Origin: Rossellomorea aquimaris
GTDB taxonomy: Bacteria; Bacillota; Bacilli; Bacillales; Bacillaceae_B
Direction of reading: 5' to 3'
Length of the DNA stretch: 64,000 nucleotides
Assembly (NCBI RefSeq): GCF_000935355.1
Contig: NZ_JXZC01000008.1
Coordinates: 1 to 64,000 of the forward strand
A program made the position numbers and the translations under genes. Below are positions 1-64,000 of the stretch, one piece after another; positions within the stretch are counted from its first letter, which is position 1, and the number at the start of each line of letters is the position of its first letter. The notes beneath the pieces are model-generated. The model made no database searches. It saw nothing but the letters and a program-made list of their open reading frames with translations, and was not told where the DNA came from.

Positions 1-410
1 AACCGCTTGACCAATGGGCCATATTTTCTTAACGTCCCGCTTAAGGACAAGTATTACTATATCATCTGATTTCGCAGAAGTCAACTTCTAAATAACTAAA
101 AATGAAAACTTTTTTAACTTACTTACCAAAGCAATTTTGTAAGCCGAAAAAGAATATACCACAGTTTTAAAGTTTATATCAATAGTAAATTCAATAATCC
201 ATCCAAAATAGTTTTGTTATTCTAATTCACAAAATACTATGGACTACTATTGCTCTTTACATATTTAAGAATGCAGTAAAATATCACTACATCGCCAAGT
301 ATAAACTATTAGCAGCTAAGATAAAAACATCCTCTGCCCTCCTTCCCCCATTAATTAGAATCACTTCTGATTTTAGAACCCAAAACTTTGAACCTACCCA
401 ACAATTTCAC
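1..410. other. AT-rich non-coding stretch at the left edge
   Basis: I see no gene, RNA or convincing repeat in these 410 bases. It is AT-rich and has stops in all frames. It may hold the 3' flank of a gene outside the window. Confidence 0.5.
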
Positions 411-460
411 AAGAGGTCCGTCCCTCATCACATTAAAGCGATGAGGGACGGACCTCTTTT
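411..460. terminator. Perfect 19-bp hairpin, terminator-like
   Basis: The arms at 411-429 and 440-458 are perfectly complementary over 19 bp with a 10-nt loop. A short T run follows on the plus strand. The stem carries GAGGGACGGACC, which resembles the arms of the GGGACAGG repeat family seen elsewhere in the window. It could be a terminator for a gene to the left or a member of that repeat family. Confidence 0.6.
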
Positions 461-537
461 CAGGTTTAAGCTTGTTTACACACTACCTTTAGGACTTGAA
501 TACGATAGTAGTAGATTATGAATGGGGTGATGGATTC

Positions 538-2580
538 ATGGAGCTTCCAACGATTTTGTGCGGGCCGATTGTTCGTCGGGTAGAACCTGCAAAAGCTTTT
601 ATTTGGATTGCATTGAGTAAACCATATGATATGAAAGCAGAGTTATTTAAGATAAAACAGGATAAAGAATCTCAAAATTTTCACTATATGAGCATAGCCT
701 GTGAAACTGAAACGAAAACGGTACAAGCCGGAAAGAACTTATATATAAGTTTGATAAACGTTTTTCCACAAGCCGGATCTTTTCCTATAAATAAGTTATT
801 GGGATACAATTTATTGTTTGATAATAGTATTGAAACACTTGACCTTGGCAGCTTTGACTTACTTTCCCCTACTCATCCACACTCGATTGTCTACGAAAAT
901 CTCGCTTACCCTACCTTTTATATCAACGAAGGAAATCCATCGAATATTCTATACGGTTCATGTCGAAAGCTCCACGGGGTTGGAGCAGATGTGTTGTCAG
1001 AAGCAGATAATATCATTGCGTCGTCCTTTATGAATACTGATAGACCCTCCTCTCTATTTTTAATGGGAGATCAAATATATGCTGATGATGTGGCAGATCC
1101 CCTATTTAAGATCATAACAAGGTTCGGCAAAGAACTGGTGGGACAAGAGGAAGACCTATGTGCCGTCGATCCCCGCTTAAAAGAAGAACCTTTCAGACAG
1201 GGACTTCAACAGATCAATGGCAGGCAATATATTACGGAACATTTTTGCAAATTCACTTCCAGAAAAGCTGCAAATCATCTGCTAGACTTCAGTGACTATG
1301 CAGCCATGTATATGTTGTCTTGGAGTCCCTCATTATGGGAACTCGCACATAAGGAAGGGATGTTCGAGACCTTTCAAGAAGCTGCGCATAAGAATGAAGT
1401 CTATTTTGCCTTTAAAGATTGTCAAAGCAAAGAGCATGAAACGGAATATGGGCAGCTTCAAGACCGCTACCAAAAGCAGGAAAAGGAACTCGCTAACCTG
1501 GAGGAAGCTTTGTATGCTGTCAGAAGAGTACTGGCCAATACACCGACCTATATGATGTTTGATGACCACGATATAACGGATGATTGGAACCTGACACAGG
1601 ATTGGAAGACGAACGTTTGGAACGCTCCTTTAGGGAGACATGTGATTAGCAACGGCTTGGCATCCTATTGGCTTTTTCAAGGCTGGGGCAATGAGCCGGC
1701 TACGTTTACCCATTTTGGTCAAACCATGCAAACCTATTTCGATTCTTTTCAACCTGGTTCACTCTCTCACTCTAACTGGGTACAGGCTCTGTGGAACTAT
1801 GACTCTTGGCATTTTACCGCCCCGACTGCGCCAAAGGCCGTATTTCTTGATACAAGAACCCAACGCGGTTATGTAAATAAACCAAAGCCTGTGAAAGTTT
1901 GTAAACGGATAGATGAGGAAAGGTATAGCCCAAACCTTCTTAGTCAGGAGGGATGGAATAGGCTTTCCACTAAACTGAACGCGACTGGTTGGAATCAGGG
2001 TGAACCCTTAATCCTTGTATCCCCCGCCCCTCTTTACGGGATCGGATTAATTGAAAACTTTTTACATGACTACATGCTTCCACTGAGGATGTTTGGTTTA
2101 CCTGTGCAAAGCAATTTCGACTTAGAAGCATGGAAGTACAATGGGAAAGGCTTTAGCGACTTCCTCCATCAAGTATCGGCTTGGAGCCCGAGTGACTGCA
2201 TCATCTTATCGGGAGATGTGCATTCGGCTTCGTCCGTTACATCTGATGTTTCCTTTCGCGATGGTCGAACCCTTACGATTCATCAGTTTACAAGCAGTCC
2301 AATCAAGAATATGAGCTATACAGGAATTTGGGGCGCCATCATAAAATTCATCATTGGCTTGAATGCCAGAAAAAGGACTGACCGGACGATCTTCCGCTAC
2401 TGTGATCATCAGTTTGATTTATTTCAGGAGGAACAGGAAAGCAGGGTTCTTTCTGACTATGTATGGAAGGAAAGCATTCGTTATCAAAATATAAGCGATT
2501 CTTCCATTATTGAAACTAATAATAATATCGGTTTGTTCAGGTGCGGAGGGACTGGTCCGTTGTCAAGGCTCATCACTTAA
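538..2580 (+). CDS. PhoD-like metallophosphoesterase
   Basis: This is a 680-aa protein of the PhoD-like phosphatase family (calcineurin-like metallophosphoesterase fold). Metal-site motifs visible in order are GSCRK (about 140), LMGDQIYADD (about 177-184), FDDHDITDDW (341-350) and SGDVHSA (about 559). I see no export signal, so a cytoplasmic location is likely; the substrate is unknown. ATG 538 is chosen over an upstream TTG at 496 because GGGGTGA lies 7 nt before it. The last residues (CGGTGPLSR, then LIT) are encoded by a degenerate copy of the GGGACAGG repeat, so the native stop was probably lost or moved. No operon partner is seen. Confidence 0.85.
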   Translation: MELPTILCGPIVRRVEPAKAFIWIALSKPYDMKAELFKIKQDKESQNFHYMSIACETETKTVQAGKNLYISLINVFPQAGSFPINKLLGYNLLFDNSIETLDLGSFDLLSPTHPHSIVYENLAYPTFYINEGNPSNILYGSCRKLHGVGADVLSEADNIIASSFMNTDRPSSLFLMGDQIYADDVADPLFKIITRFGKELVGQEEDLCAVDPRLKEEPFRQGLQQINGRQYITEHFCKFTSRKAANHLLDFSDYAAMYMLSWSPSLWELAHKEGMFETFQEAAHKNEVYFAFKDCQSKEHETEYGQLQDRYQKQEKELANLEEALYAVRRVLANTPTYMMFDDHDITDDWNLTQDWKTNVWNAPLGRHVISNGLASYWLFQGWGNEPATFTHFGQTMQTYFDSFQPGSLSHSNWVQALWNYDSWHFTAPTAPKAVFLDTRTQRGYVNKPKPVKVCKRIDEERYSPNLLSQEGWNRLSTKLNATGWNQGEPLILVSPAPLYGIGLIENFLHDYMLPLRMFGLPVQSNFDLEAWKYNGKGFSDFLHQVSAWSPSDCIILSGDVHSASSVTSDVSFRDGRTLTIHQFTSSPIKNMSYTGIWGAIIKFIIGLNARKRTDRTIFRYCDHQFDLFQEEQESRVLSDYVWKESIRYQNISDSSIIETNNNIGLFRCGGTGPLSRLIT

Positions 2581-3012
2581 AACATTCGCCTCTCCCCTTG
2601 ACCGGACGGACTAAGTCATATACTTCTTTATGGCTTTCTATCGATTCAAAAATAGAGGAGATGTAAGTAGCCATTTATCCGAATAAGAGTTTTTGCTGTT
2701 CTAACTCTCGCCTCCTCCCTACAGTTCAGAGAATCTTTATAAAAGAACTTCAATAGTTAAAATATTCTAATATGTATCGTGCCGATTTTCTCTTCGGTAG
2801 CTAAGGTATCTTCAATATTAAACAAACGTTTAATAAGTTTATTTTTTGCAAGGAGTTAGAAGAACTCAACAATTAATCAAACGATTGTTTAACAGTAACC
2901 AGTTGACTTCTTTTTCTGAAACCACTCTACCACTTTTTTAATTAATCCTAAACAAAACCTCAACCCTTTTTCTCAGGGTTGAGGTTTTTTGTTTTTATCC
3001 AGTTCTATAATA
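2581..3012. other. Intergenic region with convergent terminator
   Basis: No gene is seen between the two convergent genes. The hairpin at 2954-2988 (AAAACCTCAACCCT paired with AGGGTTGAGGTTTT, loop TTTTCTC) has T runs on both strands. It can end transcription of the amylopullulanase gene on the minus strand and serve the plus strand too. Confidence 0.7.
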
Positions 3013-6000
3013 CTATTGCTTCTTTTTCTTCCCCTTCTCATCCACCTTAATCACAACAGTAGTCAAAGGATCCAAAGTCAAAGTATCTTTCGTCAGTGTA
3101 AATCCAGACTTCTTAGAAACCGGCTTAGTTCCCGCTTCGTCGTTATCCACGATAACCTTGCCTTTAGAGAAGTCATAGCCACCCACCGATAGGGTACGCG
3201 CTTCACTATCCGCATTGACGAATACGTAGTACTCGCCCGTACCATCCGTAGATGCATTCTTGTAAGCCAGCATCAAGTCTGTATCCTGGATTTCAGGCAA
3301 GTCTAGCAGCGATACATTCTGATCTACGAGCTCTTTCTCACCCAAGCGGAAGGCATTGGTCGATCTTCTTAGCTTGATCAAACCTTCTGTATATTCTCTC
3401 GTCGTTGTATTCACTTCATATTTCTTCTTATTCGTTGCTTTTTCCCAGTCGAACTTGTTGATGGCGTCGGATGAATCGTATGAGTCGTGGATGAAGTAAC
3501 CGAATGGGTTGCCCTCTTCGTCTTCCAACTCATGATATTTCTGTTCCGGTACGCCTTCACCAAGCCATTGCTTGGTTCTGCCGTATTCCTGTCCTGCATG
3601 GATGAAGGCTGTTCCCTGCGATGTCAGGATCATGGAGTTACCAACGCGGATACGCTTGTGGATCTCCAGGTTGTTTTCCGGAATGGCCGGGTCCTTTTTG
3701 ATTGATTGGGCAATGACATCGTATAACGGCAGGTTGTCATGGGCCGCGATATATTGGACCATGTCGCCCGGATCGTCGTCTGCTGTGTTGCCAGGCTGCC
3801 CTTTGATGTTGTTAAAAATGGTGTTGATGTCGCGAGCGCCGCCTGTCAGGAATCGCGGCTCCCCTTCTGAACCGAATCCGGATTTCAGTTCGTTACGGAT
3901 TTCGTCGGAGAAGACTCCTACGTCATCGGTTTTGTCCATCCAATCCTGATCGGCACCCATTCCTTCTAAGGAAGGATCCGATAAGTGACCGGCAAATGTT
4001 CTCCAGCCTTCACCGATAAACAGGGCATCCGGGTTGATTTCAGCCGCGGCGTCATAGGCTTTTTGGATGGATGGGTAGGTTGCGTCACCCATCATATCGA
4101 ACCGCATGCCATCGATCTTGTATTCATCGAACCAGTATTTCACTGAGTCGACCATCAGCTTTTCAGCCATTGTATGGTTGGTTGCCAGGTTGTTACCGAA
4201 GCCTCCAAGGAAGTTTCCTTTGTCATCTTGGAATGCATAGTAGTTTGGCACGATGTCGTTCAGTGTACTTGTTTTCGCCATATGCGTGTAGACGACGTCA
4301 AGCACGACACCCATACCCTTATCATGAATCGCGTCGATCAAACGTTTCGTTTCTTCAATTCGTAATTGCGGATCGGTGGCATCCTGTGAATACGCACCAT
4401 CCGGGGAGAAATAGCTGTGTGGGTCGTAGCCCCAATTGTATTCATTGCCACCCGCTGAATACTCAAGCTCACGTTCGCCCATATTCGTTTCATCACCGTA
4501 GTACCAGGCCATGATCGGTAGCAGTTGAACGTGTGTCACACCCATTGACTTAATATAATCAAGCTTTTTAATGAAGGCGTCATACGTACCCCATCTTTCC
4601 TTCTTCAAATCTTTCTCAATCGAAGGATCGGACGTGAAGTCACGGACGTGTACCTCGTAAATGACGGCATCTTCCCTTTTTTCATAACCATCGATGGAAG
4701 CATTGGTGAATTTCTTAGGATCGGTTCCTTTTAAATCGACGATTGCTGCCTTCCCTACGTTATCGCCGTCAGGTCCTGCTTCTCCCTCAGTATTCACGGT
4801 AAAAGCAGCCATTGATTTCGCGTAAGGATCCAATACTTTTTTCGTTACGCCATCATTAGTTACTTCGTATTGATAGTAGTAGCCTTTCAGATCCTTTACC
4901 TTTAAGTCTTTCGCTTTTACTTCCGTTGACCAGACCCCTTGTTCACCAAGCGTAAGCTCCACACTGCCGATTGGTTTTGCGGCATCTTTTTTGTCAAAGA
5001 AGTTCGCGACTACCTTGCTTGCTTTCGGCGCCCATAATTTTAAGGTTGCGTTACCTTTATTGTATGTGGCACCAAGATCGTCACCATCGTAGGCATACTT
5101 GTTATCGATCAGTCTCCAGCCAGCCGCCGCTTTAACGGTTCTGCCAGAATAGGTGATGGAAAGCGGAAGTTTTTCCAGGTCAAAATCAGCTTTCACTTCC
5201 ACTGTTTTGTCTCCGGTGATTTCAGCACTTTCCACTGTCACATCGGATCCGGCACTGTCTTTGATGGCCAGACCGGACACTAATGCTTCTTCCGTCAGAC
5301 CATCTGTCATCGTGAAATTCAGACGGATCGTATCGTCAGAAATGACCTCAGACGAAATCAGTCCTGTTGCCACGTCGCCGTGTGGGGAAATGTAGACGGT
5401 ATCGTCACCCTGTTTCACCCATAGATGATTATATTTATCTAATAGATTGAACGTTTTGTTGCCTCCATCCTTACCGGCATCGCCTTTCGACTCATCCAGC
5501 ACAATGAAGCCAATTTCTTTCGCATTTTCTTTTAGCGGGATGTCTACAAACGCACCATAACGGTCTTTACCCGCTAAATCAGCCGCACCTGTCGGCCAGT
5601 TGTCTGAAGGAGCTTCAACATCTCCCCAATTCCAGACACCGAAGTTCTCATAATTCCCGTCTTCACGCTCATAATGGATACGCACCGTGTTCTCCGGCAG
5701 ATCAACCGGCTCATACGTATACACCTTATCCGAACCTTGTTGGATCCAAATCTCGTTTACCTCAGGAGAAGGGATCGTAAATCCTTTGTCTCCACCATCT
5801 TTACCGGCATCCCCTTTGGTTACATCCATGACAAGGAAGCCGATATTCTTCGCTCCTTCAGCAAGAGGGACGTCAATGTATGCGCCGTAGCTGTCGGTTT
5901 TCTCAAACATGGTTGCTCCTGTCGGCCATCCGGCAGATGGTGACGCTACATCATTCCATAACCATGCACCAAAGTTTTCGTAGTTTCCGTCGCTACGGTT

Positions 6001-8592
6001 GTAGTGGATGCGGATGTTGTTTTCCGGAACCGGCTCTACTTCAGGATCTTCTCCCCCTGAACCTGATCCTGCTTCAGCGCCTGTAATCTTCCCGCCTTGG
6101 GCAGTCAACAACGCTGTACCACCGTCTGCTTTAGAAGGAAGTGTCAACCTGATTTCATTTCCTCCGTCAGCATTGAATGTCTCACCGGAATATGTATTCG
6201 TCACGACTGCATCCGGAGAATCCACTGTCAATGTAATCTCTTTCGCTTCGTCTGCCACGTTCAACCCAACGTATACGGAGTCTTCTTTATAGTCACGGGA
6301 GAATACCAGGAACTGATCGCTATTCGAACCACCGACCGTCTTTCTCTCCCCTTTAGCAAACACATCGGAATGTGCCCCTCTAAAGTTTAAAATCTTCGTA
6401 TAGTGCTCTAACACGTCATTACCTTTTACATCATCCCAAGCAAAATCATAGCGGTTATCATATTCCGGATAATTGTTCGCCCCGCTTTGCCCGAGTTCTT
6501 CACCGTAATAAATGACCGGCTGTCCCTTCGACGTTGCCTGAAGAGAAGCGGCCACTTTCAGCTTTCCTTCATCTCCGCCTAACGAATACAGGAATCCGTC
6601 TTCATCATGACTCCCTAAAAATTGTCCAAGGGTTGCCGTATTATCAATTTTCCCGTTTCGAGCCGTCAGTTTATCATTGGCTGCTTTCAGGTTGCCGTTC
6701 ACAAAATCTTTTGCAATATCTTTGAAGCCGAAGTCCAGAAGGGAGTCCATCATTCCGGTATCAAGGTATCCCTGCTGATTGTCGGCACTTGCTCCCCAAG
6801 CTTCACCAATCATCTTGTGCTGAGGCATTTTTTCCGTGATGGCGTTTTTAAAGGCCATCCACGTCGTATCTTCCACGTGCTTTACAGTGTCAACGCGGAA
6901 ATAGTCGATCGTATTCCCTTTTGCCGTTGTTGCTTTTTCAATCCAATCCGTTTGCCAATCGATGATTTGCTGGCGAACTTCTGGATTTTCCGTGATGATG
7001 TCTGGAAGTCCCGCTAATTCACCGACCACTTCATCAGTACCTACGTTGCCTTGACGAACGATATTACTGTACTTGTCTCGTTCTGCATCAGATGGGTAAC
7101 CTGCAGGACGCTGATCTTCAGCCAAGTCACCATCGATTTCTTTTAACCCATACCCTGTATGATTCAAGACCACATCAACCATGATTTTAATGCCCCGGTC
7201 ATGTGCCTCATCGATTAAGGTATGGAAGTCTTCCATGGAGCCGAAGTGAGGATTCAGCTCGCCGAAGTTGCTGGCCCAGTAACCGTGGTATGCGAAGTAT
7301 GGCTGGTCCTCTTCCCCTTGACGGACATCATACTTGATGTTTTCCACAACCGGACTGATCCAGATCGTATTTACGCCAAGATTATCAAGGTAATCAAGTT
7401 TCTCCGTGATCCCTTTAAAATCTCCACCTTGGTACGTACCGCGTTTGCTTTGATCATAATTCAAATTGTAAGGATCATCATTCGACGTATCCCCATTGAA
7501 GAATCGATCTGTCAGCATAAAATAAATGATGGATTCATCCCAATCGAGATCCGAATCGCCGACAGACTGTCTTGCTTTTACTTCGATTTCCGTCGTTCCT
7601 TCATAATAGTTCCCGTATGAATCTACTACGGTCAGAGGAATCGATTTTGTTCCCGCTGTTATATCGTCATCGACTGCTAAAGTCACTTCTTTTAATGAAG
7701 GATCGATTTCAAGTTTCTCCGACCCGCCTAATGAAGAAACATCCGCTGTGATCTTATGGATTTTCACATCCTCTGTCAGTCCGTCGATAGCAACCGATAA
7801 GACAGCGTTTTCATTATAATCTACAGCAGTTGGTGAAACTGAACCCGTAACCGTCAGATCAGCTTTTTGGAAATCAAGGAACGATTCCCCGTCCACTGAA
7901 TTGTAAGGGTCACTTACTTCTGTCGTTACACCATTTTTTGTAACCAAGAATGAGTACGGGTTTTTTCCATTCGGAATGTTCTCGTATGATAGAGAGAACC
8001 TTTCATCCTCAGGTTCATACGTCATTTCTCTCGTTTCCCCGTTGTACTTCAACTCTACTTTTTCAATCGTATCCATCGCATTATTTGCGAACAATTCTTT
8101 ATCACGATAATAGAACGTCGCATTTCCTTGATCGATGACCGGGGCCGATCCATCAGGCACAATGCGGATTTCCTCGACGCCGCTTGTTATGTACGCCTTG
8201 GTGATAGTGTCGTTTTTGTTCACTGGAATAAAACGATCGCCAAACTCCTTCTCCGCCGTATTCCAATCCTCCGTACTGCGAAGAACAAAGCCGAATTGCT
8301 CTGTTTCAGGTGCAACGGCAATGTTCGCTACCGCCACCCCGTTTTCATAGGAGTCAAAGTTGATTTGATCATTCATTACTCCTGTGTTCCAGGCCCATAT
8401 ATTCCACCCGTCATATGTTTGGTCTTCACGATCATACGTGAAGCGTACTGTGCGATCACTTGACTCTGCTGATTCAACCGTGGCATTGCCATCCGCCACT
8501 GCAGATGCTGCCGGTGCAAATGGTGACCACAGACTTAGCAGCATCATCAAAGTCATAAAAATTGAGAATCGACGCTTTGTCATTTTTCTCAT
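3013..8592 (-). CDS. Secreted bifunctional alpha-amylase/pullulanase (amylopullulanase)
   Basis: The 1859-aa precursor has a Sec signal peptide (about 1-31). A CBM41-like starch-binding domain follows (about 47-145), then Ig-like spacers. The first GH13 domain (about 350-830) has VDVVLNH at D473, RVD at D568, GEAW at E597 and SHDED at H662/D663. Two further CBM41 copies occupy about 859-960 and 969-1070. A CBM48-like module (about 1165-1260) leads into a type I pullulanase GH13 domain with YNWGYDP (1385-1391), RFD at D1499, GEGW at E1528 and AAHDN at 1616-1620. The expected products are maltooligosaccharides from alpha-1,4 and alpha-1,6 cleavage of starch or pullulan outside the cell. Size and order match the alkaline amylopullulanases of Bacillus. 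ATG 8592 follows an AGAGGGGG ribosome site. The second domain has DVVYTH where many relatives have DVVYNH. Confidence 0.93.
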   Translation of the reverse strand: MRKMTKRRFSIFMTLMMLLSLWSPFAPAASAVADGNATVESAESSDRTVRFTYDREDQTYDGWNIWAWNTGVMNDQINFDSYENGVAVANIAVAPETEQFGFVLRSTEDWNTAEKEFGDRFIPVNKNDTITKAYITSGVEEIRIVPDGSAPVIDQGNATFYYRDKELFANNAMDTIEKVELKYNGETREMTYEPEDERFSLSYENIPNGKNPYSFLVTKNGVTTEVSDPYNSVDGESFLDFQKADLTVTGSVSPTAVDYNENAVLSVAIDGLTEDVKIHKITADVSSLGGSEKLEIDPSLKEVTLAVDDDITAGTKSIPLTVVDSYGNYYEGTTEIEVKARQSVGDSDLDWDESIIYFMLTDRFFNGDTSNDDPYNLNYDQSKRGTYQGGDFKGITEKLDYLDNLGVNTIWISPVVENIKYDVRQGEEDQPYFAYHGYWASNFGELNPHFGSMEDFHTLIDEAHDRGIKIMVDVVLNHTGYGLKEIDGDLAEDQRPAGYPSDAERDKYSNIVRQGNVGTDEVVGELAGLPDIITENPEVRQQIIDWQTDWIEKATTAKGNTIDYFRVDTVKHVEDTTWMAFKNAITEKMPQHKMIGEAWGASADNQQGYLDTGMMDSLLDFGFKDIAKDFVNGNLKAANDKLTARNGKIDNTATLGQFLGSHDEDGFLYSLGGDEGKLKVAASLQATSKGQPVIYYGEELGQSGANNYPEYDNRYDFAWDDVKGNDVLEHYTKILNFRGAHSDVFAKGERKTVGGSNSDQFLVFSRDYKEDSVYVGLNVADEAKEITLTVDSPDAVVTNTYSGETFNADGGNEIRLTLPSKADGGTALLTAQGGKITGAEAGSGSGGEDPEVEPVPENNIRIHYNRSDGNYENFGAWLWNDVASPSAGWPTGATMFEKTDSYGAYIDVPLAEGAKNIGFLVMDVTKGDAGKDGGDKGFTIPSPEVNEIWIQQGSDKVYTYEPVDLPENTVRIHYEREDGNYENFGVWNWGDVEAPSDNWPTGAADLAGKDRYGAFVDIPLKENAKEIGFIVLDESKGDAGKDGGNKTFNLLDKYNHLWVKQGDDTVYISPHGDVATGLISSEVISDDTIRLNFTMTDGLTEEALVSGLAIKDSAGSDVTVESAEITGDKTVEVKADFDLEKLPLSITYSGRTVKAAAGWRLIDNKYAYDGDDLGATYNKGNATLKLWAPKASKVVANFFDKKDAAKPIGSVELTLGEQGVWSTEVKAKDLKVKDLKGYYYQYEVTNDGVTKKVLDPYAKSMAAFTVNTEGEAGPDGDNVGKAAIVDLKGTDPKKFTNASIDGYEKREDAVIYEVHVRDFTSDPSIEKDLKKERWGTYDAFIKKLDYIKSMGVTHVQLLPIMAWYYGDETNMGERELEYSAGGNEYNWGYDPHSYFSPDGAYSQDATDPQLRIEETKRLIDAIHDKGMGVVLDVVYTHMAKTSTLNDIVPNYYAFQDDKGNFLGGFGNNLATNHTMAEKLMVDSVKYWFDEYKIDGMRFDMMGDATYPSIQKAYDAAAEINPDALFIGEGWRTFAGHLSDPSLEGMGADQDWMDKTDDVGVFSDEIRNELKSGFGSEGEPRFLTGGARDINTIFNNIKGQPGNTADDDPGDMVQYIAAHDNLPLYDVIAQSIKKDPAIPENNLEIHKRIRVGNSMILTSQGTAFIHAGQEYGRTKQWLGEGVPEQKYHELEDEEGNPFGYFIHDSYDSSDAINKFDWEKATNKKKYEVNTTTREYTEGLIKLRRSTNAFRLGEKELVDQNVSLLDLPEIQDTDLMLAYKNASTDGTGEYYVFVNADSEARTLSVGGYDFSKGKVIVDNDEAGTKPVSKKSGFTLTKDTLTLDPLTTVVIKVDEKGKKKKQ

Positions 8593-8651
8593 TCACGCTT
8601 TCCCCCTCTTAAATTGGATTAATAGAATAATAATAGTGCTCGTGATGATTG

Positions 8652-8731
8652 TGGAAACGTTTGCACAAAAGGTTAAAAAAATGTGAGATCGATATCGGTG
8701 TAGTTATTTTGAACTAGTGCAAACGCTTGCA
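8652..8731 (-). promoter_or_regulatory. Two cre-like operators upstream of the amylopullulanase gene
   Basis: The sites TGGAAACGTTTGCA (8652-8665) and TGCAAACGCTTGCA (8718-8731) match the catabolite-response element core TGNNARCGNWWWCA with one deviation each. They lie 60 and 126 bases upstream of the start codon. CcpA repression by glucose is the expected reading. A LacI-family maltose/starch regulator binding the same kind of palindrome is the alternative. Confidence 0.75.
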
Positions 8732-8906
8732 ATATTCTGTCTTTTTTTATTTTACAATAAATTCAAAGGAGTGGCTATATGACAAAAGGGGGATTTTATT
8801 CCTATTATTAGCGTAAACATAGTGGCTGCTTTATCGTGACCCAATACGTTTCTCATCTACCGATTGCAAAAGAACCAAAAAATAGGAACAAGCGGATGAC
8901 CTGTTC

Positions 8907-11030
8907 CTACAATGTCACACGATCCACTTGTTGACGAAGTTGGATCATATTGTCTTTCACACGTTGTGAAATTTCACACAATGCCTGAATCGAATTTCCT
9001 TTATGTTGACTGAGCTGGTGGACGATGTCATCAAAGAGCATTTCCATTTCTTCATGGATGGCCATGGCGGATACATTGTAAATATGGATATTGGAATAGC
9101 TCGTCAGATCGAAAATCGCCGAGTCGATATAAGGTCTGAAGCTGTCCAGTAACGCGGGAAATCCGATTGTCAATCTGGTTAATCCGTCCCGGAGTCCTTC
9201 AATGGTGGCAGCCAGCTCATCAATCGGCTCCAGTGCGGAAGAAACGTACGAACGGATTTTGTCATCAAAGTCCGAGAACATGCTGATAAGCTTTCCAGGA
9301 ACCGTTCCACTGAGGGCAATATTCATAGCACCCTTGATTTGAGCGGAAATGACCTCCAATGTGCTTTCGATGGCAAAAGCAAGACCCGTCAAACCGCCCA
9401 ATAACGGCAATAGAAAGCGGTGGGAAATTCCCTTGAAAGCTTCAAAGGATCCATCGAGATAAATCTCTTTCACCTTCATTCCGATGAGCATGTGACTAGA
9501 CGTTTCCAGCACGTATTCGTTTTTCTTCGGCATCACTACTTCATGTTGAACCGAAGCCCCTCCCGAAATGCTTGCACTCAAAGAGGAATCACGGGCTCCA
9601 AAGTTCTCCCCCAGCTTTTCGACCTGACTCTGAAATTCTGCTATGTGACTATTCATTTTCACACTATTGGCTCTAATAATCTCATAGTGTGAAAGCATCT
9701 CGTTCACAAGGAGGTCCTCCAGGGTTTCCTTCCCCCCGCTAAACAGCTCAGGGATTTCTTTATGAAGGATGTTCTGAAGGAATCCTGTCAGACTGGTAAT
9801 CTCCTGTTTGAATTCAAGCAGCTGATTCCGGGCCTGGCCGAAAATGCTTTCGACACTGACGCTTCGGTTGAATAAGTGCTCCACGAGTTCGACGGGCGGG
9901 GAATTCAAAACACCGTTAAGGGATTTACTGGCGTTTTCAGCCATATTCAAAAGAGAAATAAGATGGTCGATTTCCGAGGTCAGACGATGTCCCGTCGTCG
10001 TGATGCCTATGAATAAAGGATTCCCGATCAAATTTTCGAAAGAGTCCTCAAAGATCATCTGAAGACGGCTCAACCTCTCGGAGTACCGGTCTCCTTCATG
10101 CTGGGCGATTTCCTGTGAATGGCTCAAGTAGTCCTCTGCATACCCCAACCTTGTGGCGACATCCCCTGACAGGGCCTCGGCCAACAGGTTCAGATTCTCA
10201 CGATTGATTTCGATCCTGTCCGAGTGACCGCCATAAAGGGGTTCCCCCGTCCAGATGCTTGTCATGATGTGGGCATCAGCTTCAACATGGATTTCACCGT
10301 AACCAGGTTCCCCATCTAGACCAATTACGTATTTCCCACCATTGGTATACCCCGTATGATTGTTTGTCAGGATACTGAACTTCTCGCCGATCACCGGTAT
10401 ACCTGTCGAAATATCGTATCTCTTTCCAGGGATGCGGGAATCGAGATTCAGGGCAATCAAGGTTCCGGTTAAGACGTCATAGTTGGTGAAGTAGTTGGTG
10501 ATGTTGTCGTAGTTTTTGTTAGGATCGATCACCCCTTTTGGAAGAAGTGCCGGGTTTAGGGTAACCGCTTTAATATCTGGGCGATTTCTGACGGCGTAGG
10601 TTGCTAATGGACCACCAAGAGAGTTTCCCGTGGCGTATTTCACTCCGCCTTTATTTTTACTTTCCTTATCTACTTTTGCGAGATAACTTTCCGCTGCCTC
10701 CAGTTGGGGGAGTGTCAAATCACTCAAAAGTTGGGCATCCGTCAGTAAGTCTTGGTTACCGTTTGCAGCCCCTGCATCCGTACCGACGTAAATGACCGAA
10801 ATTTCTTTTGACTTGACGTTTTCAACGGTGAGTGCATCCAGACCGGTTTGATCTCCATACAAGGTATCAATAACCTCATATGAGTGTCCGTTAACCTCCA
10901 CAATTTTATGCCTCGCTGGTTTTTGATAAGCTACCAACCCAGCTAATTCAACTAAATCTTTATCAATCTCCACATTATTAACAGTTGCTACATTGGCAGC
11001 CTCTATCATTGGTTTGCGTACTTTAGACAT
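8907..11030 (-). CDS. Alpha/beta-hydrolase-like protein (DUF6792-type N-terminal half) with long helical C-terminus
   Basis: This protein is about 707 aa. The N-terminal third resembles lipase-like alpha/beta hydrolases; GNSLGG (near residue 140) is a nucleophile-elbow G-x-S-x-G variant. I associate this N-terminal family with DUF6792, from memory only. The remaining ~400 residues are mainly helical and amphipathic, with a hydrophobic glycine-rich stretch (LLPLLGGLTGLAFAIEST), as in secreted LXG/WXG-type effectors. There is no signal peptide. ATG 11030 is preferred over TTG 11036 because AGGTGG lies 7 nt before it. It starts 11 bases after the stop of a DUF1672-type lipoprotein gene, so the two are probably cotranscribed. 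Function is unknown; a surface-delivered lipase or polymorphic-toxin-like protein is a guess. Confidence 0.6.
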   Translation of the reverse strand: MSKVRKPMIEAANVATVNNVEIDKDLVELAGLVAYQKPARHKIVEVNGHSYEVIDTLYGDQTGLDALTVENVKSKEISVIYVGTDAGAANGNQDLLTDAQLLSDLTLPQLEAAESYLAKVDKESKNKGGVKYATGNSLGGPLATYAVRNRPDIKAVTLNPALLPKGVIDPNKNYDNITNYFTNYDVLTGTLIALNLDSRIPGKRYDISTGIPVIGEKFSILTNNHTGYTNGGKYVIGLDGEPGYGEIHVEADAHIMTSIWTGEPLYGGHSDRIEINRENLNLLAEALSGDVATRLGYAEDYLSHSQEIAQHEGDRYSERLSRLQMIFEDSFENLIGNPLFIGITTTGHRLTSEIDHLISLLNMAENASKSLNGVLNSPPVELVEHLFNRSVSVESIFGQARNQLLEFKQEITSLTGFLQNILHKEIPELFSGGKETLEDLLVNEMLSHYEIIRANSVKMNSHIAEFQSQVEKLGENFGARDSSLSASISGGASVQHEVVMPKKNEYVLETSSHMLIGMKVKEIYLDGSFEAFKGISHRFLLPLLGGLTGLAFAIESTLEVISAQIKGAMNIALSGTVPGKLISMFSDFDDKIRSYVSSALEPIDELAATIEGLRDGLTRLTIGFPALLDSFRPYIDSAIFDLTSYSNIHIYNVSAMAIHEEMEMLFDDIVHQLSQHKGNSIQALCEISQRVKDNMIQLRQQVDRVTL

Positions 11031-11041
11031 ATTCAAACCAC

Positions 11042-11968
11042 CTATTCCTTACGAATAATTTCTTGTTCAATTGAATTATCTTTAAACCCTTCAAACGATT
11101 CCTTGTGAACTCCATTATCATTTACTGCAACTCTATATGTTCCTTGGGGTAAAGCACTCAGTTCCTCTATATCTTTCGCAACACGTTTCATTACCTTTTC
11201 GCTAGGTGGTACGTTCTCTTTTTCCATAAACAGCATGATGTTTATTCTTAAATTGTCCGCGTTGAACAATTTTGGATTATACGCTTGTTTTAATGTATCG
11301 ATGTTTGCTTCATGATCTTTCATATACAACTCATAGACAGGCTTAATTGCTTCGTCTGTATTTAAAGATGACATAAAGTAATAAGGTGTCATGTTACCAG
11401 AACCACCAACATTTTGAAGAGATTCAATTGTTCTTCCTACAACCTCTTCTTCTGATACCACCTTTTCAAGATAAGTATCCAGATTCTTAAATTCATCCTC
11501 GAATATTAATTTGTATAACCCTTCACGGATACCTCTCTCAACTTCACCTTCTTGTGTTCTAACTCCACCAGTCACGATTTCTTCCGTTCCCTGGTCTATT
11601 GGAACAATGGCATAAGAATAAAAATGTACACGTCCTGTCGACTCTACAAATACCGTCACTCCATCTACATTTCCCACTAGATTATGAACTTTTACCTCAG
11701 TCTTATATTCTTCTAAGAAAAACTCCTTCACCGCTTTTTCTACTTCTTCTCTTTTAGCTTCAGCAATTTTATCGTTTTCTTCACCATTATTTAATGTGTA
11801 CCCTTCACCTTTATAATCTTGCACTCTTTCATACTGAGCTGCCACTTCATTTTGTGCACTTTCCTTTTCATCCACACCATTACCATTTGCATTATCCATA
11901 TCCATACATCCTCCAAGTAATAATGAAAGTCCGATTCCATATATAATCCACTTATTTTTTCTGTTCAT
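11042..11968 (-). CDS. DUF1672-type lipoprotein, copy 1
   Basis: This 308-aa lipoprotein has a short lysine-rich N-terminus, a hydrophobic segment and the lipobox LLGGC, so it should be anchored outside the membrane by diacylglycerol. The family core reads DYKGEGYTL, then KTEVKVHNLVGNVDG, FVESTG, NVGGSG.MTPYYF, and ends KESFEGFKDNSIE. I recognise this as the DUF1672 family of staphylococcal and bacillar lipoproteins, which has no known function. AGGAGG precedes ATG 11968. It is the last member of a tandem array and the only one adjacent to the hydrolase-like gene. Confidence 0.85.
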   Translation of the reverse strand: MNRKNKWIIYGIGLSLLLGGCMDMDNANGNGVDEKESAQNEVAAQYERVQDYKGEGYTLNNGEENDKIAEAKREEVEKAVKEFFLEEYKTEVKVHNLVGNVDGVTVFVESTGRVHFYSYAIVPIDQGTEEIVTGGVRTQEGEVERGIREGLYKLIFEDEFKNLDTYLEKVVSEEEVVGRTIESLQNVGGSGNMTPYYFMSSLNTDEAIKPVYELYMKDHEANIDTLKQAYNPKLFNADNLRINIMLFMEKENVPPSEKVMKRVAKDIEELSALPQGTYRVAVNDNGVHKESFEGFKDNSIEQEIIRKE

Positions 11969-12249
11969 GAATGTCTGATCCTCCTAATTGGATGGGTTCA
12001 TTTAAAGAATTACCTTTATATTGTATAAAAGTCTGTAAAGTATTAACAGTTCAATCGGGTAATACTTAGAGCAATCGAGTAAAAGAGGATAAAAGTAGGG
12101 AAGCAGACTTCTTTTTTACGTTTCTTTCGTCCTATTCATTTTGCATATCCAACTTATATCTTAAGACTCATATATTTGTATAATTACCCCATTTATTTAA
12201 AAGATAACTAAAAAATATACCGAAAAATAATCTATTTTCTTTATAACTC
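11969..12249. other. AT-rich intergenic region upstream of lipoprotein copy 1
   Basis: I see nothing coding. The region presumably carries the promoter of the copy-1 lipoprotein and hydrolase-like pair, but I could not single out one convincing -35/-10 pair. Confidence 0.4.
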
Positions 12250-13102
12250 CTATTCCTTAACAATCTCATCCGGAGTAGTCTTTTCGAGGGAATTTTCTTT
12301 CACCCCTTCAAACGACTGTTTATGGACGGTATTGTCGTTGATGAAGATACTATAAGTTCCCTTTGGTACATCATCCATGCTATCCTATATCGCTTACTAC
12401 TTTTTTAAATATTTCTTCATCCGGATCAGCACCTTTACCTTTCATAAATAAATTTATAAACTACTTCAAACGTAGTCGGATCAAAGGCTTGTTCATTGTA
12501 AGCAGCCCTTAATTTTTCTGTACTAACCTGAGGATCTTTCATATATAGATCATAAACTGGTTTTATCGCTTCATTATTTACAACGGATGAAGACAAGGAA
12601 TAATATGGGGTCATATAGCCTGAACCTAGGACCTTTTGAAGGGACTAAATCGTTCTTCCGGTAACAGGTTCTTCGTTTGCAATTTTCTTTCAATACTCAT
12701 TCAAACGATCAAACTCGACTTTGAATATCTTCCTGTACAAGCCCTCTGTTATGGTACTCCCCGCCTGTCCTTCTTGAGAAAAACACACTGTCTGACAAAA
12801 TTTTTTCATTTGATTGATCAATTGGAACAACTGTATACGTGTTCCTTTACATCTGTCTTATATTCTTTCAAGAAAAAATCTTTCACTGCTTTCTTTACTT
12901 CTTCTCGATTCTCTTCAGCAATCTTGTCTGTTTCTTCACCATTTTGAAGGGTGTCTCCTTCTCCAATATACTCCTGGACACTTACAAATTGATTCTTCAA
13001 CTGCTTTTCATTATTTTCTTTTTCCTTAGTCCCATTCATACATCCACCAAGGAACAATAAAAGTGCGGTTCTGTATATGATCCTTTTATTTTTTATAATC
13101 AT
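12250..13102 (-). pseudogene. Decayed DUF1672-type lipoprotein, copy 2
   Basis: The N-terminal 94 codons are intact, with the lipobox LFLGGC, then EYIGEGDTLQNGEE and KEYKTDVKEHVY. The reading frame is then lost. Homologous segments continue in shifting frames through 12250: the FNEQAFDP-like region, the LYMKDPQ-like region and the terminal KGVKENSLEK-like motif. A piece of the middle region, normally about 25 codons after KVHNLVGN, appears to be missing near 12838. Several stops and indels make this a pseudogene. Confidence 0.85.
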
Positions 13103-13153
13103 AAGTGCCTCATCCCCTATGAATAAGGTGTTTGATCCTATCTCCCTCTCACT

Positions 13154-14065
13154 TTAGTTGTTAACAATATAGTTCCCATGCCCACGACTTAATGAATTAT
13201 CCTTTTCTCCAGTAAAACTATCCCTATATACCTTGTTGTCATTAAGGAATAAACTATAATATCCTTTTGGTATGCCATCCATGCTTTCTAAGTCATTTAC
13301 CACATGTTGAAAAATCTCTTCACTCGGAGGAGCGTCTTTATCTTTCATAAATAGACGCACATTAATCAAAAGGTCGTCTGCAGAAAACGAACTCTCTTCA
13401 TATGCGTTTTTCAGTTCATCTATGTCCGCATGAGGATTACTTACAAACAAATCATATACAGGTTTAATAGATTCATCCTCAATGAATGTTGAGATAAAGT
13501 AATAAGGTGTCATATAACCTGTGCCTCCAACATTCTGCAATGATTCCACTGTTTTACCTACTACTTCACCTTCTGAAACCAAACTTTCAAAATAGCTGTT
13601 TAACTTTTTAAACTGTTCATCAAAAATAAGACGGTATAATCCACCCTTGATTCCATCCTCTACTTGACCTTCTTCTGAAAAGACCTTCTCACCTAAAATC
13701 TTTTTTTCACCTATATCAATGGGGACTATTGCATAAGTATAATAATGAACCCGTCCAATAGACTCTACGAAAACCGTTGCTCCATCTTCATTTCCAACGA
13801 TATTATGAACTTTAACTTCGGTTTTGTACTTTTCTTTAAAGAATTCCTTAACTGTACTCTCTACCTCTTTCCTATTAGCTTCGGCAATTTTATCCATCTC
13901 ACCACCATCATGAAGGGTGTACCCCTCTCCCTTATAATTCTGTACACTTACTAAATGTTTTTCTATTTTTGTAGAAGAGCCATTATTATCACCCTTATTC
14001 ATACATCCTCCAAGCAACAATGAAAACGCCATTCCGCATATAATCCATTTATTCTTAGTTTCCAT
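13154..14065 (-). CDS. DUF1672-type lipoprotein, copy 3
   Basis: This intact 303-aa lipoprotein has the lipobox LLLGGC, followed by NYKGEGYTL, KTEVKVHNIVGNEDG, FVESIGRVH, NVGGTGYMTPYYF and a C-terminal KVYRDSFTGEKDNS. Its domain order and length match the other intact copies. ATG 14065 has AGGAGG 12-17 nt upstream, a rather long spacing. It should be exported and lipid-anchored. Its function is unknown, as for the whole family. Confidence 0.85.
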   Translation of the reverse strand: METKNKWIICGMAFSLLLGGCMNKGDNNGSSTKIEKHLVSVQNYKGEGYTLHDGGEMDKIAEANRKEVESTVKEFFKEKYKTEVKVHNIVGNEDGATVFVESIGRVHYYTYAIVPIDIGEKKILGEKVFSEEGQVEDGIKGGLYRLIFDEQFKKLNSYFESLVSEGEVVGKTVESLQNVGGTGYMTPYYFISTFIEDESIKPVYDLFVSNPHADIDELKNAYEESSFSADDLLINVRLFMKDKDAPPSEEIFQHVVNDLESMDGIPKGYYSLFLNDNKVYRDSFTGEKDNSLSRGHGNYIVNN

Positions 14066-14113
14066 GCACCCCTACACCTCCTTTTACATTGCCTTTAAAT
14101 ATTTTTTTCCTCA

Positions 14114-14989
14114 TCACTGAACAATGATATAGTCAGGAAACCCTACATCAAGTGAATTATCTTTATACCCATCATCTACTTTCTCATTTATGAGATTGTC
14201 ATTAATGATCAAACTGTAACTGCCTTTATGGAGCATGGTCTACCTTTTAGATCTTCAGCGATTTGATGGAACAACCGATCATCAGGTTCGACGTACATCT
14301 CTTCCAATAGCATAAGATTAATTTTTAAATATTCAACTGAGAACTCCTCTCGAACAAATTGTTCTTTGAGTTCACTAACCGGGGTATCGGGACTTTTCAT
14401 ATATGCATCATAAACAGGCAGGATGGCTTTGTCCGGTGAAGAAGTGGTAAGGAAATAATGGGGGGGGCATATAGCCCGTACCTCCAACGTTTTCGATTGA
14501 CTCTATCGTCTTCCCCACAACTTTATTTTCTGCTACCACTCTATCAAGATATCGATCCAGTTCATTAAATTCCACCTCAAACATTAAATGGTACAATCCA
14601 CCACGAATGACGCTCTCGACTTCACCGTCCATGGTGAAAACTTGATTCACCATGATCTCTTCTTCACTTAAATCAATGGGTATGATGGCGGTCGTATAGA
14701 AACGAACAGGCCATGTCGACTCGACAAATATTGTCGCAGCATCCACATTTCCGACTATGTTATGGACCTTGACATCCGTTTTATAGGTTTCCATGAAAAA
14801 ATTCTTGACGGCTCCTATCACTTCTTCCCGCCGCGTAAAACGTAACCTTTTCCTTTGTACTCCTGACCTGAACACTGACAAAGGTACCTTTATATGGTTT
14901 GTTGTCATCCTTCTCACCAATGCTAAGCAGCCGGCAAGAACCAGCGAGACTCCTGCCAAATAGATAAGGGATTTAGATTGGTTTCTCAT
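14114..14989 (-). pseudogene. Frameshifted DUF1672-type lipoprotein, copy 4
   Basis: Two lesions are visible. Just after the lipobox LAGC the frame shifts: the family motif EYKGKGYVL is encoded in a different frame (near 14835-14870), and about 20 residues around it are missing. A second shift lies in a run of eight C residues on the coding strand (14460-14467) inside the conserved YMTPYYF motif. There the protein becomes YMPPPLF, and the true continuation (STSPDKAILPVYDAYMKSP) is in the next frame. The C-terminal part runs to 14114. It has degenerated by simple indels rather than by insertion. Confidence 0.85.
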
Positions 14990-15013
14990 GAAATCCTCCT
15001 TAGGTTTTGCTTA

Positions 15014-15910
15014 TTAGCGCTTCGGTGTCAGCTCTGTTTTCAATGAATTATCTTTATATCCTTCAAAAGATTCTTTATGTACCCGGTTATCATTGATCAG
15101 GACTGTATACAGAGCATGGGGGATCCCCTCCATTTCTGTTAAGTCCCGTTCCACTCTTTTTAGTACTTTTTCACTTGGCGTGGCATTCTTGTCCTCCATA
15201 AATAACATGATGTTTATATTAATATATTCCTTGTCAACCGATTTCTCATCGAAAGCCCTTATTAATTCTTCTTTTCTGGAATCCGGATTATTCATATATA
15301 GATCATACACTGGCTTGATTGCCTCATCCCCATGGAACGAGGTAATTGTATAATGGGGGGTCATATATCCCGAACCGCCAACATTTTGAAGGGATTCAAC
15401 CGTTCTCCCGACTACCTCACCTTCAGAGGCGACTTTCTCAAGATAATGTTCCAACCTTTTAAATTCTTCGTCAAATAGAATCCTATATAAACCTTCCCGG
15501 ATGCCTTCCTCAACCACATCGTCCCGAGACCATACTCTTTCAGGTACTACTTCCCCCGTTCCCTGGTCGATAGGTACAATGGCAAAAGAGTAAAAATGAA
15601 CCGGCCCTGTCGACTCGACAAATACCGTCACCCCATCCACATTCCCTACCAGATTATGGACCTTCACCTCTGTCTTATAGTTTTCAATGAAAAAAGTTTT
15701 CACCGCTTGTTCGACTTCTTCACGATGGGCTTCAGCGAGCTTGTCGTTTTCTTCACCGTTGTTCAGTGAGTAGCCTTCTCCTTTGTAATCCTGCGCGCGT
15801 TCATATTGATCTTGGACCTGGAGCTGAGGTGTATTGTCTGGACCCGTACATCCTCCAAGGAGCATTGAAGTCCCCATGCCGTATGCAGCCCATCTCTTTT
15901 TCCCGATCAT
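15014..15910 (-). CDS. DUF1672-type lipoprotein, copy 5
   Basis: This intact 298-aa lipoprotein has the lipobox MLLGGC, followed by DYKGEGYSLNNGEEN, KTEVKVHNLVGNVDG, FVESTGPVH, NVGGSGYMTPHY and KESFEGYKDNS. ATG 15910 is chosen because GGAGG lies 8 nt upstream; the frame stays open a further 12 codons upstream, back into the end of copy 6, without a ribosome site. Only 16 bases separate it from the copy 6 stop, so copies 5 and 6 are probably one transcript. It is closest to copy 1 by eye, sharing NNGEEN and VDGVTVFVESTG. Confidence 0.87.
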   Translation of the reverse strand: MIGKKRWAAYGMGTSMLLGGCTGPDNTPQLQVQDQYERAQDYKGEGYSLNNGEENDKLAEAHREEVEQAVKTFFIENYKTEVKVHNLVGNVDGVTVFVESTGPVHFYSFAIVPIDQGTGEVVPERVWSRDDVVEEGIREGLYRILFDEEFKRLEHYLEKVASEGEVVGRTVESLQNVGGSGYMTPHYTITSFHGDEAIKPVYDLYMNNPDSRKEELIRAFDEKSVDKEYININIMLFMEDKNATPSEKVLKRVERDLTEMEGIPHALYTVLINDNRVHKESFEGYKDNSLKTELTPKR

Positions 15911-15926
15911 TCTTACATCCTCCCTT

Positions 15927-16823
15927 CTAATCTCTGACAATCTCATTTGGATACGCCCGCTCTAGAGAATTGTCTTTTACACCCTCAAACGATTCTTTAT
16001 GTACTCGATTGTCATTAATGAACACACTATAGGTCCCTTTAGGAATTCCGTCCATCCTCTCGATATCTCCCGTGATTCTATTAAATAATTCCTCGCTGGG
16101 TTCAGCGTCTTTCTCTTCCATAAACAGCATGATGGAAACTCTAAGATTGTCTGCGCTGAATTTTTCTTCATTGAATGCTTCCCGCAACTGTTTTACCGAT
16201 GCTTGCGGGTTACTCAAGTACAACTCATACGCAGGCAGGATCGCTTCATCATCAATGGTGGACGACCCGATGAAATAATAGGGGGTCATATAACCAGCCC
16301 CACCAACGTTCTCAAGAGATTCAACCGTACGACCAACAACCTCCTCTTCGGCAACGATCTTATCAAGATACTCATCAAGACGATCAAACTCTTCATCAAA
16401 AATGATCCTGTATAATCCATCCGCAATTCCACTCTCCACCTGCCCTTCCTGTGAAAAAACGCGATTCGTACTCACTTTCTCTCCATCGAACGGAATCACC
16501 GCATATGTGTAAAAGTGGAGCGGTCCTTCAGATTCAACATACACAGTGGCTCCATCCACATTCCCTACGAGATTATGGACCTTCACCTCTGTCTTATACT
16601 CCTCCAGAAAGAACGCCTTTACTTCCTTTTCAATCTTCTCTTTATTAGCATCAGCGATTTTATCGTTTTCAGATCCCTGATTCAGGAAGTAACCTTCTCC
16701 TATATAGTCCTGAACCCGTTCATATTGGGTGTTCGGGTTCACTTTAGGAGCTTCTTCTTTTTCAACACAACCGCTTACTAGCATAAGCATGGTAGCATAT
16801 GTGATAATCGTTTTCTTTTTCAA
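15927..16823 (-). CDS. DUF1672-type lipoprotein, copy 6
   Basis: This 298-aa lipoprotein has the lipobox MLVSGC, followed by DYIGEGYFLNQGSEND, KTEVKVHNLVGNVDG, YVESEGPLH, NVGGAGYMTPYYF and KESFEGVKDNSLE. The only start that keeps the signal peptide is TTG 16823, with AAAGGA 10 nt upstream. It lies at the upstream end of the intact part of the array. Its function is unknown. Confidence 0.85.
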   Translation of the reverse strand: MKKKTIITYATMLMLVSGCVEKEEAPKVNPNTQYERVQDYIGEGYFLNQGSENDKIADANKEKIEKEVKAFFLEEYKTEVKVHNLVGNVDGATVYVESEGPLHFYTYAVIPFDGEKVSTNRVFSQEGQVESGIADGLYRIIFDEEFDRLDEYLDKIVAEEEVVGRTVESLENVGGAGYMTPYYFIGSSTIDDEAILPAYELYLSNPQASVKQLREAFNEEKFSADNLRVSIMLFMEEKDAEPSEELFNRITGDIERMDGIPKGTYSVFINDNRVHKESFEGVKDNSLERAYPNEIVRD

Positions 16824-16849
16824 TCTTCATCATTCCTTTACTTTTTCCT

Positions 16850-17165
16850 ATCCTAAATCAATGGAGATGATTGCATTTGTTAAAACGAACAGTACCCGTG
16901 GATTCAACAAAGAGAGTTGCTCAATCGGATTCTTTCCAATGTTGTGAACAATGACGGCTTTTTTATTTTTCAATGAAAAAATCTTTGACTGCTTTTAAAA
17001 CTCCCTCGCGATTGGATTCTGTTATTTTATCATCTTTCTAAATTGGAAAGGATGTAGCCTTGGCCTTTATTATCCTGGACACTACATGTCGATCTTCCTC
17101 TTTTCCTTCATCCTCCGAGTAGCAAAAAAATGATAGAAAAACAATTGATCCATGTTCCTTAGTTG
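16850..17165 (-). pseudogene. Remnant of a seventh DUF1672-type lipoprotein
   Basis: Only the N-terminal third survives, in broken frames. A segment reading KDDKITESNREGVLKAVKDFFIEK corresponds to the NDKIAEANREEVEKAVKDFF region of the family, and a second reads LFVESTGTVRF. There is no lipobox in frame and no continuous reading frame. Together with copies 2 and 4 it shows ongoing birth and death in this array. Confidence 0.75.
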
Positions 17166-17457
17166 TTCATATCTATGTGCCTCCCGCTGAATAGCTTTGT
17201 AGTTATTATTTTAAGAGATAGTGTAAAATATTAACAGTTTTAGTGCCAAGTTATTGTTGCAAAAAAGGGATTTTAACTGGAAGAATGTAGTAAAGAAGAA
17301 GTATCAATTGCAGGAATGTTATGAATAGTGAGGTGATTCTAAGCGAGGGCGCCATGATTTATTAAAAATGAAAGATGGCGTTCTGAAATTCATTATTCCA
17401 GTAGTTCTTCCCGGTATCTACCTTCCCCATGGTCAATTCCAAGAGGCAAGAAAATAG

Positions 17458-17492
17458 AAAAAAGCTGATTACATGACATAATCAGCTTTTTT
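17458..17492. terminator. Bidirectional rho-independent terminator
   Basis: A 14-bp perfect stem (AAAAAAGCTGATTA with TAATCAGCTTTTTT) encloses a 7-nt loop. A and T tracts on the two sides let it work in either direction. No intact gene is seen immediately on either side. Confidence 0.7.
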
Positions 17493-18022
17493 CCTTACAC
17501 GGTATCCGGAAGTACAGAAACAATCCTTTGAACTGAAGTTCATTTTGAGTGGCTTCATCTGCGGGACGATAGCCTTTTTCGAGTGTAAATCTCCCCTACT
17601 AAAGCAACCGTAATTATGGCTGCATATTTTAAATAAGCTCTTTAAAGGGAAGCAAGAGGTGTCCGTCCCTGGCTTCTCCTCAAACGAAGCATCTATATAG
17701 ATTTCGTCCACTTTTACACATATCAGTATGTAATCTGATGTACCCAGAATGTTGTCATTTCTATTCCCTGCATCGTCACCTCATATTGAAATTAAGTCTA
17801 AGAAGAGATAGGGACATCATTGAAATGTTAAGCCAGTATGAAAAGATGATTAATGATTGTAATGAGGACCAGTAAGTCTAGATATATCGTATATCACTAC
17901 AAAGTATAAAGAAAAATTACTCAATAGTAGTAGTTGTTTTACCTCTACCGAATGGCGAATCATTAGCTTCTTCCAACTATATTTAATATGTAAATAAAAT
18001 ATTTATAAGGGGAGAGGTTTTA
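17493..18022. other. Gap upstream of the TasA-like genes
   Basis: The gap holds a degenerate GGGACAGG-family fragment around 17653-17673 and a 46-codon reading frame at 17738-17878. That frame lacks a ribosome site and resembles nothing I know; it could be a gene tail. A TATATT box near 17980 with the strong AGGGGAGAGG ribosome site at 18010-18018 serves the first TasA-like gene. Confidence 0.4.
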
Positions 18023-18709
18023 ATGAAAAGTACTAAGTTTATTGCAGGTGCATTAGTGGCCGGAATGATGCTAACAGGGGCTGGATATGCTTATTGGACA
18101 GATCAGGTAGCTATTAGTAACACAGTTTCAACTGGTGAGATGAAGGTGGAATTTGATGAGGAATTCATTTTCCCAGGAATAATTGATATCGATACAGCAG
18201 GAGAAAATAGATATGTAGATTCTAAAATCACACACGGTGCTAAAACTACTTCTGTAGAGATCAAAAATATGTATCCAGGAGCAATGAGTTTGTTTGCAGC
18301 AAAAGTTGAAAACAAAGGTTCGATTCCAGCTGTGTTGGACAATGTAGATATAACTTCCACACAATCCAGCGCAATTTTAGACACAAATTTGCTCGCTGCA
18401 GGTGGGTATATTCATCTTGATAAAAATAATAATTTGAAAGGTGGAGACTATTTCATTGGTACTCTAGGAAGTTTGGAAAGTGACCTTAACGATATGCTTG
18501 ACAGTGTTAGACTTGAACCGGGCGATTACATCTTGTTTGACATCCCAGAAGAATACAAAGATGAAGTGGCTGCTGCAATCCCAGCTTATAACCCAGAAGA
18601 ACAAAATTGCATCATCTTCTACTTGAATCATAACGCTGGTGACGATGCTGAGCTGCAAACTGCTGAGTTTGATATCGATCTTAACTGGAAACAACACAAC
18701 GATCAATAA
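18023..18709 (+). CDS. TasA/camelysin-like protein with SipW-type signal peptide (1 of 3)
   Basis: This 228-aa protein has a leader ending GAGYAYWTD, the hallmark of substrates of ER-type (SipW) signal peptidases. The conserved continuation NTVSTGEM is typical of TasA/CalY proteins. The mature part is acidic and beta-rich, has MYPGAMS followed by ENKGSIPAV, and ends DLNWKQHND. By family it is an extracellular matrix or surface fibre subunit. It is followed by its own terminator (18726-18753). The likely processing enzyme is encoded at 21519-22712. Confidence 0.85.
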   Translation: MKSTKFIAGALVAGMMLTGAGYAYWTDQVAISNTVSTGEMKVEFDEEFIFPGIIDIDTAGENRYVDSKITHGAKTTSVEIKNMYPGAMSLFAAKVENKGSIPAVLDNVDITSTQSSAILDTNLLAAGGYIHLDKNNNLKGGDYFIGTLGSLESDLNDMLDSVRLEPGDYILFDIPEEYKDEVAAAIPAYNPEEQNCIIFYLNHNAGDDAELQTAEFDIDLNWKQHNDQ

Positions 18710-18725
18710 TTTTGTTTTTTCAAGG

Positions 18726-18753
18726 CAGGGAAGATTAAATTCCCTGTTTTTTT
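18726..18753 (+). terminator. Rho-independent terminator
   Basis: The stem CAGGGAA/TTCCCTG with loop GATTAAA is followed by eight T residues. Confidence 0.75.
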
Positions 18754-18951
18754 TCATTGGGGCTAAACCTTTACAATTCACTAAACATAATACAAAAGTA
18801 CCATACTCCTCCTTCTTTATTACCAACTAGCATTTAGCTATTACGTAGTAGTTAAAACTACTCTATAGCATGGCGAAGTGAAAGATCAAGAAAGATAAAC
18901 TTAGTCTTGTAGCAAGGAAAACCAATCAAATTTAAGGGAGTTGTTTCATTA

Positions 18952-19527
18952 ATGAAAGGTACTAAATTTGTAGCAAGTGCTTTAGTAGCAGGAATGATGT
19001 TAACAGGAGCAGGGTATGCGTATTGGACGGATTCAGTAGCGATCAGTAACACGGTATCTACTGGGGAGTTAGATGTTTCATTAAGCGGTTCAGATGTAAG
19101 TGATGTAAGTGAATATGTAACAGCTTCTGTAGTTAACCAAGCTGATAAAGCCGTTTCTTATAGAGTGGAAAATTTATATCCTGGCGCTTCCTTCAATTTG
19201 AAGACTACTATTCAGAATTCAGGATCTATACCGGCTGTTGTCAGCGGTGTTTCGGTTGATAATACTGATGAAAGTGACACTCTTGATAAAAGTAAAATCT
19301 TCGTTTCGGGTACAGTCGGTTCATATAACGTCCCTCGAATGACTTTAAGCGCATTTGAAGGACATTTTCCTAGCGCAGCTGGAGCAAACCTTCGCTTAGA
19401 ACCAAACGCTGCTGGTATGAATGTCAACTTAAAAATCGAACTTGATCACACCTTAACTGGAGACCAGCTTGAAGACACAGACTTAAGCCAAGTACTTACG
19501 GTAAACTTCAAACAACATAATGAATAA
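18952..19527 (+). CDS. TasA/camelysin-like protein with SipW-type signal peptide (2 of 3)
   Basis: This 191-aa paralog has a nearly identical leader (MKGTKFVASALVAGMMLTG, then AGYAYWTD). The mature region is shorter and more diverged, with LYPGASFNLKTTIQNSGSIPAV and the same C-terminal NFKQHNE. Its divergence from the neighbours contrasts with the frozen leader, which suggests that leader recognition is under strong constraint. AAGGGAG precedes ATG 18952. It sits between two terminators, so it is probably transcribed alone or by read-through. Confidence 0.83.
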   Translation: MKGTKFVASALVAGMMLTGAGYAYWTDSVAISNTVSTGELDVSLSGSDVSDVSEYVTASVVNQADKAVSYRVENLYPGASFNLKTTIQNSGSIPAVVSGVSVDNTDESDTLDKSKIFVSGTVGSYNVPRMTLSAFEGHFPSAAGANLRLEPNAAGMNVNLKIELDHTLTGDQLEDTDLSQVLTVNFKQHNE

Positions 19528-19537
19528 TTAAACACTC

Positions 19538-19572
19538 TTTCCCTTCTGTCCTACAAAACAGAAGGGGAATTT
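19538..19572 (+). terminator. Rho-independent terminator
   Basis: The stem TTCCCTTCTG/CAGAAGGGGAA is followed by TTTTA. Confidence 0.7.
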
Positions 19573-19609
19573 TATCTACTCAATAAAGAATGTAAAGGAG
19601 TGGTCCACA

Positions 19610-20320
19610 ATGAAAGGAACCAAATTAATTGCAGGTGCACTAGTAGCAGGAATGATGTTAACCGGAGCCGGATATGCTTATTGGACAGATCAAGTGACTG
19701 TTGCTAACACAGTCTCGACAGGTGAGTTTGAAGTCGGGTTTGTTAACGAAGGTGGTTATCCTAAAATCTTCGGACAAACGAATGAAGCATACTTAACGAA
19801 GAGTATTACCCATGACCCTACTATCACTTCTGTGACTGTCGGTAACATGTACCCAGGTTCGTATGTAAGATATGAAACAAAGATTAAAAACAATGGTTCT
19901 ATCCCTGCTGTATTTGATGTAGCCACTGTAAACTTTGATTCTTCAACTACAGAAGGTTTAAAGTCTAAAATGAAGGCGGAATTTTCTTTTGCAAAGTATG
20001 ATAAAAATGGAGATAGAATTAGAGGTGTGGGAACGACCACTGGATATTTTTCTCTTGACCAATTACAAAGTAAATTAAATGAGAAATTATCTGGTGTACG
20101 TTTGGAACCAGGCGAATCTATATCGTTTGATGTGCCGGAAGAATTATATGATCAGTGGGTTGCAAATAATGCCGCAGAAGGAATCGATGTAACTCAGATT
20201 GAGGGAGATGGAAATTGTATCGCATTTAGAATGCCGACTTCTATTAATAATGACGACAATCTGGAAAATGCTACAGCTAAATTCGATATTCAAATTAAAT
20301 GGAAGCAGCATAACCAATAA
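19610..20320 (+). CDS. TasA/camelysin-like protein with SipW-type signal peptide (3 of 3)
   Basis: This 236-aa paralog is closest to the first copy. It shares the leader GAGYAYWTDQV, NTVSTGEFEV, MYPGSYVRYETKIKNNGSIPAV, VRLEPGESISFDVPEE and the C-terminal IKWKQHNQ. GGAGTGG precedes ATG 19610. It is predicted to be an exported, self-assembling surface protein. It is followed by a strong terminator and then by the convergent DUF5305 gene. Confidence 0.84.
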   Translation: MKGTKLIAGALVAGMMLTGAGYAYWTDQVTVANTVSTGEFEVGFVNEGGYPKIFGQTNEAYLTKSITHDPTITSVTVGNMYPGSYVRYETKIKNNGSIPAVFDVATVNFDSSTTEGLKSKMKAEFSFAKYDKNGDRIRGVGTTTGYFSLDQLQSKLNEKLSGVRLEPGESISFDVPEELYDQWVANNAAEGIDVTQIEGDGNCIAFRMPTSINNDDNLENATAKFDIQIKWKQHNQ

Positions 20321-20330
20321 AATGATTTTA

Positions 20331-20391
20331 GACAGGAGAATTCTCCTGTCTTTTTAATGCACAATAAAAGACTCAGCAATCTGAGTCTTTT
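20331..20391. terminator. Pair of terminators between convergent genes
   Basis: The stem GACAGGAGAA/TTCTCCTGTC with T5 at 20331-20355 ends the TasA-like array. A second hairpin, ATAAAAGACTCA/TGAGTCTTTTA at 20363-20391, is oriented to end the minus-strand operon. Confidence 0.75.
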
Positions 20392-20408
20392 ATGTTATCT
20401 ATTTTTTA

Positions 20409-21482
20409 TCATCCTAACTTCCTGACTCCATCCTCAACATCCACCTGGACAGTCTCCTCTAACCTGTACATGAAACTCTTATGATTTGTGTGACTCACAA
20501 AGAACTGATATGAAGATTTATTGAATTTTATATACAGGATGGGCTGCCCTATCTCATCAGCTATTCTTACAAGATCTTCGAAGGTTTTCACATGACTGAT
20601 ATTACCTATGACAGGTGTCGCTTCTTCATCTAGAGCGACCAAACGATTACCGTGCTTTTTAAATATTCCTTTTAATTCTTTCTTTATAGGATCTATTTCT
20701 TTTTGGCTTCTCGTGTAAAGAACGAAGAGTACAAGGAAAACTATAGAAATTCCAGCCCCCGTTCCAAACTTTTTAATGTCACTCGCTCTTACTTGGTTCG
20801 CAACTTTCTTGCTTTCCTCAACCGTTCCAGGCTGATTTTGTGTAAGTGTTCCTCCCACTTTAAAATATTGCTCATTCAGGGGAATGATCATGGCAGGAGA
20901 TAGCTGAGAGTTGATTTTGCCATTTTCCCCCTCCATATTTACTCTCCACATTACTTTAAGTCTTGTATTGGCATTTACCTTTGATTGTTCCTGAACCTGT
21001 TCAGCAAATTTTTTGTATTGGTTAAGGTCAATCGTCATGTTTTCTTTTACTGAAAGTTGTTGATCACTTGTTGAAAACTCGGTTTTAGGCTTTAGGATAT
21101 ACTGTCGCGACCAGAGAGGGCTTTTCTTTTCCCCTCCCTCTACTGAGCCCTCCACCACTGCGATGATCTCATACGTACCATTTATATCGCTTTTTTCTTC
21201 TCCAGAAAATGCATAAGTGAACTGGGTATCTATATCGTTGACAAAATTCTCGATATACACTTGGTTTTCCCCCAGTGTTTTTTCTTCATAGATGGGATTA
21301 GATTTTAAGTTGACCTTATAATTTATGTTGGCTTGTTGATCATATGAATAGAGAGGAACGTTCTCTTCCACTAATGCCGGACTACGAAACGCTTCGACTG
21401 ATTTAAACAACATGAAGCATCCAGCTAGGGATAATAAGGCTATAACCGTTAATCTGATATGTTTATTTAGCTTAACTTTCAT
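20409..21482 (-). CDS. DUF5305-type membrane-anchored protein
   Basis: This 357-aa protein has an N-terminal transmembrane segment (about 10-28), a long extracytoplasmic beta-rich region (about 30-235; LYSYDQQANINYKVNLK begins it), a second membrane helix (about 240-258) and a cytoplasmic tail of about 95 residues. I recognise the DUF5305 pattern. In Firmicutes and archaea this family is commonly coded beside ER-type signal peptidases and TasA-like proteins, as here. It is the last gene of the minus-strand group, 36 bases after the signal peptidase. A role in export or assembly of the TasA-like subunits is inference from position. Confidence 0.75.
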   Translation of the reverse strand: MKVKLNKHIRLTVIALLSLAGCFMLFKSVEAFRSPALVEENVPLYSYDQQANINYKVNLKSNPIYEEKTLGENQVYIENFVNDIDTQFTYAFSGEEKSDINGTYEIIAVVEGSVEGGEKKSPLWSRQYILKPKTEFSTSDQQLSVKENMTIDLNQYKKFAEQVQEQSKVNANTRLKVMWRVNMEGENGKINSQLSPAMIIPLNEQYFKVGGTLTQNQPGTVEESKKVANQVRASDIKKFGTGAGISIVFLVLFVLYTRSQKEIDPIKKELKGIFKKHGNRLVALDEEATPVIGNISHVKTFEDLVRIADEIGQPILYIKFNKSSYQFFVSHTNHKSFMYRLEETVQVDVEDGVRKLG

Positions 21483-21518
21483 TCATGAACCCCATTTCTA
21501 TTAAATAATACGTTACTA

Positions 21519-22712
21519 TCAGAATTCCACTCTTTCATTTTCCACTTTATCGTCACTTTTAATTAGCAATGTCGGCCATCCTATCTTAGGTACTGTGTAG
21601 ATGATTTTCCCTTTTATTTCTTCTGGATGTACCGGCTCGCTGTCTTTCACTGAGTTATTATCTCCTTTTGTGACATATAGCGTTTTTCCTTCCTTCTTAA
21701 TAATGTCTATCACTCTATGAGAAATTTTAATGTCTCCTTCCACAAATTGAATCACTTCACCGACTTGAACATCCTTACTATCAACTTTTTTCACCAGAAT
21801 GACATCACCGGGATCGATTATGGGCTGCATGCTGCCTGTGGCTATGACAGAGGGGAAAACTGGAAATATACCTACTGAGAACCAAATAACACCTATTGAA
21901 ATAACACCTGTAATCACAAGCCGGAGAGGCTTCTCTTCTCTGTTTCTTCTTCTAGCTTCTCTAGCTTCTTTCATATAGATATTGTGAAAGAACATTAAAC
22001 TAAAGATAGGAATCAGGGTACCGACCAACCCTTCCGTAATCCATTTTAAATTAGGAAGGATTGGAGAGATCCAATATATCAGTTCAATCACACCTAGATA
22101 GATAATGGCAGGAAGCACTCCCCCTAAAAATACCAAATAAGTGGCAAACAAGTTTCGTGAAAACTCTGGGGCAAAACTTTGAGCAGAAAACTGAACGATG
22201 TTCTCCATTCCTGATAGATTAGTAAATTGACTGAGAGGAAGTTCAAATATAGTCAGCCCTATTGATAGAAGAATGAAAAATAAATAATTTTCCTTTATTC
22301 CTCGGCTATTTACAATGAAGCTTCGCGCTGATTCAACCCCTATTATCATCACACTCAGGAGTATGAGATTTTTTCCTATTCCTTTTAACGAATGATCAAA
22401 CGGGCTCTTTCCAAAACCGTCAATAACGCCCGCTCCGAAATACACAAAGACGTAGATCAAAGCAAATATAAAGGCCCACCAGTTAATGAGTTCTGTAAGA
22501 CGCCGCTTGCCTTTAAACCTTTCTCGGGGGAACCACCAAACAATAAGTCCCAGCCCTCCATATAATACGACCTTTTCAAGTAAGCCATGGTTACTACCTA
22601 TCGTTTGAGATGGCAAAGATGAATTTCCAAAGATATAAATAAATAACAGGTATCCAGCCAGAATAATTAATCTCCTTCTGGATGAATGAAGGTGGAGTAT
22701 TTTTCTTCTCAT
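21519..22712 (-). CDS. Polytopic ER-type (SipW-like) signal peptidase I
   Basis: This protein is about 397 aa. The C-terminal third is a family S26B signal peptidase: ATGSMQP places the nucleophile at Ser294, and SHRVID supplies His332 instead of the lysine of bacterial-type enzymes. KGDNN and GWP follow. Unlike ordinary SipW (about 180-190 aa), it is preceded by some 270 residues with seven or so transmembrane segments. ATG 22712 is preferred (GGTGA 6 nt upstream) over GTG 22724. It lies beside five proteins that carry AYW/GYW leaders, so it is the likely dedicated peptidase for them. Confidence 0.85.
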   Translation of the reverse strand: MRRKILHLHSSRRRLIILAGYLLFIYIFGNSSLPSQTIGSNHGLLEKVVLYGGLGLIVWWFPRERFKGKRRLTELINWWAFIFALIYVFVYFGAGVIDGFGKSPFDHSLKGIGKNLILLSVMIIGVESARSFIVNSRGIKENYLFFILLSIGLTIFELPLSQFTNLSGMENIVQFSAQSFAPEFSRNLFATYLVFLGGVLPAIIYLGVIELIYWISPILPNLKWITEGLVGTLIPIFSLMFFHNIYMKEAREARRRNREEKPLRLVITGVISIGVIWFSVGIFPVFPSVIATGSMQPIIDPGDVILVKKVDSKDVQVGEVIQFVEGDIKISHRVIDIIKKEGKTLYVTKGDNNSVKDSEPVHPEEIKGKIIYTVPKIGWPTLLIKSDDKVENERVEF

Positions 22713-22723
22713 TTTTCTCACCA

Positions 22724-23563
22724 CTAGTTAATATTTTCGTCTTCTGAAGAAGTTTCACTGTTCATCTCACTGGCGCTGTCATTACTTGGTTGTTCCAACG
22801 TTTCTTTTTCCTCAATGGATGGTTCTTCTTTCACCGGTTCTGCTTGTTCTTCTGTTATTTCTTCTTTATTAGTTTCTTCGGGAACCTGTTCATCATCTTG
22901 GGCTTCTTGTTGGTTTGTTTTTATTTCTTCTTTTTTTATTTCTGGTTGTTCCTTGGAAGTTGAATTTTCACTCTTTTCTTCCATTACCTGAGGTTTTGGA
23001 GCATCTTCTTTTTTACCTTTCTTTTTCGTTCCATGAATGGTAATGTTTCCGCTTTCAATCTTTTCATTACCTGATGTGTAACCTTCATATTGGCCATTTG
23101 TTATTTTCAACTCAAATCCATCTTGATTTCCGGGTTCTCCGCGATCTACTATTTTAATGTCCAGGTTCATTTCCTGCTCTTGATCAGAGGAATCCGACTT
23201 CACAACCCCTGTAACATTAAATTGAACCCCAATTACAAATCCATCTTTGTCTCTTAACTGTTTAATATTCGTTGCACTTTTATCATTTACTTTTATTTGT
23301 TTTATGTCTGTAGCGGGTTGGTGATCATTATATTCTAATTGAACGTTCATACCTTGGGTGAGGGCATGAATAGTAAATCCAAAAGAATTACCGGATTGTT
23401 TTCCTCCTCCAGTAATCTTTGTGAATTGTAGTGGTTGCGTTTTCTGCAATTCTGTAATGTTCCCTGTGAATACAAGGCTCTTTTTCCAGTAACCATAACC
23501 ACTTGGGAGCAAAGTAACAGAAATGACTAAGCTGATGAAAAGAATTGATACAATTGTTTTCAA
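22724..23563 (-). CDS. Secreted protein with SipW-type leader and acidic Glu/Gln-rich tail
   Basis: This protein is about 279 aa. The leader ends GYGYWKKSLVFTGNI, like the other substrates of the locus. A compact beta-rich domain (to about residue 165) is followed by a low-complexity tail of about 100 residues rich in Glu, Lys, Gln, Ser and Pro, ending SSEDENIN. TTG 23563 is chosen because GGAGG lies 8 nt upstream; an ATG 15 bases earlier overlaps that ribosome site. The tail could span or decorate the wall. I do not recognise a named family. Confidence 0.65.
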   Translation of the reverse strand: MKTIVSILFISLVISVTLLPSGYGYWKKSLVFTGNITELQKTQPLQFTKITGGGKQSGNSFGFTIHALTQGMNVQLEYNDHQPATDIKQIKVNDKSATNIKQLRDKDGFVIGVQFNVTGVVKSDSSDQEQEMNLDIKIVDRGEPGNQDGFELKITNGQYEGYTSGNEKIESGNITIHGTKKKGKKEDAPKPQVMEEKSENSTSKEQPEIKKEEIKTNQQEAQDDEQVPEETNKEEITEEQAEPVKEEPSIEEKETLEQPSNDSASEMNSETSSEDENIN

Positions 23564-23605
23564 GAAGAATTCCTCCATTTATTTCTATTTAGTACAATTG
23601 ATTAC

Positions 23606-24019
23606 CTACTCTTTAATTTGCATATATTCTATTTCCATTTTTTTAAAATCAGAGTTAATAACTAATTTAAAATCCTTGCTTTCAAGTGGGAGAATGGTTT
23701 GGTCGTTGTATACTACCGGAACACTCCCTTTATTTAATACCGTATAAGTTAACGTACCTTTGTATCCCGGCACTACACTGGCGTTTATATCTAATGCACC
23801 CTCTTCAATATCCACCGACAAATCAGACACGCCTTCCATAGGTTCTAGTAAATAATCATCTTTCAAGACTAAAAGAATATTACCCGTCGTAACCTGTTTA
23901 GAAAGCTGAAGACTATCATTCCAGTATGCATAACTAATCCCTAGACAATTGAATAAAACGATAAAGAAAATGAACGTAATCGTTTTCCAGCGCATATTAA
24001 ATAAGTGCTTCTTCCTCAT
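23606..24019 (-). CDS. Small TasA-like protein with SipW-type leader
   Basis: This 137-aa protein has a leader ending ISYAYWNDSLQLSKQVTTGNI, which matches the AYW-D/TGE pattern of TasA-like proteins. The mature domain is only about 100 residues, containing VVPGYKGTLTYTVLNKGSVPVV, one TasA-type beta unit. It could be a minor subunit, cap or anchor. It sits 29 bases downstream of the response regulator gene, in an apparent operon running from the kinase to DUF5305. Confidence 0.7.
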   Translation of the reverse strand: MRKKHLFNMRWKTITFIFFIVLFNCLGISYAYWNDSLQLSKQVTTGNILLVLKDDYLLEPMEGVSDLSVDIEEGALDINASVVPGYKGTLTYTVLNKGSVPVVYNDQTILPLESKDFKLVINSDFKKMEIEYMQIKE

Positions 24020-24048
24020 ACACACACCACTTTCACTTGAAAATAATT

Positions 24049-24687
24049 TTAGCTGACTCTAAACTGTGCGATTCCCTTGATGTTGGCAAACAACGCTGCT
24101 TGGGTCCGATCAGTGAAATCGAGCTTATCAAGTATTTGACTAACGTGTTTTTTGACCGTATTCTCCGTAATGAATAACTTTCGTGCTATTTCCTTATTCG
24201 AATGCCCCATTCCCAACTCTTTCAAAACTTCTACTTCCTTTGGGGTTAAGTCGTTTATTAATTCCATTTCATCTTTGTTTCCAACGGTCATCATAATTTC
24301 AAGTAATCCTGGATCGTAATACTTCCTTTTATTTGCAACCAACCGGATTGCATATAACAATTCCTCCGGCAAGGCTTCTTTTAATACAAAACCTGAAGCT
24401 ATTTCTTTTGCTTTTTGTAGATCACTTGGTTGAGCAGAAGAAGTCAATATAATAAATTCACATTCAATTTGCATACTCTTAGCTCTTTTAATCAAATCTA
24501 AACCGCTTTCTTTTCCAAGCCTTAAATCTACAAGAACAATATCGGGTTTTTCATTTTCAATCATTCTCAAGCCTGTTTCAATATCATACGCTTCTCCTAC
24601 AGACTCTAAGTCCTCTTCTAAAGTCAATAGAGATATTAATCCTTTTCTTACTAAAGCATGATCATCAACTACCAATACTTTTTTCAT
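24049..24687 (-). CDS. NarL/LuxR-family response regulator
   Basis: This 212-aa protein has an N-terminal receiver domain with D8, D9 and phospho-acceptor D54 (VLVDLRLG), then a C-terminal LuxR-type helix-turn-helix (about 145-205; LTPKEVEVLKELGMGHSNKEIA). GGAGG precedes ATG 24687. It lies 11 bases after the cognate kinase gene. Its position at the head of the secretion-locus operon suggests control of these genes and perhaps of the divergent TasA-like array. Confidence 0.92.
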   Translation of the reverse strand: MKKVLVVDDHALVRKGLISLLTLEEDLESVGEAYDIETGLRMIENEKPDIVLVDLRLGKESGLDLIKRAKSMQIECEFIILTSSAQPSDLQKAKEIASGFVLKEALPEELLYAIRLVANKRKYYDPGLLEIMMTVGNKDEMELINDLTPKEVEVLKELGMGHSNKEIARKLFITENTVKKHVSQILDKLDFTDRTQAALFANIKGIAQFRVS

Positions 24688-24698
24688 CTGGTTCCCTC

Positions 24699-26384
24699 CT
24701 AAATAGCGATAGTTATAGAATGAGATAACTTGATATTAATTTTGGTACCTTTGCCGATTTGAGAATGAATTTTAAAGCTTCCTTTACTCAGTTCTGCTAA
24801 ATCACACATATTTTGTAACCCTAACCCTCTTTTCAATCCTGGTTTTCTCAGATCGAATCCACTTCCATCATCTTCTATTTCCAGCATTGAATGATCTTGA
24901 AAGACAGACAAACGTACCACCAATTCCGTAGCGTTTCCATGTCTTATGGCATTTCCGACCGATTCTTTTACTAGTCTTAATATCCTTTGCTTTTCTATAA
25001 AAGGAATTTTTTCTGCATCACCAGAGGTGACAAGATTGATCGTCTTTTCATTTAATTTAGATAGCTGAGTTAGATAAGTTTCCAAATGATCAACAAATGT
25101 TTTTTCTGAATTCTTTCTTGAGCTTAATTTATAGATACATTCTCTAAGTTCTGAAGCAGCCTCCCTTGAACACTCCTCTATGACTGATAGCTGTCCCAGT
25201 AAATTATCGTCTACAGTGAGTCTCTTCAGAGAGTGAATACCATAGACAATACTGAATAACCTTTGAGATACACTATCGTGTATTTCATTCGCTATACGAT
25301 TCTGTTCTTCAAGAAGTATCATTTTATGATTAATATCCTCGTAAGCAATACGTTCTAGGACTATTGAAGAGAGATCTGCTAAGAATATAAGTTGTTTAGA
25401 GAGCATCTGCTCATCTATGCTTTTCGCCAACTCTACACCTATCACACCAAACTTTCTGGTAGTCGATGTAACGGTTGTTACAAGGAATGTCTTACCCGAT
25501 AGATGCATTTTGGCAGGTGTATGATGGAATCCCGATTCTATCCAACTTTTTTTTATATTCACGTTCATTTCTTTTATTTTCACTTCTAACCCTTTACCTT
25601 TTCTCGAAAAGTAAATATTTTCCTTATCACCTTGATCATTAGACATCCAAAAAAAAGCCAAAGGGGATTTACTTAGTAGCCTTGCATACTCTGAAAAAGT
25701 TTTCCCAACGTTTTCTCGACTGTTCTTAGAAGTGATCCCCTCCGTTATCTGATAAAGTGACATGATATGTTCAATGGATTCTTGATTTTGTCTTATGGAT
25801 ACTTCTAACTTCTGATTAGTTGATTCCAAATCTCGCCTTTGCTTCTCTAATTGTCGATTCTTGATTGCTAATTCTTTTTTTGCTGCAGACAACAATTGGA
25901 CAGCAAGCGTCGTAAGAATAAACACCAGCAATAGCGGGGAGTGTTGACCTATAACTTCAAATTGCATGGAAGCCCCTGTTATTATGTAAGAAGTAACGCT
26001 GGTAGAACCCAGGTAGAACATTAAAATCAGCCAGCTATAAGTAGCTGGGAGTACACTAGCTGCAAGCAAAACAGGATTTAAGGCATACCATAGAAAAGGG
26101 CTATCAAGAGCTCCCGTAGGAATCAGAAGTAGACTAATTCCAATCATTTCAACTAAGAGAAGCACAATAATTCTCCACTTAATATGCCTCACCTTTTCGT
26201 ATAACCAGACTATGAGTAGAGAAGATAAGAATAGCAAAGAAACAACGGTGAATTTAAAGACGTTAAAATGACTAGGACTATTTAACAAAAAAAATAGTGA
26301 CGTAAGGAACCATGAAAGAAATCGATAAATATTGGTAATATCCTTATACTTTAGTGTACTTTGAAACAGCGAAATTCTTTTCAA
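24699..26384 (-). CDS. NarL-type sensor histidine kinase
   Basis: This 561-aa kinase has about six N-terminal membrane helices (to residue 170), a coiled coil (about 168-205), a GAF-like sensory region (about 210-345), a HisKA_3 dimerisation domain with phospho-acceptor H369 (NEIHDSVSQR), and an HATPase domain (NAIRHGN, then DDGSGFD and GLGLQNM). TTG 26384 is the start, with GGAGGG about 8 nt upstream. The membrane domain is polytopic with short loops, so it may sense a membrane or envelope state. It starts the operon. Confidence 0.9.
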   Translation of the reverse strand: MKRISLFQSTLKYKDITNIYRFLSWFLTSLFFLLNSPSHFNVFKFTVVSLLFLSSLLIVWLYEKVRHIKWRIIVLLLVEMIGISLLLIPTGALDSPFLWYALNPVLLAASVLPATYSWLILMFYLGSTSVTSYIITGASMQFEVIGQHSPLLLVFILTTLAVQLLSAAKKELAIKNRQLEKQRRDLESTNQKLEVSIRQNQESIEHIMSLYQITEGITSKNSRENVGKTFSEYARLLSKSPLAFFWMSNDQGDKENIYFSRKGKGLEVKIKEMNVNIKKSWIESGFHHTPAKMHLSGKTFLVTTVTSTTRKFGVIGVELAKSIDEQMLSKQLIFLADLSSIVLERIAYEDINHKMILLEEQNRIANEIHDSVSQRLFSIVYGIHSLKRLTVDDNLLGQLSVIEECSREAASELRECIYKLSSRKNSEKTFVDHLETYLTQLSKLNEKTINLVTSGDAEKIPFIEKQRILRLVKESVGNAIRHGNATELVVRLSVFQDHSMLEIEDDGSGFDLRKPGLKRGLGLQNMCDLAELSKGSFKIHSQIGKGTKINIKLSHSITIAI

Positions 26385-26839
26385 ACTATCAACCCTCCCG
26401 TTTGTTCGTTTTAATGAACTACTACTTTAGTGTAATTCAAGGATGATAATAAATAAAACCTTATAAAGGACTAATTATTCTTAATAAAGAACATTTTCCG
26501 TTATATTCCTATGAATTACTTCTGTTTCCTTATAATTTTAAGTTTTATAACGAACAAGCGAACCTGTTGATTTGATTACTTAGGAAGGAAAGAACCGAAT
26601 TTAGTACACTTACTGAGAGGAGACTTTTTGGGGATTGAATAACTAATATGGATGAGCATCTCTCTGATCATACTGTTTGAAAACTCTCAAGTATTCATGA
26701 ATACTTGTCATTTACGGGGCACGCTTCTAGAGAGTTTGGCTGCATGTTAAGGTGAATGGGGCATGCTAGTTGTAAATTTCAATCATACGGGAAAAGTAAA
26801 AGGAGCCACGGGATCTATCCCCTTTGGCTCCTTCTCACA
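26385..26839. other. Intergenic region upstream of the kinase, with protease terminator
   Basis: There are no genes. The hairpin at 26799-26833 (AAGGAGCC with GGCTCCTT, inner GGGA/TCCC) ends the protease gene on the minus strand. The kinase promoter must lie around 26400-26560, but I see no clear consensus. Confidence 0.6.
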
Positions 26840-29800
26840 TCAATCCATATACTTCAATACCTCTCCAACCACTGCCTCATTAATCCCCCCACCAATCTGA
26901 TGAACTTCTGAAGAAGTCTTACCTTCAATAGTATCAATCTGAGATCTTTCCAGTCCTTTTTGTGAAACGAGCAGAACCGGAACCCCAAGTTTAGACGCCA
27001 GCGGACCCGCTGATAAAGCGTCAACCAGTTTGGCTGTTTCGGATTTGGCGATTAAAATTGTTGGATAGTGATTTTCTGTGTAGAATTTTTCTATCACTTT
27101 CGCATTGGTATCATGTCGGGAAAGGCCGCTGATACGGTTGCCCTCCACATTCTTCGTTGTGATGCTATTCATTTCTTTCAGGATGGCTGAATCCAGTACC
27201 GCTGCTCCCCCGATAAAGTGAGCGTTCGATAAATCTTCTGATTTCAACCATTCATACGTGGCTTCAGGAACAGACTTTTTCTCTGAAAGAATGATCGGTT
27301 GTTTCACCTTTCCAGATTGAGCCGCAATCGACAGTGCATCCGGCTCCCCTCTTCCATAAGCAAGATACGCTTCCGTCACATCGACTGATTTATCGAGCTG
27401 TTTTGCAATGAGTAAAGAGGTTTCGTAACGATCTTTACCTCCAATACGAGAAACACTATAACCCAGCTTCACAAGTGCTCCTTTTACCTCATCGGAGATA
27501 ACCCCGCTACCACCTATTAAAACAATTTTCTTCGTGCCAAGTCGTTTTAATTCTGCTTCTGTTTCTGCCGGCAACGTCCCCTTTGTTGTCAGTAGAATTG
27601 GTGCGTCGTTTGCAGAAGCTAATGGTGTGGCGGTTAAACCATCTGCAATCGCACCTCCGTTAACTAAAAATATTGTTGAGGATGTTTCCCACCCCTGCTT
27701 AGAGACTTCAACCGCAGTTGAATACCTTGTTGTGCCGATGAGGGTCTTCAGTTGAGGTTTTTCATTCACAACCTGTACTTTAGCAACAGCACTTTTGTTA
27801 CCCGCTTGGTCTTCTGCATGCACGCTGATTTCAGTGCCTGCTTTTTGCTTGCTGATAGCAATCGTGAATTCACCATTATTGTTTGCCGATGTTTTCCCGA
27901 TTTCCGTTGATCCGGTGCTCGCATACACCGTGGAATTCGCTTCCGCTTTTCCTGTAATCGAGGTGGACTGTTCTCCTACTGGATTTACATTTGGCTTCAC
28001 TGGTGCCGTTTTATCTTCGACAGTTACTTTTACAGTTTCACTTTGGTTCCCTGCAGCATCCACTGCATACACACTGATCTCAGTGCCTGCTTTTTGCTTA
28101 TTGATTGCTAAAGAAAAATAACCTGAACCGTTTACCGATGCTTTTCCAATCTCGGTTGATCCTACTTTTGCATAAAGAGTTACATTAGCTTCCGCTTTTC
28201 CTGTGATGGATGTAGAGCTATCCCCTACAGCATTTACAGTTGGTTTCACTGGTGCTGTTTTGTCTTTTACCGTGACCAGTGCTGAATCACCTTGGTTTCC
28301 AGCTCCATCGATGGCATAAATGCTTAATTCCGTTCCCGCTTTTTGTTTAGGGATTCCGACTGTGAATGATCCATCACTCGTCGAAGACCCGATGATATCG
28401 GGTCCGGCTTTGACCTCTACCGTCGCCCCTGCTTCCGCTTTTCCTGTTACGGAGGTGTGGCGATCGGTTACTTCGTTCACGGTTGGAACATCAGGGCTTG
28501 TTCCGTCCATTACCGTAATGGCCGTTGCTTCACTTGTTGCATCACCGTCTGTAACGGTTACCCATAGAGTCGTCCTTGCCGGTTGTTTTGGAATATCGAT
28601 ATCAAAATTTCCCCAATAGGGATATCCGCCTCCAATGACTTCTTGTCCATTGCTAACTTCAATGTAACTGTCATCATCTGTTTCAACTGTTCCACTTACA
28701 TATGTAGAGTAGTCAAATACTTGTGAAACTTGAGGCGGGGCTACATACCTTGCCACTCCGACTGCTTCTCTCGCATTCACCCGGCCATGGCCGTAGAAGT
28801 AATCCTTCCCGGATGCTCCAAGGTCATCCGCCGAAGCGTATAGTCTGTCTGCTACCTGATCATTTGTCAGATCAGGTTCATTTGCTAAAATAAGTGCGGC
28901 CACTCCAGCCACTACCGGAGAAGCCATGGAAGTCCCGTCCATCCATCCGTACTCAGAATCCGGCAATGTCGATAAGATTGAAGACCCTGGTGCCGCGATA
29001 TCAATGTCATATCCATAGTTAGAAAAACCTGATTTAGTATCATACTCAGTAGTCGACGCGACTGAGATGACATTAGGATAAGAAGAAGGATAATGTGAAT
29101 CACTTGTATTGTCATTACCTGCCGCTGCAATCACCACTACTCCATTATCGTACGCATATTGAATCGCATCATTATAAACACTGCTATAATAATAATTTCC
29201 TAAACTCATATTAATGATGTCAGCACCGTTATTCACGGCATAATAAATACCCTCGATGACATCGGAAGAATAGGCAGATTCTTCATTAAAAAAAGCATCG
29301 ATAGGCATAATGCTCGTCTCTGGTGCAACACCAGCCAATCCCATCCAGTTATCCATGGAACTTCCTATTATGCCTGCTACATGGGTACCATGATCACCTT
29401 TAGTCATGGTTGTTGTGTTGTAAACGGTATCATATGGAGCGACAATCCTCCCCGCAAATTCCGGATGATCCACATCCACACCATTATCAATTACAGCTAC
29501 CACTACATCAGAAGAACCCTTTGTTTGATCCCACGTTCTCTCTGATTCGATGTTTTGGTGATGCCATTGAAGACTGTAATAAGAGTCATTCGGTACGTGG
29601 TTCAATTTAATCAAGTGATCAGGTTCCGCATACTCTACATCACTATCATTCTCTAAATCCTTTATAAAAGATTCCACACCCTGCCCGTCAGGGACATCCA
29701 TTGTCACAATCGGAGCGGCGTTATTTTCTTGATTTGCCAACACCTCGTACCCCTCAATAGCTGCTTTATCCACTGGCTTTTTCAACTTCACAATCACTCG

Positions 29801-29920
29801 TTCTGCTAATTTATCATCTGAAGGGACAGCAGTATCTCCATTTGCCTTTGCCACTTCAACAGAATAAAAAGGCATAACAAATAAACCTAAAACCATCATC
29901 CAAATCCAAACTTTTTTCAT
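26840..29920 (-). CDS. Cell-surface subtilisin-family protease with Ig-like and CWB2 repeats
   Basis: This 1026-aa precursor has a signal peptide (1-26), an I9-like propeptide (about 38-105) and an S8 catalytic domain (about 112-390) with D145 (VIDNG), H177 (DHGTH), N269 (AAGND) and S331 (GTSMASP). Four bacterial Ig-like repeats (about 395-735) share TGKAEA and KQKAGTE. Three cell-wall-binding type 2 (CWB2) repeats follow (about 738-1026), with motifs such as IVLIGGSGVIS and HQIGGGI. It should be exported, self-processed and held non-covalently on the wall by the CWB2 domain. A GGGGAT ribosome site lies before ATG 29920. Confidence 0.93.
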   Translation of the reverse strand: MKKVWIWMMVLGLFVMPFYSVEVAKANGDTAVPSDDKLAERVIVKLKKPVDKAAIEGYEVLANQENNAAPIVTMDVPDGQGVESFIKDLENDSDVEYAEPDHLIKLNHVPNDSYYSLQWHHQNIESERTWDQTKGSSDVVVAVIDNGVDVDHPEFAGRIVAPYDTVYNTTTMTKGDHGTHVAGIIGSSMDNWMGLAGVAPETSIMPIDAFFNEESAYSSDVIEGIYYAVNNGADIINMSLGNYYYSSVYNDAIQYAYDNGVVVIAAAGNDNTSDSHYPSSYPNVISVASTTEYDTKSGFSNYGYDIDIAAPGSSILSTLPDSEYGWMDGTSMASPVVAGVAALILANEPDLTNDQVADRLYASADDLGASGKDYFYGHGRVNAREAVGVARYVAPPQVSQVFDYSTYVSGTVETDDDSYIEVSNGQEVIGGGYPYWGNFDIDIPKQPARTTLWVTVTDGDATSEATAITVMDGTSPDVPTVNEVTDRHTSVTGKAEAGATVEVKAGPDIIGSSTSDGSFTVGIPKQKAGTELSIYAIDGAGNQGDSALVTVKDKTAPVKPTVNAVGDSSTSITGKAEANVTLYAKVGSTEIGKASVNGSGYFSLAINKQKAGTEISVYAVDAAGNQSETVKVTVEDKTAPVKPNVNPVGEQSTSITGKAEANSTVYASTGSTEIGKTSANNNGEFTIAISKQKAGTEISVHAEDQAGNKSAVAKVQVVNEKPQLKTLIGTTRYSTAVEVSKQGWETSSTIFLVNGGAIADGLTATPLASANDAPILLTTKGTLPAETEAELKRLGTKKIVLIGGSGVISDEVKGALVKLGYSVSRIGGKDRYETSLLIAKQLDKSVDVTEAYLAYGRGEPDALSIAAQSGKVKQPIILSEKKSVPEATYEWLKSEDLSNAHFIGGAAVLDSAILKEMNSITTKNVEGNRISGLSRHDTNAKVIEKFYTENHYPTILIAKSETAKLVDALSAGPLASKLGVPVLLVSQKGLERSQIDTIEGKTSSEVHQIGGGINEAVVGEVLKYMD

Positions 29921-30891
29921 ACGTAATCCCCTTTTTCAAAAATTGTATATAGTCAACCGAATGTCACAAAAAAAGGGACAGAACAATGTCTGTAACCTTT
30001 TATAAAAATAGGAATTTTATGGTTGTTAATTCATAATACTTTTATCCTATTAAATTAGCAATATATGTTTTTAATTATATTATTTAAAAGGGATAATGGA
30101 AGAATGCAAAGTTCACAATTTGTTAAAAATGTGGAAATATTTATTGAACACTAAAAAGAAAAGTTGTCATGAATGCGGAAGGGCATAATAGTTCCTGTTC
30201 AGATTGCTTCAATCCCATTTTATGCGAAGGCTGTTTTACCGGCAGTCAAAGTAGTGAACGGAAAGAAATAAAAAAGAGATTCACTCTTTCGGGTGTTTTT
30301 TAGTTTATAGGCTAATTTTCAGTACTGGTTCATGATTTTGAACGGCTATCATATCTACTTTTTTTATTGCATCAATACCATTTGGAAGGACACTTATTTC
30401 GTATCCCTAGTGGTGGGGTATTATTTTGGGGGCTTAGAGGATGGATCATTTATCCATTTGCAAAACTTCTGGATTGGAGGGCTATGGGAGTTTTTGTAGC
30501 ACCATTCTATTAATACAAGATGATCAAACGTTTTAAAGAAATCAATAATGACACGAACACGTTAATCCAGGAAAACGCATGATTTCAATGGAGAGTAAAT
30601 GCCCCCGATTTAGTTGTTGACTGGCTTTGGGGGTATTTATTTCCTTTGGATAACCTTCTGGCACCTTCTTGAAATTCACGCTATTATCTGCTCACACTAT
30701 CTCCGAAACGCTCTTCTCTCAGCATAGGGAACGGACTTATGGCAAACCGCTACCTTCTCCCCCCTATCATTGAAATAGTGTCTAGGTTGAATAGGTTTTG
30801 GGTTACAAATCGCACAACTTGATAGCTTAATCCACACTTGTCGCCTCAGTTCGAAAAGAAAAGGAGCCCAGGTACCTCTCCCTCTGGCTCC
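29921..30891. other. Long gap with gene remnants and a terminator
   Basis: No intact gene is apparent. A 44-codon frame (30169-30303, plus strand) has two CxxC pairs (CSDC, CEGC), like a zinc ribbon, but only a poor ribosome site. A second fragment around 30405-30512 reads GGLRGWIIYPFAKLLDW, a membrane-protein-like tail. A hairpin with AAATGCCCCC/GGGGGTATTT arms at 30597-30640 is terminator-like. Together these look like a decayed plus-strand gene or genes. Confidence 0.45.
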
Positions 30892-30893
30892 TT
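30861..30893 (-). terminator. Terminator overlapping the GtrB-like stop codon
   Basis: AAGGAGCC pairs with GGCTCCTT. On the minus strand the stem is followed by TTTTCTTTTC. The right arm overlaps the stop of the glycosyltransferase gene. Confidence 0.6.
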
Positions 30894-31863
30894 ACACATA
30901 TTCCACCGATTCCCGCTCCCTCTTCGCCGGTTCTTTCAGATTGACGGTTTCCTTCACGATGTAAATCGGTCTGTTTTTGCTTTCGTCATAAATCCTCGCG
31001 ATGTACTCCCCGACGATGCCCATGCCTAACAGTTGAACTCCGCTAAAGAAAGTGATGGCCACCATGATCGAGGCCCAGCCTGTTTCGACCCCTTGTCCGA
31101 ATAACTTGACGGCAATCGCATAGACAAGGACAAAAAAGGAAATCAATACAGACGTAAAACCGATGGTCATTACGAGCTTCAATGGCTTGGTCGAAAACGC
31201 AATGATTCCGTCCGAAGCAAATTTGATCATTTTCTTCAACGGATATTTCGTTTCCCCGGCAAAGCGCTCGTCCCGTTCATATTCAATATAGGTCTGGTTA
31301 AACCCTACCCACGAAAACATCCCTCGGACAAACCGGTTCCGCTCCGTCATCGTCTTGAACACGTCCGCTGCCTTTCGGTCGATGATCCGGAAGTCTCCCG
31401 TATCCTTTGGGATGTCGATGTCAGACATATAGTTCAGGAACTTATAAAAATACTTGGCTGTCAGAAGCTTGAATTTCGTTTCCCCGGATCGCTTTTTCCG
31501 TTTCGCATAAACGATTTCATAGCCTTCTCTCCACTTTGCTATGAGTTCCGGAATGACCTCCGGCGGATCTTGAAGGTCGGCATCAATGATGACGATCGCA
31601 TCCCCGGAAGCATAATCGATCCCGGCGGTCACGGCCGTCTGATGACCGAAGTTCCGGGCAAAATTCACAATTTTTGCCTGACTGTCCTTCAGTGCTATGT
31701 CATTCAAAATATCCAGGGTTCTATCGGTACTGCCGTCATTGACAAAAATGAATTCATACCGGATATGATGATCCACCATGACGTTTCTGATCCTGTTATA
31801 GCATTCCTGTGCCACTTCCTCTTCAAAGTACATGGGAATGACAATTGAAATTAATTCCCGCAT
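30892..31863 (-). CDS. GtrB-type family 2 glycosyltransferase (undecaprenyl-phosphate sugar synthase)
   Basis: This 323-aa GT2 enzyme has ISIVIPMYFEEE at its N-terminus, NDGSTDRT, the nucleotide/metal site DADLQDPP, and two C-terminal transmembrane helices (about 230-295). It resembles dolichol-phosphate-mannose synthase and GtrB. It should transfer a sugar from a nucleotide donor to undecaprenyl phosphate on the cytoplasmic face. ATG 31863 is chosen (GGAGG 6 nt upstream); the frame extends upstream without support. It starts 20 bases after the GtrA-like flippase gene. Confidence 0.9.
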   Translation of the reverse strand: MRELISIVIPMYFEEEVAQECYNRIRNVMVDHHIRYEFIFVNDGSTDRTLDILNDIALKDSQAKIVNFARNFGHQTAVTAGIDYASGDAIVIIDADLQDPPEVIPELIAKWREGYEIVYAKRKKRSGETKFKLLTAKYFYKFLNYMSDIDIPKDTGDFRIIDRKAADVFKTMTERNRFVRGMFSWVGFNQTYIEYERDERFAGETKYPLKKMIKFASDGIIAFSTKPLKLVMTIGFTSVLISFFVLVYAIAVKLFGQGVETGWASIMVAITFFSGVQLLGMGIVGEYIARIYDESKNRPIYIVKETVNLKEPAKRERESVEYV

Positions 31864-31883
31864 GATATCCTCCACTTTCCTTA

Positions 31884-32261
31884 TTAATGACTGCCCTTGG
31901 CTGCGAAGGTCCATCTCGCATTCAACAGATAGTTCACTACCATCCCCGAACCAATGGCCACGATATTCGCCACAACCGGATGGAAACCGGCATATTGAAC
32001 CAGCAGAAACAGAATCAGCGTATTAAAAGCCAGGGTGAAGACATTCACGGAAGCGAACTTCACGAATACATCCGCCTTCGTATCGCGAGCCTCGAACACC
32101 CACCGTTTATTCCAATAATAGCTGTTCAATACCCCCAGCACATATCCCAGCACGTTCGCAAGCAGATAGTGTACGCCTATATAGATAAAGAGCGTGTAGC
32201 TCCCCAACGTAATCAACGTGTTGAAAACGCCGACTGTCCCGAATTTCAGGAACCTTTTCAT
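31884..32261 (-). CDS. GtrA-family flippase
   Basis: This 125-aa protein has four transmembrane helices and the GtrA signature FGTVGVFNTLI at the N-terminus, then YYWNKRWVFEA and YLLNARWTFA. GtrA proteins are thought to flip undecaprenyl-phosphate-linked sugars made by GtrB. It is cotranscribed with the GtrB-like gene and divergent from the GT-C gene at 32445. Confidence 0.92.
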   Translation of the reverse strand: MKRFLKFGTVGVFNTLITLGSYTLFIYIGVHYLLANVLGYVLGVLNSYYWNKRWVFEARDTKADVFVKFASVNVFTLAFNTLILFLLVQYAGFHPVVANIVAIGSGMVVNYLLNARWTFAAKGSH

Positions 32262-32444
32262 CCTATCGAACTCCTACTCTTTCATTCTCGGTTAAAGATA
32301 CCAATAATTGAAGTTTATATCAATCATGGAAACGACTGTATTGACAAACTTTACAAATTTTTAACAATAGAATGGAGAAAAGAAGTCCTAAATGGTGTGC
32401 GCTTTGATATAGTAGAAAATGTATTTTTAAAAAGGAGGAAAATC

Positions 32445-33944
32445 ATGGGTTCCCGGATCTTTCATTTTTTACATAGATTCTTCTACTACATCTTCTTTGC
32501 AGTGATACTGCTTTTAGTAGGATTGAACATCTTTATCAGTAGAGGATACAGTACGCTAAGTGTAGAACCACCAGCATATTTCAATTCCATCACCCTGGTG
32601 ATCGCCATTCTGCTGGCCGTATTGGTATACCGTTTTCGCCTTCACCTGGTGGCGTTCCTCGGAAAAATCCCTGGAATATACGCGGTCATCGGGCTATTGG
32701 GTGTTAGCCTGATTCTGCAATTGCTCACGATAAAAGAATTGAACGTCAACCCCACCTGGGACTTCGGGGCGATCGTCGACAGCGCGAAGCTTTTCGTTGA
32801 AAAAGGGGAAATCGGGGATTATTTCACAATCTATCCCAATAATATACTGCTCGTCTGCATCCTGGCGGTGATCGGCAAGCTCTCCACACCTGCACTGCTG
32901 GTCTTCCAGCTCTTTAACGTCATGGTCATCACGACCAGCCAGTATCTCATCTATCGAATTGCGTCCAAAGTGGCGGGGCAGGCTGTCGGAATGGCAAGTT
33001 TACTGGTCAGCGTCCTATTCTTTCCCTATTTCTTTTATGCCCCTGTCGTATATACGGATACAATTTCATTGATCTTTCTGCTCTTGCCATTGCATGTATT
33101 GATCAACAAGGATGGGAATTTAAGAGGGGATTTGCTTGCCATCATTACAGCATCCGTCATCTTTTCTTTCGGGATGCTGTTAAAAGGCTCACTGATCATT
33201 TTCACGATTGCCTTCGCGATCATTCTGTTCCTCTTTATGAAAAAGTGGAAAAAGCTTTATGCTGTCATTCCATTTATCGTCCTGCTGATTGTCAAAACCT
33301 TATTCACGAACGGAATTTATCAGTTGGGGATCCTTGATAAGGAAACCGTGGAAAAGAGGAGCATGCCCGTCACTCACTGGATGGTCATGGGGCAAAATGA
33401 AGACCGCTTCGGGAAGTATGCACAGACCGATGTCGACTTCACGACCAACCTCTTAAAGGAATATCCAAGAGAAGAAGTCACCGAGGCCCACATAAAAGAA
33501 TTAAAAAATCGTCTCACCGAAAAGGGACTGTCCGGAAACATCGCATTCAATATGGAAAAGATCGGTCACACATGGACTGACGGAACCTATTATTCTTTAA
33601 ATAAACTAAGGAGATATCCGGTCCATCCCGAAAACTTCCAGCGGTTGACGGAGGATAAATCAGGACATGCCTTACAGGGATATGCGAGGGTGCAGCATCT
33701 CCTATTATTCTTTGGATTACTGTTGTTGGCGTTCAGGTTCAAAGGGAATCACCCCTTCACCTCCTTTGCCATGCTGTCCATCATCGGGTTCTTCCTCTTC
33801 TTCATCCTGTGGGAAACCCGCTCCCGCTACCTCGTCAGCCTCACACCGCTGATCATCATGCTCAGCTGTATGGGATATCTGGGCGCAGGACGGAGGCTGG
33901 GTGTGGGACGGAGGGACAGGTCCCTTGTCCCGGATTCTAAGTAG
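32445..33944 (+). CDS. Polytopic GT-C-type glycosyltransferase
   Basis: This protein is about 499 aa with 11-12 transmembrane helices. A first-loop acidic motif (NPTWDFGAIVDSA) resembles the catalytic Asp region of GT-C enzymes that use lipid-linked sugars. It likely transfers the sugar supplied by the divergent GtrB/GtrA pair to a wall polymer or protein; the acceptor is unknown. ATG 32445 has AAGGAGG 6 nt upstream. The final residues (GVGRRDRSLVPDSK) are encoded by a GGGACAGGTCCCTTGTCCC repeat, so the C-terminus has been rewritten by the element. Confidence 0.8.
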   Translation: MGSRIFHFLHRFFYYIFFAVILLLVGLNIFISRGYSTLSVEPPAYFNSITLVIAILLAVLVYRFRLHLVAFLGKIPGIYAVIGLLGVSLILQLLTIKELNVNPTWDFGAIVDSAKLFVEKGEIGDYFTIYPNNILLVCILAVIGKLSTPALLVFQLFNVMVITTSQYLIYRIASKVAGQAVGMASLLVSVLFFPYFFYAPVVYTDTISLIFLLLPLHVLINKDGNLRGDLLAIITASVIFSFGMLLKGSLIIFTIAFAIILFLFMKKWKKLYAVIPFIVLLIVKTLFTNGIYQLGILDKETVEKRSMPVTHWMVMGQNEDRFGKYAQTDVDFTTNLLKEYPREEVTEAHIKELKNRLTEKGLSGNIAFNMEKIGHTWTDGTYYSLNKLRRYPVHPENFQRLTEDKSGHALQGYARVQHLLLFFGLLLLAFRFKGNHPFTSFAMLSIIGFFLFFILWETRSRYLVSLTPLIIMLSCMGYLGAGRRLGVGRRDRSLVPDSK

Positions 33945-34045
33945 GACATACTTTGACTTAGCGGTTTTGCCAGCACCCTTTGTATATTGGGGGCTGGTTT
34001 TTCTTTTAAGATCTAAGTGGGACGGGGTGCCTGTCCCCACGTCCC
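33905..34045. repeat. Composite palindromic element around a terminator
   Basis: The left arm, GGGACAGGTCCCTTGTCCC with flanks (33905-33940), and the inverted-type right arm, GGTGCCTGTCCCCACGTCCC (34026-34045), flank a terminator hairpin (CCAGCACCC/GGGGGCTGG, 33970-33997). The left arm runs into the GT-C coding end. The right arm supplies the first base of the DUF5658 stop. Confidence 0.75.
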
Positions 34046-34347
34046 TAAATAACCTCCACGATCCAATACCCATGCAAAACACAGGTGAAGGTATATGAAA
34101 CGGCTGCCACTCCTGCGACACTCAGTAATATTCTTGAAGCTTTTTTCTTTGGATTCAGATAGTATAAGAGAATAAGTAACAGGACCGAAAGTTGGACCTT
34201 GATGAGCAGGAATAGCCAGGGTCTTGTGAGATACAGGTAATTCATGAGGGGATTGCTTTCTGTTATATAGTTTGAATGTAGCCCATACATGGTGAGTGCG
34301 GCATCCAGGAGGTTCAGGAGGGCTATGTAAAAGAGTAGTGGCCTCAT
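34045..34347 (-). CDS. Small membrane protein, DUF5658-type
   Basis: This 100-aa protein has three transmembrane helices and the pattern LLNLLDAALTMYG...ESNPLM, which I associate with DUF5658. Its function is unknown. The stop codon abuts the right arm of the composite repeat. GGAG lies 11 nt before ATG 34347, a loose ribosome site. It stands alone between convergent and divergent neighbours. Confidence 0.75.
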   Translation of the reverse strand: MRPLLFYIALLNLLDAALTMYGLHSNYITESNPLMNYLYLTRPWLFLLIKVQLSVLLLILLYYLNPKKKASRILLSVAGVAAVSYTFTCVLHGYWIVEVI

Positions 34348-34495
34348 GGACTTTCATTCTCCTCTTTGTGATTTTATAGTGCTATTTTGTTCTCTTTAAA
34401 GAACAACCACCTTAATCATACTATATGCGACTTCTAATCATCAACTTTATTAAGAACAACACTCCATAAAAATTCCGCTAGACCACAATACATAT

Positions 34496-34555
34496 CGGGA
34501 CAGGGGACCTGTCCCCACGTCCCACATAAACGGGGCAAAGGATCTGTCCCCCATG
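34496..34555. repeat. GGGACAGG-family palindromic repeat
   Basis: The stretch contains GGGACAGGGGACCTGTCCCC followed by ACGTCCC and a second, diverged half-copy (GGGGCAAAGGATCTGTCCCC). It lies between the DUF5658 and DUF2157-like genes. This is one of the few copies upstream of a gene rather than after one. Confidence 0.7.
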
Positions 34556-34614
34556 CCTATATTCCTCTGCTCCCTCATATAGTAGACTAAGCAACTGAAA
34601 AAGGGGTGAACCAT

Positions 34615-36717
34615 ATGAAAAAAGTAATTTCACTGTCTTATTTATTCGGGGTTGTGTTTCTTTTGGCAAGTGCACTTTATTTTTTCGCTTCTAACTGGCA
34701 GGTGTTTTCCCGGCTTGAGAAAGTGGCTTTGGCAGGGTCGTTGATAGTATTGTTCTATGGGGCGGCTTTTCTGTTGGACCGTGTTTTAAAGGGGGCCCAC
34801 TTCCTTTCAAATTGGCTGCTGGTCTGCGGGGTGATTTCCTTTGGCTTGTCCGTCGCTTTACTCGGGCAACTGTACAATTCACATGCGGACAGTTACTTGT
34901 TGTTTCTGGTTTGGTCTATCCCGGCCTTCCTGTTCAGTTTGTACACAAGGTACAGCGGTTTTTACGCATTAACCCATATCCTCATCCATTTGACGATTTA
35001 CTTTTATCTGTTCCCTTCGTCTCCATTCGGGCACTGGACACTCGCCCATACATGGATCGCGTTCGTAGTCGCGATCGTGAACACTCTCTTATTTTTAATT
35101 ACAAAAAAAGGCTACATCGATTCTAAGCCGCTTCTTTATCTGAGCCTGATTTCAGCCAACCTCCTTTTCATGGTCACTGCATTCGATAACGCGTATTCCC
35201 TTTTCTTCAGCCTGTTTTATCTAGTCATCCTGGGCGCTGGGGTGTACAGGTACTTTCATAAAGAAACATCCATCTTCATCATTCTTTCGATGTTTGGAAC
35301 AGGATTTATCATCATCAAAATGTTCGAGTTGATGGCGCGGTATGTGTCGAGCCTTTTCTTTGTCGGTCTCCTGTTTGCCGCCGTTCTGTTATTAGCGGGA
35401 AGTGTGTTCCTTGTGAACTATTTACGAAAGCATTCCTCTTCCCGTCATTGGACGAAGACGATCTTCGTGGCAAGTGTCACAACCATCGCCTCTGTTTTCA
35501 TCGTGGCATCTGTTTTCGGACTGCTTTCTTTACTCATGGTCGATGTCTCAATGGTCACTCTATTTGTCTTTGCGACGGTATTTCTTGTCACACCAAGCAC
35601 GTTAACCAGCTGGCCGTCCCCTGTAAAATATTCACTCATGATGACCGGCCTCATCATCGGGATGATAGCAAGTGCCTTTGATGACTTTTCATTTGTGATG
35701 TTCTTCGTTCTGGCATTTGTGTTTTATGTTGAGAAACGGTCCGCTGCGAGGTTTGTATTCTATGTTCTTTTTCAACTCAATTTGGGTATTTTCCTTGGGG
35801 AAACACTGGAATTAGGCGCCCATCCCCTCCTTGTCGTCATGATGCTCTTGAATATTGGTGTGTACCTGGCTACTTATAAAAAACATGTCCTCCAATATGG
35901 AGCATTTCTCATTGGATTCCTTGCCTTTTTCTCTTTAACGGCCATCGATCTTTCCCTCACGCTTCATACGACCTATAACACGCTGTTTTTTCTGATCATA
36001 ACGGGCTGCGTCTATTACTTCAAAAAGCAGGACCGCAGCTTCTATTGGGTTTCATCCCTTGTATTCTGGTTCATGCTCATCGTCCAGCTGTATTATGATC
36101 TGGCCTGGAAGCTCGTCCATAAATCCCTGCTCTTAGCCGTGTTGGGTATCCTCTTCTTACTGTTGGCTGTTTACTTGGATAAGAAAGTTGGCTCCGTTCA
36201 AGAATCACACTCACTTCTTGCCGGAAAAAGACTCGGAATCCTTCTTATCATATGCCTTCAAGCCGGGTGGATCGGGTATCAGGTTTATTCGAACGAAGCC
36301 CTTTTACAAAACGGGGAAACGATTATGCTAGAGCTTCAACCCGTCGATCCGAGATCACTCCTCCAGGGTGACTATGTGGAATTGAACTACACGATTTCTC
36401 AGCTTGAAGACATCTCCATTGATGATAGCGGGCCCATCACGATTGTGTTACGCAAAAATGAACAAGGACTCCACGAATATGCAGGAGTTTATCGCTTTAG
36501 TGGAAAATGGAATGTTCCTTATGAAAAGAAACCCGGTGATGTCCTCCTCAACGGAAAGGTTTCAAGCTCATGGGACAACAACGCCCAGATAACATACGGA
36601 ATTGAGCATTTCTTCATCCCGGAAGGAACCGGGCTGGATGTGGAAGGGAACGTGAAGGAAGCCGTGGTGAAGGTGAGTGATAAAGGGGATGGGATTTTAG
36701 TGCGGTTGCGGGACTAG
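34615..36717 (+). CDS. DUF2157 / GDYXXLXY membrane protein
   Basis: This protein is about 700 aa. The N-terminal part is a DUF2157-like membrane domain and there are some twenty transmembrane helices in all (to about residue 555). A soluble extracytoplasmic domain of about 140 residues follows, beginning VDPRSLLQGDYVELNY, the GDYXXLXY signature. The two domains are commonly found together or as neighbours; their function is unknown. ATG 34615 has AAGGGGTGA upstream. A terminator follows at 36760-36811 and a repeat element at 36728. Confidence 0.85.
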   Translation: MKKVISLSYLFGVVFLLASALYFFASNWQVFSRLEKVALAGSLIVLFYGAAFLLDRVLKGAHFLSNWLLVCGVISFGLSVALLGQLYNSHADSYLLFLVWSIPAFLFSLYTRYSGFYALTHILIHLTIYFYLFPSSPFGHWTLAHTWIAFVVAIVNTLLFLITKKGYIDSKPLLYLSLISANLLFMVTAFDNAYSLFFSLFYLVILGAGVYRYFHKETSIFIILSMFGTGFIIIKMFELMARYVSSLFFVGLLFAAVLLLAGSVFLVNYLRKHSSSRHWTKTIFVASVTTIASVFIVASVFGLLSLLMVDVSMVTLFVFATVFLVTPSTLTSWPSPVKYSLMMTGLIIGMIASAFDDFSFVMFFVLAFVFYVEKRSAARFVFYVLFQLNLGIFLGETLELGAHPLLVVMMLLNIGVYLATYKKHVLQYGAFLIGFLAFFSLTAIDLSLTLHTTYNTLFFLIITGCVYYFKKQDRSFYWVSSLVFWFMLIVQLYYDLAWKLVHKSLLLAVLGILFLLLAVYLDKKVGSVQESHSLLAGKRLGILLIICLQAGWIGYQVYSNEALLQNGETIMLELQPVDPRSLLQGDYVELNYTISQLEDISIDDSGPITIVLRKNEQGLHEYAGVYRFSGKWNVPYEKKPGDVLLNGKVSSSWDNNAQITYGIEHFFIPEGTGLDVEGNVKEAVVKVSDKGDGILVRLRD

Positions 36718-36727
36718 ACCGGAAGCC

Positions 36728-36811
36728 ACGGGGACAGGTCCCTTGTCCCATTCAAATTGAAAAGAGGGTGACTGATAAGTGAACTTGCTGCTTATTAGTC
36801 ACTCCTTTTTC
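36728..36811 (+). terminator. Repeat element followed by terminator
   Basis: GGGGACAGGTCCCTTGTCCC (36730-36749) precedes a terminator whose arms AAAAGAGGGTGACTGATAAG and CTTATTAGTCACTCCTTTTT pair almost completely. The arrangement repeat-then-terminator recurs elsewhere in the window. Confidence 0.7.
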
Positions 36812-37037
36812 TGTGCTCTTTCTAAAAATTTAGTATCTTGTGCTACGTCAATCATTTTTTTAATTTCTTTACATTCAGCCTTCTCTATTTTTCCAAAACA
36901 AAAAAGCCCTCTCATTCATGAGAAGAGCTAATTCCATTAATCACATCAAGAATCGTTCTAAACCCTATCAACTTTATCCCGATACGCATAGGGTTACGGG
37001 GACGGCGGGACAAGGTGCCTGTCCCCGTGTCCCGCCA
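36812..37037. repeat. Intergenic region with a palindromic repeat
   Basis: No gene is seen. A GGGACAGG-family element (GGGACAAGGTGCCTGTCCCC and flanks, 36997-37034) ends four bases before the ferredoxin stop codon. A weak hairpin with GAGAG arms near 36908-36932 is followed on the minus strand by TTTTTTG and may be the ferredoxin terminator. Confidence 0.6.
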
Positions 37038-37265
37038 TCACCCAAACGGCGTATCCGACAGTTTAATAGATTCCGTCGGACAATCTTCATACGCCTCTTC
37101 CACATCTTCCATGAACTCTTCCGGGATTGGCGTTGTCCCTTTGTTATCATCCAATAGGACGAATGCCAGTCCTTCTTCGTCGTAGTCGTATACGTCAGGG
37201 GAGGATACTCCGCATGATCCGCAGGCAATACAGGTTTCCTGGTCTATGATCGTGTATTTACCCAT
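37038..37265 (-). CDS. [4Fe-4S] ferredoxin
   Basis: This 75-aa bacterial ferredoxin has the cluster motif CIACGSCG at the N-terminus and one further Cys in EDCPTESI, so four ligands for a single [4Fe-4S] cluster (C11, C14, C17 and about C59). It is an acidic electron carrier. ATG 37265 has AAGGAG 7 nt upstream. It follows the ferredoxin-NADP reductase gene by 12 bases, so the two probably form a reductase/carrier pair. The pair may feed electrons to the diiron oxidase encoded further along. Confidence 0.9.
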
Positions 37266-37277
37266 TTTCAATCTCCT

Positions 37278-38300
37278 TTACGCTTTGATGGTTTCTTTCT
37301 TGTCCGTTTGCCCCATCACGCTTGTACTATGTAATGGCTGCACGCGTGCACTTGGATCGACATATTGCTTCGCATGGCTTACTGCTACTGGTGCCTCTCC
37401 GAACCCGGTGGCGATCAGTTTGATCTTCCCTTGATAGGTGGCGATATCGCCGACGGCAAAGATCCCTTTAATATTCGTTTCCATTTTATAATCAACGACA
37501 ATTGAGTTCTTCTCGATTTGAAGCTCCCAGTCTTTTATGGGACCGAGGGAAGAAATGAATCCGTAATTGACCAGGACATCATCCACATCAACGATTTCAG
37601 TCCGCTCCTCTTTCGCGTGGTGCAGGACGACGTGACGAATCGTGGAGCCCTCTGTATTCAATTCAGCTACGTTGAAGGGGGTCATGATCCGGACATTCGA
37701 ATTCATCAGCTGCTGGACACTGTGTTCATGGGCCCTGAACTTATCCCGTCTATGAACGAGTGTCACCTCGCTTGCAACCGGCTCGAGCATGTTCGCCCAA
37801 TCGACTGCAGAGTCCCCGCCTCCGCATACCATTACTTTTCGGTCCTTAAAGCGGCTTAAGTCGTTCACGAAGTAATGAAGATTTTCATATTCCTCGTTCA
37901 GCTTTTCGATTCCTAACGGCCGGGGTTTGAATGCGCCGGCGCCCGCTGTGACGATGATGGTCTTGGTCTGGTGGACTTCCCCATCATTCGTCGTTAATAA
38001 GAAAGACCCATCAGGAAGCCTTTCCACTTTTTCCACGGTCTGCCCCAGGCTTACAGATGGATTGAATTGATAAGCCTGTTCCTTTAAGCCGTCAACTAAA
38101 TCCTGCGCAAGGACTTTAGGGAACCCCGCTACATCATAAATATATTTTTCCGGGTACAGAGCCGACAGCTGGCCACCTAATTGAGGCATACTTTCAATGA
38201 TCTTCACGCTCATCTGCCGCATACCTGCATAAAAGGCCGTAAATAACCCCGTCGGTCCTCCCCCGATGATTGTGACATCAAAAACTGGACTTTCTTCCAT
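37278..38300 (-). CDS. Ferredoxin-NADP reductase, YumC type
   Basis: This 340-aa flavoprotein resembles B. subtilis YumC, a thioredoxin-reductase-fold FNR that lacks the CxxC. The FAD site is [16 protein letters not shown], the NADP site is [11 protein letters not shown], and [11 protein letters not shown] is near the C-terminus. It moves electrons from NADPH to ferredoxin. It lies between the RidA-like gene and the [4Fe-4S] ferredoxin gene on the minus strand. B. subtilis has a housekeeping copy; whether this one is the housekeeping gene or a cluster-specific paralog cannot be told here. Confidence 0.92.
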
Positions 38301-38334
38301 ACACTCGAACCCCTTTTCTTCAACGTTGTTTGAC

Positions 38335-38814
38335 TTATAACTTCTTCAACAAAAGAAGCAAGTCCGTCTCTACCGCTGCATTACCTGGCAGGGAACTGAC
38401 TCCCACTGCACATCTGGCATGCTTCCCATTCTCACCGAACAATTCAACCAGCAGATCGGACGAACCGTTGATCACCTTCGGAACATCTGGAAAACCTGCT
38501 TCACAACTTACATATCCCGTGACTTTCACGACACGTTCGATAAGGCTGAAGCATCCTAATACATCCTTCACGATCGCGAGCTGATTAAGTGTGGTCAACC
38601 GCGCTGCCTCGTATCCTTCCTCTATCGATACATCCACTCCAACCCGTCCTTTGTAGGGGAGATCACCATTCCACTTACAGGTCACCCCGCTGACGAATAA
38701 GAATGGATCGGCCCGGACAGAACCCAGATAATGCCCGGATGGTTTGGGCTTTTCCGGCAGGATCAGCCCCATCTCTTCAAGCCTGTCTTCAACCTTTAGC
38801 AATTGTTTCTCCAC
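38335..38814 (-). CDS. RidA-family protein (YjgF/Endoribonuclease-like)
   Basis: This 159-aa protein has the RidA fold signature: [21 protein letters not shown] near the N-terminus and [15 protein letters not shown] with the usual C-terminal strand. RidA proteins hydrolyse reactive enamines and imines to ketones plus ammonia, or act in specific catabolic pathways. GTG 38814 is used with GGAAGGAAG upstream. It is 34 bases upstream of the FNR gene. In this cluster it could handle an imine product. Confidence 0.85.
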
Positions 38815-38861
38815 ATCGATCTTCCTTCCTGGCGATTGCCATTAAATCAAGAAGCAGCAGA

Positions 38862-39044
38862 TTATGATGTTTGCAATAGCGTTTCTCTTCTATTTTTGAA
38901 TTTACTTGGTTGATGGGAATAAAACACATTGAGGTTTGCCTGTTTATTGCAAAAAGAACATTTCACACCCTCCGGAGCCTTGCGGATATGAGGGACATCC
39001 AATATCTCAATTGCCTTCGTCACATGTTTTTTACACGTCCACAT
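38862..39044 (-). CDS. Small zinc-finger-like protein
   Basis: This 60-aa basic protein has C4xxxH7 near the start (WTCKKHVTK) and CSFCNKQANL in the middle, so a single zinc-binding site is likely. AGAGGTG lies 6 nt before ATG 39044, a good ribosome site. It sits between the [2Fe-2S] ferredoxin and RidA genes in the same direction. I do not know a function; similar small proteins are common in Bacillus. Confidence 0.65.
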   Translation of the reverse strand: MWTCKKHVTKAIEILDVPHIRKAPEGVKCSFCNKQANLNVFYSHQPSKFKNRRETLLQTS

Positions 39045-39077
39045 TTGCTACACCTCTTTCTTTTAATGTGTTTGTTC

Positions 39078-39425
39078 TTATTTATTTACTACTTGTTTTT
39101 GGATTTTATCGGGCTTTCTTTTCTTCACTACCTTAGTGGTTTCTTCATCCCAGGAAATCGTGACATCCCCATCCGTGACAAATGTTTGGCATCCTAAGCG
39201 ATACCCTTTTTCAAGCCATTCTTCGCCGAGCTTTCTCCGTTCCTGGACCTTCACGTTGTCCAGGTTCTCAGCCCCCTCCTCGATCTTGCAAAGGCAGCTG
39301 CCGCAAATCCCCCCTCCACATTTGTTTGGAAGATCGCCATCATATCGTAAAGACATTCGTAATATATTCGAGTTTTCAGGTACATCCAGAACTTTTCCAC
39401 TAGTAGAATAATTGATTTTAGGCAT
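39078..39425 (-). CDS. [2Fe-2S] ferredoxin (cluster copy 1)
   Basis: This 115-aa plant/adrenodoxin-like ferredoxin has CGGGICGSC (C-x4-C-x2-C) and a fourth ligand in RLGCQT. It is preceded by a sigma-A promoter whose -10 box overlaps an operator palindrome (39452-39466), so expression should respond to the local GntR regulator. ATG 39425 has GGGAGG 8 nt upstream. The C-terminal 30 residues are lysine-rich. Likely role: electron carrier for an oxygenase. Confidence 0.88.
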   Translation of the reverse strand: MPKINYSTSGKVLDVPENSNILRMSLRYDGDLPNKCGGGICGSCLCKIEEGAENLDNVKVQERRKLGEEWLEKGYRLGCQTFVTDGDVTISWDEETTKVVKKRKPDKIQKQVVNK

Positions 39426-39451
39426 CGAGTATTCCTCCCTTGATCCTTCTT

Positions 39452-39487
39452 GGTATACAATATACCACAAACGAAATATTCTGACAA
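39452..39487 (-). promoter_or_regulatory. Ferredoxin promoter with overlapping operator
   Basis: On the minus strand TTGTCA (39482-39487), a 17-bp spacer and TATATT (39459-39464) form a sigma-A promoter. GGTATACAATATACC (39452-39466) is a perfect GGTAT-N5-ATACC palindrome covering the -10. Repression by the FCD-type GntR protein is the likely control. Confidence 0.8.
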
Positions 39488-39525
39488 TATATTTTTAGTC
39501 ATTTCTTAACTTTCTGAATTTTAAT

Positions 39526-39573
39526 TTGAATAACGAATGCTCTACTGCTATACTTTTTGGTATACAAAATTCC
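39526..39573 (+). promoter_or_regulatory. Promoter and operator of the aspartate-dehydrogenase-like gene
   Basis: TTGAAT (39526-39531), a 17-bp spacer and TATACT (39549-39554) make a sigma-A promoter. The operator GGTATACAAAATTCC (39559-39573) starts 4 bases after the -10, over the transcription start. It has one mismatch to GGTAT-N5-ATACC. Confidence 0.8.
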
Positions 39574-39599
39574 ATCAATACGAAACGGAGGATTCCAAC

Positions 39600-40406
39600 A
39601 TGTTAAAAGTAGGATTAATAGGTTACGGCGCGATCGGGAAAGATGTTGTCTCATATATAAAAGAAGATAAGGTAGAGGGGGCAGAGGTACACGCGATTCT
39701 AGTAAGGAACTCTGACCAATATGATGAATTAAAGACTGAGAGTTTCATGGTGATGGACAGCGAAGAAACCTTCTTCTCTTCCGGACTGGACGTGATCATC
39801 GAATGTGCGGGGCATGATGCCGTCTATCAGTATGCGGTGAAGTCTTTGTCATCGGGCAGTCACTTTATAACGGTATCCGTAGGAGCGTTCTCTGATGTGG
39901 AGCTATATGAGGACGTCATAGAAGCAGCGAGGAAATATGGCCGTAAATTGATTCTTCCTTCCGCTGCCATAGGTGGCCTGGACCGGATCGCCGCTTCCTC
40001 CATCCATGAGCTGGATGAGGTGAAGCTCATTACCCGGAAGCCCCCTGCCGCATGGAGGGGAACGGTCGCTGAGGAAAAAGTAGATTTAGATACCATCAGT
40101 GAAGAGTTTACCATCTATGAAGGCACTGCCCGTGAATCTGCTAAACTCTTTCCGCAAAGCACGAATGTTTCAGCTGCCCTCAGCATTGCCGGGCTGGGGT
40201 TTGATCAAACGAAAGTACAGGTCCTGGTAGACCCGGGTGTGAATCATAATACGCATCAGATCGTAGCAAAAGGATATTTCGGAGAGGTGGAAATGACCAT
40301 CCAGAATACCCCGTCGGCAGATAACCCTAAATCCGGTTACATTGTCGCCATGAGTATTTGCAAAGCATTGAATAATCTTACCTCCCCTGTTGTGATTGGG
40401 ATTTGA
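39600..40406 (+). CDS. Aspartate-dehydrogenase-like (NadX/DUF108) oxidoreductase
   Basis: This 268-aa NAD(P)-dependent enzyme has the Rossmann motif GLIGYGAIGKDV at the N-terminus, ECAGHDAV, LPSAAIGGLD, then the catalytic region TRKPPAAWRGT and NVSAALSIAG, as in L-aspartate dehydrogenase. That enzyme interconverts aspartate and iminosuccinate/oxaloacetate plus ammonia. No NAD biosynthesis genes are nearby, and the gene is under the cluster operator. A catabolic amino-acid or imine substrate is therefore more likely than NAD synthesis. ATG 39600 has CGGAGG upstream. A shared terminator follows. Confidence 0.85.
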   Translation: MLKVGLIGYGAIGKDVVSYIKEDKVEGAEVHAILVRNSDQYDELKTESFMVMDSEETFFSSGLDVIIECAGHDAVYQYAVKSLSSGSHFITVSVGAFSDVELYEDVIEAARKYGRKLILPSAAIGGLDRIAASSIHELDEVKLITRKPPAAWRGTVAEEKVDLDTISEEFTIYEGTARESAKLFPQSTNVSAALSIAGLGFDQTKVQVLVDPGVNHNTHQIVAKGYFGEVEMTIQNTPSADNPKSGYIVAMSICKALNNLTSPVVIGI

Positions 40407-40417
40407 ATCCACTACAG

Positions 40418-40457
40418 AAAAAGACTGTGTCTCATCATCCAGACACAGTCCCTTTTT
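40418..40457. terminator. Bidirectional terminator between convergent genes
   Basis: AAAAAGACTGTGTCT pairs with AGACACAGTC-CCTTTTT around an 8-nt loop. It can serve both the NadX-like gene (plus) and the GntR gene (minus). Confidence 0.8.
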
Positions 40458-41133
40458 ATTTTTTCTTCACTTTTTCTTTTTGCTTTTCAATGAAATGGAT
40501 ATAGGCTTTTTTGGAATTTTCGATGTGGATCTTCGTTAAGAACTCGGCCATATCCGCTTCTTTATCCCTTACCGCTTTCATGATCTGGATATGTTCCTTT
40601 AATGATTCCTTCCTGCGCCCAGGGGTTTCATATCCCATACTGGCAGACATCTGAATATAATCGGTCAACCCGGAAAGGATCTGGAAAAGCTTCGGGCTTT
40701 TGGCGGCTTTATAGAGGAGGAGATTCATCTCGATATGTTCCGTATCGATTCCTTCTCCCTCCCCTTTTTCCAGGGCTTCCAGCTTTTCGATCTTCTCATT
40801 GAATTCTTGTTGTATGTCATCATCCATTTTCTGTGCGGCAAGCTTTGCAGCCAATACCTCGAGTGAAGACAGGATCGTAAACACTTCGATGACTTCCTCT
40901 TCAGAAATATTGGAAACAATGACGCCCTTTCTAGGGACGGTCTTGACGAAGCCTTGAGATTCAAGCCGGAACAGTGCTTCACGAATCGGGGTCCGGCTGA
41001 TATTCAGTTTACTGGCCACTTCCCTTTCGATCAGGCGGTCTCCAGGCTTGTATTCCCCGCCCAGAATCAGATCTTTTAAATAAATATATGCACGCTCACG
41101 GATTGAAAGTAATTCCTCTTCTTCCCACTTCAT
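40456..41133 (-). CDS. GntR-family regulator, FCD subfamily
   Basis: This 225-aa protein has a winged helix-turn-helix (about 10-75; LKDLILGGEYKPGDRL, then LNISRTPIREALFRLESQGFV) and an all-helical FCD ligand-binding domain (about 85-215). FCD-type GntR regulators often bind TGGTATACCA-like palindromes and respond to carboxylates or amino acids. The cluster is full of GGTATAC sites, so this is the obvious candidate regulator. I see no such site before its own gene, so it may not be autoregulated. Confidence 0.9.
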   Translation of the reverse strand: MKWEEEELLSIRERAYIYLKDLILGGEYKPGDRLIEREVASKLNISRTPIREALFRLESQGFVKTVPRKGVIVSNISEEEVIEVFTILSSLEVLAAKLAAQKMDDDIQQEFNEKIEKLEALEKGEGEGIDTEHIEMNLLLYKAAKSPKLFQILSGLTDYIQMSASMGYETPGRRKESLKEHIQIMKAVRDKEADMAEFLTKIHIENSKKAYIHFIEKQKEKVKKK

Positions 41134-41274
41134 TTCATTATCCCCTTCTCCGATATAAAATCTCTTATCTACCTATTTTATCAAAGACTCTGTCATTTTT
41201 ATATTATTAAGACATTTTTAGCGTAGAATAGGTGAAATGCAAAAACGATCAAGCAGAACTTGATCGCCCTTTCA

Positions 41275-41808
41275 TTAATTCGATAAAAAGATCCCTCCAT
41301 AAAATAGTGCACATACGATCACGAGTGCCGGATGGATTTTCAGCTTTTTCATGACTAGAAACCCTGCAGCAGTCAGGATCACAAGATGCAATACTCCGCT
41401 TTTTTCAAAGGCAGACAGGAAGAATTGATACGCCAATACCCCGAGTAAAATGGCGATGACGGGCTGTACGGACAGTGTCATCAGCTTGACCTGTGGGGAA
41501 TCCTTGAAAAGGTTCACGAATTTGAACAGGATGATGACGGCGATGGCTGATGGAAGAATGGTTGCTGCAAGGGCAATCACCATCCCCAACACGCCTCCCA
41601 TTTCATAGCCGATGAACCCTGCCATCTTCGTCGCGATCGGCCCGGGCAGGACGTTTGCAATCGCGAACAGATCCCCGAACTCGCCCAGTGTCATCCATTC
41701 ATATCGGTTGACCACTTCATTTTGAATGAGCGGGATCGTTGAAGGCCCGCCGCCATACCCAAGGAGATTCGATATGAAAAATGCCCAGAAAATATCCCAA
41801 TAAATCAT
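41275..41808 (-). CDS. Chromate transporter-like half protein (second half)
   Basis: This 177-aa CHR-family membrane protein has the signature LGYGGGPSTIPLIQNEVV near the N-terminus, NVLPGPIATKMAGFIGY, and about five or six helices. Its start overlaps the stop of the preceding CHR gene by four bases (ATGA). Such paired short CHR proteins (B. subtilis YwrA/YwrB type) form a heteromeric transporter. Chromate export is the family label; in this catabolic context an organic or sulfate-like anion is possible. Confidence 0.88.
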   Translation of the reverse strand: MIYWDIFWAFFISNLLGYGGGPSTIPLIQNEVVNRYEWMTLGEFGDLFAIANVLPGPIATKMAGFIGYEMGGVLGMVIALAATILPSAIAVIILFKFVNLFKDSPQVKLMTLSVQPVIAILLGVLAYQFFLSAFEKSGVLHLVILTAAGFLVMKKLKIHPALVIVCALFYGGIFLSN

Positions 41809-42401
41809 ACGCTTTTTTCCTTTCTTGGCTCATACATGTCCTCGGACACATCTTTCATCCGGTTCTTATATCCAGCCACGATGAATGCTCCCAATAGACA
41901 AGCCCCGATCATGATTCCCGGATGCAGATTCAGGAACTGGATCAGTACAAGGGAAGCGCCGCCCAGTCCAAATGCGATCGGCAGTCCGAGACCTTTACGT
42001 GCCTTATCTGCGAACTTGTACGCCATTTCAAGGAGCATGATCCCGATGATCGGCGTCACCCCCTGCACCATCCCCCCTACAATCGGGGACGTCCGGTACT
42101 TGTAAAGGAGCCCGAGCATGAACAGCATCCCGAACAATGAAGGAAGGATATGGGCCAGGATCGCTACTGCCGCTCCCAGGTTACCATTCACTTTGTATCC
42201 GATATACGCAGCCATCTTCGTAGCGATCGGACCCGGCAGCGTGTTGGCAAGTGCCAGGGTCTGGCCGAATTCGTCTTCTGTCATCCATTCGTATTTCTTC
42301 ACTGCTTCATATTCGATCAATGGTATGGTGGAGGGCCCTCCCCCATATCCGGTCACTCCCGTTCTGGCAAAACCAACCGTAAGGTCCAAATAAGATTTCA
42401 T
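41805..42401 (-). CDS. Chromate transporter-like half protein (first half)
   Basis: This 198-aa CHR-family protein is homologous to the one it overlaps. It has TGYGGGPSTIPLIEYEAV, NTLPGPIATKMAAYIGY and about six helices. It is translationally coupled to the second half and lies 49 bases after the GlcG/HbpS-like gene, so it is probably part of the ALDH operon. Confidence 0.88.
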   Translation of the reverse strand: MKSYLDLTVGFARTGVTGYGGGPSTIPLIEYEAVKKYEWMTEDEFGQTLALANTLPGPIATKMAAYIGYKVNGNLGAAVAILAHILPSLFGMLFMLGLLYKYRTSPIVGGMVQGVTPIIGIMLLEMAYKFADKARKGLGLPIAFGLGGASLVLIQFLNLHPGIMIGACLLGAFIVAGYKNRMKDVSEDMYEPRKEKSV

Positions 42402-42450
42402 GCTACTCCTTCTTTCATTATTTTATCGTCAGGACCTCGGCTGCAATGAA

Positions 42451-42924
42451 TTACTTCTTAATATCTGCATCTGTTACAACGTCATGATCCTTTAAGTAGG
42501 ACTGCAATGCTTTCAGGGCAGCCGTTCCGACAGCCGTATCCTGTTCACCGTTACCGCCGCTGACCCCGATGCCGCCGATGACTTCATCATCCACTACGAT
42601 CGGAAATCCTCCGACGAATACCGCGAACTTCCCCGGGAGCATCTGCTGGATACCAAATGCTTCATTTCCAGGCAAGACAGGCCCGTTCGGTTCCTTGTTA
42701 AATAAATGAGTGGAACGCTTATGCCCAGCTGCCGTAAACGCTTTGGCAATGGCGATGTCGGGACCGGTGATCCGGGCACCGTTCATACGTTCAAGAGCAA
42801 TCACATGCCCTCCGTCATCTACCACCGCGATGGTTTCAAGCACATTGATTTCTTCTGATTTTCTTTTTGCCTCTTCTATGATCACTTTCGCTTCTTCGAG
42901 TTGGAGTCTTAGTACAGTTTTCAT
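42451..42924 (-). CDS. GlcG/HbpS-like (DUF336) protein
   Basis: This 157-aa protein has the DUF336 motifs VVDDGGHVIALERM, near-invariant GARITGPDIAIAKA, and GGFPIVVDDEVIGGIGVSGG. The family includes haem-binding HbpS, GlcG of glycolate loci and PduO-type domains, and is often found beside catabolic dehydrogenases. Its role here is unknown; cofactor or small-molecule binding is likely. It starts 24 bases after the ALDH stop, so it is cotranscribed. The ribosome site GGGGGTAA is weak. Confidence 0.85.
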   Translation of the reverse strand: MKTVLRLQLEEAKVIIEEAKRKSEEINVLETIAVVDDGGHVIALERMNGARITGPDIAIAKAFTAAGHKRSTHLFNKEPNGPVLPGNEAFGIQQMLPGKFAVFVGGFPIVVDDEVIGGIGVSGGNGEQDTAVGTAALKALQSYLKDHDVVTDADIKK

Positions 42925-42948
42925 ATCGTCGTTACCCCCAGAAAAATT

Positions 42949-44412
42949 TTAGTATCCTATATATACAGTCTTGATTTGAGTGAAGAAATCGAGTCCCGCT
43001 CTCCCTGATTCACGGAAGGTGGACGTACTGGATTTCTTAATTCCGCCAAATGGAGCGTTCATCAGATTACCGGTCGTTGTTCGATTCACTTTCACAGTGC
43101 CGGCTTTAATATCCTTCGTGAACTGTTGGGCCGTTTTTAAGTTAGTGGTCACAATCGAAGCGGACAGACCGTATTCCACGTCGTTCGCCACTTTGATCGC
43201 TTCTTCATAATCAGAAACCTCGATCACCGCGATGACAGGACCGAAGATTTCTTCCTTGGCAATCCTCATGGATGGATCGACGTCTGTAAAGATGGCAGGA
43301 CTTACATAATAGCCTTTTCCGTATTCACCTTCCGTTACGTGTTCTCCTCCATACAGTAAGGAGGCACCCTCTTTTTTACCGATTTGAATGTACTTTAATA
43401 CATTCGTTAATTGCTTCTCACTCGCCAACGGACAAACCGTGACCCCTTCTTCAAAGCCGTTACCGATCTTGAGGTTCTTTGTTTTTTCCACGAGAGCACT
43501 AAGGAATTTCTCTTTGACCTCTTTCATGACGATGACACGGCTGGTACCCGTACAGGCCTGGCCGCTCAGATTGTAGCCGCCGTTCACGGTCAATTTGGCG
43601 GCAAGCTCGATATCGGCATCCTCCATCACGATCAACGGATTCTTCCCGCCAAGCTCCATCTGTGTTCTCGTATCGAAGGAAACATTGCGGTGAATGCGTT
43701 CCCCGGCGCCAGTAGAACCTGTAAACGTCACAGCCTTCACCGCCGGATGGTCGACCAGGCTGTCACCGATCTCACGGGAGTTCCCCGTCACAAAATTCAG
43801 CACCCCATCGGGAAGTCCTGCGTGGACCAAAGCTTCCACTAATCTATAAGCAACCAATGGTGTTTCAGAGGATGGCTTGAATACCACCGTATTTCCAGTG
43901 ATCAAAGCAGGAGCAATTTTACGGGCTGGTATCGATAATGGAAAGTTCCATGGAGTGATGACAGTGATGACACCCAGTGGCTCAAGCTTTGATGATACAT
44001 CCATGTTGGGATCATCCTGTGGATAGGTCTCTCCGCTGTGACTTTGACCTTCCACCGCATAATATTTCAGGGTATCGGCAGATCTCAGCACTTCCCCGCG
44101 GGCAGCCCCGATCGGCTTCCCTTCCTCCAGTGTTAATTCCTTTGCAAATTGATCCACATGGTCGATCAAGTATTGAGCTGCCTTGTTAAGGATCGCTGCC
44201 CTCTTGGAAGGCGCCGTTTCAGACCAGGAAGGAAAAGCGGCATCAGCAGATTCAATGGCTCTTTTGACGTCCTCTTGTGTGGATGCCTGGAAGACACCGA
44301 TCACTTCTTCCTTGTTGGCTGGATTATGGCTGACAAACGTTTTTTCACTGGAGGAATCCTCCCATTGACCGTTGATGTAGTTTTTGTATAATTCGGCTTT
44401 TGCTACTAGCAC
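42949..44412 (-). CDS. Aldehyde dehydrogenase, ketoglutarate-semialdehyde-dehydrogenase-like
   Basis: This 487-aa NAD(P)-dependent ALDH has TPWNFPLSIPARKIAPAL, general base E253 (MELGGKNP), nucleophile C287 (SGQACTGTSR) and EEIFGPV. By eye it resembles the YcbD/2,5-dioxovalerate dehydrogenase group more than betaine- or phenylacetaldehyde-type enzymes, so a semialdehyde of a dicarboxylic acid is a reasonable substrate guess. GTG 44412 is preferred because AGGAAAGG lies 9 nt upstream; ATG 44421 directly abuts it. It lies downstream of the diiron oxidase gene, separated by a hairpin. Confidence 0.9.
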   Translation of the reverse strand: MLVAKAELYKNYINGQWEDSSSEKTFVSHNPANKEEVIGVFQASTQEDVKRAIESADAAFPSWSETAPSKRAAILNKAAQYLIDHVDQFAKELTLEEGKPIGAARGEVLRSADTLKYYAVEGQSHSGETYPQDDPNMDVSSKLEPLGVITVITPWNFPLSIPARKIAPALITGNTVVFKPSSETPLVAYRLVEALVHAGLPDGVLNFVTGNSREIGDSLVDHPAVKAVTFTGSTGAGERIHRNVSFDTRTQMELGGKNPLIVMEDADIELAAKLTVNGGYNLSGQACTGTSRVIVMKEVKEKFLSALVEKTKNLKIGNGFEEGVTVCPLASEKQLTNVLKYIQIGKKEGASLLYGGEHVTEGEYGKGYYVSPAIFTDVDPSMRIAKEEIFGPVIAVIEVSDYEEAIKVANDVEYGLSASIVTTNLKTAQQFTKDIKAGTVKVNRTTTGNLMNAPFGGIKKSSTSTFRESGRAGLDFFTQIKTVYIGY

Positions 44413-44456
44413 TCGAAACATCCTTTCCTATTCATTTCTCGGATATGATGAACAAA

Positions 44457-44484
44457 TGGCAGTTCCCATACGAGGAAACTGCCA
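44457..44484 (-). terminator. Hairpin between oxidase and ALDH genes (possible attenuator)
   Basis: TGGCAGTTCCC pairs with GGAAACTGCCA. On the minus strand it is followed only by TTTGTTC, a weak T tract. It may set a lower level for the downstream ALDH genes rather than end transcription fully. Confidence 0.5.
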
Positions 44485-44514
44485 CTTATTAATTTTTTAA
44501 ATGTTCTAAGTATC

Positions 44515-45243
44515 TTAAGCCTCTACAAGAGTACCTAAATCTTTTTCAAGATACTCTTTCCATAATCCGTCCATGTACATGCGGCGCATTTTCGCTCCTA
44601 CACGCACAATCTCCAGACATTCCTGCTGAAGCTCCGGTGTATCGGCATGCTCAAGCACGATTTTGTATCCGCGCTCTCCATGGATTTCATCCGATACGAT
44701 GTGCAGGTCGAAGAATTCGATTTCTTCATCTGTGAATCCGTATTTTTCACGAAGGACAGGCGTTTGTTTACGATAAATATCAGGTACCTGAGATTCCAAC
44801 CCTACTACTAATGCTGCCGTAGCCACTACAAAGTTTTCACGTGCCGCCACTGAGTAGCACCAGCTTTGCAGTCCAAGAGTCGTCGCAGCCATATTCTTCG
44901 GATCTCTTACTCTATCACCTGTCGTTCCACATGCTTCAGCAAAACGGATCAACAGGTCGGTATGGCGATCTGCGGCGATTTCTTCTTCGTACATATTTTG
45001 AAGGGTGAAATCTTTCGCGTCTTCGAATTTAGGATGATCCGGCGTATTGTGATAGATATAAGAAAGATAGTTCGCGAATGGCCCAACATAGTGGTAATGG
45101 TTTTCAGCCCATTTCGCAAAGTGCTTTCTCTCGAGCTTTCCTTCTGCCCAAGCAGTTGTAAAAGGAGCCTTTTGACTATGATTTCCCTTGATTGCCTCTT
45201 CCAGCTCTTTACGGAATTCATCTTTAGATAATAGTTTTGTCAT
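44515..45243 (-). CDS. Haem-oxygenase-like diiron oxidase (PqqC/CADD-type fold)
   Basis: This 242-aa all-helical protein resembles TenA/PqqC/CADD proteins. Diiron ligands of the haem-oxygenase-like oxidase superfamily are all present: E87 and H94 (EEEIAADRH), E150 (GLESQVP) and the H-x3-D-x2-H motif H181/D185/H188 (LHIVSDEIH). This argues for O2-dependent oxidation rather than PQQ synthesis; no other PQQ gene is present. Known members decarboxylate fatty acids, cleave lysine derivatives or N-oxygenate amines. ATG 45243 has AGGAGG upstream. The gene has its own promoter and two operator sites, so it is a key regulated step. Ferredoxins in the cluster can supply electrons. Confidence 0.82.
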   Translation of the reverse strand: MTKLLSKDEFRKELEEAIKGNHSQKAPFTTAWAEGKLERKHFAKWAENHYHYVGPFANYLSYIYHNTPDHPKFEDAKDFTLQNMYEEEIAADRHTDLLIRFAEACGTTGDRVRDPKNMAATTLGLQSWCYSVAARENFVVATAALVVGLESQVPDIYRKQTPVLREKYGFTDEEIEFFDLHIVSDEIHGERGYKIVLEHADTPELQQECLEIVRVGAKMRRMYMDGLWKEYLEKDLGTLVEA

Positions 45244-45293
45244 GATCATTCTCCTCCTAAAAGTATGCTGCAGGTGATCTGCACATTGTATTG

Positions 45294-45453
45294 GGTATTT
45301 TGTATACCAAATAGCGTTGAAAAAACAACCATATCTTCCTTTTCGACTGAAGTGACACCATCTAAAGAGATACAGTTCGTGAAAACAACTACTTAGCTTG
45401 TTCATTTGGTATACCACTGACTTTATACTACCCTATGGATCTTACTTTGTAAA
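45294..45453 (-). promoter_or_regulatory. Promoter and two operators of the diiron oxidase gene
   Basis: On the minus strand TTTACA (45448-45453), 17 bp and TAGTAT (45425-45430) form a promoter. A compact operator GGTATACC (45410-45417) sits just after the -10. A full GGTAT-N5-ATACC site (45294-45308) lies about 115 bases further downstream, 50 bases before the start codon. The spacing would allow looping or a roadblock. Confidence 0.72.
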
Positions 45454-45497
45454 TATACTTTTCTGATTTTTTTAAAAATTATAATTTTAGTGTCGGA

Positions 45498-46964
45498 CTA
45501 CATAAACAATATGGCCGCAAGTGTGGCCACCACGAGCCCCGTCATGACGGGAATGAAGTTCTTCCTGGCGAGTTCCAGCACGGAAACTCCGCAAAAACCT
45601 GCCACTGCCACAAGGGATGACCATGCGATCAGTGTCCCACCGCCTGTCCAAACAGATCCCATCTGACCGATCGCGGCCAGCGTACCAGGATCAATCCCAG
45701 CCGAACCTGACATGGCACCTGATAATGCCCCCACTAAAGGAAGGCCTGAGAAACCTGAACCATCCAATCCAGTGATAATACCAACTAAAAGGATACCAAA
45801 GGCACTAAAGAAAGCGTTTTCAGGAATAGATGCTTGTGCAGACTGAACGAGATCAAATAGAAAGGCTGGCTTGGCCGCCTCTTCCCCAAGGGATAGAATC
45901 GAACCGGTAAAATCCGAGCTCCCCAGGAAAAAGAATCCGGCAATCGGGATAACCGGCCCCATGGCACGAAACGCGAACACAAAACCGTCTGTAATGTGAT
46001 CCCCGATTTTATCAAGGGCATGGATCCGGCCGAAAGCGACGGACGCCAAAATCAGCAGTACCGCTGCGACTCCACCGATAAAGGCAGCACCGTCCCCACC
46101 TGCGAATCTCCCCGACTCAGCATCACTGAACTTGGTAGAAAACATAAATATCATGACGGCGAGCATGGACAATGGAACGAGAACTGCAAACACTTTTCCC
46201 CATATCTCTTTTCTGCCTCTGTATACCTCAAGCTCAGACGCCGCGGATACTTCAGCTTCCACAACACTTTTGTCAGCAGTCATGGCATTCAATAGGTTGA
46301 CCGCATTCTCTGCTTCTTCGCTATTCGGCTTTGCGATCGACTTATACATCATCGCATAAGCGACCCCGACAGCTGTCACCCCGGTAATGATTGATAAGAT
46401 CATCGCTTTATCGGCAACTTGTACCGTTTCCATCCCTCCAGAAGTAGCCGTCAGCATCGGCGCGATCTGCATGATATAGTCAGACGATAACGCCATCCCC
46501 TGCCCAGCAATCGCCACGATCATCGCGGCCCCCATCGCAGGCAGCCCGGCACGCATGGCAGCAGGAACAAGTAGGGCACAAATGAGCGGAACAGCCGGTG
46601 TCGGCCAGAAGAATAAGGATATGACATACGTCACAACCATTAATACGAAAAAAGCGACATGACCGTTGACCATGACCTTCTGTATGGGCACGATCATCCG
46701 TTGATCGGCTCCGATATCTTTCAATGAGTTTAATAGAGCGACCATCAGGGTAATAATTAAAAAGATACTGAATAATTCTCTGGCTGCAACCAGATTGGCG
46801 TTAAAGACCGCCATGAAACCGCCGACGAGGGATCCTTTATACAACCAGGCAACCAAAAAGGTCCCGACGATCGTCGGCAGTACAACCCCTTTGCGAAACA
46901 ACATCGTAACAATGACAAGTGCAGTAACCAATGCATACAACCAATGAGCAGCAGATAAATCCAA
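45498..46964 (-). CDS. Uncharacterised multi-pass permease
   Basis: This protein is about 488 aa with 11-12 transmembrane helices. The motifs FFWPTPAVPLICALLVPAA, ITGLDGSGFSGLPLVGALSG and VWTGGGTLIAW suggest an ion-transporter-superfamily organisation with two re-entrant repeats (GntP/CitM-like). I do not recognise a named family. The start is uncertain: TTG 46964 is chosen because GGGAAGGGTGA lies just upstream at a workable distance. GTG 46973 would abut that site. It follows the creatininase-family gene by 32 bases. It likely imports the substrate of the cluster. Confidence 0.72.
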   Translation of the reverse strand: MDLSAAHWLYALVTALVIVTMLFRKGVVLPTIVGTFLVAWLYKGSLVGGFMAVFNANLVAARELFSIFLIITLMVALLNSLKDIGADQRMIVPIQKVMVNGHVAFFVLMVVTYVISLFFWPTPAVPLICALLVPAAMRAGLPAMGAAMIVAIAGQGMALSSDYIMQIAPMLTATSGGMETVQVADKAMILSIITGVTAVGVAYAMMYKSIAKPNSEEAENAVNLLNAMTADKSVVEAEVSAASELEVYRGRKEIWGKVFAVLVPLSMLAVMIFMFSTKFSDAESGRFAGGDGAAFIGGVAAVLLILASVAFGRIHALDKIGDHITDGFVFAFRAMGPVIPIAGFFFLGSSDFTGSILSLGEEAAKPAFLFDLVQSAQASIPENAFFSAFGILLVGIITGLDGSGFSGLPLVGALSGAMSGSAGIDPGTLAAIGQMGSVWTGGGTLIAWSSLVAVAGFCGVSVLELARKNFIPVMTGLVVATLAAILFM

Positions 46965-46996
46965 AGCATTCACCCTTCCCACTTTTTTGTAGCGAT

Positions 46997-47767
46997 TTAA
47001 TTCAGCATTTCGACTTCGATTTTCAATAATTCTCTTAATGCTTGTGCGATATTCTCTGTTGCTTCTGTCACAATTTGTTCCCCTATCTCTCTCGTTGCCT
47101 TTGTTGCGTCCCCGATACATCCATTTTTCGTCATTTCTTCATAATGATAAAATCCTTGAATCGCTTTTCCCGGTCTTAATTGTTTATATCTCCCCCCTTC
47201 ACAGAAATCTCCCGGCGTCAATTTCTCCGGTCTAATCAAGTAAGGTGCTAAGTAAAGTGCTTCTGATACTTCACGTTCACAGCTGTGGCCGAAAATGGGA
47301 GAGTCAATGAAATGCCCGATGGACTCTTTGGCTGATGCCGTGGTCTTGGCATAATAGATCTCTACCTTTTCCTCCTCTGACAACACCGTGCTTGCCACAC
47401 TTAAAGTCGATTGATTTCCCCCATGCGCATTTAGGAATAGAAATTTCTTGATCCCATGATGCTTTAAAGATCGAACCATATCCCTTAAGATCGCAATCAA
47501 TGTATCCGGCTTCAAGGAGATGGTCCCCGGGAAGTTCATGTGATGGGGAGACACACCCATATTGACCGTCGGCGTAACGATCAGGTGCGGATGCATCCGC
47601 TCGGCGATTTTTTTCGCCATCTCGGTTGCAAGGACCGCATCACAGCTTTCGATCATGTGAGGACCGTGCTGTTCATGGGCCCCGATCGGTATGACCGCCA
47701 TCTTAACGGTTTTTAATGCATCCTCTACCTCTTCCCAGGTCATATTTGTCAGTACGTACGAATTCAT
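46997..47767 (-). CDS. Creatininase-family amidohydrolase
   Basis: This 256-aa protein has the metal-site motifs of the family: PIGAHEQHGPHMIESCD near residue 30, HHMNFPGTISL, NAHGGN and SCEREVSEAL. The family is a two-metal enzyme that opens lactam or formamide bonds (creatininase, FAPy deformylase, mycofactocin MftE peptidase). No mycofactocin genes are nearby. ATG 47767 has AAGGGGTG 6 nt upstream; a GTG nine bases earlier overlaps it. A perfect operator lies 24 bases upstream. It probably hydrolyses a cyclic amide or amide intermediate. Confidence 0.85.
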   Translation of the reverse strand: MNSYVLTNMTWEEVEDALKTVKMAVIPIGAHEQHGPHMIESCDAVLATEMAKKIAERMHPHLIVTPTVNMGVSPHHMNFPGTISLKPDTLIAILRDMVRSLKHHGIKKFLFLNAHGGNQSTLSVASTVLSEEEKVEIYYAKTTASAKESIGHFIDSPIFGHSCEREVSEALYLAPYLIRPEKLTPGDFCEGGRYKQLRPGKAIQGFYHYEEMTKNGCIGDATKATREIGEQIVTEATENIAQALRELLKIEVEMLN

Positions 47768-47791
47768 ATTGTACACCCCTTACGCTTTTAC

Positions 47792-47806
47792 GGTATTTTG
47801 TATACC
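47792..47806. promoter_or_regulatory. Operator between ferredoxin 2 and creatininase-family genes
   Basis: GGTATTTTGTATACC, flanked by C and G to give CGGTAT...ATACCG, is a perfect inverted repeat in the 59-bp gap. It implies separate control of the creatininase-permease pair even though the ferredoxin gene lies just upstream. Confidence 0.75.
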
Positions 47807-47826
47807 GTTTAAAACTACAAAAAAAA

Positions 47827-48156
47827 TTAACCCTTTGCCTCTGCTGCATCCCTTCTCTTCTTGACGTCCACACCTTCCTGCGTCAGTTCGATATCCGCTT
47901 TAATATTCAGCTGACACGTAAGGCGATAGTTTTCATTCACGAGTTCCCCAAGCATCTTATCCTCTTTCCAATTGGGTGGATCTAGGTTTTCACCACCGCT
48001 CAACACTTTACACGTACACTTTGTACACTTCCCCATCCCGCATCCATATTTCAGTTTCGGGAACTGCTTAATTCCTGCCAGTACAACCAAATTAGCGCCA
48101 TCCTTCACATCCTGTTCAACGATTCCACCTTCGACATACAGCTTGACATTTGGCAT
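47827..48156 (-). CDS. [2Fe-2S] ferredoxin (cluster copy 2)
   Basis: This 109-aa protein has CGMGKCTKC (C-x4-C-x2-C) and a last ligand in RLTCQL, so it is a [2Fe-2S] carrier. It is distinct in sequence from the copy at 39078. ATG 48156 has AAGGAG 8 nt upstream. The start region itself contains TTTGGTATGCCAAA, a near-operator palindrome, so autorepression near the ribosome site is conceivable. It probably serves the diiron oxidase or another oxidase of the cluster. Confidence 0.87.
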   Translation of the reverse strand: MPNVKLYVEGGIVEQDVKDGANLVVLAGIKQFPKLKYGCGMGKCTKCTCKVLSGGENLDPPNWKEDKMLGELVNENYRLTCQLNIKADIELTQEGVDVKKRRDAAEAKG

Positions 48157-48340
48157 ACCAAACACTCCTTTACTGTGACATTTATCACAATTTTTAGAAT
48201 TTTCTTAAGTATACATATGAATCTATAAAAATGTAAACCCTTTCGTAAGGTTTTCTTACAAAAACCCCGATTGGAAATGACTGTAATTTTTGAAGTTGAA
48301 AGAGCATGAGTTGAAAAAAATAAAAATTCTGAAAACAATA

Positions 48341-48400
48341 TTGATTTCATCCGACTCTTCCTTTACACTGGAGACAAGAAGGTTTGGTATACAAAATACA
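48341..48400 (+). promoter_or_regulatory. Promoter and operator of the 111-aa orphan gene
   Basis: TTGATT (48341-48346), 17 bp and TACACT (48364-48369) are followed by the operator GGTATACAAAATACA (48386-48400), one mismatch from the palindrome. The operator lies about 10-25 bases after the expected transcription start. Confidence 0.78.
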
Positions 48401-48438
48401 AAGTGTGCCGGACCCATCATGAAGGAGTGGGTTTATTT

Positions 48439-48774
48439 ATGGAAAAGTATATTGTACTGACCAACAAGGATACCTTTCAGACGGTACTAGAAAATGACGG
48501 ATTCCAGCCTGTAGAAACGTATCATTTTTATTTCTTCGACAAGTTGAAATCCACCTACACCATTGCCAGGGTCCTGGATGATGACGCGAAGATTCAATTG
48601 TATGAGAAGTATGAGGGAAAAGAGTATATCAATCATATCCGGGTGAAGTTCTTTGAATCCTTTGAGACGATCGAAGGTGCTCGCGAAGAGTTATATGAAA
48701 TTGTGAAGGCGAATGGAAACAGCGAAGACTCGAAGCATTCGAAGCTTGTTAAGTCTGATGAATTAGCTGTTTAG
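48439..48774 (+). CDS. Orphan 111-aa protein under the cluster operator
   Basis: This soluble protein (MEKYIVLTNKDTFQTVLEND at the start) is rich in Tyr, Phe, Glu and Lys, ends in a polar tail, and has no signal or membrane segment. I do not recognise the family. The size and alternating beta/alpha pattern resemble small subunits of oxygenase systems, but I have no motif to support that. GAAGGAG precedes ATG 48439. Its promoter carries the same operator as the enzymes, so it is probably a functional part of the pathway. Confidence 0.7.
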   Translation: MEKYIVLTNKDTFQTVLENDGFQPVETYHFYFFDKLKSTYTIARVLDDDAKIQLYEKYEGKEYINHIRVKFFESFETIEGAREELYEIVKANGNSEDSKHSKLVKSDELAV

Positions 48775-49402
48775 TAAAACGGTTTTTACCTCAATCTATT
48801 TTATACAGGCTTACTCTATCCTTTGGAATCTGGAGGGTTAGGTAAGTCTGCTTTTTTGTGGGATTAATAGTTGATTCTCTCTACGGATAAAGTGGTAGTG
48901 TGTGAAACATAGACCGTTCTTTTTGCAAAGTTTGTGGTTATCTTAAGAAAGAAAGCAGTAGTTGCTTTCCGCTCCAGGATGCTCGCTTTCCGCGGGGGCG
49001 TGAGTTGAGCCTCCTCGGGCTTTGCCCTGTGGGGTCTCAACTTTCCCGCTATTCCCGCAGGAGTCGAGCATCCTTCCGCTACAATCAACTTTCTAAGCAT
49101 GTTTCTTTTAATACATATAAATAAAATCAAAAGCTATTAGCAAACAAACTCTTTGGAGGTTAGTAGAATAAACATCCTATTGAAAAAACTATCCTTTAAT
49201 TAGTTCGTTTTTTTACACCTTTAGCTCTGTCACTAAAAAACGTTTAAAGTTGGGGATGGGAACTGCGTAGACTCCGGCGGATTTTGGTCGTACCCCCCTT
49301 CCATCAACTCTATTTCTCTACTTTTTATAAAAAACCCAACGCAAAACACCTCCGATTCTAGTACTTGAAAACATACTATAATCGAAGGTGTTTTATTTAG
49401 CC
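48775..49402. repeat. Gap with a Bacillaceae-type interspersed repeat and a terminator
   Basis: No gene is seen. The stretch 48957-49085 (GCTTTCCGCTCCAGGATGCT at its start, CCGCAGGAGTCGAGCATCC near its end) is a GC-rich imperfect palindrome. I recognise it as a repeat type common in many Bacillaceae genomes. A long terminator (AAAACACCTCCGATT/AATCGAAGGTGTTTT, 49343-49394) ends the permease gene on the minus strand. Confidence 0.65.
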
Positions 49403-50788
49403 TCATACGAGGATTTGCAATATCATGAGGTAGATCACGGTCAATGCCAGGAACGAAATCGTAAATGTGAAGTTCCAATTCGATACTTTGAATGAGCTTG
49501 TCTTTACTATGGTCGACATTAGACCGATGGTTGCGTTATAGGGTCCCATAAGAAACGCGGATACTGCCCCTGCGAGCATGGAAACCGTCAGGATATAAGG
49601 TGAAACATCCAGGCTGTGGGGGTCCAGGGTTCCTGCCAGTAAGGCGAGTGCCACCGCTGGATGAAGTCCGATAAACGCCAGGGTCAACGGAATCAGAGGG
49701 ATTAATAGGACAAAGATTTCGATCCCGATTGTATCCTTGAAAGCGGTGATCCATTCATTCACCAGATGGTCCGTATGGGAGAATTCAATCGCCGATATGA
49801 AGAAACCTGCAGACAGAAAGATAAAAAACTGATCTTTCATTTTCAGTAAATGGTGCTGATAGTGATCCACCAGACCCTTTTTAAAACCACCTGCTTCTCC
49901 CAGTAATAGGCACCAGATGAAAGTAAATGGAATGACGAGCAACGATACGACGATTAAGAACGATAGGGACAACCAATGCTCCAGGAATGAAATCACGATA
50001 TTGAAGGCAAGGATCGCCAGCAGAATATGTGACAGCTTTCCTGCCCCAGGCCTGCCCTCCATCCCCTCGATAGCTGCAGCTGTTTCATTAGCAGCTGGGC
50101 TTGTACGATAGGAAGGACGATTTCTCCTTTTTCTGAATCCACCTGTATACCAATCAAGCAGCAGCCCCATCACACTAAGTGGAAGGACATAAGGGAGCAA
50201 CCCGCCCCACTTCACCCCTGTCATATCAATCACAATCCCGACAATCGGGGTGACGGGGGCCCACATCAACGGCATGGAGAACCCGTGAGTGATGGCCCTG
50301 CTCATGAACCTCTCCCTATCTTCGAGCGAGAAAGCATCCGCGGCCGGCCTGACAGAGAAATAGGTCATAGGCAGCGTGGCCAGATTCATGAAGATACTAA
50401 AGAAATAAGAAATCCCGGACGTCAGACTGTACAAACTTGTTGAAGACTTTACCCTTCTGGATATAAAGCCTTGAATATTTTCAGAATAGTTTCCGAGCTT
50501 GATAGGAAGTGCCAACAAAGGGACTAAAGCAAACAACGTCAGAAGATTGAGCATCGGGCCGAATGAAAACAGAATATCTTTTAAACTGGCGTCACCCTTC
50601 AACAACATAATGAATCCCAATACAAGAAACGTTCCCCCTATCACCTTTACAAACTTGTTTACTCTGAATAAAGTAATGATGACAATCAGGAAGCAAATCA
50701 CAGAGATGATGGGAGCAATATCGATCCCACTGAAAAGTTCGTTGATCAAATAAAATAGGATAGCTGCAACGGATAAAAGTTTGATCAT
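49403..50788 (-). CDS. Uncharacterised permease at the right end of the cluster
   Basis: This 461-aa protein has 11-12 transmembrane helices. LATLPMTYFSVRPAADAF and the two halves separated by a charged loop (about 215-235) fit an ion-transporter-superfamily carrier, but I do not recognise a named family. It is not obviously homologous to the permease at 45498. ATG 50788 has a weak GGTGAT site. A GGTATAC half-operator lies 70 bases upstream (50858-50872), so it probably belongs to the regulon. Confidence 0.72.
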   Translation of the reverse strand: MIKLLSVAAILFYLINELFSGIDIAPIISVICFLIVIITLFRVNKFVKVIGGTFLVLGFIMLLKGDASLKDILFSFGPMLNLLTLFALVPLLALPIKLGNYSENIQGFISRRVKSSTSLYSLTSGISYFFSIFMNLATLPMTYFSVRPAADAFSLEDRERFMSRAITHGFSMPLMWAPVTPIVGIVIDMTGVKWGGLLPYVLPLSVMGLLLDWYTGGFRKRRNRPSYRTSPAANETAAAIEGMEGRPGAGKLSHILLAILAFNIVISFLEHWLSLSFLIVVSLLVIPFTFIWCLLLGEAGGFKKGLVDHYQHHLLKMKDQFFIFLSAGFFISAIEFSHTDHLVNEWITAFKDTIGIEIFVLLIPLIPLTLAFIGLHPAVALALLAGTLDPHSLDVSPYILTVSMLAGAVSAFLMGPYNATIGLMSTIVKTSSFKVSNWNFTFTISFLALTVIYLMILQILV

Positions 50789-50857
50789 CTAATCACCAAT
50801 TCTTTTTTTCTGATTATTCTTTATATTAAACCTCTTGAGAATGAAAATCAATTATAT

Positions 50858-51010
50858 GGTATACATTATTTCAGGAAAGAGGCCGTTTTTTGATTTTGAT
50901 TGTTGTTGCCAACTCGGATACGCGAACCGATCCCTTGCTGATAATTGCGGTTTTATAGGGATTTGAAGCGTTTTTCAAAAAAAGGGCCACTAATTATGGT
51001 ATACCATAAT
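50858..51010. promoter_or_regulatory. Operators upstream of the right-end permease and peptide genes
   Basis: GGTATACATTATTTC (50858-50872) keeps only one arm. ATTATGGTATACCATAAT (50993-51010) is a perfect 18-bp palindrome with the compact core. No gene lies between them. They could serve the minus-strand permease, the plus-strand peptide gene, or both. Confidence 0.65.
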
Positions 51011-51059
51011 TACTTTTATAACTGTTTTTTAGGTTAATAACATTAAAAATAAGGTATTT

Positions 51060-51103
51060 GGTATACAATAATTGTTGACTTACACATATCAGCCTCTTAT
51101 AAT
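51060..51103 (+). promoter_or_regulatory. Near-consensus promoter of the 28-aa peptide gene
   Basis: TTGACT (51075-51080), a 17-bp spacer and TATAAT (51098-51103) give one of the strongest sigma-A promoters in the window. A GGTATACAA half-site (51060-51068) lies 6 bases upstream of the -35. Confidence 0.8.
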
Positions 51104-51145
51104 AAAGACATAACAAATAATATAAAATCTCCGGGAGGGGTCCAT

Positions 51146-51232
51146 ATGTTCCAACTATTATTTGGATCAAAACACGCTTTAGAAAAAGCAAACCGTAAAT
51201 TTGCCAGACTAAAACGTACATTAAAGTTTTAA
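51146..51232 (+). CDS. 28-aa cationic peptide gene
   Basis: The frame codes for a 28-residue peptide (MFQLLFGSKHALEKA, then NRKFARLKRTLKF) with a net positive charge and an amphipathic helical pattern. It has a good ribosome site (GGGAGGGG, 5 nt upstream of ATG), a near-consensus promoter and a strong terminator 60 bases after the stop. That makes it a complete small transcription unit. There is no signal peptide. It could be a membrane-surface peptide, a regulator of the neighbouring permease, or a host-defence or toxin-like peptide. The function is unknown. Confidence 0.65.
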   Translation: MFQLLFGSKHALEKANRKFARLKRTLKF

Positions 51233-51291
51233 TGATATAACATTCTGTCCTATATAATTCTCATTTGGGGGGGGGCAGTTCAGTCTCCATC

Positions 51292-51326
51292 AAAAAAGGT
51301 GGTCCAATCATAGGACCACCTTTTTT
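51292..51326 (+). terminator. Strong terminator of the peptide gene
   Basis: AAAAAAGGTGGTCC and GGACCACCTTTTTT pair perfectly around a short loop, followed by T residues. Confidence 0.85.
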
Positions 51327-51339
51327 GGGAACATGAGGG

Positions 51340-51720
51340 CATACATGAAACGGGGCACGGCGCCTGTCCCCCGCCCCACCATCTGTTAATATAATAGAAT
51401 TATTCGTGGAGGTGAGGAGATGGATTATTCCGTTATTGGAAAGAAGACAAGAGAGTTTTGATATAACGCTATGGCACTTGGGTATATATCTCCCTTCTTC
51501 AGCCAGTTCCCCCTGCGTCACCCCCACCACTTTCCTCCCACGATGACAAGATTCGTTGTCATGATGCTATATGGGTTGCTATTTTCTATACTGTTTTACT
51601 GGGATTTCTTTATAAAATGTTGATAAATCAACGAAAACTCCTGCGATTTACAGTGCTAAAATGTCTGCTAAATCCTAAGACATTTGCAATGTTTCTCCAC
51701 ATAAACTGAACTACTTAGAT
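51340..51720. pseudogene. Repeat fragments and scrambled regulator remnant
   Basis: A GGGACAGG-family fragment lies at 51351-51382. On the plus strand an ATG at 51420 with GAGGTGAGG upstream begins MDYSVIGKKTRE and stops after 13 codons, like the start of an XRE/PlcR-NprR-type regulator. The continuation expected in such proteins (VGVTQGELAEEG) is found on the opposite strand at about 51482-51528. This looks like a broken, partly inverted gene. Confidence is low. Confidence 0.35.
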
Positions 51721-51977
51721 TAGTCCTCTCGTCTTTTTAATTTTTGAGACAGGGTGCCTGCCCTTTCTTCCTGACTCCACAATAAATAGAAAAGGGAATA
51801 CTAGCGAAAATGATTCTTTCGTCCGATCTACTCTTTCTTGTTGAAAGAGTATATACAATGATATGATTGACTTTAAACGCTAATATATTACATTTATATA
51901 AATATATGGGTATTTCCGAAAGATAGCCGCTATAAATATAATGGAGATTTTTTTTAATCACAAGAGGTGAACAGGCT
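51721..51977. repeat. Partial palindromic element and AT-rich leader
   Basis: At 51722-51777 the order CTCTCGTC, T-rich, GAGACAGGGTGCCTGCCC matches the right half of the composite element; the left half is missing. The rest is AT-rich without a gene and presumably holds the promoter of the 26-aa frame. Confidence 0.55.
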
Positions 51978-52058
51978 ATGGCAAATGTAGATAAGAAAGA
52001 AAACAAAACATTTTTCCAACGACTAAGTTTCGGATTTACTATTTTTTGTGTCGTATAA
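51978..52058 (+). CDS. Possible 26-aa peptide gene
   Basis: The frame MANVDKKENKTFFQRLSFGF followed by TIFCVV has an excellent ribosome site (AAGAGGTGA, 8 nt upstream of ATG). It stops just before a composite repeat that contains a terminator. The polar N-terminus and hydrophobic C-terminus could insert in a membrane. It may also be the truncated start of a longer gene cut by the repeat. No homolog is recognised. Confidence 0.4.
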   Translation: MANVDKKENKTFFQRLSFGFTIFCVV

Positions 52059-52063
52059 GGGTA

Positions 52064-52174
52064 AAGGGACGGAGGGACAGGTCCCTTGTTCTGGAATCTA
52101 GATAGAGATGAGGGGATTAGTCTCCTCGTCTTTTTCAATTTTGGGACGGGTTGCCTGTTCCCACATCCCTGCCG
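52064..52174 (+). repeat. Composite palindromic element with internal terminator
   Basis: The left arm GGGACGGAGGGACAGGTCCC (52064-52083) continues to TTGTTCTGG. The central hairpin GATGAGGGGATT/TCTCCTCGTC lies at about 52107-52131. The right arm GGGACGGGTTGCCTGTTCCC is at 52143-52162, with ACATCCC after it. The order and spacing are the same as at 57966-58078. Confidence 0.75.
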
Positions 52175-52197
52175 AATAATCTTTAGGAGGAAGTCTG

Positions 52198-52740
52198 ATG
52201 AGAACGTATAAGTTCCGACCACCAATGATGAACCGATCAACAAAAACTTTCGCTATTAATGATAACTCAGGCAAAAAAGTTGGAGAAATCGAGAGATATT
52301 TCAATTTTATAGGACAAAATGTACTTAGTACATTTATCAATATGTCAAATGTGAAGGTCAGAAGCGTGTTGGGGGAAACTTCCCTGGACTTTAAAGAAAA
52401 AAGTCTTTTTAAAAATTTGTTATTTAATAAATGGGACGTGAACTATAAGAAGGATGGGAAACTTCATCACTTTGAACTTAGAGATAAAACTAAAATTAAG
52501 ACAAACCAATTATTTTTATATACATTTCTGGGTAGAAATATGCATGTGAAATCAAAGGTAATGGATCGTACAACTCGTTTTTACAAAGAGCAAAGCGGAC
52601 ACTTGAAAATTGTAGCTGAAGTATCTTATGATACCTTAATACCTCCCTATACTTACACCCTTAATCTACACGACGATTCCATCCATTATTGTGAAATTGC
52701 CGGAGTCTATTACTTAATGCATATCAACAGCAGCGACTAG
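52198..52740 (+). CDS. Tubby C-terminal-like (LURP-one-like) protein
   Basis: This 180-aa soluble protein begins MRTYKFRPPMMNRSTKTFAI and has a string of short beta strands, then a terminal hydrophobic strand (IHYCEIAGVYYLMHI). This fits the tubby-C/LURP-one-like fold found in many small Bacillus proteins, where it is thought to bind lipids. AGGAGG precedes ATG 52198. No operon partner is seen. The assignment is by pattern only. Confidence 0.55.
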   Translation: MRTYKFRPPMMNRSTKTFAINDNSGKKVGEIERYFNFIGQNVLSTFINMSNVKVRSVLGETSLDFKEKSLFKNLLFNKWDVNYKKDGKLHHFELRDKTKIKTNQLFLYTFLGRNMHVKSKVMDRTTRFYKEQSGHLKIVAEVSYDTLIPPYTYTLNLHDDSIHYCEIAGVYYLMHINSSD

Positions 52741-52805
52741 TTTAAGAAATGTTTGGACAAAAGTTGTTTCAGCTGGTAAACAGGGAGTTACTACGTCAGC
52801 GTGAG

Positions 52806-53022
52806 AGAATCGGGACGGAGTGCTTGTTCCCACATCCCTATTAAACATCTGTTTAACGGTCCCAAAAAGATAATTAAGCCGTTTTGAGAACTTAATCAAA
52901 CGTTTGTTTAGTGGGGACACAGGGACAGGTCCCTCGTCCCAAAAACCAAATAAAAAACGAGGGGAATAAATCCCCTCGTCTCTATCACTTCCGGCGGGAC
53001 ACGGTGCCTGTCCCCACGTCCC
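52806..53022. repeat. Cluster of palindromic arms with terminator
   Basis: Arms of the family lie at 52812-52838, 52919-52940 (GGGACAGGTCCCTCGTCCC) and 52994-53022 (GGGACACGGTGCCTGTCCCC). A terminator, AAAACGAGGGGA/TCCCCTCGTCT, sits at 52954-52981. The last arm ends two bases before the stop codon of the TasA/CalY-type gene. No gene is present in the stretch. Confidence 0.72.
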
Positions 53023-53024
53023 AT

Positions 53025-53654
53025 TTAGTTGCTAGCCGGATCTGTATCGTCATGGTAAGTTGAGTTACCTGTCTTGGCGTCGAATGTCCAGTCTACTTTC
53101 AGTGTGTCGCCTTGGAATTGGTTTTGGTCCTCGCCGTTATCGACAAACTCGAATAGTACAAAGATTTTTTCTTCTTGTCCCACAGGGATCCCATCCGGTA
53201 CAGGCAGGGCTCCGTCATCGCTGCTTCCAACAAAGGATCCGATTGCTGTTACATCAGGGGTTTCCCCTTGTAATTCAGCCAATGTCGTTTCGACCGCTAC
53301 GTTGGTGGCACTGCTTGTATTGTACATGATCGTTACTTTGATATGTTCTGCCATGTCCCCTGTGTTATCACCTTTTACATCCTCCACTTGATACTTGGTA
53401 TCTAATAGGACTTGATAAATATCAAGTGTCCCATTGTTTTTCAGAGTGAACTCCCGGTAAATTTCGTCGCCTGGCTTGATATTATCGATGTTGACAACGG
53501 TGCTCGGGTTCATCGCCAGATCCAATGTACCTGCCGCAAAGGTGTTCTGTGTGGCCTCTGCATCGCTGAAGTATGAAAACGTCCCTCCCCCAATCAATGA
53601 TAAACCTAACGCTGCACTCATGATCCCTTTACTTACATTCTTAGTAAAACTCAT
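53025..53654 (-). CDS. TasA/CalY-type matrix protein (second locus)
   Basis: This 209-aa protein has the leader MSFTKNVSKGIMSAALGLSL followed by IGGGTFSYFSDAEATQNTFAAGTLDLA, typical of TasA and CalY (camelysin). The mature domain has NIKPGDEIYREFTLKNNGTLD and ends VDWTFDAKTGN with a short polar tail. By family it is an exported fibre-forming matrix protein processed by SipW. ATG 53654 has AAGGAGG 9 nt upstream. It follows sipW, as in the B. subtilis and B. cereus loci. Confidence 0.9.
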   Translation of the reverse strand: MSFTKNVSKGIMSAALGLSLIGGGTFSYFSDAEATQNTFAAGTLDLAMNPSTVVNIDNIKPGDEIYREFTLKNNGTLDIYQVLLDTKYQVEDVKGDNTGDMAEHIKVTIMYNTSSATNVAVETTLAELQGETPDVTAIGSFVGSSDDGALPVPDGIPVGQEEKIFVLFEFVDNGEDQNQFQGDTLKVDWTFDAKTGNSTYHDDTDPASN

Positions 53655-53736
53655 CAATGAATCCTCCTTATTATTAGAAAAAATATAGTAAACTCTTATG
53701 TACGTTTGTTGATACATAGGAGATGAAACCAATACA

Positions 53737-54282
53737 TCATGCTTTGCTTCCTTCAAGTTCATTCTTCGCCACGATAATGGAACGGAACGCAGAAATCAGC
53801 AATAAGATCCCTGGAACAATTAACAATAGAGCTGAGCCTGCTTTTGAATTAGCGTAATTAAGGGCATATCCTATATAGGGAATCGTCAAGTTGGTGTACT
53901 TTCCGATGATATTTTGTGCGGGAACCGTCCATAGATCGGGGCCGTTATTGTTATCCCCCTTGGTTTTATACACTGCTTGTCCATTCTCTTGTTGGACATC
54001 TATGATTCTATGTGTAATCAGCTTATCTTCCATGCGAAAGGTAATGATATCCCCCGTTTTATAAGAAGTATGCTCATCTCCCAGCTTGATGGAAATGATG
54101 GACCCTGTCTGGAATGTAGGTTCCATGGATCCTGATAATACTGCTTTGACCTGGTAGCCCAGAAAGGTCGGTTCCCCTCCTGATAGTCTGGAAGAAAGGA
54201 CGATGAATGCTGTAAAACAGATCATCACGAGAAAGATCGCTCCTATTGCACTACTCACTATGTTCCACAGTTTCTTCTTCAT
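53737..54282 (-). CDS. sipW: Signal peptidase I SipW
   Basis: This 181-aa ER-type signal peptidase has an N-terminal helix (about 10-30), nucleophile S52 (LSGSMEP), catalytic H91 (THRIID) and KGDNN at about 109-113. A C-terminal helix spans about 150-172. It processes TasA-like substrates. Its start lies 32 bases inside the upstream DUF4047 gene (AGGTGA ribosome site), so translation is coupled. It is of normal SipW length, unlike the polytopic peptidase at 21519. Confidence 0.93.
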   Translation of the reverse strand: MKKKLWNIVSSAIGAIFLVMICFTAFIVLSSRLSGGEPTFLGYQVKAVLSGSMEPTFQTGSIISIKLGDEHTSYKTGDIITFRMEDKLITHRIIDVQQENGQAVYKTKGDNNNGPDLWTVPAQNIIGKYTNLTIPYIGYALNYANSKAGSALLLIVPGILLLISAFRSIIVAKNELEGSKA

Positions 54283-55009
54283 GTTCTGTCACCTGCTTAT
54301 CATTCGTTATTTCCGATGGTGCTTCATCAGTCATTTCCGTTGAGTCTTCATCCGTTATTTCCGTTAATAATGCTTTATCCTGAAATTCAGAGCTCTCTGG
54401 GTCTGGATTCGTCTTAGGTTGTTCTATAGAAGGTTTTTCTGGGTCTGGATTCGTTTGATTTGAATCTACAGAAGGTTCCACTTGATCTTCCAGGTCTTGT
54501 ATCTGCAATAAGATAGAAGAACGAATGGCCTCTATATGTGAAAAGTCAACAGTTGCTCGAACCTTTTCCATCATATCTTCAACATGCTGAAAACCCTCAC
54601 GTACATAATCATATGTATGGACGTTCGTGACTTCCTGTTTCTGAATGTCCATATGATACGCGGACATTTCATCATACAGATTTTTCATAGTACTTATTTG
54701 GCGAGTGAGCTCCTCTTCCATGGCTCTCACCTCATCCAGTTGCTTATGTAATTCTTCTATTGATGCTTTTGGTGGAGGAGCAACAATGGCATGAAAAGTG
54801 TGTTCCATACTTTTTGACACCTTCTGTACACGATCCTCAATCCCGTGAATGGTTGCCGGAAAAACAAACGCCGCATTCATGGTGATCGGACCTGGTGAAA
54901 CCTGGCTTGAAAATGCCGCTTCTGTTTCTCCTACCAGCTGAGTCCCTGCATAAAAGGCCATACAACATAAAGAAGGCAGGAGTATGGTTTGTTGAATTCG
55001 TCTTCTCAC
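54251..55009 (-). CDS. DUF4047-type exported protein of the sipW operon
   Basis: This 252-aa protein has a basic N-terminus and a hydrophobic segment leading to GETEAAFSSQVSPGPI, which fits a SipW-type leader. A helical, coiled-coil-prone region follows (about 70-165). The tail is rich in Glu, Pro, Ser and Thr, with repeats of NPDPEKPSIEQ and EITDEDSTEM type. I associate it with DUF4047, which precedes sipW in many Bacillus genomes. It may play a TapA-like accessory or anchoring role. GTG 55009 has AGGGAG 7 nt upstream. Confidence 0.7.
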   Translation of the reverse strand: MRRRIQQTILLPSLCCMAFYAGTQLVGETEAAFSSQVSPGPITMNAAFVFPATIHGIEDRVQKVSKSMEHTFHAIVAPPPKASIEELHKQLDEVRAMEEELTRQISTMKNLYDEMSAYHMDIQKQEVTNVHTYDYVREGFQHVEDMMEKVRATVDFSHIEAIRSSILLQIQDLEDQVEPSVDSNQTNPDPEKPSIEQPKTNPDPESSEFQDKALLTEITDEDSTEMTDEAPSEITNDKQVTEHEEETVEHSE

Positions 55010-55218
55010 TTAATCACTCCCTTTTGCTGACTCTAAGTATACAGAATTATCAAACAAAGGAAATTGGGTTATTCTGACCGGAAAACGGGGAGGAATTTTG
55101 TCGAATAATGCCGTTTTTGCGGAAAATCACACAGTAATTAACCCAATTGATTTCACCTTCAACTTTCTCAATAATTTAAATTGTTAGATATCTTATCTCG
55201 ACGAGAGGGTGAAAGTGT

Positions 55219-56967
55219 TTGAAAAAGAAAAAGCAGAAGAAAATGAGTAAAAAAGCGGCCATTCCAGCTGTACTGGCTCTATCGGTCACATTGGGAGGAT
55301 TAGTGCCATCCGTGCCTGGATTTGCAGGATCATCAAGCGTCGTTTCTGTACAAGCTGAGGGATTGAGCAAGCAAGAGGTTGTAAAGGCGTTCCTTCAATC
55401 AAAAGTAATGGAGAAAACAAAATCCCTGACGGCAGGAGATCAGTTCAAAATCATCAGTGAGGAAACGGATAGCGAAACCGGTACATACCATGTACGCACT
55501 GTCGAGCAGTATCAAGGCATACCGATCTATGGTTCAGGTCAAACCGTTGCGTTAGATGCAAATAATAACGTATATGCATCATTTGGTAACGTGACCCAAA
55601 AGCTTGCCCGTACCATCATCCCGACAGAAGCAGCCATTGAAAAGGAAGCAGCAGAGAACATCGCCAAAGCTGGTGTGTCATCCGACATTGGGGTAGATGA
55701 GCTGGAAACGTACGATGGCCTCGATACAGAGTTGACGATTTATCCCCATGAAGGGAAATACTACTTAACCTACTTGGTGAAAGTATCTACTTCCACTCCG
55801 ACTCCAGGCTATTTCCATTACTTCGTGGATGCGACAAACGGGGAAGTGGTCAACAGCTTTAACGCCATACATGAAGTGGATCCGACAAGTCTTTCAGTAG
55901 CGGTAGGCAGAGGATTGAACGTATTTGGGAAAATGCAGTCATTCCCTGTAGGAAAGGATACGGCAACCGCAACCAGTTATTTATATGGCGGTTCTATTGC
56001 GGGGGGATCATTTAGCAAACCTAATATTGTACCTATAGCGACATTTGATGCCCGCCGTATGGGGGAAACTCCATTTATCCTGCTTTCGGCACTATTTGGA
56101 TTCACTGGATTTGAAATCAAGACCAATAGTTCCACGAATTTCTTCTACGACCCTGCAGCCGTTTCAGCACATACAAACGCTGATAAAATAAACAAGTACT
56201 ATCAACTTGCCCACAAACGCAACGGAATCGACGGCAAAGGTACACCATTCATCAGTACGGTCCACATAGGTTCTAAGTGGAATAATGCTGCCTGGAACGG
56301 TAAGCAAATGCTGTACGGAGATGGCGACGGGAACCTTCTTGGTTCATTAGCCGGCGGCTTGGACGTGGCTGGTCATGAAATTACGCACGGTGTCATTGAA
56401 CACACGGCAAACCTGACGTATCAAGATGAATCAGGGGCCATTAATGAATCATTAGCGGATATCTTCGGGGAAATATCTGAAATGTACTCATCCGGTTCTT
56501 ATACAAATCCTTCAGAGTGGGAAATGGGTGAGGATATCTATACTCCGAATAAAGCGGGAGACGGCGGGCTTCGGTCAATGAAAGATCCTCGTTCCAAAAC
56601 CGTCCCTGCAGCATACGGCCTGAGGGATAACCGTTACCCGGATCACTATGAAGACCGCTATGTCGGGGAACTAGATAAAGGCGGCGTGCATATTAACAGC
56701 AGTATCAACAATAAAGCAGCCTACCTGATTTCAGAGGGCGGCACACACAATGGCGTAACGGTGACTGGAGTTGGTGCCGGCATAACAGGCACCATCTACT
56801 ACGATGCATTAACAAAGTACCTGACACCTTCCTCTGGATTCAAAGAAATGCGCGAAGCTGCCATCCAGGCCGCTCGAGACAAATATCCAGATAAGAATGG
56901 TCAACCATCAGTACAAACAAAAGCAGTCATCGATGCTTACGATGCTGTAGGTGTTCCAGCTGAATAA
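55219..56967 (+). CDS. Secreted M4-family metalloprotease (bacillolysin-like)
   Basis: This 582-aa precursor has a signal peptide (about 1-35), FTP and PepSY-like propeptide domains (about 45-220) and a thermolysin-type catalytic domain. Zinc ligands are H386, H390 (GHEITHG) and E410 (INESLADIFGE). The catalytic residue is E387, and H491 (GGVHINSS) stabilises the transition state. It is an extracellular neutral protease. TTG 55219 is the start, with GAGGGTGA 8 nt upstream; the internal ATG lacks a site. The mature N-terminal region (SIAGGSFSKPNIV) is more diverged than usual. A repeat arm and terminator follow. Confidence 0.93.
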   Translation: MKKKKQKKMSKKAAIPAVLALSVTLGGLVPSVPGFAGSSSVVSVQAEGLSKQEVVKAFLQSKVMEKTKSLTAGDQFKIISEETDSETGTYHVRTVEQYQGIPIYGSGQTVALDANNNVYASFGNVTQKLARTIIPTEAAIEKEAAENIAKAGVSSDIGVDELETYDGLDTELTIYPHEGKYYLTYLVKVSTSTPTPGYFHYFVDATNGEVVNSFNAIHEVDPTSLSVAVGRGLNVFGKMQSFPVGKDTATATSYLYGGSIAGGSFSKPNIVPIATFDARRMGETPFILLSALFGFTGFEIKTNSSTNFFYDPAAVSAHTNADKINKYYQLAHKRNGIDGKGTPFISTVHIGSKWNNAAWNGKQMLYGDGDGNLLGSLAGGLDVAGHEITHGVIEHTANLTYQDESGAINESLADIFGEISEMYSSGSYTNPSEWEMGEDIYTPNKAGDGGLRSMKDPRSKTVPAAYGLRDNRYPDHYEDRYVGELDKGGVHINSSINNKAAYLISEGGTHNGVTVTGVGAGITGTIYYDALTKYLTPSSGFKEMREAAIQAARDKYPDKNGQPSVQTKAVIDAYDAVGVPAE

Positions 56968-56991
56968 TAGTGGGACATAATGGGTCTGGTG

Positions 56992-57058
56992 CCGGGACGG
57001 GGGGACAGTTCCTTGTCCCAGGAGCCATCGAAACGAGGGGTTTTCCCTCGTTTTTTTT
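56992..57058 (+). terminator. Repeat arm followed by terminator
   Basis: GGGACGGGGGGACAGTTCC and TTGTCCC (56994-57019) precede AAACGAGGG/CCCTCGTTT with a long T run (57031-57058). This is the left half of the composite element used as, or placed at, the protease terminator. Confidence 0.8.
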
Positions 57059-57540
57059 AGATTCTTTCCTATTAATAGAAATCTATTTATTTACGATAGT
57101 AGTTTTAGAGCATGGGCTTCTTTTATACTCTTCCATTACTTGAGGCAGTAAAAAGTTTCAGAGTAACCAGGTTTAACTGACCACCTGAAGAAAATTCGAC
57201 AAGTAGGATCAATTATTTCAAATGAGGATTAATGAATTGAATACAGGATCAATAATCCGAATGCAGGACTAATAATCCCCATTCAGGATTGAAAATAGTC
57301 CGATCAGGATTAATTCTTCAACAGAGAGACCCTCACCATCATTTCCGGCCACAATATGTACCCATGGAACTCTCAATATCCCATCTCAATTCAATATTCT
57401 GCAACTTACCTGCAGATTTCCGACAAAAAAGAGAGAGTAGAAACATATGAGCATCTGCTCAATCACAAAAACCAGTCGATGCATTTTCTGCTGAAAATAA
57501 AAAATGGAACGTGGTGCCTGTTCCCACGTCCCATCATAAA
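57059..57540. repeat. Gap with six 20-bp tandem repeats
   Basis: No supported gene is present. From about 57200 to 57320 the motif AGGAT(T/C)AAT recurs with AGG at 57205, 57225, 57245, 57265, 57285 and 57306, a period of 20 bp. Units are diverged and partly self-complementary (GGATTAATAATCC-like). A further GGGACAGG-family arm lies at 57510-57533. Purpose unknown. Confidence 0.7.
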
Positions 57541-57577
57541 AAAAGGATTCATACTCCTATGAGAATGAATCCTTTTG
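57541..57577 (-). terminator. Terminator of the DUF4190 gene
   Basis: AAAAGGATTCAT pairs with ATGAATCCTTTT. The minus-strand side runs into TTTTTTT. Confidence 0.7.
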
Positions 57578-57610
57578 AAAAAAGAGATAAAATTCAACCT
57601 CGCCTACACC

Positions 57611-57895
57611 CTACATTCCTGCTGAAGATCCTGCGGCCACAAGGATCCAAAACCCAAATTTATAAATAAACGTTACGATTCCAAGAATAAGACCGGTATA
57701 ACTCATGCCCTTCGACTGCCCACGTTTCAAGCCTACTGCACCAAAGACAATCGCAAGGATCCAGGCAGGAAGCATGAACCATCCGAGAAACGGCACTAGA
57801 CCAAGTACTAACCCTACAATTCCCAGGACAAGGGCTGACACCGCCATTCCATTTCCAGTTGTATGCACTTCATTCAATTCTTTTTGCATCTCCAT
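57611..57895 (-). CDS. Small DUF4190-type membrane protein
   Basis: This 94-aa protein has a polar N-terminus, then two or three glycine-rich transmembrane helices (MAVSALVLGIVGLVLGLVPF; TGLILGIVTFIYKFGF). The pattern is DUF4190. AGGTGA lies upstream; the third codon is a second possible ATG with better spacing. Its function is unknown. It has no obvious operon partner. Confidence 0.8.
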   Translation of the reverse strand: MEMQKELNEVHTTGNGMAVSALVLGIVGLVLGLVPFLGWFMLPAWILAIVFGAVGLKRGQSKGMSYTGLILGIVTFIYKFGFWILVAAGSSAGM

Positions 57896-57965
57896 CTCAT
57901 CACCTCATTTCAAAATATGGTGATGTGAGGAGGTTTATTCCATAATTTCACAAAAGTATTACTGA

Positions 57966-58078
57966 TGGTGGGACGAAGGAACAGGTCCCTTGTCCCAGAA
58001 TCTAAATAGAGACAAGAGGATTTGCCCCCTCGTTTTTCTCAATGTTTGGGACGAGGTGCCTGTCCCCACGCCCCATCC
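57966..58078. repeat. Composite palindromic element (best-preserved copy)
   Basis: The left arm is GGAACAGGTCCCTTGTCCC (57978-57996) followed by AGAATCTAAATAGAGAC. The central terminator-like hairpin is GAGGATTTGCCCCCTCG (58016-58032) with TTTTTCTC. The right arm is GACGAGGTGCCTGTCCCC (58049-58066) and ends at 58078, eight bases before the stop codon of the minus-strand neighbour. Confidence 0.78.
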
Positions 58079-58085
58079 CAAAAAA

Positions 58086-58820
58086 CTAGCTCTTCCGATA
58101 TTTATCCTCGATGATTTTGTAGTTTTCATGGTTAATCTTAGCCCACTCGGTCTTCTTATAATTAAGCCCTTTGAGAATCTGGTTGTTCCATTCAAGATCA
58201 AACTCCCTGAAAAAAACTGATTTAGCCCATGCCTTCATGTCCTTATGCTCAGGATGTTTCTCATTACGATAAGCTTCAAGGAATTCATAGAATCCATGTA
58301 TACCGCCAACATCTTCAGGTGGCGCTGTTTCCGCTCCATCAAGAAGGGTTGGATAGCCAAAGTAGTAATCGTCTACAATTTGCTCTAGCTTTATAGTGAA
58401 CTGCCAACCATCACCAAAATCATAGGAATACCTGATTTCCTTATGCTTCTCCAGATACTCATCGATCTTTAAACCAGTGGGTTTTCGGACTTCTAGCTTT
58501 AATCTTTCCTGATATTTTTTTTCAAATTCCAGCATTTCATGTGGGGTCGACTTCAGCTGTTCTTCATACATGGCCTTGTTTTTCTTATAATGCTGATGCT
58601 CAAGATAAGCTTCCTCATGATTCGTGACAATCTTATGGTCCTGCCTCAAGTCGAATTCAAAGAGGTGATACCCTTCATGTGGATAACCACTCCTAAAATT
58701 GGTTACGTTCTGGATGATATCATGTAGCCTTTTATAAGTTGCTCCTGCCGGCATGATGACCCGTCTCCATATTGGCGGCTTGGTATCTTCTAATTCTATT
58801 CTGACAATATATGCTTTCAA
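58086..58820 (-). CDS. Plasmid pRiA4b ORF-3 family protein
   Basis: This 244-aa protein begins MKAYIVRIELEDTKPPIWRR and continues with PAGATYKRLHDIIQNVTNF, HLFEFD, then YSYDFGDGWQFTIKLE and CPPEDVGG-like EDVGGIHGFYEFL. This is the pRiA4b ORF-3-like family (PF07929). The family is widespread in mobile elements and chromosomes and has no established function. TTG 58820 is chosen (AGGAGTG 9 nt upstream) because it gives the usual family N-terminus; GTG 58841 overlaps that site. Confidence 0.87.
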   Translation of the reverse strand: MKAYIVRIELEDTKPPIWRRVIMPAGATYKRLHDIIQNVTNFRSGYPHEGYHLFEFDLRQDHKIVTNHEEAYLEHQHYKKNKAMYEEQLKSTPHEMLEFEKKYQERLKLEVRKPTGLKIDEYLEKHKEIRYSYDFGDGWQFTIKLEQIVDDYYFGYPTLLDGAETAPPEDVGGIHGFYEFLEAYRNEKHPEHKDMKAWAKSVFFREFDLEWNNQILKGLNYKKTEWAKINHENYKIIEDKYRKS

Positions 58821-59036
58821 TTTGGATTCACTCCTATTCACTATTTGATGAGAAGAGACAAAAAGGCGGTTTCCTTGTCCGATGACAGTTGAGAACCAGA
58901 GAGCACCCCAACGTTCTTTTCACTATTAATGGGAGGTGTAAACTGCTCCTCAACCATTCTGCCCAACATGTCCAGGGATGAGAATAACCGTCCCCCCATT
59001 TTCATAATTATAGAGTAAACGAAGGGAGCTGGTCTC

Positions 59037-59399
59037 ATGCTTGAATGGAGTGCTGTCATTGCAGCCGTTGCGTTCACCATTCTCGTCATCTATTTAATTA
59101 TGACATTAAGAAAAGTAATGGCAACACTAACAGAAACGGAAAAGACACTGTCTGACGCCAGGAAAGCTGTGAACGGAGTGACAGAGGAGGCAGAAGAACT
59201 GATTCACACGGCCAATCAGATTTCGGATGATGTAAAAGGAAAAATGAAAGCCGTCGACCCTTTGCTTGAGTCAGTACATGATGTGGGTGACATGTTACAA
59301 AATGTGACCAGCTCGGTGAAAAGAACCGCTTTGCAAAAGAGGAATCCAAAAACCATTCATGCGCAGGAGAGGAATTCCGTGCAAATTAAATTGAAGTGA
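59037..59399 (+). CDS. DUF948 (YtxG-like) general-stress-type protein
   Basis: This 120-aa protein has one N-terminal membrane helix (about 4-25) followed by a long amphipathic helical region with heptads (TEKTLSDARKAVNGVTEEAEELI). It is typical of DUF948/YtxG proteins, which in B. subtilis belong to a stress-induced group. GGGAG precedes ATG 59037. It is followed by a compact terminator (GAGGCCGG/CCGGCCTC, 59405-59425, then TTATTTG). Confidence 0.85.
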   Translation: MLEWSAVIAAVAFTILVIYLIMTLRKVMATLTETEKTLSDARKAVNGVTEEAEELIHTANQISDDVKGKMKAVDPLLESVHDVGDMLQNVTSSVKRTALQKRNPKTIHAQERNSVQIKLK

Positions 59400-59404
59400 G
59401 TATA

Positions 59405-59429
59405 GAGGCCGGGACAACCGGCCTCTTAT
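59405..59429 (+). terminator. Terminator of the DUF948 gene
   Basis: The stem GAGGCCGG/CCGGCCTC with loop GACAA is followed by TTATTTG. Confidence 0.75.
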
Positions 59430-59525
59430 TTGTGTAGGGGGGTTTCCCTAATCATTCTCTGCTTATAAATCCAGACTCCATATACGTATAATCTAAAGTT
59501 ATTCAGTAAAAAGGGAGGAAATCTC

Positions 59526-59654
59526 ATGGGAAAAGAACAGGAAAGTCTATCAGACGAAATAAAGAAAAAGGATTCTGATTTTGACAAAGAAATGTTGGGA
59601 TACAATGAAGAGATAGAAAAATTGAAGGAAAATATATTAGATAATAAGGAGTAG
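59526..59654 (+). CDS. 42-aa highly charged helical peptide
   Basis: The frame MGKEQESLSDEIKKKDSDFD followed by KEMLGYNEEIEKLKENILDNKE is rich in Glu, Lys and Asp and predicts one long helix. A strong ribosome site (AGGGAGG, 8 nt before ATG) and clean start/stop support it. There is no signal or cysteine. Function unknown; similar short charged proteins occur among sporulation and stress proteins of Bacillus. Confidence 0.6.
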   Translation: MGKEQESLSDEIKKKDSDFDKEMLGYNEEIEKLKENILDNKE

Positions 59655-59689
59655 GTGGATACGATGGGAGATCTACTGTTCCGAGACCC

Positions 59690-59762
59690 TAATAAAGGCG
59701 AGGAATTCGCTCCCTCGTCTTCCTCACTTTCTCGGACACGGTTCCTGTCCCCTCGCCCCGCA
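59690..59762. repeat. Palindromic element overlapping the end of the third appendage-like gene
   Basis: A terminator-like GGCGAGGAATT/GCTCCCTCG hairpin at 59697-59718 is followed by the arm GACACGGTTCCTGTCCCC (59736-59753). The arm codes for the last dozen residues of the minus-strand appendage-like gene. Confidence 0.7.
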
Positions 59763-60116
59763 ACAGATGCAAAAGTCGTGAATATACTTGATTTGACCTC
59801 TGCACGTATCTTGAGGGTCAATGCCTAAGCAGTTAATGGTAATCTTTCTTACATTCTCTAGATCATACCTTCTACCGTTCGTTATGGGAATGTTTCTTAT
59901 GATTGGGGCTTGATTGTCTGTTTCTATTTCAACTGAAATGGTACATTCGTTCGGAAAAGAAAAATTACTGATCGTTAACATCCCTTTATTATGGTTGGGA
60001 GTGACATCTTCAAATAGAACGAGTGCTTCTCCGTTACAAGGCAATGTGAAAGAATCCTCTTCTATTTGTATTCTCTCAACAAAACAAGAAGATTGTTTAA
60101 TCTTTTTTTTATGCAT
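59724..60116 (-). CDS. S-Ena-type endospore appendage-like protein (1 of 3)
   Basis: This 130-aa protein has an N-terminal Cys (SSCFVERI), CNGEALVLFEDVTPNHNKG, beta-rich core, LENVRKITINCLG and C-terminal HDFCICC. The pattern is that of S-Ena type endospore appendage subunits (DUF3992), in which N-terminal cysteines crosslink stacked subunits. The tail after CICC (GARGQEPCPRK) is encoded by a GGGACAGG-family repeat and is absent from the two paralogs. GGAGG lies 7 nt before ATG 60116. It is the last gene of the three-gene operon. Confidence 0.72.
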   Translation of the reverse strand: MHKKKIKQSSCFVERIQIEEDSFTLPCNGEALVLFEDVTPNHNKGMLTISNFSFPNECTISVEIETDNQAPIIRNIPITNGRRYDLENVRKITINCLGIDPQDTCRGQIKYIHDFCICCGARGQEPCPRK

Positions 60117-60133
60117 GATGATACCTCCAATCT

Positions 60134-60493
60134 TTAGTTATTATCGGATTTGCAACATATACAGAAATACTTTGTAATTTCCAGACGTGCTTGACATGTA
60201 CAAGCTTGTTCGAGGTTTGTACAACGGCATAAAGCTGTGATCTCTCTTACGTTTTCAATAAGGATCCGCGACTTCTGTTCTGTTGTCACTATCCGTTGAA
60301 ACTCTCCTTCATCTGTCTTAAATGTAAGGATCAGATCGCAGTCTTCTTGAATATTAAATCTCTCTATAACGATATACATTTTATTATGGTTGGAAGAGAA
60401 GTCTTCGTAATAAAGCTGTGTTCCCTCATTGCAGTCTTGTGATACAAAGATGTTAAGTTCTCTCTTTTGTAAAAAACAAGCAGAAATCAACAT
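60134..60493 (-). CDS. S-Ena-type endospore appendage-like protein (2 of 3)
   Basis: This 119-aa paralog has CFLQKREL near the start, QDCNEGTQLYYEDFSSNHNK, IENVREITALC, a CTNLEQACTCQAR segment and KYFCICCKSDNN. It has more cysteines than its neighbours. ATG 60493 has AAGGAGTG upstream; the frame remains open for ten more codons without a site. It would be exposed on the spore surface if the family assignment is right. Confidence 0.72.
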   Translation of the reverse strand: MLISACFLQKRELNIFVSQDCNEGTQLYYEDFSSNHNKMYIVIERFNIQEDCDLILTFKTDEGEFQRIVTTEQKSRILIENVREITALCRCTNLEQACTCQARLEITKYFCICCKSDNN

Positions 60494-60523
60494 TCTCACT
60501 CCTTTCTTATGATTAATAGTCAT

Positions 60524-60892
60524 CTATTTCTTGCAGGAAAACTCATTGCAGCATATACAGAAATCGCGTTCAATTGAAATGTTTGCCGAGCATAGATTTA
60601 AGCTACCTTCCCCGATGCAATTGGCTCTTATCTCCCTTACATTTTCAACTTCAATAAAGGTACCTCTATTACTCGGCGGGAACATACGGACAAGCTCTTC
60701 TTGATCTGTGACGATAATCAAGCGAAGTATACAGGCGTCAGGATTATTACCTGGTTCAATACCGATCAATGATTTATTATGGTTGGTTGTGAAATCTTCA
60801 TAAACAATTGATTCTTCTTGATTACACGCTTGAACAAAAAGAATAGTGGAACTAGTCTTTCTTACAAAACATGGATCTTTTCTTCCACCCAT
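60524..60892 (-). CDS. S-Ena-type endospore appendage-like protein (3 of 3)
   Basis: This 122-aa paralog has CFVRKTSS near the start, ACNQEESIVYEDFTTNHNK, VENVREIRANCIGEGS and RDFCICCNEFSCKK. AAGGAGG lies upstream of ATG 60892. It is the first gene of the operon (gaps of 30 and 17 bases to the next two). Three different subunits in one operon recall Ena operons of the B. cereus group, where two major subunits and a third gene are needed for fibre assembly. Confidence 0.72.
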   Translation of the reverse strand: MGGRKDPCFVRKTSSTILFVQACNQEESIVYEDFTTNHNKSLIGIEPGNNPDACILRLIIVTDQEELVRMFPPSNRGTFIEVENVREIRANCIGEGSLNLCSANISIERDFCICCNEFSCKK

Positions 60893-61252
60893 TTTAAAAA
60901 ACCTCCTTTTTTTTCATATACTACAAGCTATGCAAGTCTACTAAATGTGTTTGGGTAATAAACGGAGATTTGAAGAGGAATGCTAGAGCGGGAGAGGATT
61001 CCACCCGCCCCCTGACGCTTTAAATCGATTATCAACCCCTGTTCCCTAACCACTCGGCTTACTAAAAAACAAAAAGATCCCTCACTGCGTTTATCATTAC
61101 ACTCCAAAAAATAAAGATGTCGGTTTTCATCTTGTCCTGTTCTTGGGGACAAGGAACCCGCCCCAAAGTCCCTATCCCCAAAACAAAAAGTAGTCATATT
61201 TTCACATCTAATTGGTATTTATTAGTTATATGCCCAGAAAGGAGTTTTGCTG
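60893..61252. other. Intergenic region between appendage-like operon and zinc-ribbon genes
   Basis: No gene is seen. The promoter of the appendage-like operon must lie near 60910-60960. A degenerate repeat arm (GGGGACAAGGAACCCGCCCC) lies at 61145-61164. Confidence 0.5.
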
Positions 61253-62029
61253 ATGAAGTGTCCTGGTTGTGAACATATGAATGATGGAGGGAACTTTTGT
61301 GAAAATTGTGGTACACGATTAGTACAAGGGGTGGCCGAATCCGGTTATTCTCATTCAAGGCCAGCAGCTGCTCATGCACCGATCCCTGCCGCCCCCCAAC
61401 CAAATGCCCATGTTGAAAATGTGAAGAATGTCTCGAAAATGTATTTCTCATATTTTCTGGAAGTACTAAAGAAACCCGTTGCCGCCACGCAAAACGCGAA
61501 TCGCGAACAGCTTGTCAACGGATTGATATCGATTGGGATATTTGCTCTTATCATTCCTTTAATCATTTATTTAGGTCTCAAGGAAGCCGGGATGAATGGC
61601 GAGTTTATGTCCATGGTCATCAAGCCCGCTTTTTCTTATGCTATTTTCATTCTGTTAATTGCTTCTTACTCGTTTGTTGCGGTTAAGCTCGGGAAGGTTC
61701 CGGTGGGGTATACAGATATCATCGCGCGATTTGGTTCTATGCTTATTCCTTTTTTGGCCCTATTCCTGCTAGCCTTTTTGATGTCTTTATTGGGTATGGG
61801 TCTATATCCTGTCTTTCTTGGGATCGGTTTTATGGGTTCTACTTTTATCGTCCCTCCTTTAGTGATTTCAAGCTTTAAAAGGGATTATCCTTCAGGGTTG
61901 GATACTCTGTATGGAACTCTATTGACCTATCTGGCCATATTCATCACGATGGGGGCAATGGCTGCCTTTCTCCTTTCCACGCTCCTTGATCTCATTGAGT
62001 CCAAGTTGACCTCTTTCTTTCTATTTTAA
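61253..62029 (+). CDS. Zinc-ribbon membrane protein
   Basis: This 258-aa protein begins with a zinc ribbon (MKCPGCEHMNDGGNFCENCG; CxxC...CxxC). A linker rich in Ala and Pro follows (about 25-60), then five or six membrane helices (about 85-255). Such zinc-ribbon/YIP1-like proteins are common in Bacillus next to TcaA-type genes. ATG 61253 has AAAGGAG upstream. It is followed by a terminator and then by the TcaA-like gene in the same direction. Confidence 0.8.
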   Translation: MKCPGCEHMNDGGNFCENCGTRLVQGVAESGYSHSRPAAAHAPIPAAPQPNAHVENVKNVSKMYFSYFLEVLKKPVAATQNANREQLVNGLISIGIFALIIPLIIYLGLKEAGMNGEFMSMVIKPAFSYAIFILLIASYSFVAVKLGKVPVGYTDIIARFGSMLIPFLALFLLAFLMSLLGMGLYPVFLGIGFMGSTFIVPPLVISSFKRDYPSGLDTLYGTLLTYLAIFITMGAMAAFLLSTLLDLIESKLTSFFLF

Positions 62030-62043
62030 GCAATGTGTTTGAC

Positions 62044-62074
62044 ATCCCCCTTGATGTATCCTGGGGGATTTTTC
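62044..62074 (+). terminator. Terminator between the two zinc-ribbon genes
   Basis: The stem ATCCCCC/GGGGGAT is followed by TTTTTC. Confidence 0.7.
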
Positions 62075-62104
62075 TAAGAAAATGCCTAATGGAGGAGGAA
62101 ACGG

Positions 62105-63700
62105 ATGAAACCATGTAATCATTGCGGTCACCCCCTTTCAAAAGACAGTGGATTCTGCCGGAACTGTGGCAATCCTGTCATCTCTGAGAAATCTGCACTG
62201 TTTTGTAAGCTGTGTGGAACACTATTCATAGCCGATAATGAGGAATGTTTGAACTGTAAGGATCCCAACGAAAAAAAGCAGCTCTCTTTTTGTAAGGAAT
62301 GTGGAAGTGAACAGACAGATGGAGAATGCCAAAGGTGTAAGAGTGTCAGCCCATTCCCCTGTAAAAAGTGCGGCTCTCCCCTCCCTTCAGCTGATCTGCC
62401 ATGTGATCAATGTACGGAGCCGACCAGGAGACGCGTTCACTCCAAATCCACCTGGATAAAGCGAAAGTCCACTGTTTTTTCGCTTATACTCCTTGTGATT
62501 CTTCTTGGCGCGGGCACGTACGGATTTTGGTATGTGAAAGATGCCTCTTTGCCGGTCCATACGACGAAATCATTAACGTCGGCCATCAAAAGTAAAGATT
62601 TGTCAGCCGTACGGTCCTTACTAGAAGGTACACATCCAGAAGAAAAGATCAGCCGTCTTTTAACGGATTTACACAGTGACCCTGCTCTATTGGCAAAACT
62701 TTATAAGAATCTATCCGACCAAGAGAAAGTACTCACCTCTAAAGAGCAAACCGATCCCGTAACGCCCATCGTATTTCAACTTAAAAAATCCCCAGAAAAG
62801 AAATGGGGACTCATCGACCAATATTCCCTCCACCTCACTCCCATTACCTTGACCATTCAAACGGACCCTGACGCCAAGCTATTCGTAAACAATGTCGAAG
62901 TCCCACCATCAGGGACGGACCTTCGCCAGGTAGAGAATCTATTACCAGGAGAAATCTCGGTCAAGGCTGTTAAAACAGGGGAATATGGTGAATTTGAAAC
63001 GAACGAATCCTTCCCGTTGTGGGAAACGAACACCACCCCCATGCTGCTTTCGTTCCAAGATCAATATGTGACCGTAAGCTCCGAGAAAAGCGGCGTGGAT
63101 GTTTACTTGAATGGAGAGTTATACGGAACGCTTGATGGAACAGATATGAAGATTGGCCCTATCACGGCTGGAGACTCCGTCACGATCAGTGGCGTGTACC
63201 ATTACCCCTGGGGAGATGTGACGAGTGAGGAATATAGAGTTGGCGCCACCGAAGAGGTCGAACTCCTCTTTCCGATTCCTTCTGAAACGATTCGCGATCA
63301 AGTGGTCGATGCCGTCACTGACTACAATCAGTCCTATATAGAGGCGATTACCATCCTGGACAGCTCGGTATTAAGGAGTGTAAAAGGTCCCAAACTTGAA
63401 GAAACCATCGGAATCATCAACGATTTGAAGCAAAGGAGAATCACGTATGGTGGGTACATCAAGGAGTTAATCTTCGACGGTCAGTCTTTTACCCTTGAAG
63501 AAGAAGGAACCAAAGCGAGGATCAGTGTGGCAGAGCATTATGAGAGCAGCTGGAATGACCCCTCTGACGCTGAAGCCGCTACCTTCAAACCGAAAACCTA
63601 TTATTTCACCTATGAATGTGAATTCGATTCAGACACGAATGAGTGGGTTGTGGTAGATTCTAAAGAGCATAAAGGATTGACGATTGCAGATCCATTATGA
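62105..63700 (+). CDS. TcaA/YvbJ-like zinc-ribbon envelope protein
   Basis: This 531-aa protein has four or five N-terminal zinc-ribbon CxxC pairs (MKPCNHCGHPL; CRNCGN; CKLCG; CKECGS; CKKCGS; about 1-100), one membrane helix (about 120-140) and a large extracytoplasmic part of TcaA-type domains. Its C-terminal NTF2-like domain covers about 405-531. TcaA-like proteins affect glycopeptide susceptibility and envelope stress in staphylococci; the role here is unknown. GGAGGAGG precedes ATG 62105. It heads a small operon with the two genes that follow. Confidence 0.85.
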   Translation: MKPCNHCGHPLSKDSGFCRNCGNPVISEKSALFCKLCGTLFIADNEECLNCKDPNEKKQLSFCKECGSEQTDGECQRCKSVSPFPCKKCGSPLPSADLPCDQCTEPTRRRVHSKSTWIKRKSTVFSLILLVILLGAGTYGFWYVKDASLPVHTTKSLTSAIKSKDLSAVRSLLEGTHPEEKISRLLTDLHSDPALLAKLYKNLSDQEKVLTSKEQTDPVTPIVFQLKKSPEKKWGLIDQYSLHLTPITLTIQTDPDAKLFVNNVEVPPSGTDLRQVENLLPGEISVKAVKTGEYGEFETNESFPLWETNTTPMLLSFQDQYVTVSSEKSGVDVYLNGELYGTLDGTDMKIGPITAGDSVTISGVYHYPWGDVTSEEYRVGATEEVELLFPIPSETIRDQVVDAVTDYNQSYIEAITILDSSVLRSVKGPKLEETIGIINDLKQRRITYGGYIKELIFDGQSFTLEEEGTKARISVAEHYESSWNDPSDAEAATFKPKTYYFTYECEFDSDTNEWVVVDSKEHKGLTIADPL

Positions 63701-63714
63701 AGGAGGAAAATCAG

Positions 63715-63822
63715 ATGAAGGAAAAACGATTTTATCCATCCTTTCCATATAGAGAAAATGGGACACACACCGTTCCCCCTTCGCATCCAACCGGGCAAAG
63801 AATCAAGAGGTGGAAACAATGA
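63715..63822 (+). CDS. Possible 35-aa protein, coupled to the next gene
   Basis: The frame MKEKRFYPSFPYRENGTHTV followed by PPSHPTGQRIKRWKQ has a very good ribosome site (AGGAGG, 8 nt upstream). Its stop overlaps the next start in ATGA. It is polar and basic, with no membrane segment. It may be a real small protein or a leader that couples translation to the lipoprotein gene. Confidence 0.45.
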   Translation: MKEKRFYPSFPYRENGTHTVPPSHPTGQRIKRWKQ

Positions 63823-64000
63823 CGAAAAGGCTCTTACTCTTTCCAACTCTCATTCTGTTACTCTCTGATTGTTCCATGCCAACTTTCATCAAGAATCAAA
63901 TGATCAACCCTGAAGAAATACTGGACGATGCCATTGACAATATGAGTACGTTAGAATCGATCCGCACACTGGGAGAGACCACCTTTCAGGGGAAACTCCT
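63819..64000 (+). CDS. Lipoprotein, 5' part only
   Basis: The first 60 codons are inside the window. They give a signal peptide MTKRLLLFPTLILLLSDCSM with lipobox LSDC, then a helical start (NPEEILDDAIDNMSTLESI) reminiscent of LolA/LppX-type or DUF6612 lipoproteins. AGAGGTGG precedes ATG 63819. The gene runs off the right edge, so the family is not settled. Confidence 0.7.
   Translation, partial: MTKRLLLFPTLILLLSDCSMPTFIKNQMINPEEILDDAIDNMSTLESIRTLGETTFQGKL

What the first reader, a model, noticed from the sequence alone, without database searches (positions are those of the whole stretch)
37038..51326. Unnamed catabolic regulon: diiron oxidase, creatininase-type hydrolase, NadX-like dehydrogenase, ALDH, RidA, three ferredoxins and FNR under one operator
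Seen: at least six transcription units in 14 kb share a GGTATAC palindrome and encode a coherent enzyme set. It comprises an O2-activating haem-oxygenase-like diiron enzyme with complete ligands and electron carriers (two [2Fe-2S], one [4Fe-4S], an FNR). It also has an amide/lactam hydrolase, an imine/amino-acid dehydrogenase, an enamine deaminase, an aldehyde dehydrogenase, a DUF336 protein and two orphan permeases. Known: each family handles N-containing or aldehyde intermediates. Inference: uptake, oxidative cleavage, ring or amide opening, release of ammonia and aldehyde oxidation of an unidentified nitrogenous substrate. I know of no described pathway with this combination.
Basis: partly seen in the sequence, partly recalled or inferred. 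Interest (0 to 1): 0.88.

Follow-up and report, generated by a model that had tools for sequence, protein, structure and literature searches.

The report
Conserved diiron-oxygenase catabolic gene regulon
A block of about sixteen genes, probably switched together by one regulator and found in scattered soil, marine and spore-forming bacteria, appears to degrade an unidentified nitrogen-containing acid with an unusual oxygen-using iron enzyme that comes with its own electron carriers and a previously unnamed partner protein.

Summary
A 15-bp inverted repeat, GGTAT-N5-ATACC, stands before fdxA, HDO and creatininase (exact; 3 in 64 kb, 0.1 expected) and, with 1-2 mismatches, before NadX, a small gene and perm2. 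In relatives it is kept before the same genes (58-93%, one mismatch allowed), hardly before internal genes. In 70 Bacillota loci fetched through the haem-oxygenase-fold enzyme (HDO), creatininase, ALDH and DUF336 occur in 70, NadX in 51. In 399 Burkholderiales genomes that protein occurs in 9 of 10 with the HDO, 0 of 389 without.

The HDO keeps all six metal ligands but lacks the sacrificed Tyr and Lys of pABA synthases. Best reading: a GntR-controlled catabolic regulon for an anionic nitrogenous carboxylate, opened by a multicomponent HDO oxygenase. One regulon: well supported. Catabolism, electron route, partner role: inferred. Substrate: unknown. A 2026 review says HDOs studied so far need no protein effector, so such a system would be new.

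The parts
37038..37271 (-). [4Fe-4S] single-cluster ferredoxin, facultative member
   Evidence: PF13370 57.7 bits; 9 of 70 Bacillota loci
37278..38300 (-). FAD/NAD(P)-dependent ferredoxin reductase-like (TrxR/YumC type), facultative
   Evidence: PF07992; 10 of 70 Bacillota loci
38335..38814 (-). RidA/YjgF-family protein (PF14588 subfamily), facultative
   Evidence: 31 of 70 Bacillota loci
39078..39425 (-). fdxA, plant-type [2Fe-2S] ferredoxin, core
   Evidence: PF00111
39452..39466 (.). operator GGTATACAATATACC before fdxA
   Evidence: exact inverted repeat; conserved in 61 of 68 relatives
39559..39573 (.). operator GGTATACAAAATTCC before nadX
   Evidence: one mismatch; 44 of 51 relatives
39600..40406 (+). 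NadX-like aspartate dehydrogenase
   Evidence: NCBIfam NF009828 245.9 bits, cut-off 177; 51 of 70
40456..41133 (-). GntR-FCD regulator, last gene of the HDO unit
   Evidence: PF00392, PF07729; 69 of 70
41275..41808 (-). ChrB-type half chromate-transporter family
   Evidence: PF02417 141 bits; 64 of 70
41805..42401 (-). ChrA-type half chromate-transporter family
   Evidence: PF02417 135 bits; 64 of 70
42451..42924 (-). DUF336/HbpS-like protein, core
   Evidence: PF03928 123 bits; 90 of 91 loci
42949..44421 (-). aldehyde dehydrogenase, 2,5-dioxovalerate/betaine-aldehyde type (start codon uncertain)
   Evidence: PF00171 571 bits; NF042993 587 bits, below its cut-off 770; 85 of 91 loci, one of them a 28% relative
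44515..45243 (-). haem-oxygenase-fold dimetal enzyme (HDO), core
   Evidence: PF14518; six ligands invariant
45294..45308 (.). operator GGTATTTTGTATACC before HDO
   Evidence: exact; 65 of 70 relatives with at most 1 mismatch, only 1 of 70 exact
45498..46973 (-). perm1, anion permease of the ion-transporter-superfamily fold
   Evidence: AF2 pLDDT 77; Foldseek to MleN, NaDC, TRAP, ArsB, E 4e-7 to 1e-4, TM about 0.5
46997..47767 (-). creatininase-family amidohydrolase
   Evidence: PF02633 217 bits; 70 of 70 Bacillota loci, 0 of 21 others
47792..47806 (.). operator before creatininase-perm1
   Evidence: exact; 61 of 70
47827..48156 (-). fdxB, second plant-type [2Fe-2S] ferredoxin, core
   Evidence: PF00111
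48386..48400 (.). operator before the small gene
   Evidence: one mismatch; 55 of 68
48439..48774 (+). 111-aa protein without a Pfam, NCBIfam or PADLOC model; proposed partner/effector of the HDO
   Evidence: 87 of 91 loci; 9/10 against 0/389 genomes; AF2 pLDDT 86, no PDB match E<=0.001
49403..50788 (-). perm2, membrane permease of unknown family
   Evidence: no family hit; 67 of 70 Bacillota, 0 of 21 others
50858..51067 (.). operator-like sites upstream of perm2 (50858-50872 two mismatches; 51053-51067 one)
   Evidence: 38 of 66 relatives

Best explanation
This is a single catabolic regulon, probably repressed by its own GntR-FCD protein. perm1 (and perm2) import an anionic, nitrogen-containing carboxylate; the creatininase-family hydrolase opens an amide or lactam bond. 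The key step is a multicomponent oxygenase: the HDO is the hydroxylase, the two [2Fe-2S] ferredoxins carry electrons from a reductase (the FNR here, a phthalate-type 2Fe-2S flavoprotein in Burkholderiales), and the small protein acts as a subunit or effector; DUF336 acts on or protects the unstable product. The oxidation yields an aldehyde that the ALDH turns into an acid, and NadX (with RidA here) deaminates or reduces the amino/imino acid; ChrAB exports an anionic by-product. Shown here: operator, gene content, conservation, metal ligands by alignment, co-inheritance of the small protein. Inferred: every reaction, the electron route, the role of the small protein and DUF336, GntR as the binding protein, and the substrate class.
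For: Operator in six units and conserved upstream of the same genes in relatives (58-93% against at most 1.5% in shuffles), near absent before internal genes: ALDH 1/70, DUF336 0/70, ChrA 2/64. Gene content nearly constant across 70 Bacillota loci although perm1, perm2 and NadX change place and perm2 also strand. HDO + ferredoxins + DUF336 + small protein kept in most other loci at about 70% HDO identity. Small protein only with HDO in 399 genomes, Fisher 1.6e-17. Functions apparently replaced by unrelated families: NadX by the ornithine-cyclodeaminase family (8 of 21), ChrAB by TauE/SafE (6 of 21), FNR by a phthalate-type reductase (10 of 21). perm1 anion-carrier fold. Patchy presence: 9/61 relatives, 10/399 Burkholderiales, 1/385 Alphaproteobacteria, 3/136 in the SAR116 order, query genomes included.
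Against: No substrate, product or electron transfer is shown. The SAR116-type loci L091 and L092, and L096, L123 and L126, lack both ALDH and perm1 in the stretch held. FNR, 4Fe ferredoxin and RidA are facultative; a clustered reductase is absent from most Bacillota loci; creatininase and perm2 are confined to Bacillota. Hydrolase replacement elsewhere rests on single loci and may be chance neighbours. The small protein is missing in 4 of 91 loci (one a cut contig), one HDO genome (G246) lacks it, and the copy in G062 has an internal TGA. Its model shows no fold link to anything solved, effectors included. HDOs studied so far are described as biosynthetic (PMC13108848, PMC13232832 passages), and one, DtpC, as protective. 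GntR binding is untested.
Confidence: 0.6

Rival explanations
1. The cluster makes a compound or protects against one (a biosynthetic, detoxifying or stress HDO pathway) instead of feeding on it.
For: HDOs studied so far are described as making small molecules (PMC13108848 part read; PMC13232832 passages); Acinetobacter DtpC, a predicted HDO, protects against oxidative stress (abstract and passages). HDO clusters are patchy.
Against: None of the 16 genes is a peptide or ATP-grasp ligase by the family scans; instead two permeases, hydrolase, ALDH, amino-acid dehydrogenase and a shared operator on each unit.
Confidence: 0.15
2. A special case of the catabolic reading: the HDO hydroxylates the carbon next to a sulfonate (or similar oxyanion) of an amino acid such as homocysteate, giving an aldehyde (aspartate semialdehyde) and sulfite; ChrAB or TauE exports the sulfite, the ALDH makes aspartate and NadX releases ammonia.
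For: Exporter families named for oxyanions are frequent partners: ChrAB in 64 of 70 Bacillota loci, TauE/SafE in 6 of 21 others. NadX passes the aspartate-dehydrogenase subfamily model.
Against: No sulfite-handling enzyme is among the typed genes (not searched for specifically); TauE and Chr proteins may carry other anions (recalled); 15 of 21 non-Bacillota loci gave no exporter hit; the hydrolase is unexplained.
Confidence: 0.12
3. Two or more pathways share a regulator: the HDO module (HDO, ferredoxins, small protein, DUF336) is one, and creatininase, NadX, RidA and perm2 serve another.
For: Creatininase and perm2 stay in Bacillota while the HDO module crosses phyla.
Against: Creatininase accompanies HDO in 70 of 70 Bacillota loci, mostly with the same operator (61 of 70); perm1 and ALDH cross phyla too.
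Confidence: 0.13
4. The HDO is a p-aminobenzoate synthase or PqqC-like cofactor enzyme.
For: Nearest solved structures are pABA synthases (E 2e-22) and PqqC.
Against: Sacrificed Tyr27 is Thr/Ser and donor Lys152 is Gln in 30 of 30 (residues from PMC11965152); NCBIfam CADD and PqqC cut-offs missed widely; patchy distribution.
Confidence: 0.02

Closest known systems
CADD / NePabS, self-sacrificing pABA synthases (HDO superfamily)
   Same: Closest solved relatives by sequence (E 2e-22 and 9e-15); same 3-His/3-carboxylate ligand set
   Different: Lacks the sacrificed Tyr and donor Lys (Thr/Ser and Gln); sits in a regulon with ferredoxins, ALDH and permeases
MboA/MboB of mangotoxin biosynthesis
   Same: HDO with a dedicated redox partner of the NAD(P)H-flavin-Fe2S2 type (PMC13185094, passages)
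   Different: Biosynthetic, peptide substrate, one fused reductase; in the passages seen no separate ferredoxins, small protein or DUF336
Bacterial multicomponent diiron monooxygenases (ferritin-like fold)
   Same: Parts list (recalled; accessory proteins also in PMC13108848): diiron hydroxylase, ferredoxin(s), reductase, small accessory protein
   Different: Haem-oxygenase family instead of ferritin fold; accessory role of the small protein unproved
Oxygenase + amide hydrolase + ALDH + Rid clusters, e.g. the Arthrobacter plasmid cluster L127
   Same: Similar enzyme logic and a perm1-like permease (40% identity)
   Different: L127 has an LLM flavin monooxygenase, adenylate-forming enzyme and amidase; no HDO annotated

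Membership tests
HDO superfamily | Haem_oxygenas_2 / TenA-PqqC sequence family | tested here: met
   PF14518 116.4 bits, cut-off 28.9
HDO superfamily | 3-His/3-carboxylate dimetal ligands | tested here: met
   E87, H94, E150, H181, D185, H188 in 30 of 30 rows, by alignment to CADD; CADD ligand numbers recalled
HDO superfamily | assembled Fe/Fe or Fe/Mn cofactor reacting with O2 | not testable with these tools
   needs protein
HDO superfamily | haem-oxygenase fold | not tested
   both folding jobs went to the small protein and perm1
self-sacrificing pABA synthase | sacrificed Tyr (CADD Tyr27) | tested here: not met
   T 16, S 14 of 30 rows
self-sacrificing pABA synthase | amine-donor Lys (CADD Lys152) | tested here: not met
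   Q in 30 of 30 rows; NCBIfam CADD model 96.6 bits, cut-off 200
PqqC | equivalog score TIGR02111 | tested here: not met
   42.8 bits, cut-off 240
multicomponent diiron monooxygenase | ferritin-like hydroxylase | tested here: not met
   HDO family instead
multicomponent diiron monooxygenase | dedicated ferredoxin and reductase | tested here: inconclusive
   two separate [2Fe-2S] ferredoxins in 80 of 91 loci by a strict count; a clustered reductase only in 10 of 70 (FNR type) and 10 of 21 (phthalate type)
multicomponent diiron monooxygenase | small redox-inactive effector protein | tested here: inconclusive
   small protein co-inherited with HDO; no fold match to any solved protein at E<=0.001
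creatininase (creatinine amidohydrolase) | equivalog score TIGR04448 | tested here: not met
   109.8 bits, cut-off 235; family Pfam PF02633 met
aspartate dehydrogenase NadX | NCBIfam subfamily NF009828 | tested here: met
   245.9 bits, cut-off 177; equivalogs NF009830 (236.6, cut-off 267) and TIGR03855 (203.1, cut-off 206.55) missed
2-oxoglutarate-semialdehyde dehydrogenase | equivalog score NF042993 | tested here: not met
   586.8 bits, cut-off 770
GntR-FCD regulon | regulator binds the conserved repeat | not testable with these tools
   repeat conserved; binding needs an assay

The most novel reading that the evidence does not exclude
The cluster encodes the first multicomponent oxygenase built on the haem-oxygenase fold: an HDO hydroxylase fed by two dedicated ferredoxins and gated by an effector from a new protein family, used to open a widespread but undescribed degradation route for a nitrogen-containing carboxylate in Bacillota and Proteobacteria, including marine SAR116.
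Probability: 0.45. Interest if true: 0.85.

Novelty: new variant of a known kind. Interest (0 to 1): 0.72.

Why it matters
HDOs studied so far are described as enzymes of small-molecule biosynthesis (PMC13108848 part read; PMC13232832 passage), and the review says those studied to date need no protein effector. A catabolic HDO with its own ferredoxins and a co-inherited small protein would extend the superfamily to nutrient degradation, offer a second, unrelated solution to the multicomponent diiron monooxygenase, and define a pathway that annotation splits into unconnected 'iron-containing redox enzyme', 'heme-binding protein' and 'hypothetical protein' genes. The conserved operator and small core make it directly testable.

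Tried and rejected
Rejected: pABA synthase and PqqC (residues and scores). Found weak: reading the substrate from NCBIfam equivalogs of ALDH, creatininase and the cyclodeaminase-family protein; all fall below cut-offs. The PHROG hit of the small protein ('protease', E 4e-4) is absent in a second family member and was not used; PADLOC, Pfam and NCBIfam gave nothing. Foldseek of the small protein: no PDB match at E<=0.001. Counting GGTATAC alone overstates the case. Looking for an empty site with the two flanking genes gave no clear junction: the left neighbour is in 24 of 36 genus genomes and the right-hand signal-peptidase-like gene in 25 of 36; in G016 the left neighbour stands about 8 kb from the HDO as here, in G003 about 42 kb away. 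Literature: seven answered searches listed no such catabolic cluster; open-access papers only, judged from listings; among those not opened is the Cupriavidus metallidurans CH34 genome paper (PMC2864759), whose strain carries the cluster. I read part 1 of 6 of PMC13108848 plus passages and passages of PMC13185094, PMC11965152 and PMC13232832. Two further SAR116-order stretches were fetched but not analysed.

Counts of loci: one search reported 121 relatives and kept the best 80; I used all 80 (L018-L087 counted as Bacillota, one record, L029, being titled Chryseobacterium; L088-L097 as others), plus 3 of 4 fetched plasmid loci (the near-duplicate L100 dropped; 2 of 6 plasmid hits not fetched) and 8 of 10 Burkholderiales hits (G062 already held as L094; G423 near a contig edge) = 91. 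Since loci were fetched through the HDO, its own presence is by construction. In the operator count matches under 35% identity or with under 150 bp upstream were dropped. One search found two separate small ferredoxin genes in 80 of 91; the other 11 include short contigs and over-long ORFs.
Full report
What is there. The regulator is GntR-FCD. The best named relatives are Rossellomorea; the record itself is unnamed.

Operator. The shared element is the inverted repeat GGTAT-N5-ATACC. The window has 3 exact copies (0.1 expected from a first-order Markov model) and 6 with one mismatch (1.5 expected; 3 of them outside the cluster); all three exact copies and two of the one-mismatch copies lie 31-58 bp before start codons of fdxA, HDO, creatininase, NadX and the small gene; perm2 has weaker or more distant sites. 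Across the whole genome there are 7 exact copies, no more than the reversed control (9), but 3 of the 7 lie in 8.4 kb of this cluster. In 70 Bacillota loci the site (at most one mismatch, 200 bp upstream) is kept before fdxA in 61/68, NadX 44/51, HDO 65/70, creatininase 61/70, small 55/68 and perm2 38/66, but before ALDH in 1/70, DUF336 0/70, ChrA 2/64, RidA 0/31, FNR 1/10, GntR 6/69 and perm1 7/69; shuffled upstream regions give at most 1.5%. Exact copies are rarer (HDO 1/70, perm2 2/66). This pattern fits operons headed by operators: HDO-ALDH-DUF336-ChrA-ChrB-GntR, creatininase-perm1, fdxA-RidA-FNR-4Fe ferredoxin, and single genes NadX, small and perm2. fdxB heads no clear unit: the nearest good site is 237 bp away here, and 10/69 relatives have one.

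Conservation. Of 121 relatives found, the best 80 were kept. In the 70 Bacillota loci, all fetched through the HDO: creatininase, ALDH, DUF336 and fdxA 70, fdxB, perm1 and GntR 69, small 68, perm2 67, ChrA and ChrB 64, NadX 51, RidA 31, FNR 10, 4Fe ferredoxin 9 (some Chr, fdxA, GntR and perm2 hits are below 55% identity and may be paralogues), and a ProC-like NAD(P) protein 32-33. perm1, perm2 and NadX change place and perm2 also strand, while content hardly changes. Distribution is patchy: 9 of 61 relatives including the host, i.e. 4 of 35 other genus members and 4 of 25 from other families of the order; 10 of 399 in the order of Lacisediminimonas, here called Burkholderiales; 1 of 385 in the class of Bradyrhizobium, namely the query genome itself; 3 of 136 in the SAR116 order.

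Core across phyla. In 91 loci HDO is accompanied by DUF336 in 90, the small protein in 87, ALDH in 85 (one of them a 28% relative) and perm1 in 82, and by two separate small ferredoxins in 80 by a strict count. The SAR116-type loci L091 and L092 keep HDO, both ferredoxins, DUF336 and the small protein but no ALDH or perm1. In 399 Burkholderiales genomes the small-protein profile (E<=1e-4) hits 9, all among the 10 with the HDO (E<=1e-60), and none of the 389 without (Fisher 1.6e-17); five of the nine contributed rows to the profile, and one of the nine (G062) has an internal TGA. The exception, G246 (locus L126), also lacks ALDH and perm1 but has a NadX relative.

Replaceable parts. Where Bacillota use NadX, 8 of 21 other loci have an ornithine-cyclodeaminase-family protein; where they use ChrAB, 6 of 21 have TauE/SafE; 10 of 21 have a phthalate-type reductase. 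Single loci carry other hydrolases: an alpha/beta hydrolase in Caballeronia, a gamma-glutamyltransferase-like protein in L094 and an amidase in L122. This suggests conserved functions filled by different families; for the hydrolase the evidence is thin.

The HDO. It belongs to PF14518; nearest solved relatives are pABA synthases. Mapped on CADD, ligands E87, H94, E150, H181, D185 and H188 are invariant in 30 rows, while the sacrificed Tyr27 is Thr/Ser and the donor Lys152 is Gln (roles of Tyr27 and Lys152 from PMC11965152; ligand numbers of CADD recalled). So it looks metal-competent but is not a pABA synthase or PqqC. [quoted passage not shown] Acinetobacter DtpC, a predicted HDO, shows that roles outside biosynthesis exist (PMC13232832).

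Transport and substrate hints. perm1 has no Pfam or NCBIfam hit, but its model (pLDDT 77) matches MleN (an integrative model), NaDC, TRAP and ArsB-type carriers at TM about 0.5 and 11-15% identity, i.e. carriers of organic or inorganic anions. Relatives occur in 73 of 398 genomes of the phylum; in 5 of 16 fetched loci (L162, L163, L168, L169, L171) they sit beside a recurring gene set, typed in L162 as an FCD regulator, DUF6917, a PLP-enzyme-like protein, a FAD protein, a B12-binding protein and a lysine-5,6-aminomutase-type reactivase; L162 also has a RidA (part of that listing was cut). On plasmids perm1 is found in the six HDO records and one Arthrobacter record beside an LLM monooxygenase, amidase, ALDH and Rid protein. 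Together these point to an anionic amino or amide compound, but do not name it.

Mechanism and confidence. I favour a multicomponent HDO oxygenase opening a catabolic pathway (0.6 for the whole statement; about 0.9 that the units form one regulon; 0.45 for the effector-gated HDO system). The homocysteate-like sulfonate model is one concrete, testable version (0.12).

Noticed in passing
33913-59744 (e.g. 34497, 36731, 37018, 51363, 52922): A family of short intergenic palindromes around GGGACAGG/CCTGTCCC (12 half-site hits); copies stand just outside both ends of the regulon (36731/37018 and 51363). The strict symmetric pattern is found only 3 times in the genome at up to 2 mismatches.
   Followed up: partly
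L162, L163, L168, L169, L171: perm1 relatives in other members of the phylum lie in a recurring cluster which in L162 holds a B12-binding protein, a KamB-like reactivase, a PLP-enzyme-like protein, DUF6917 and a FAD enzyme: perhaps an undescribed aminomutase fermentation.
   Followed up: partly
L127 (Arthrobacter sulfonylureivorans plasmid p1): perm1-like permease beside LLM monooxygenase, flavin reductase, adenylate-forming enzyme, amidase, ALDH and a TetR-Rid fusion: perhaps a flavin-based analogue of the pathway.
   Followed up: partly
L056:3136-3831 and relatives: A 231-aa ProC-like NAD(P)-binding protein in 32-33 of 70 Bacillota loci, not seen in the window's cluster.
   Followed up: partly
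10344-10403 and 32624-32631: Three GGTATACC palindromes outside the regulon, two of them 52 bp apart; target genes not examined.
   Followed up: no
L126: A variant HDO locus with DUF336, ferredoxins and a NadX relative but no ALDH, perm1 or small protein.
   Followed up: no
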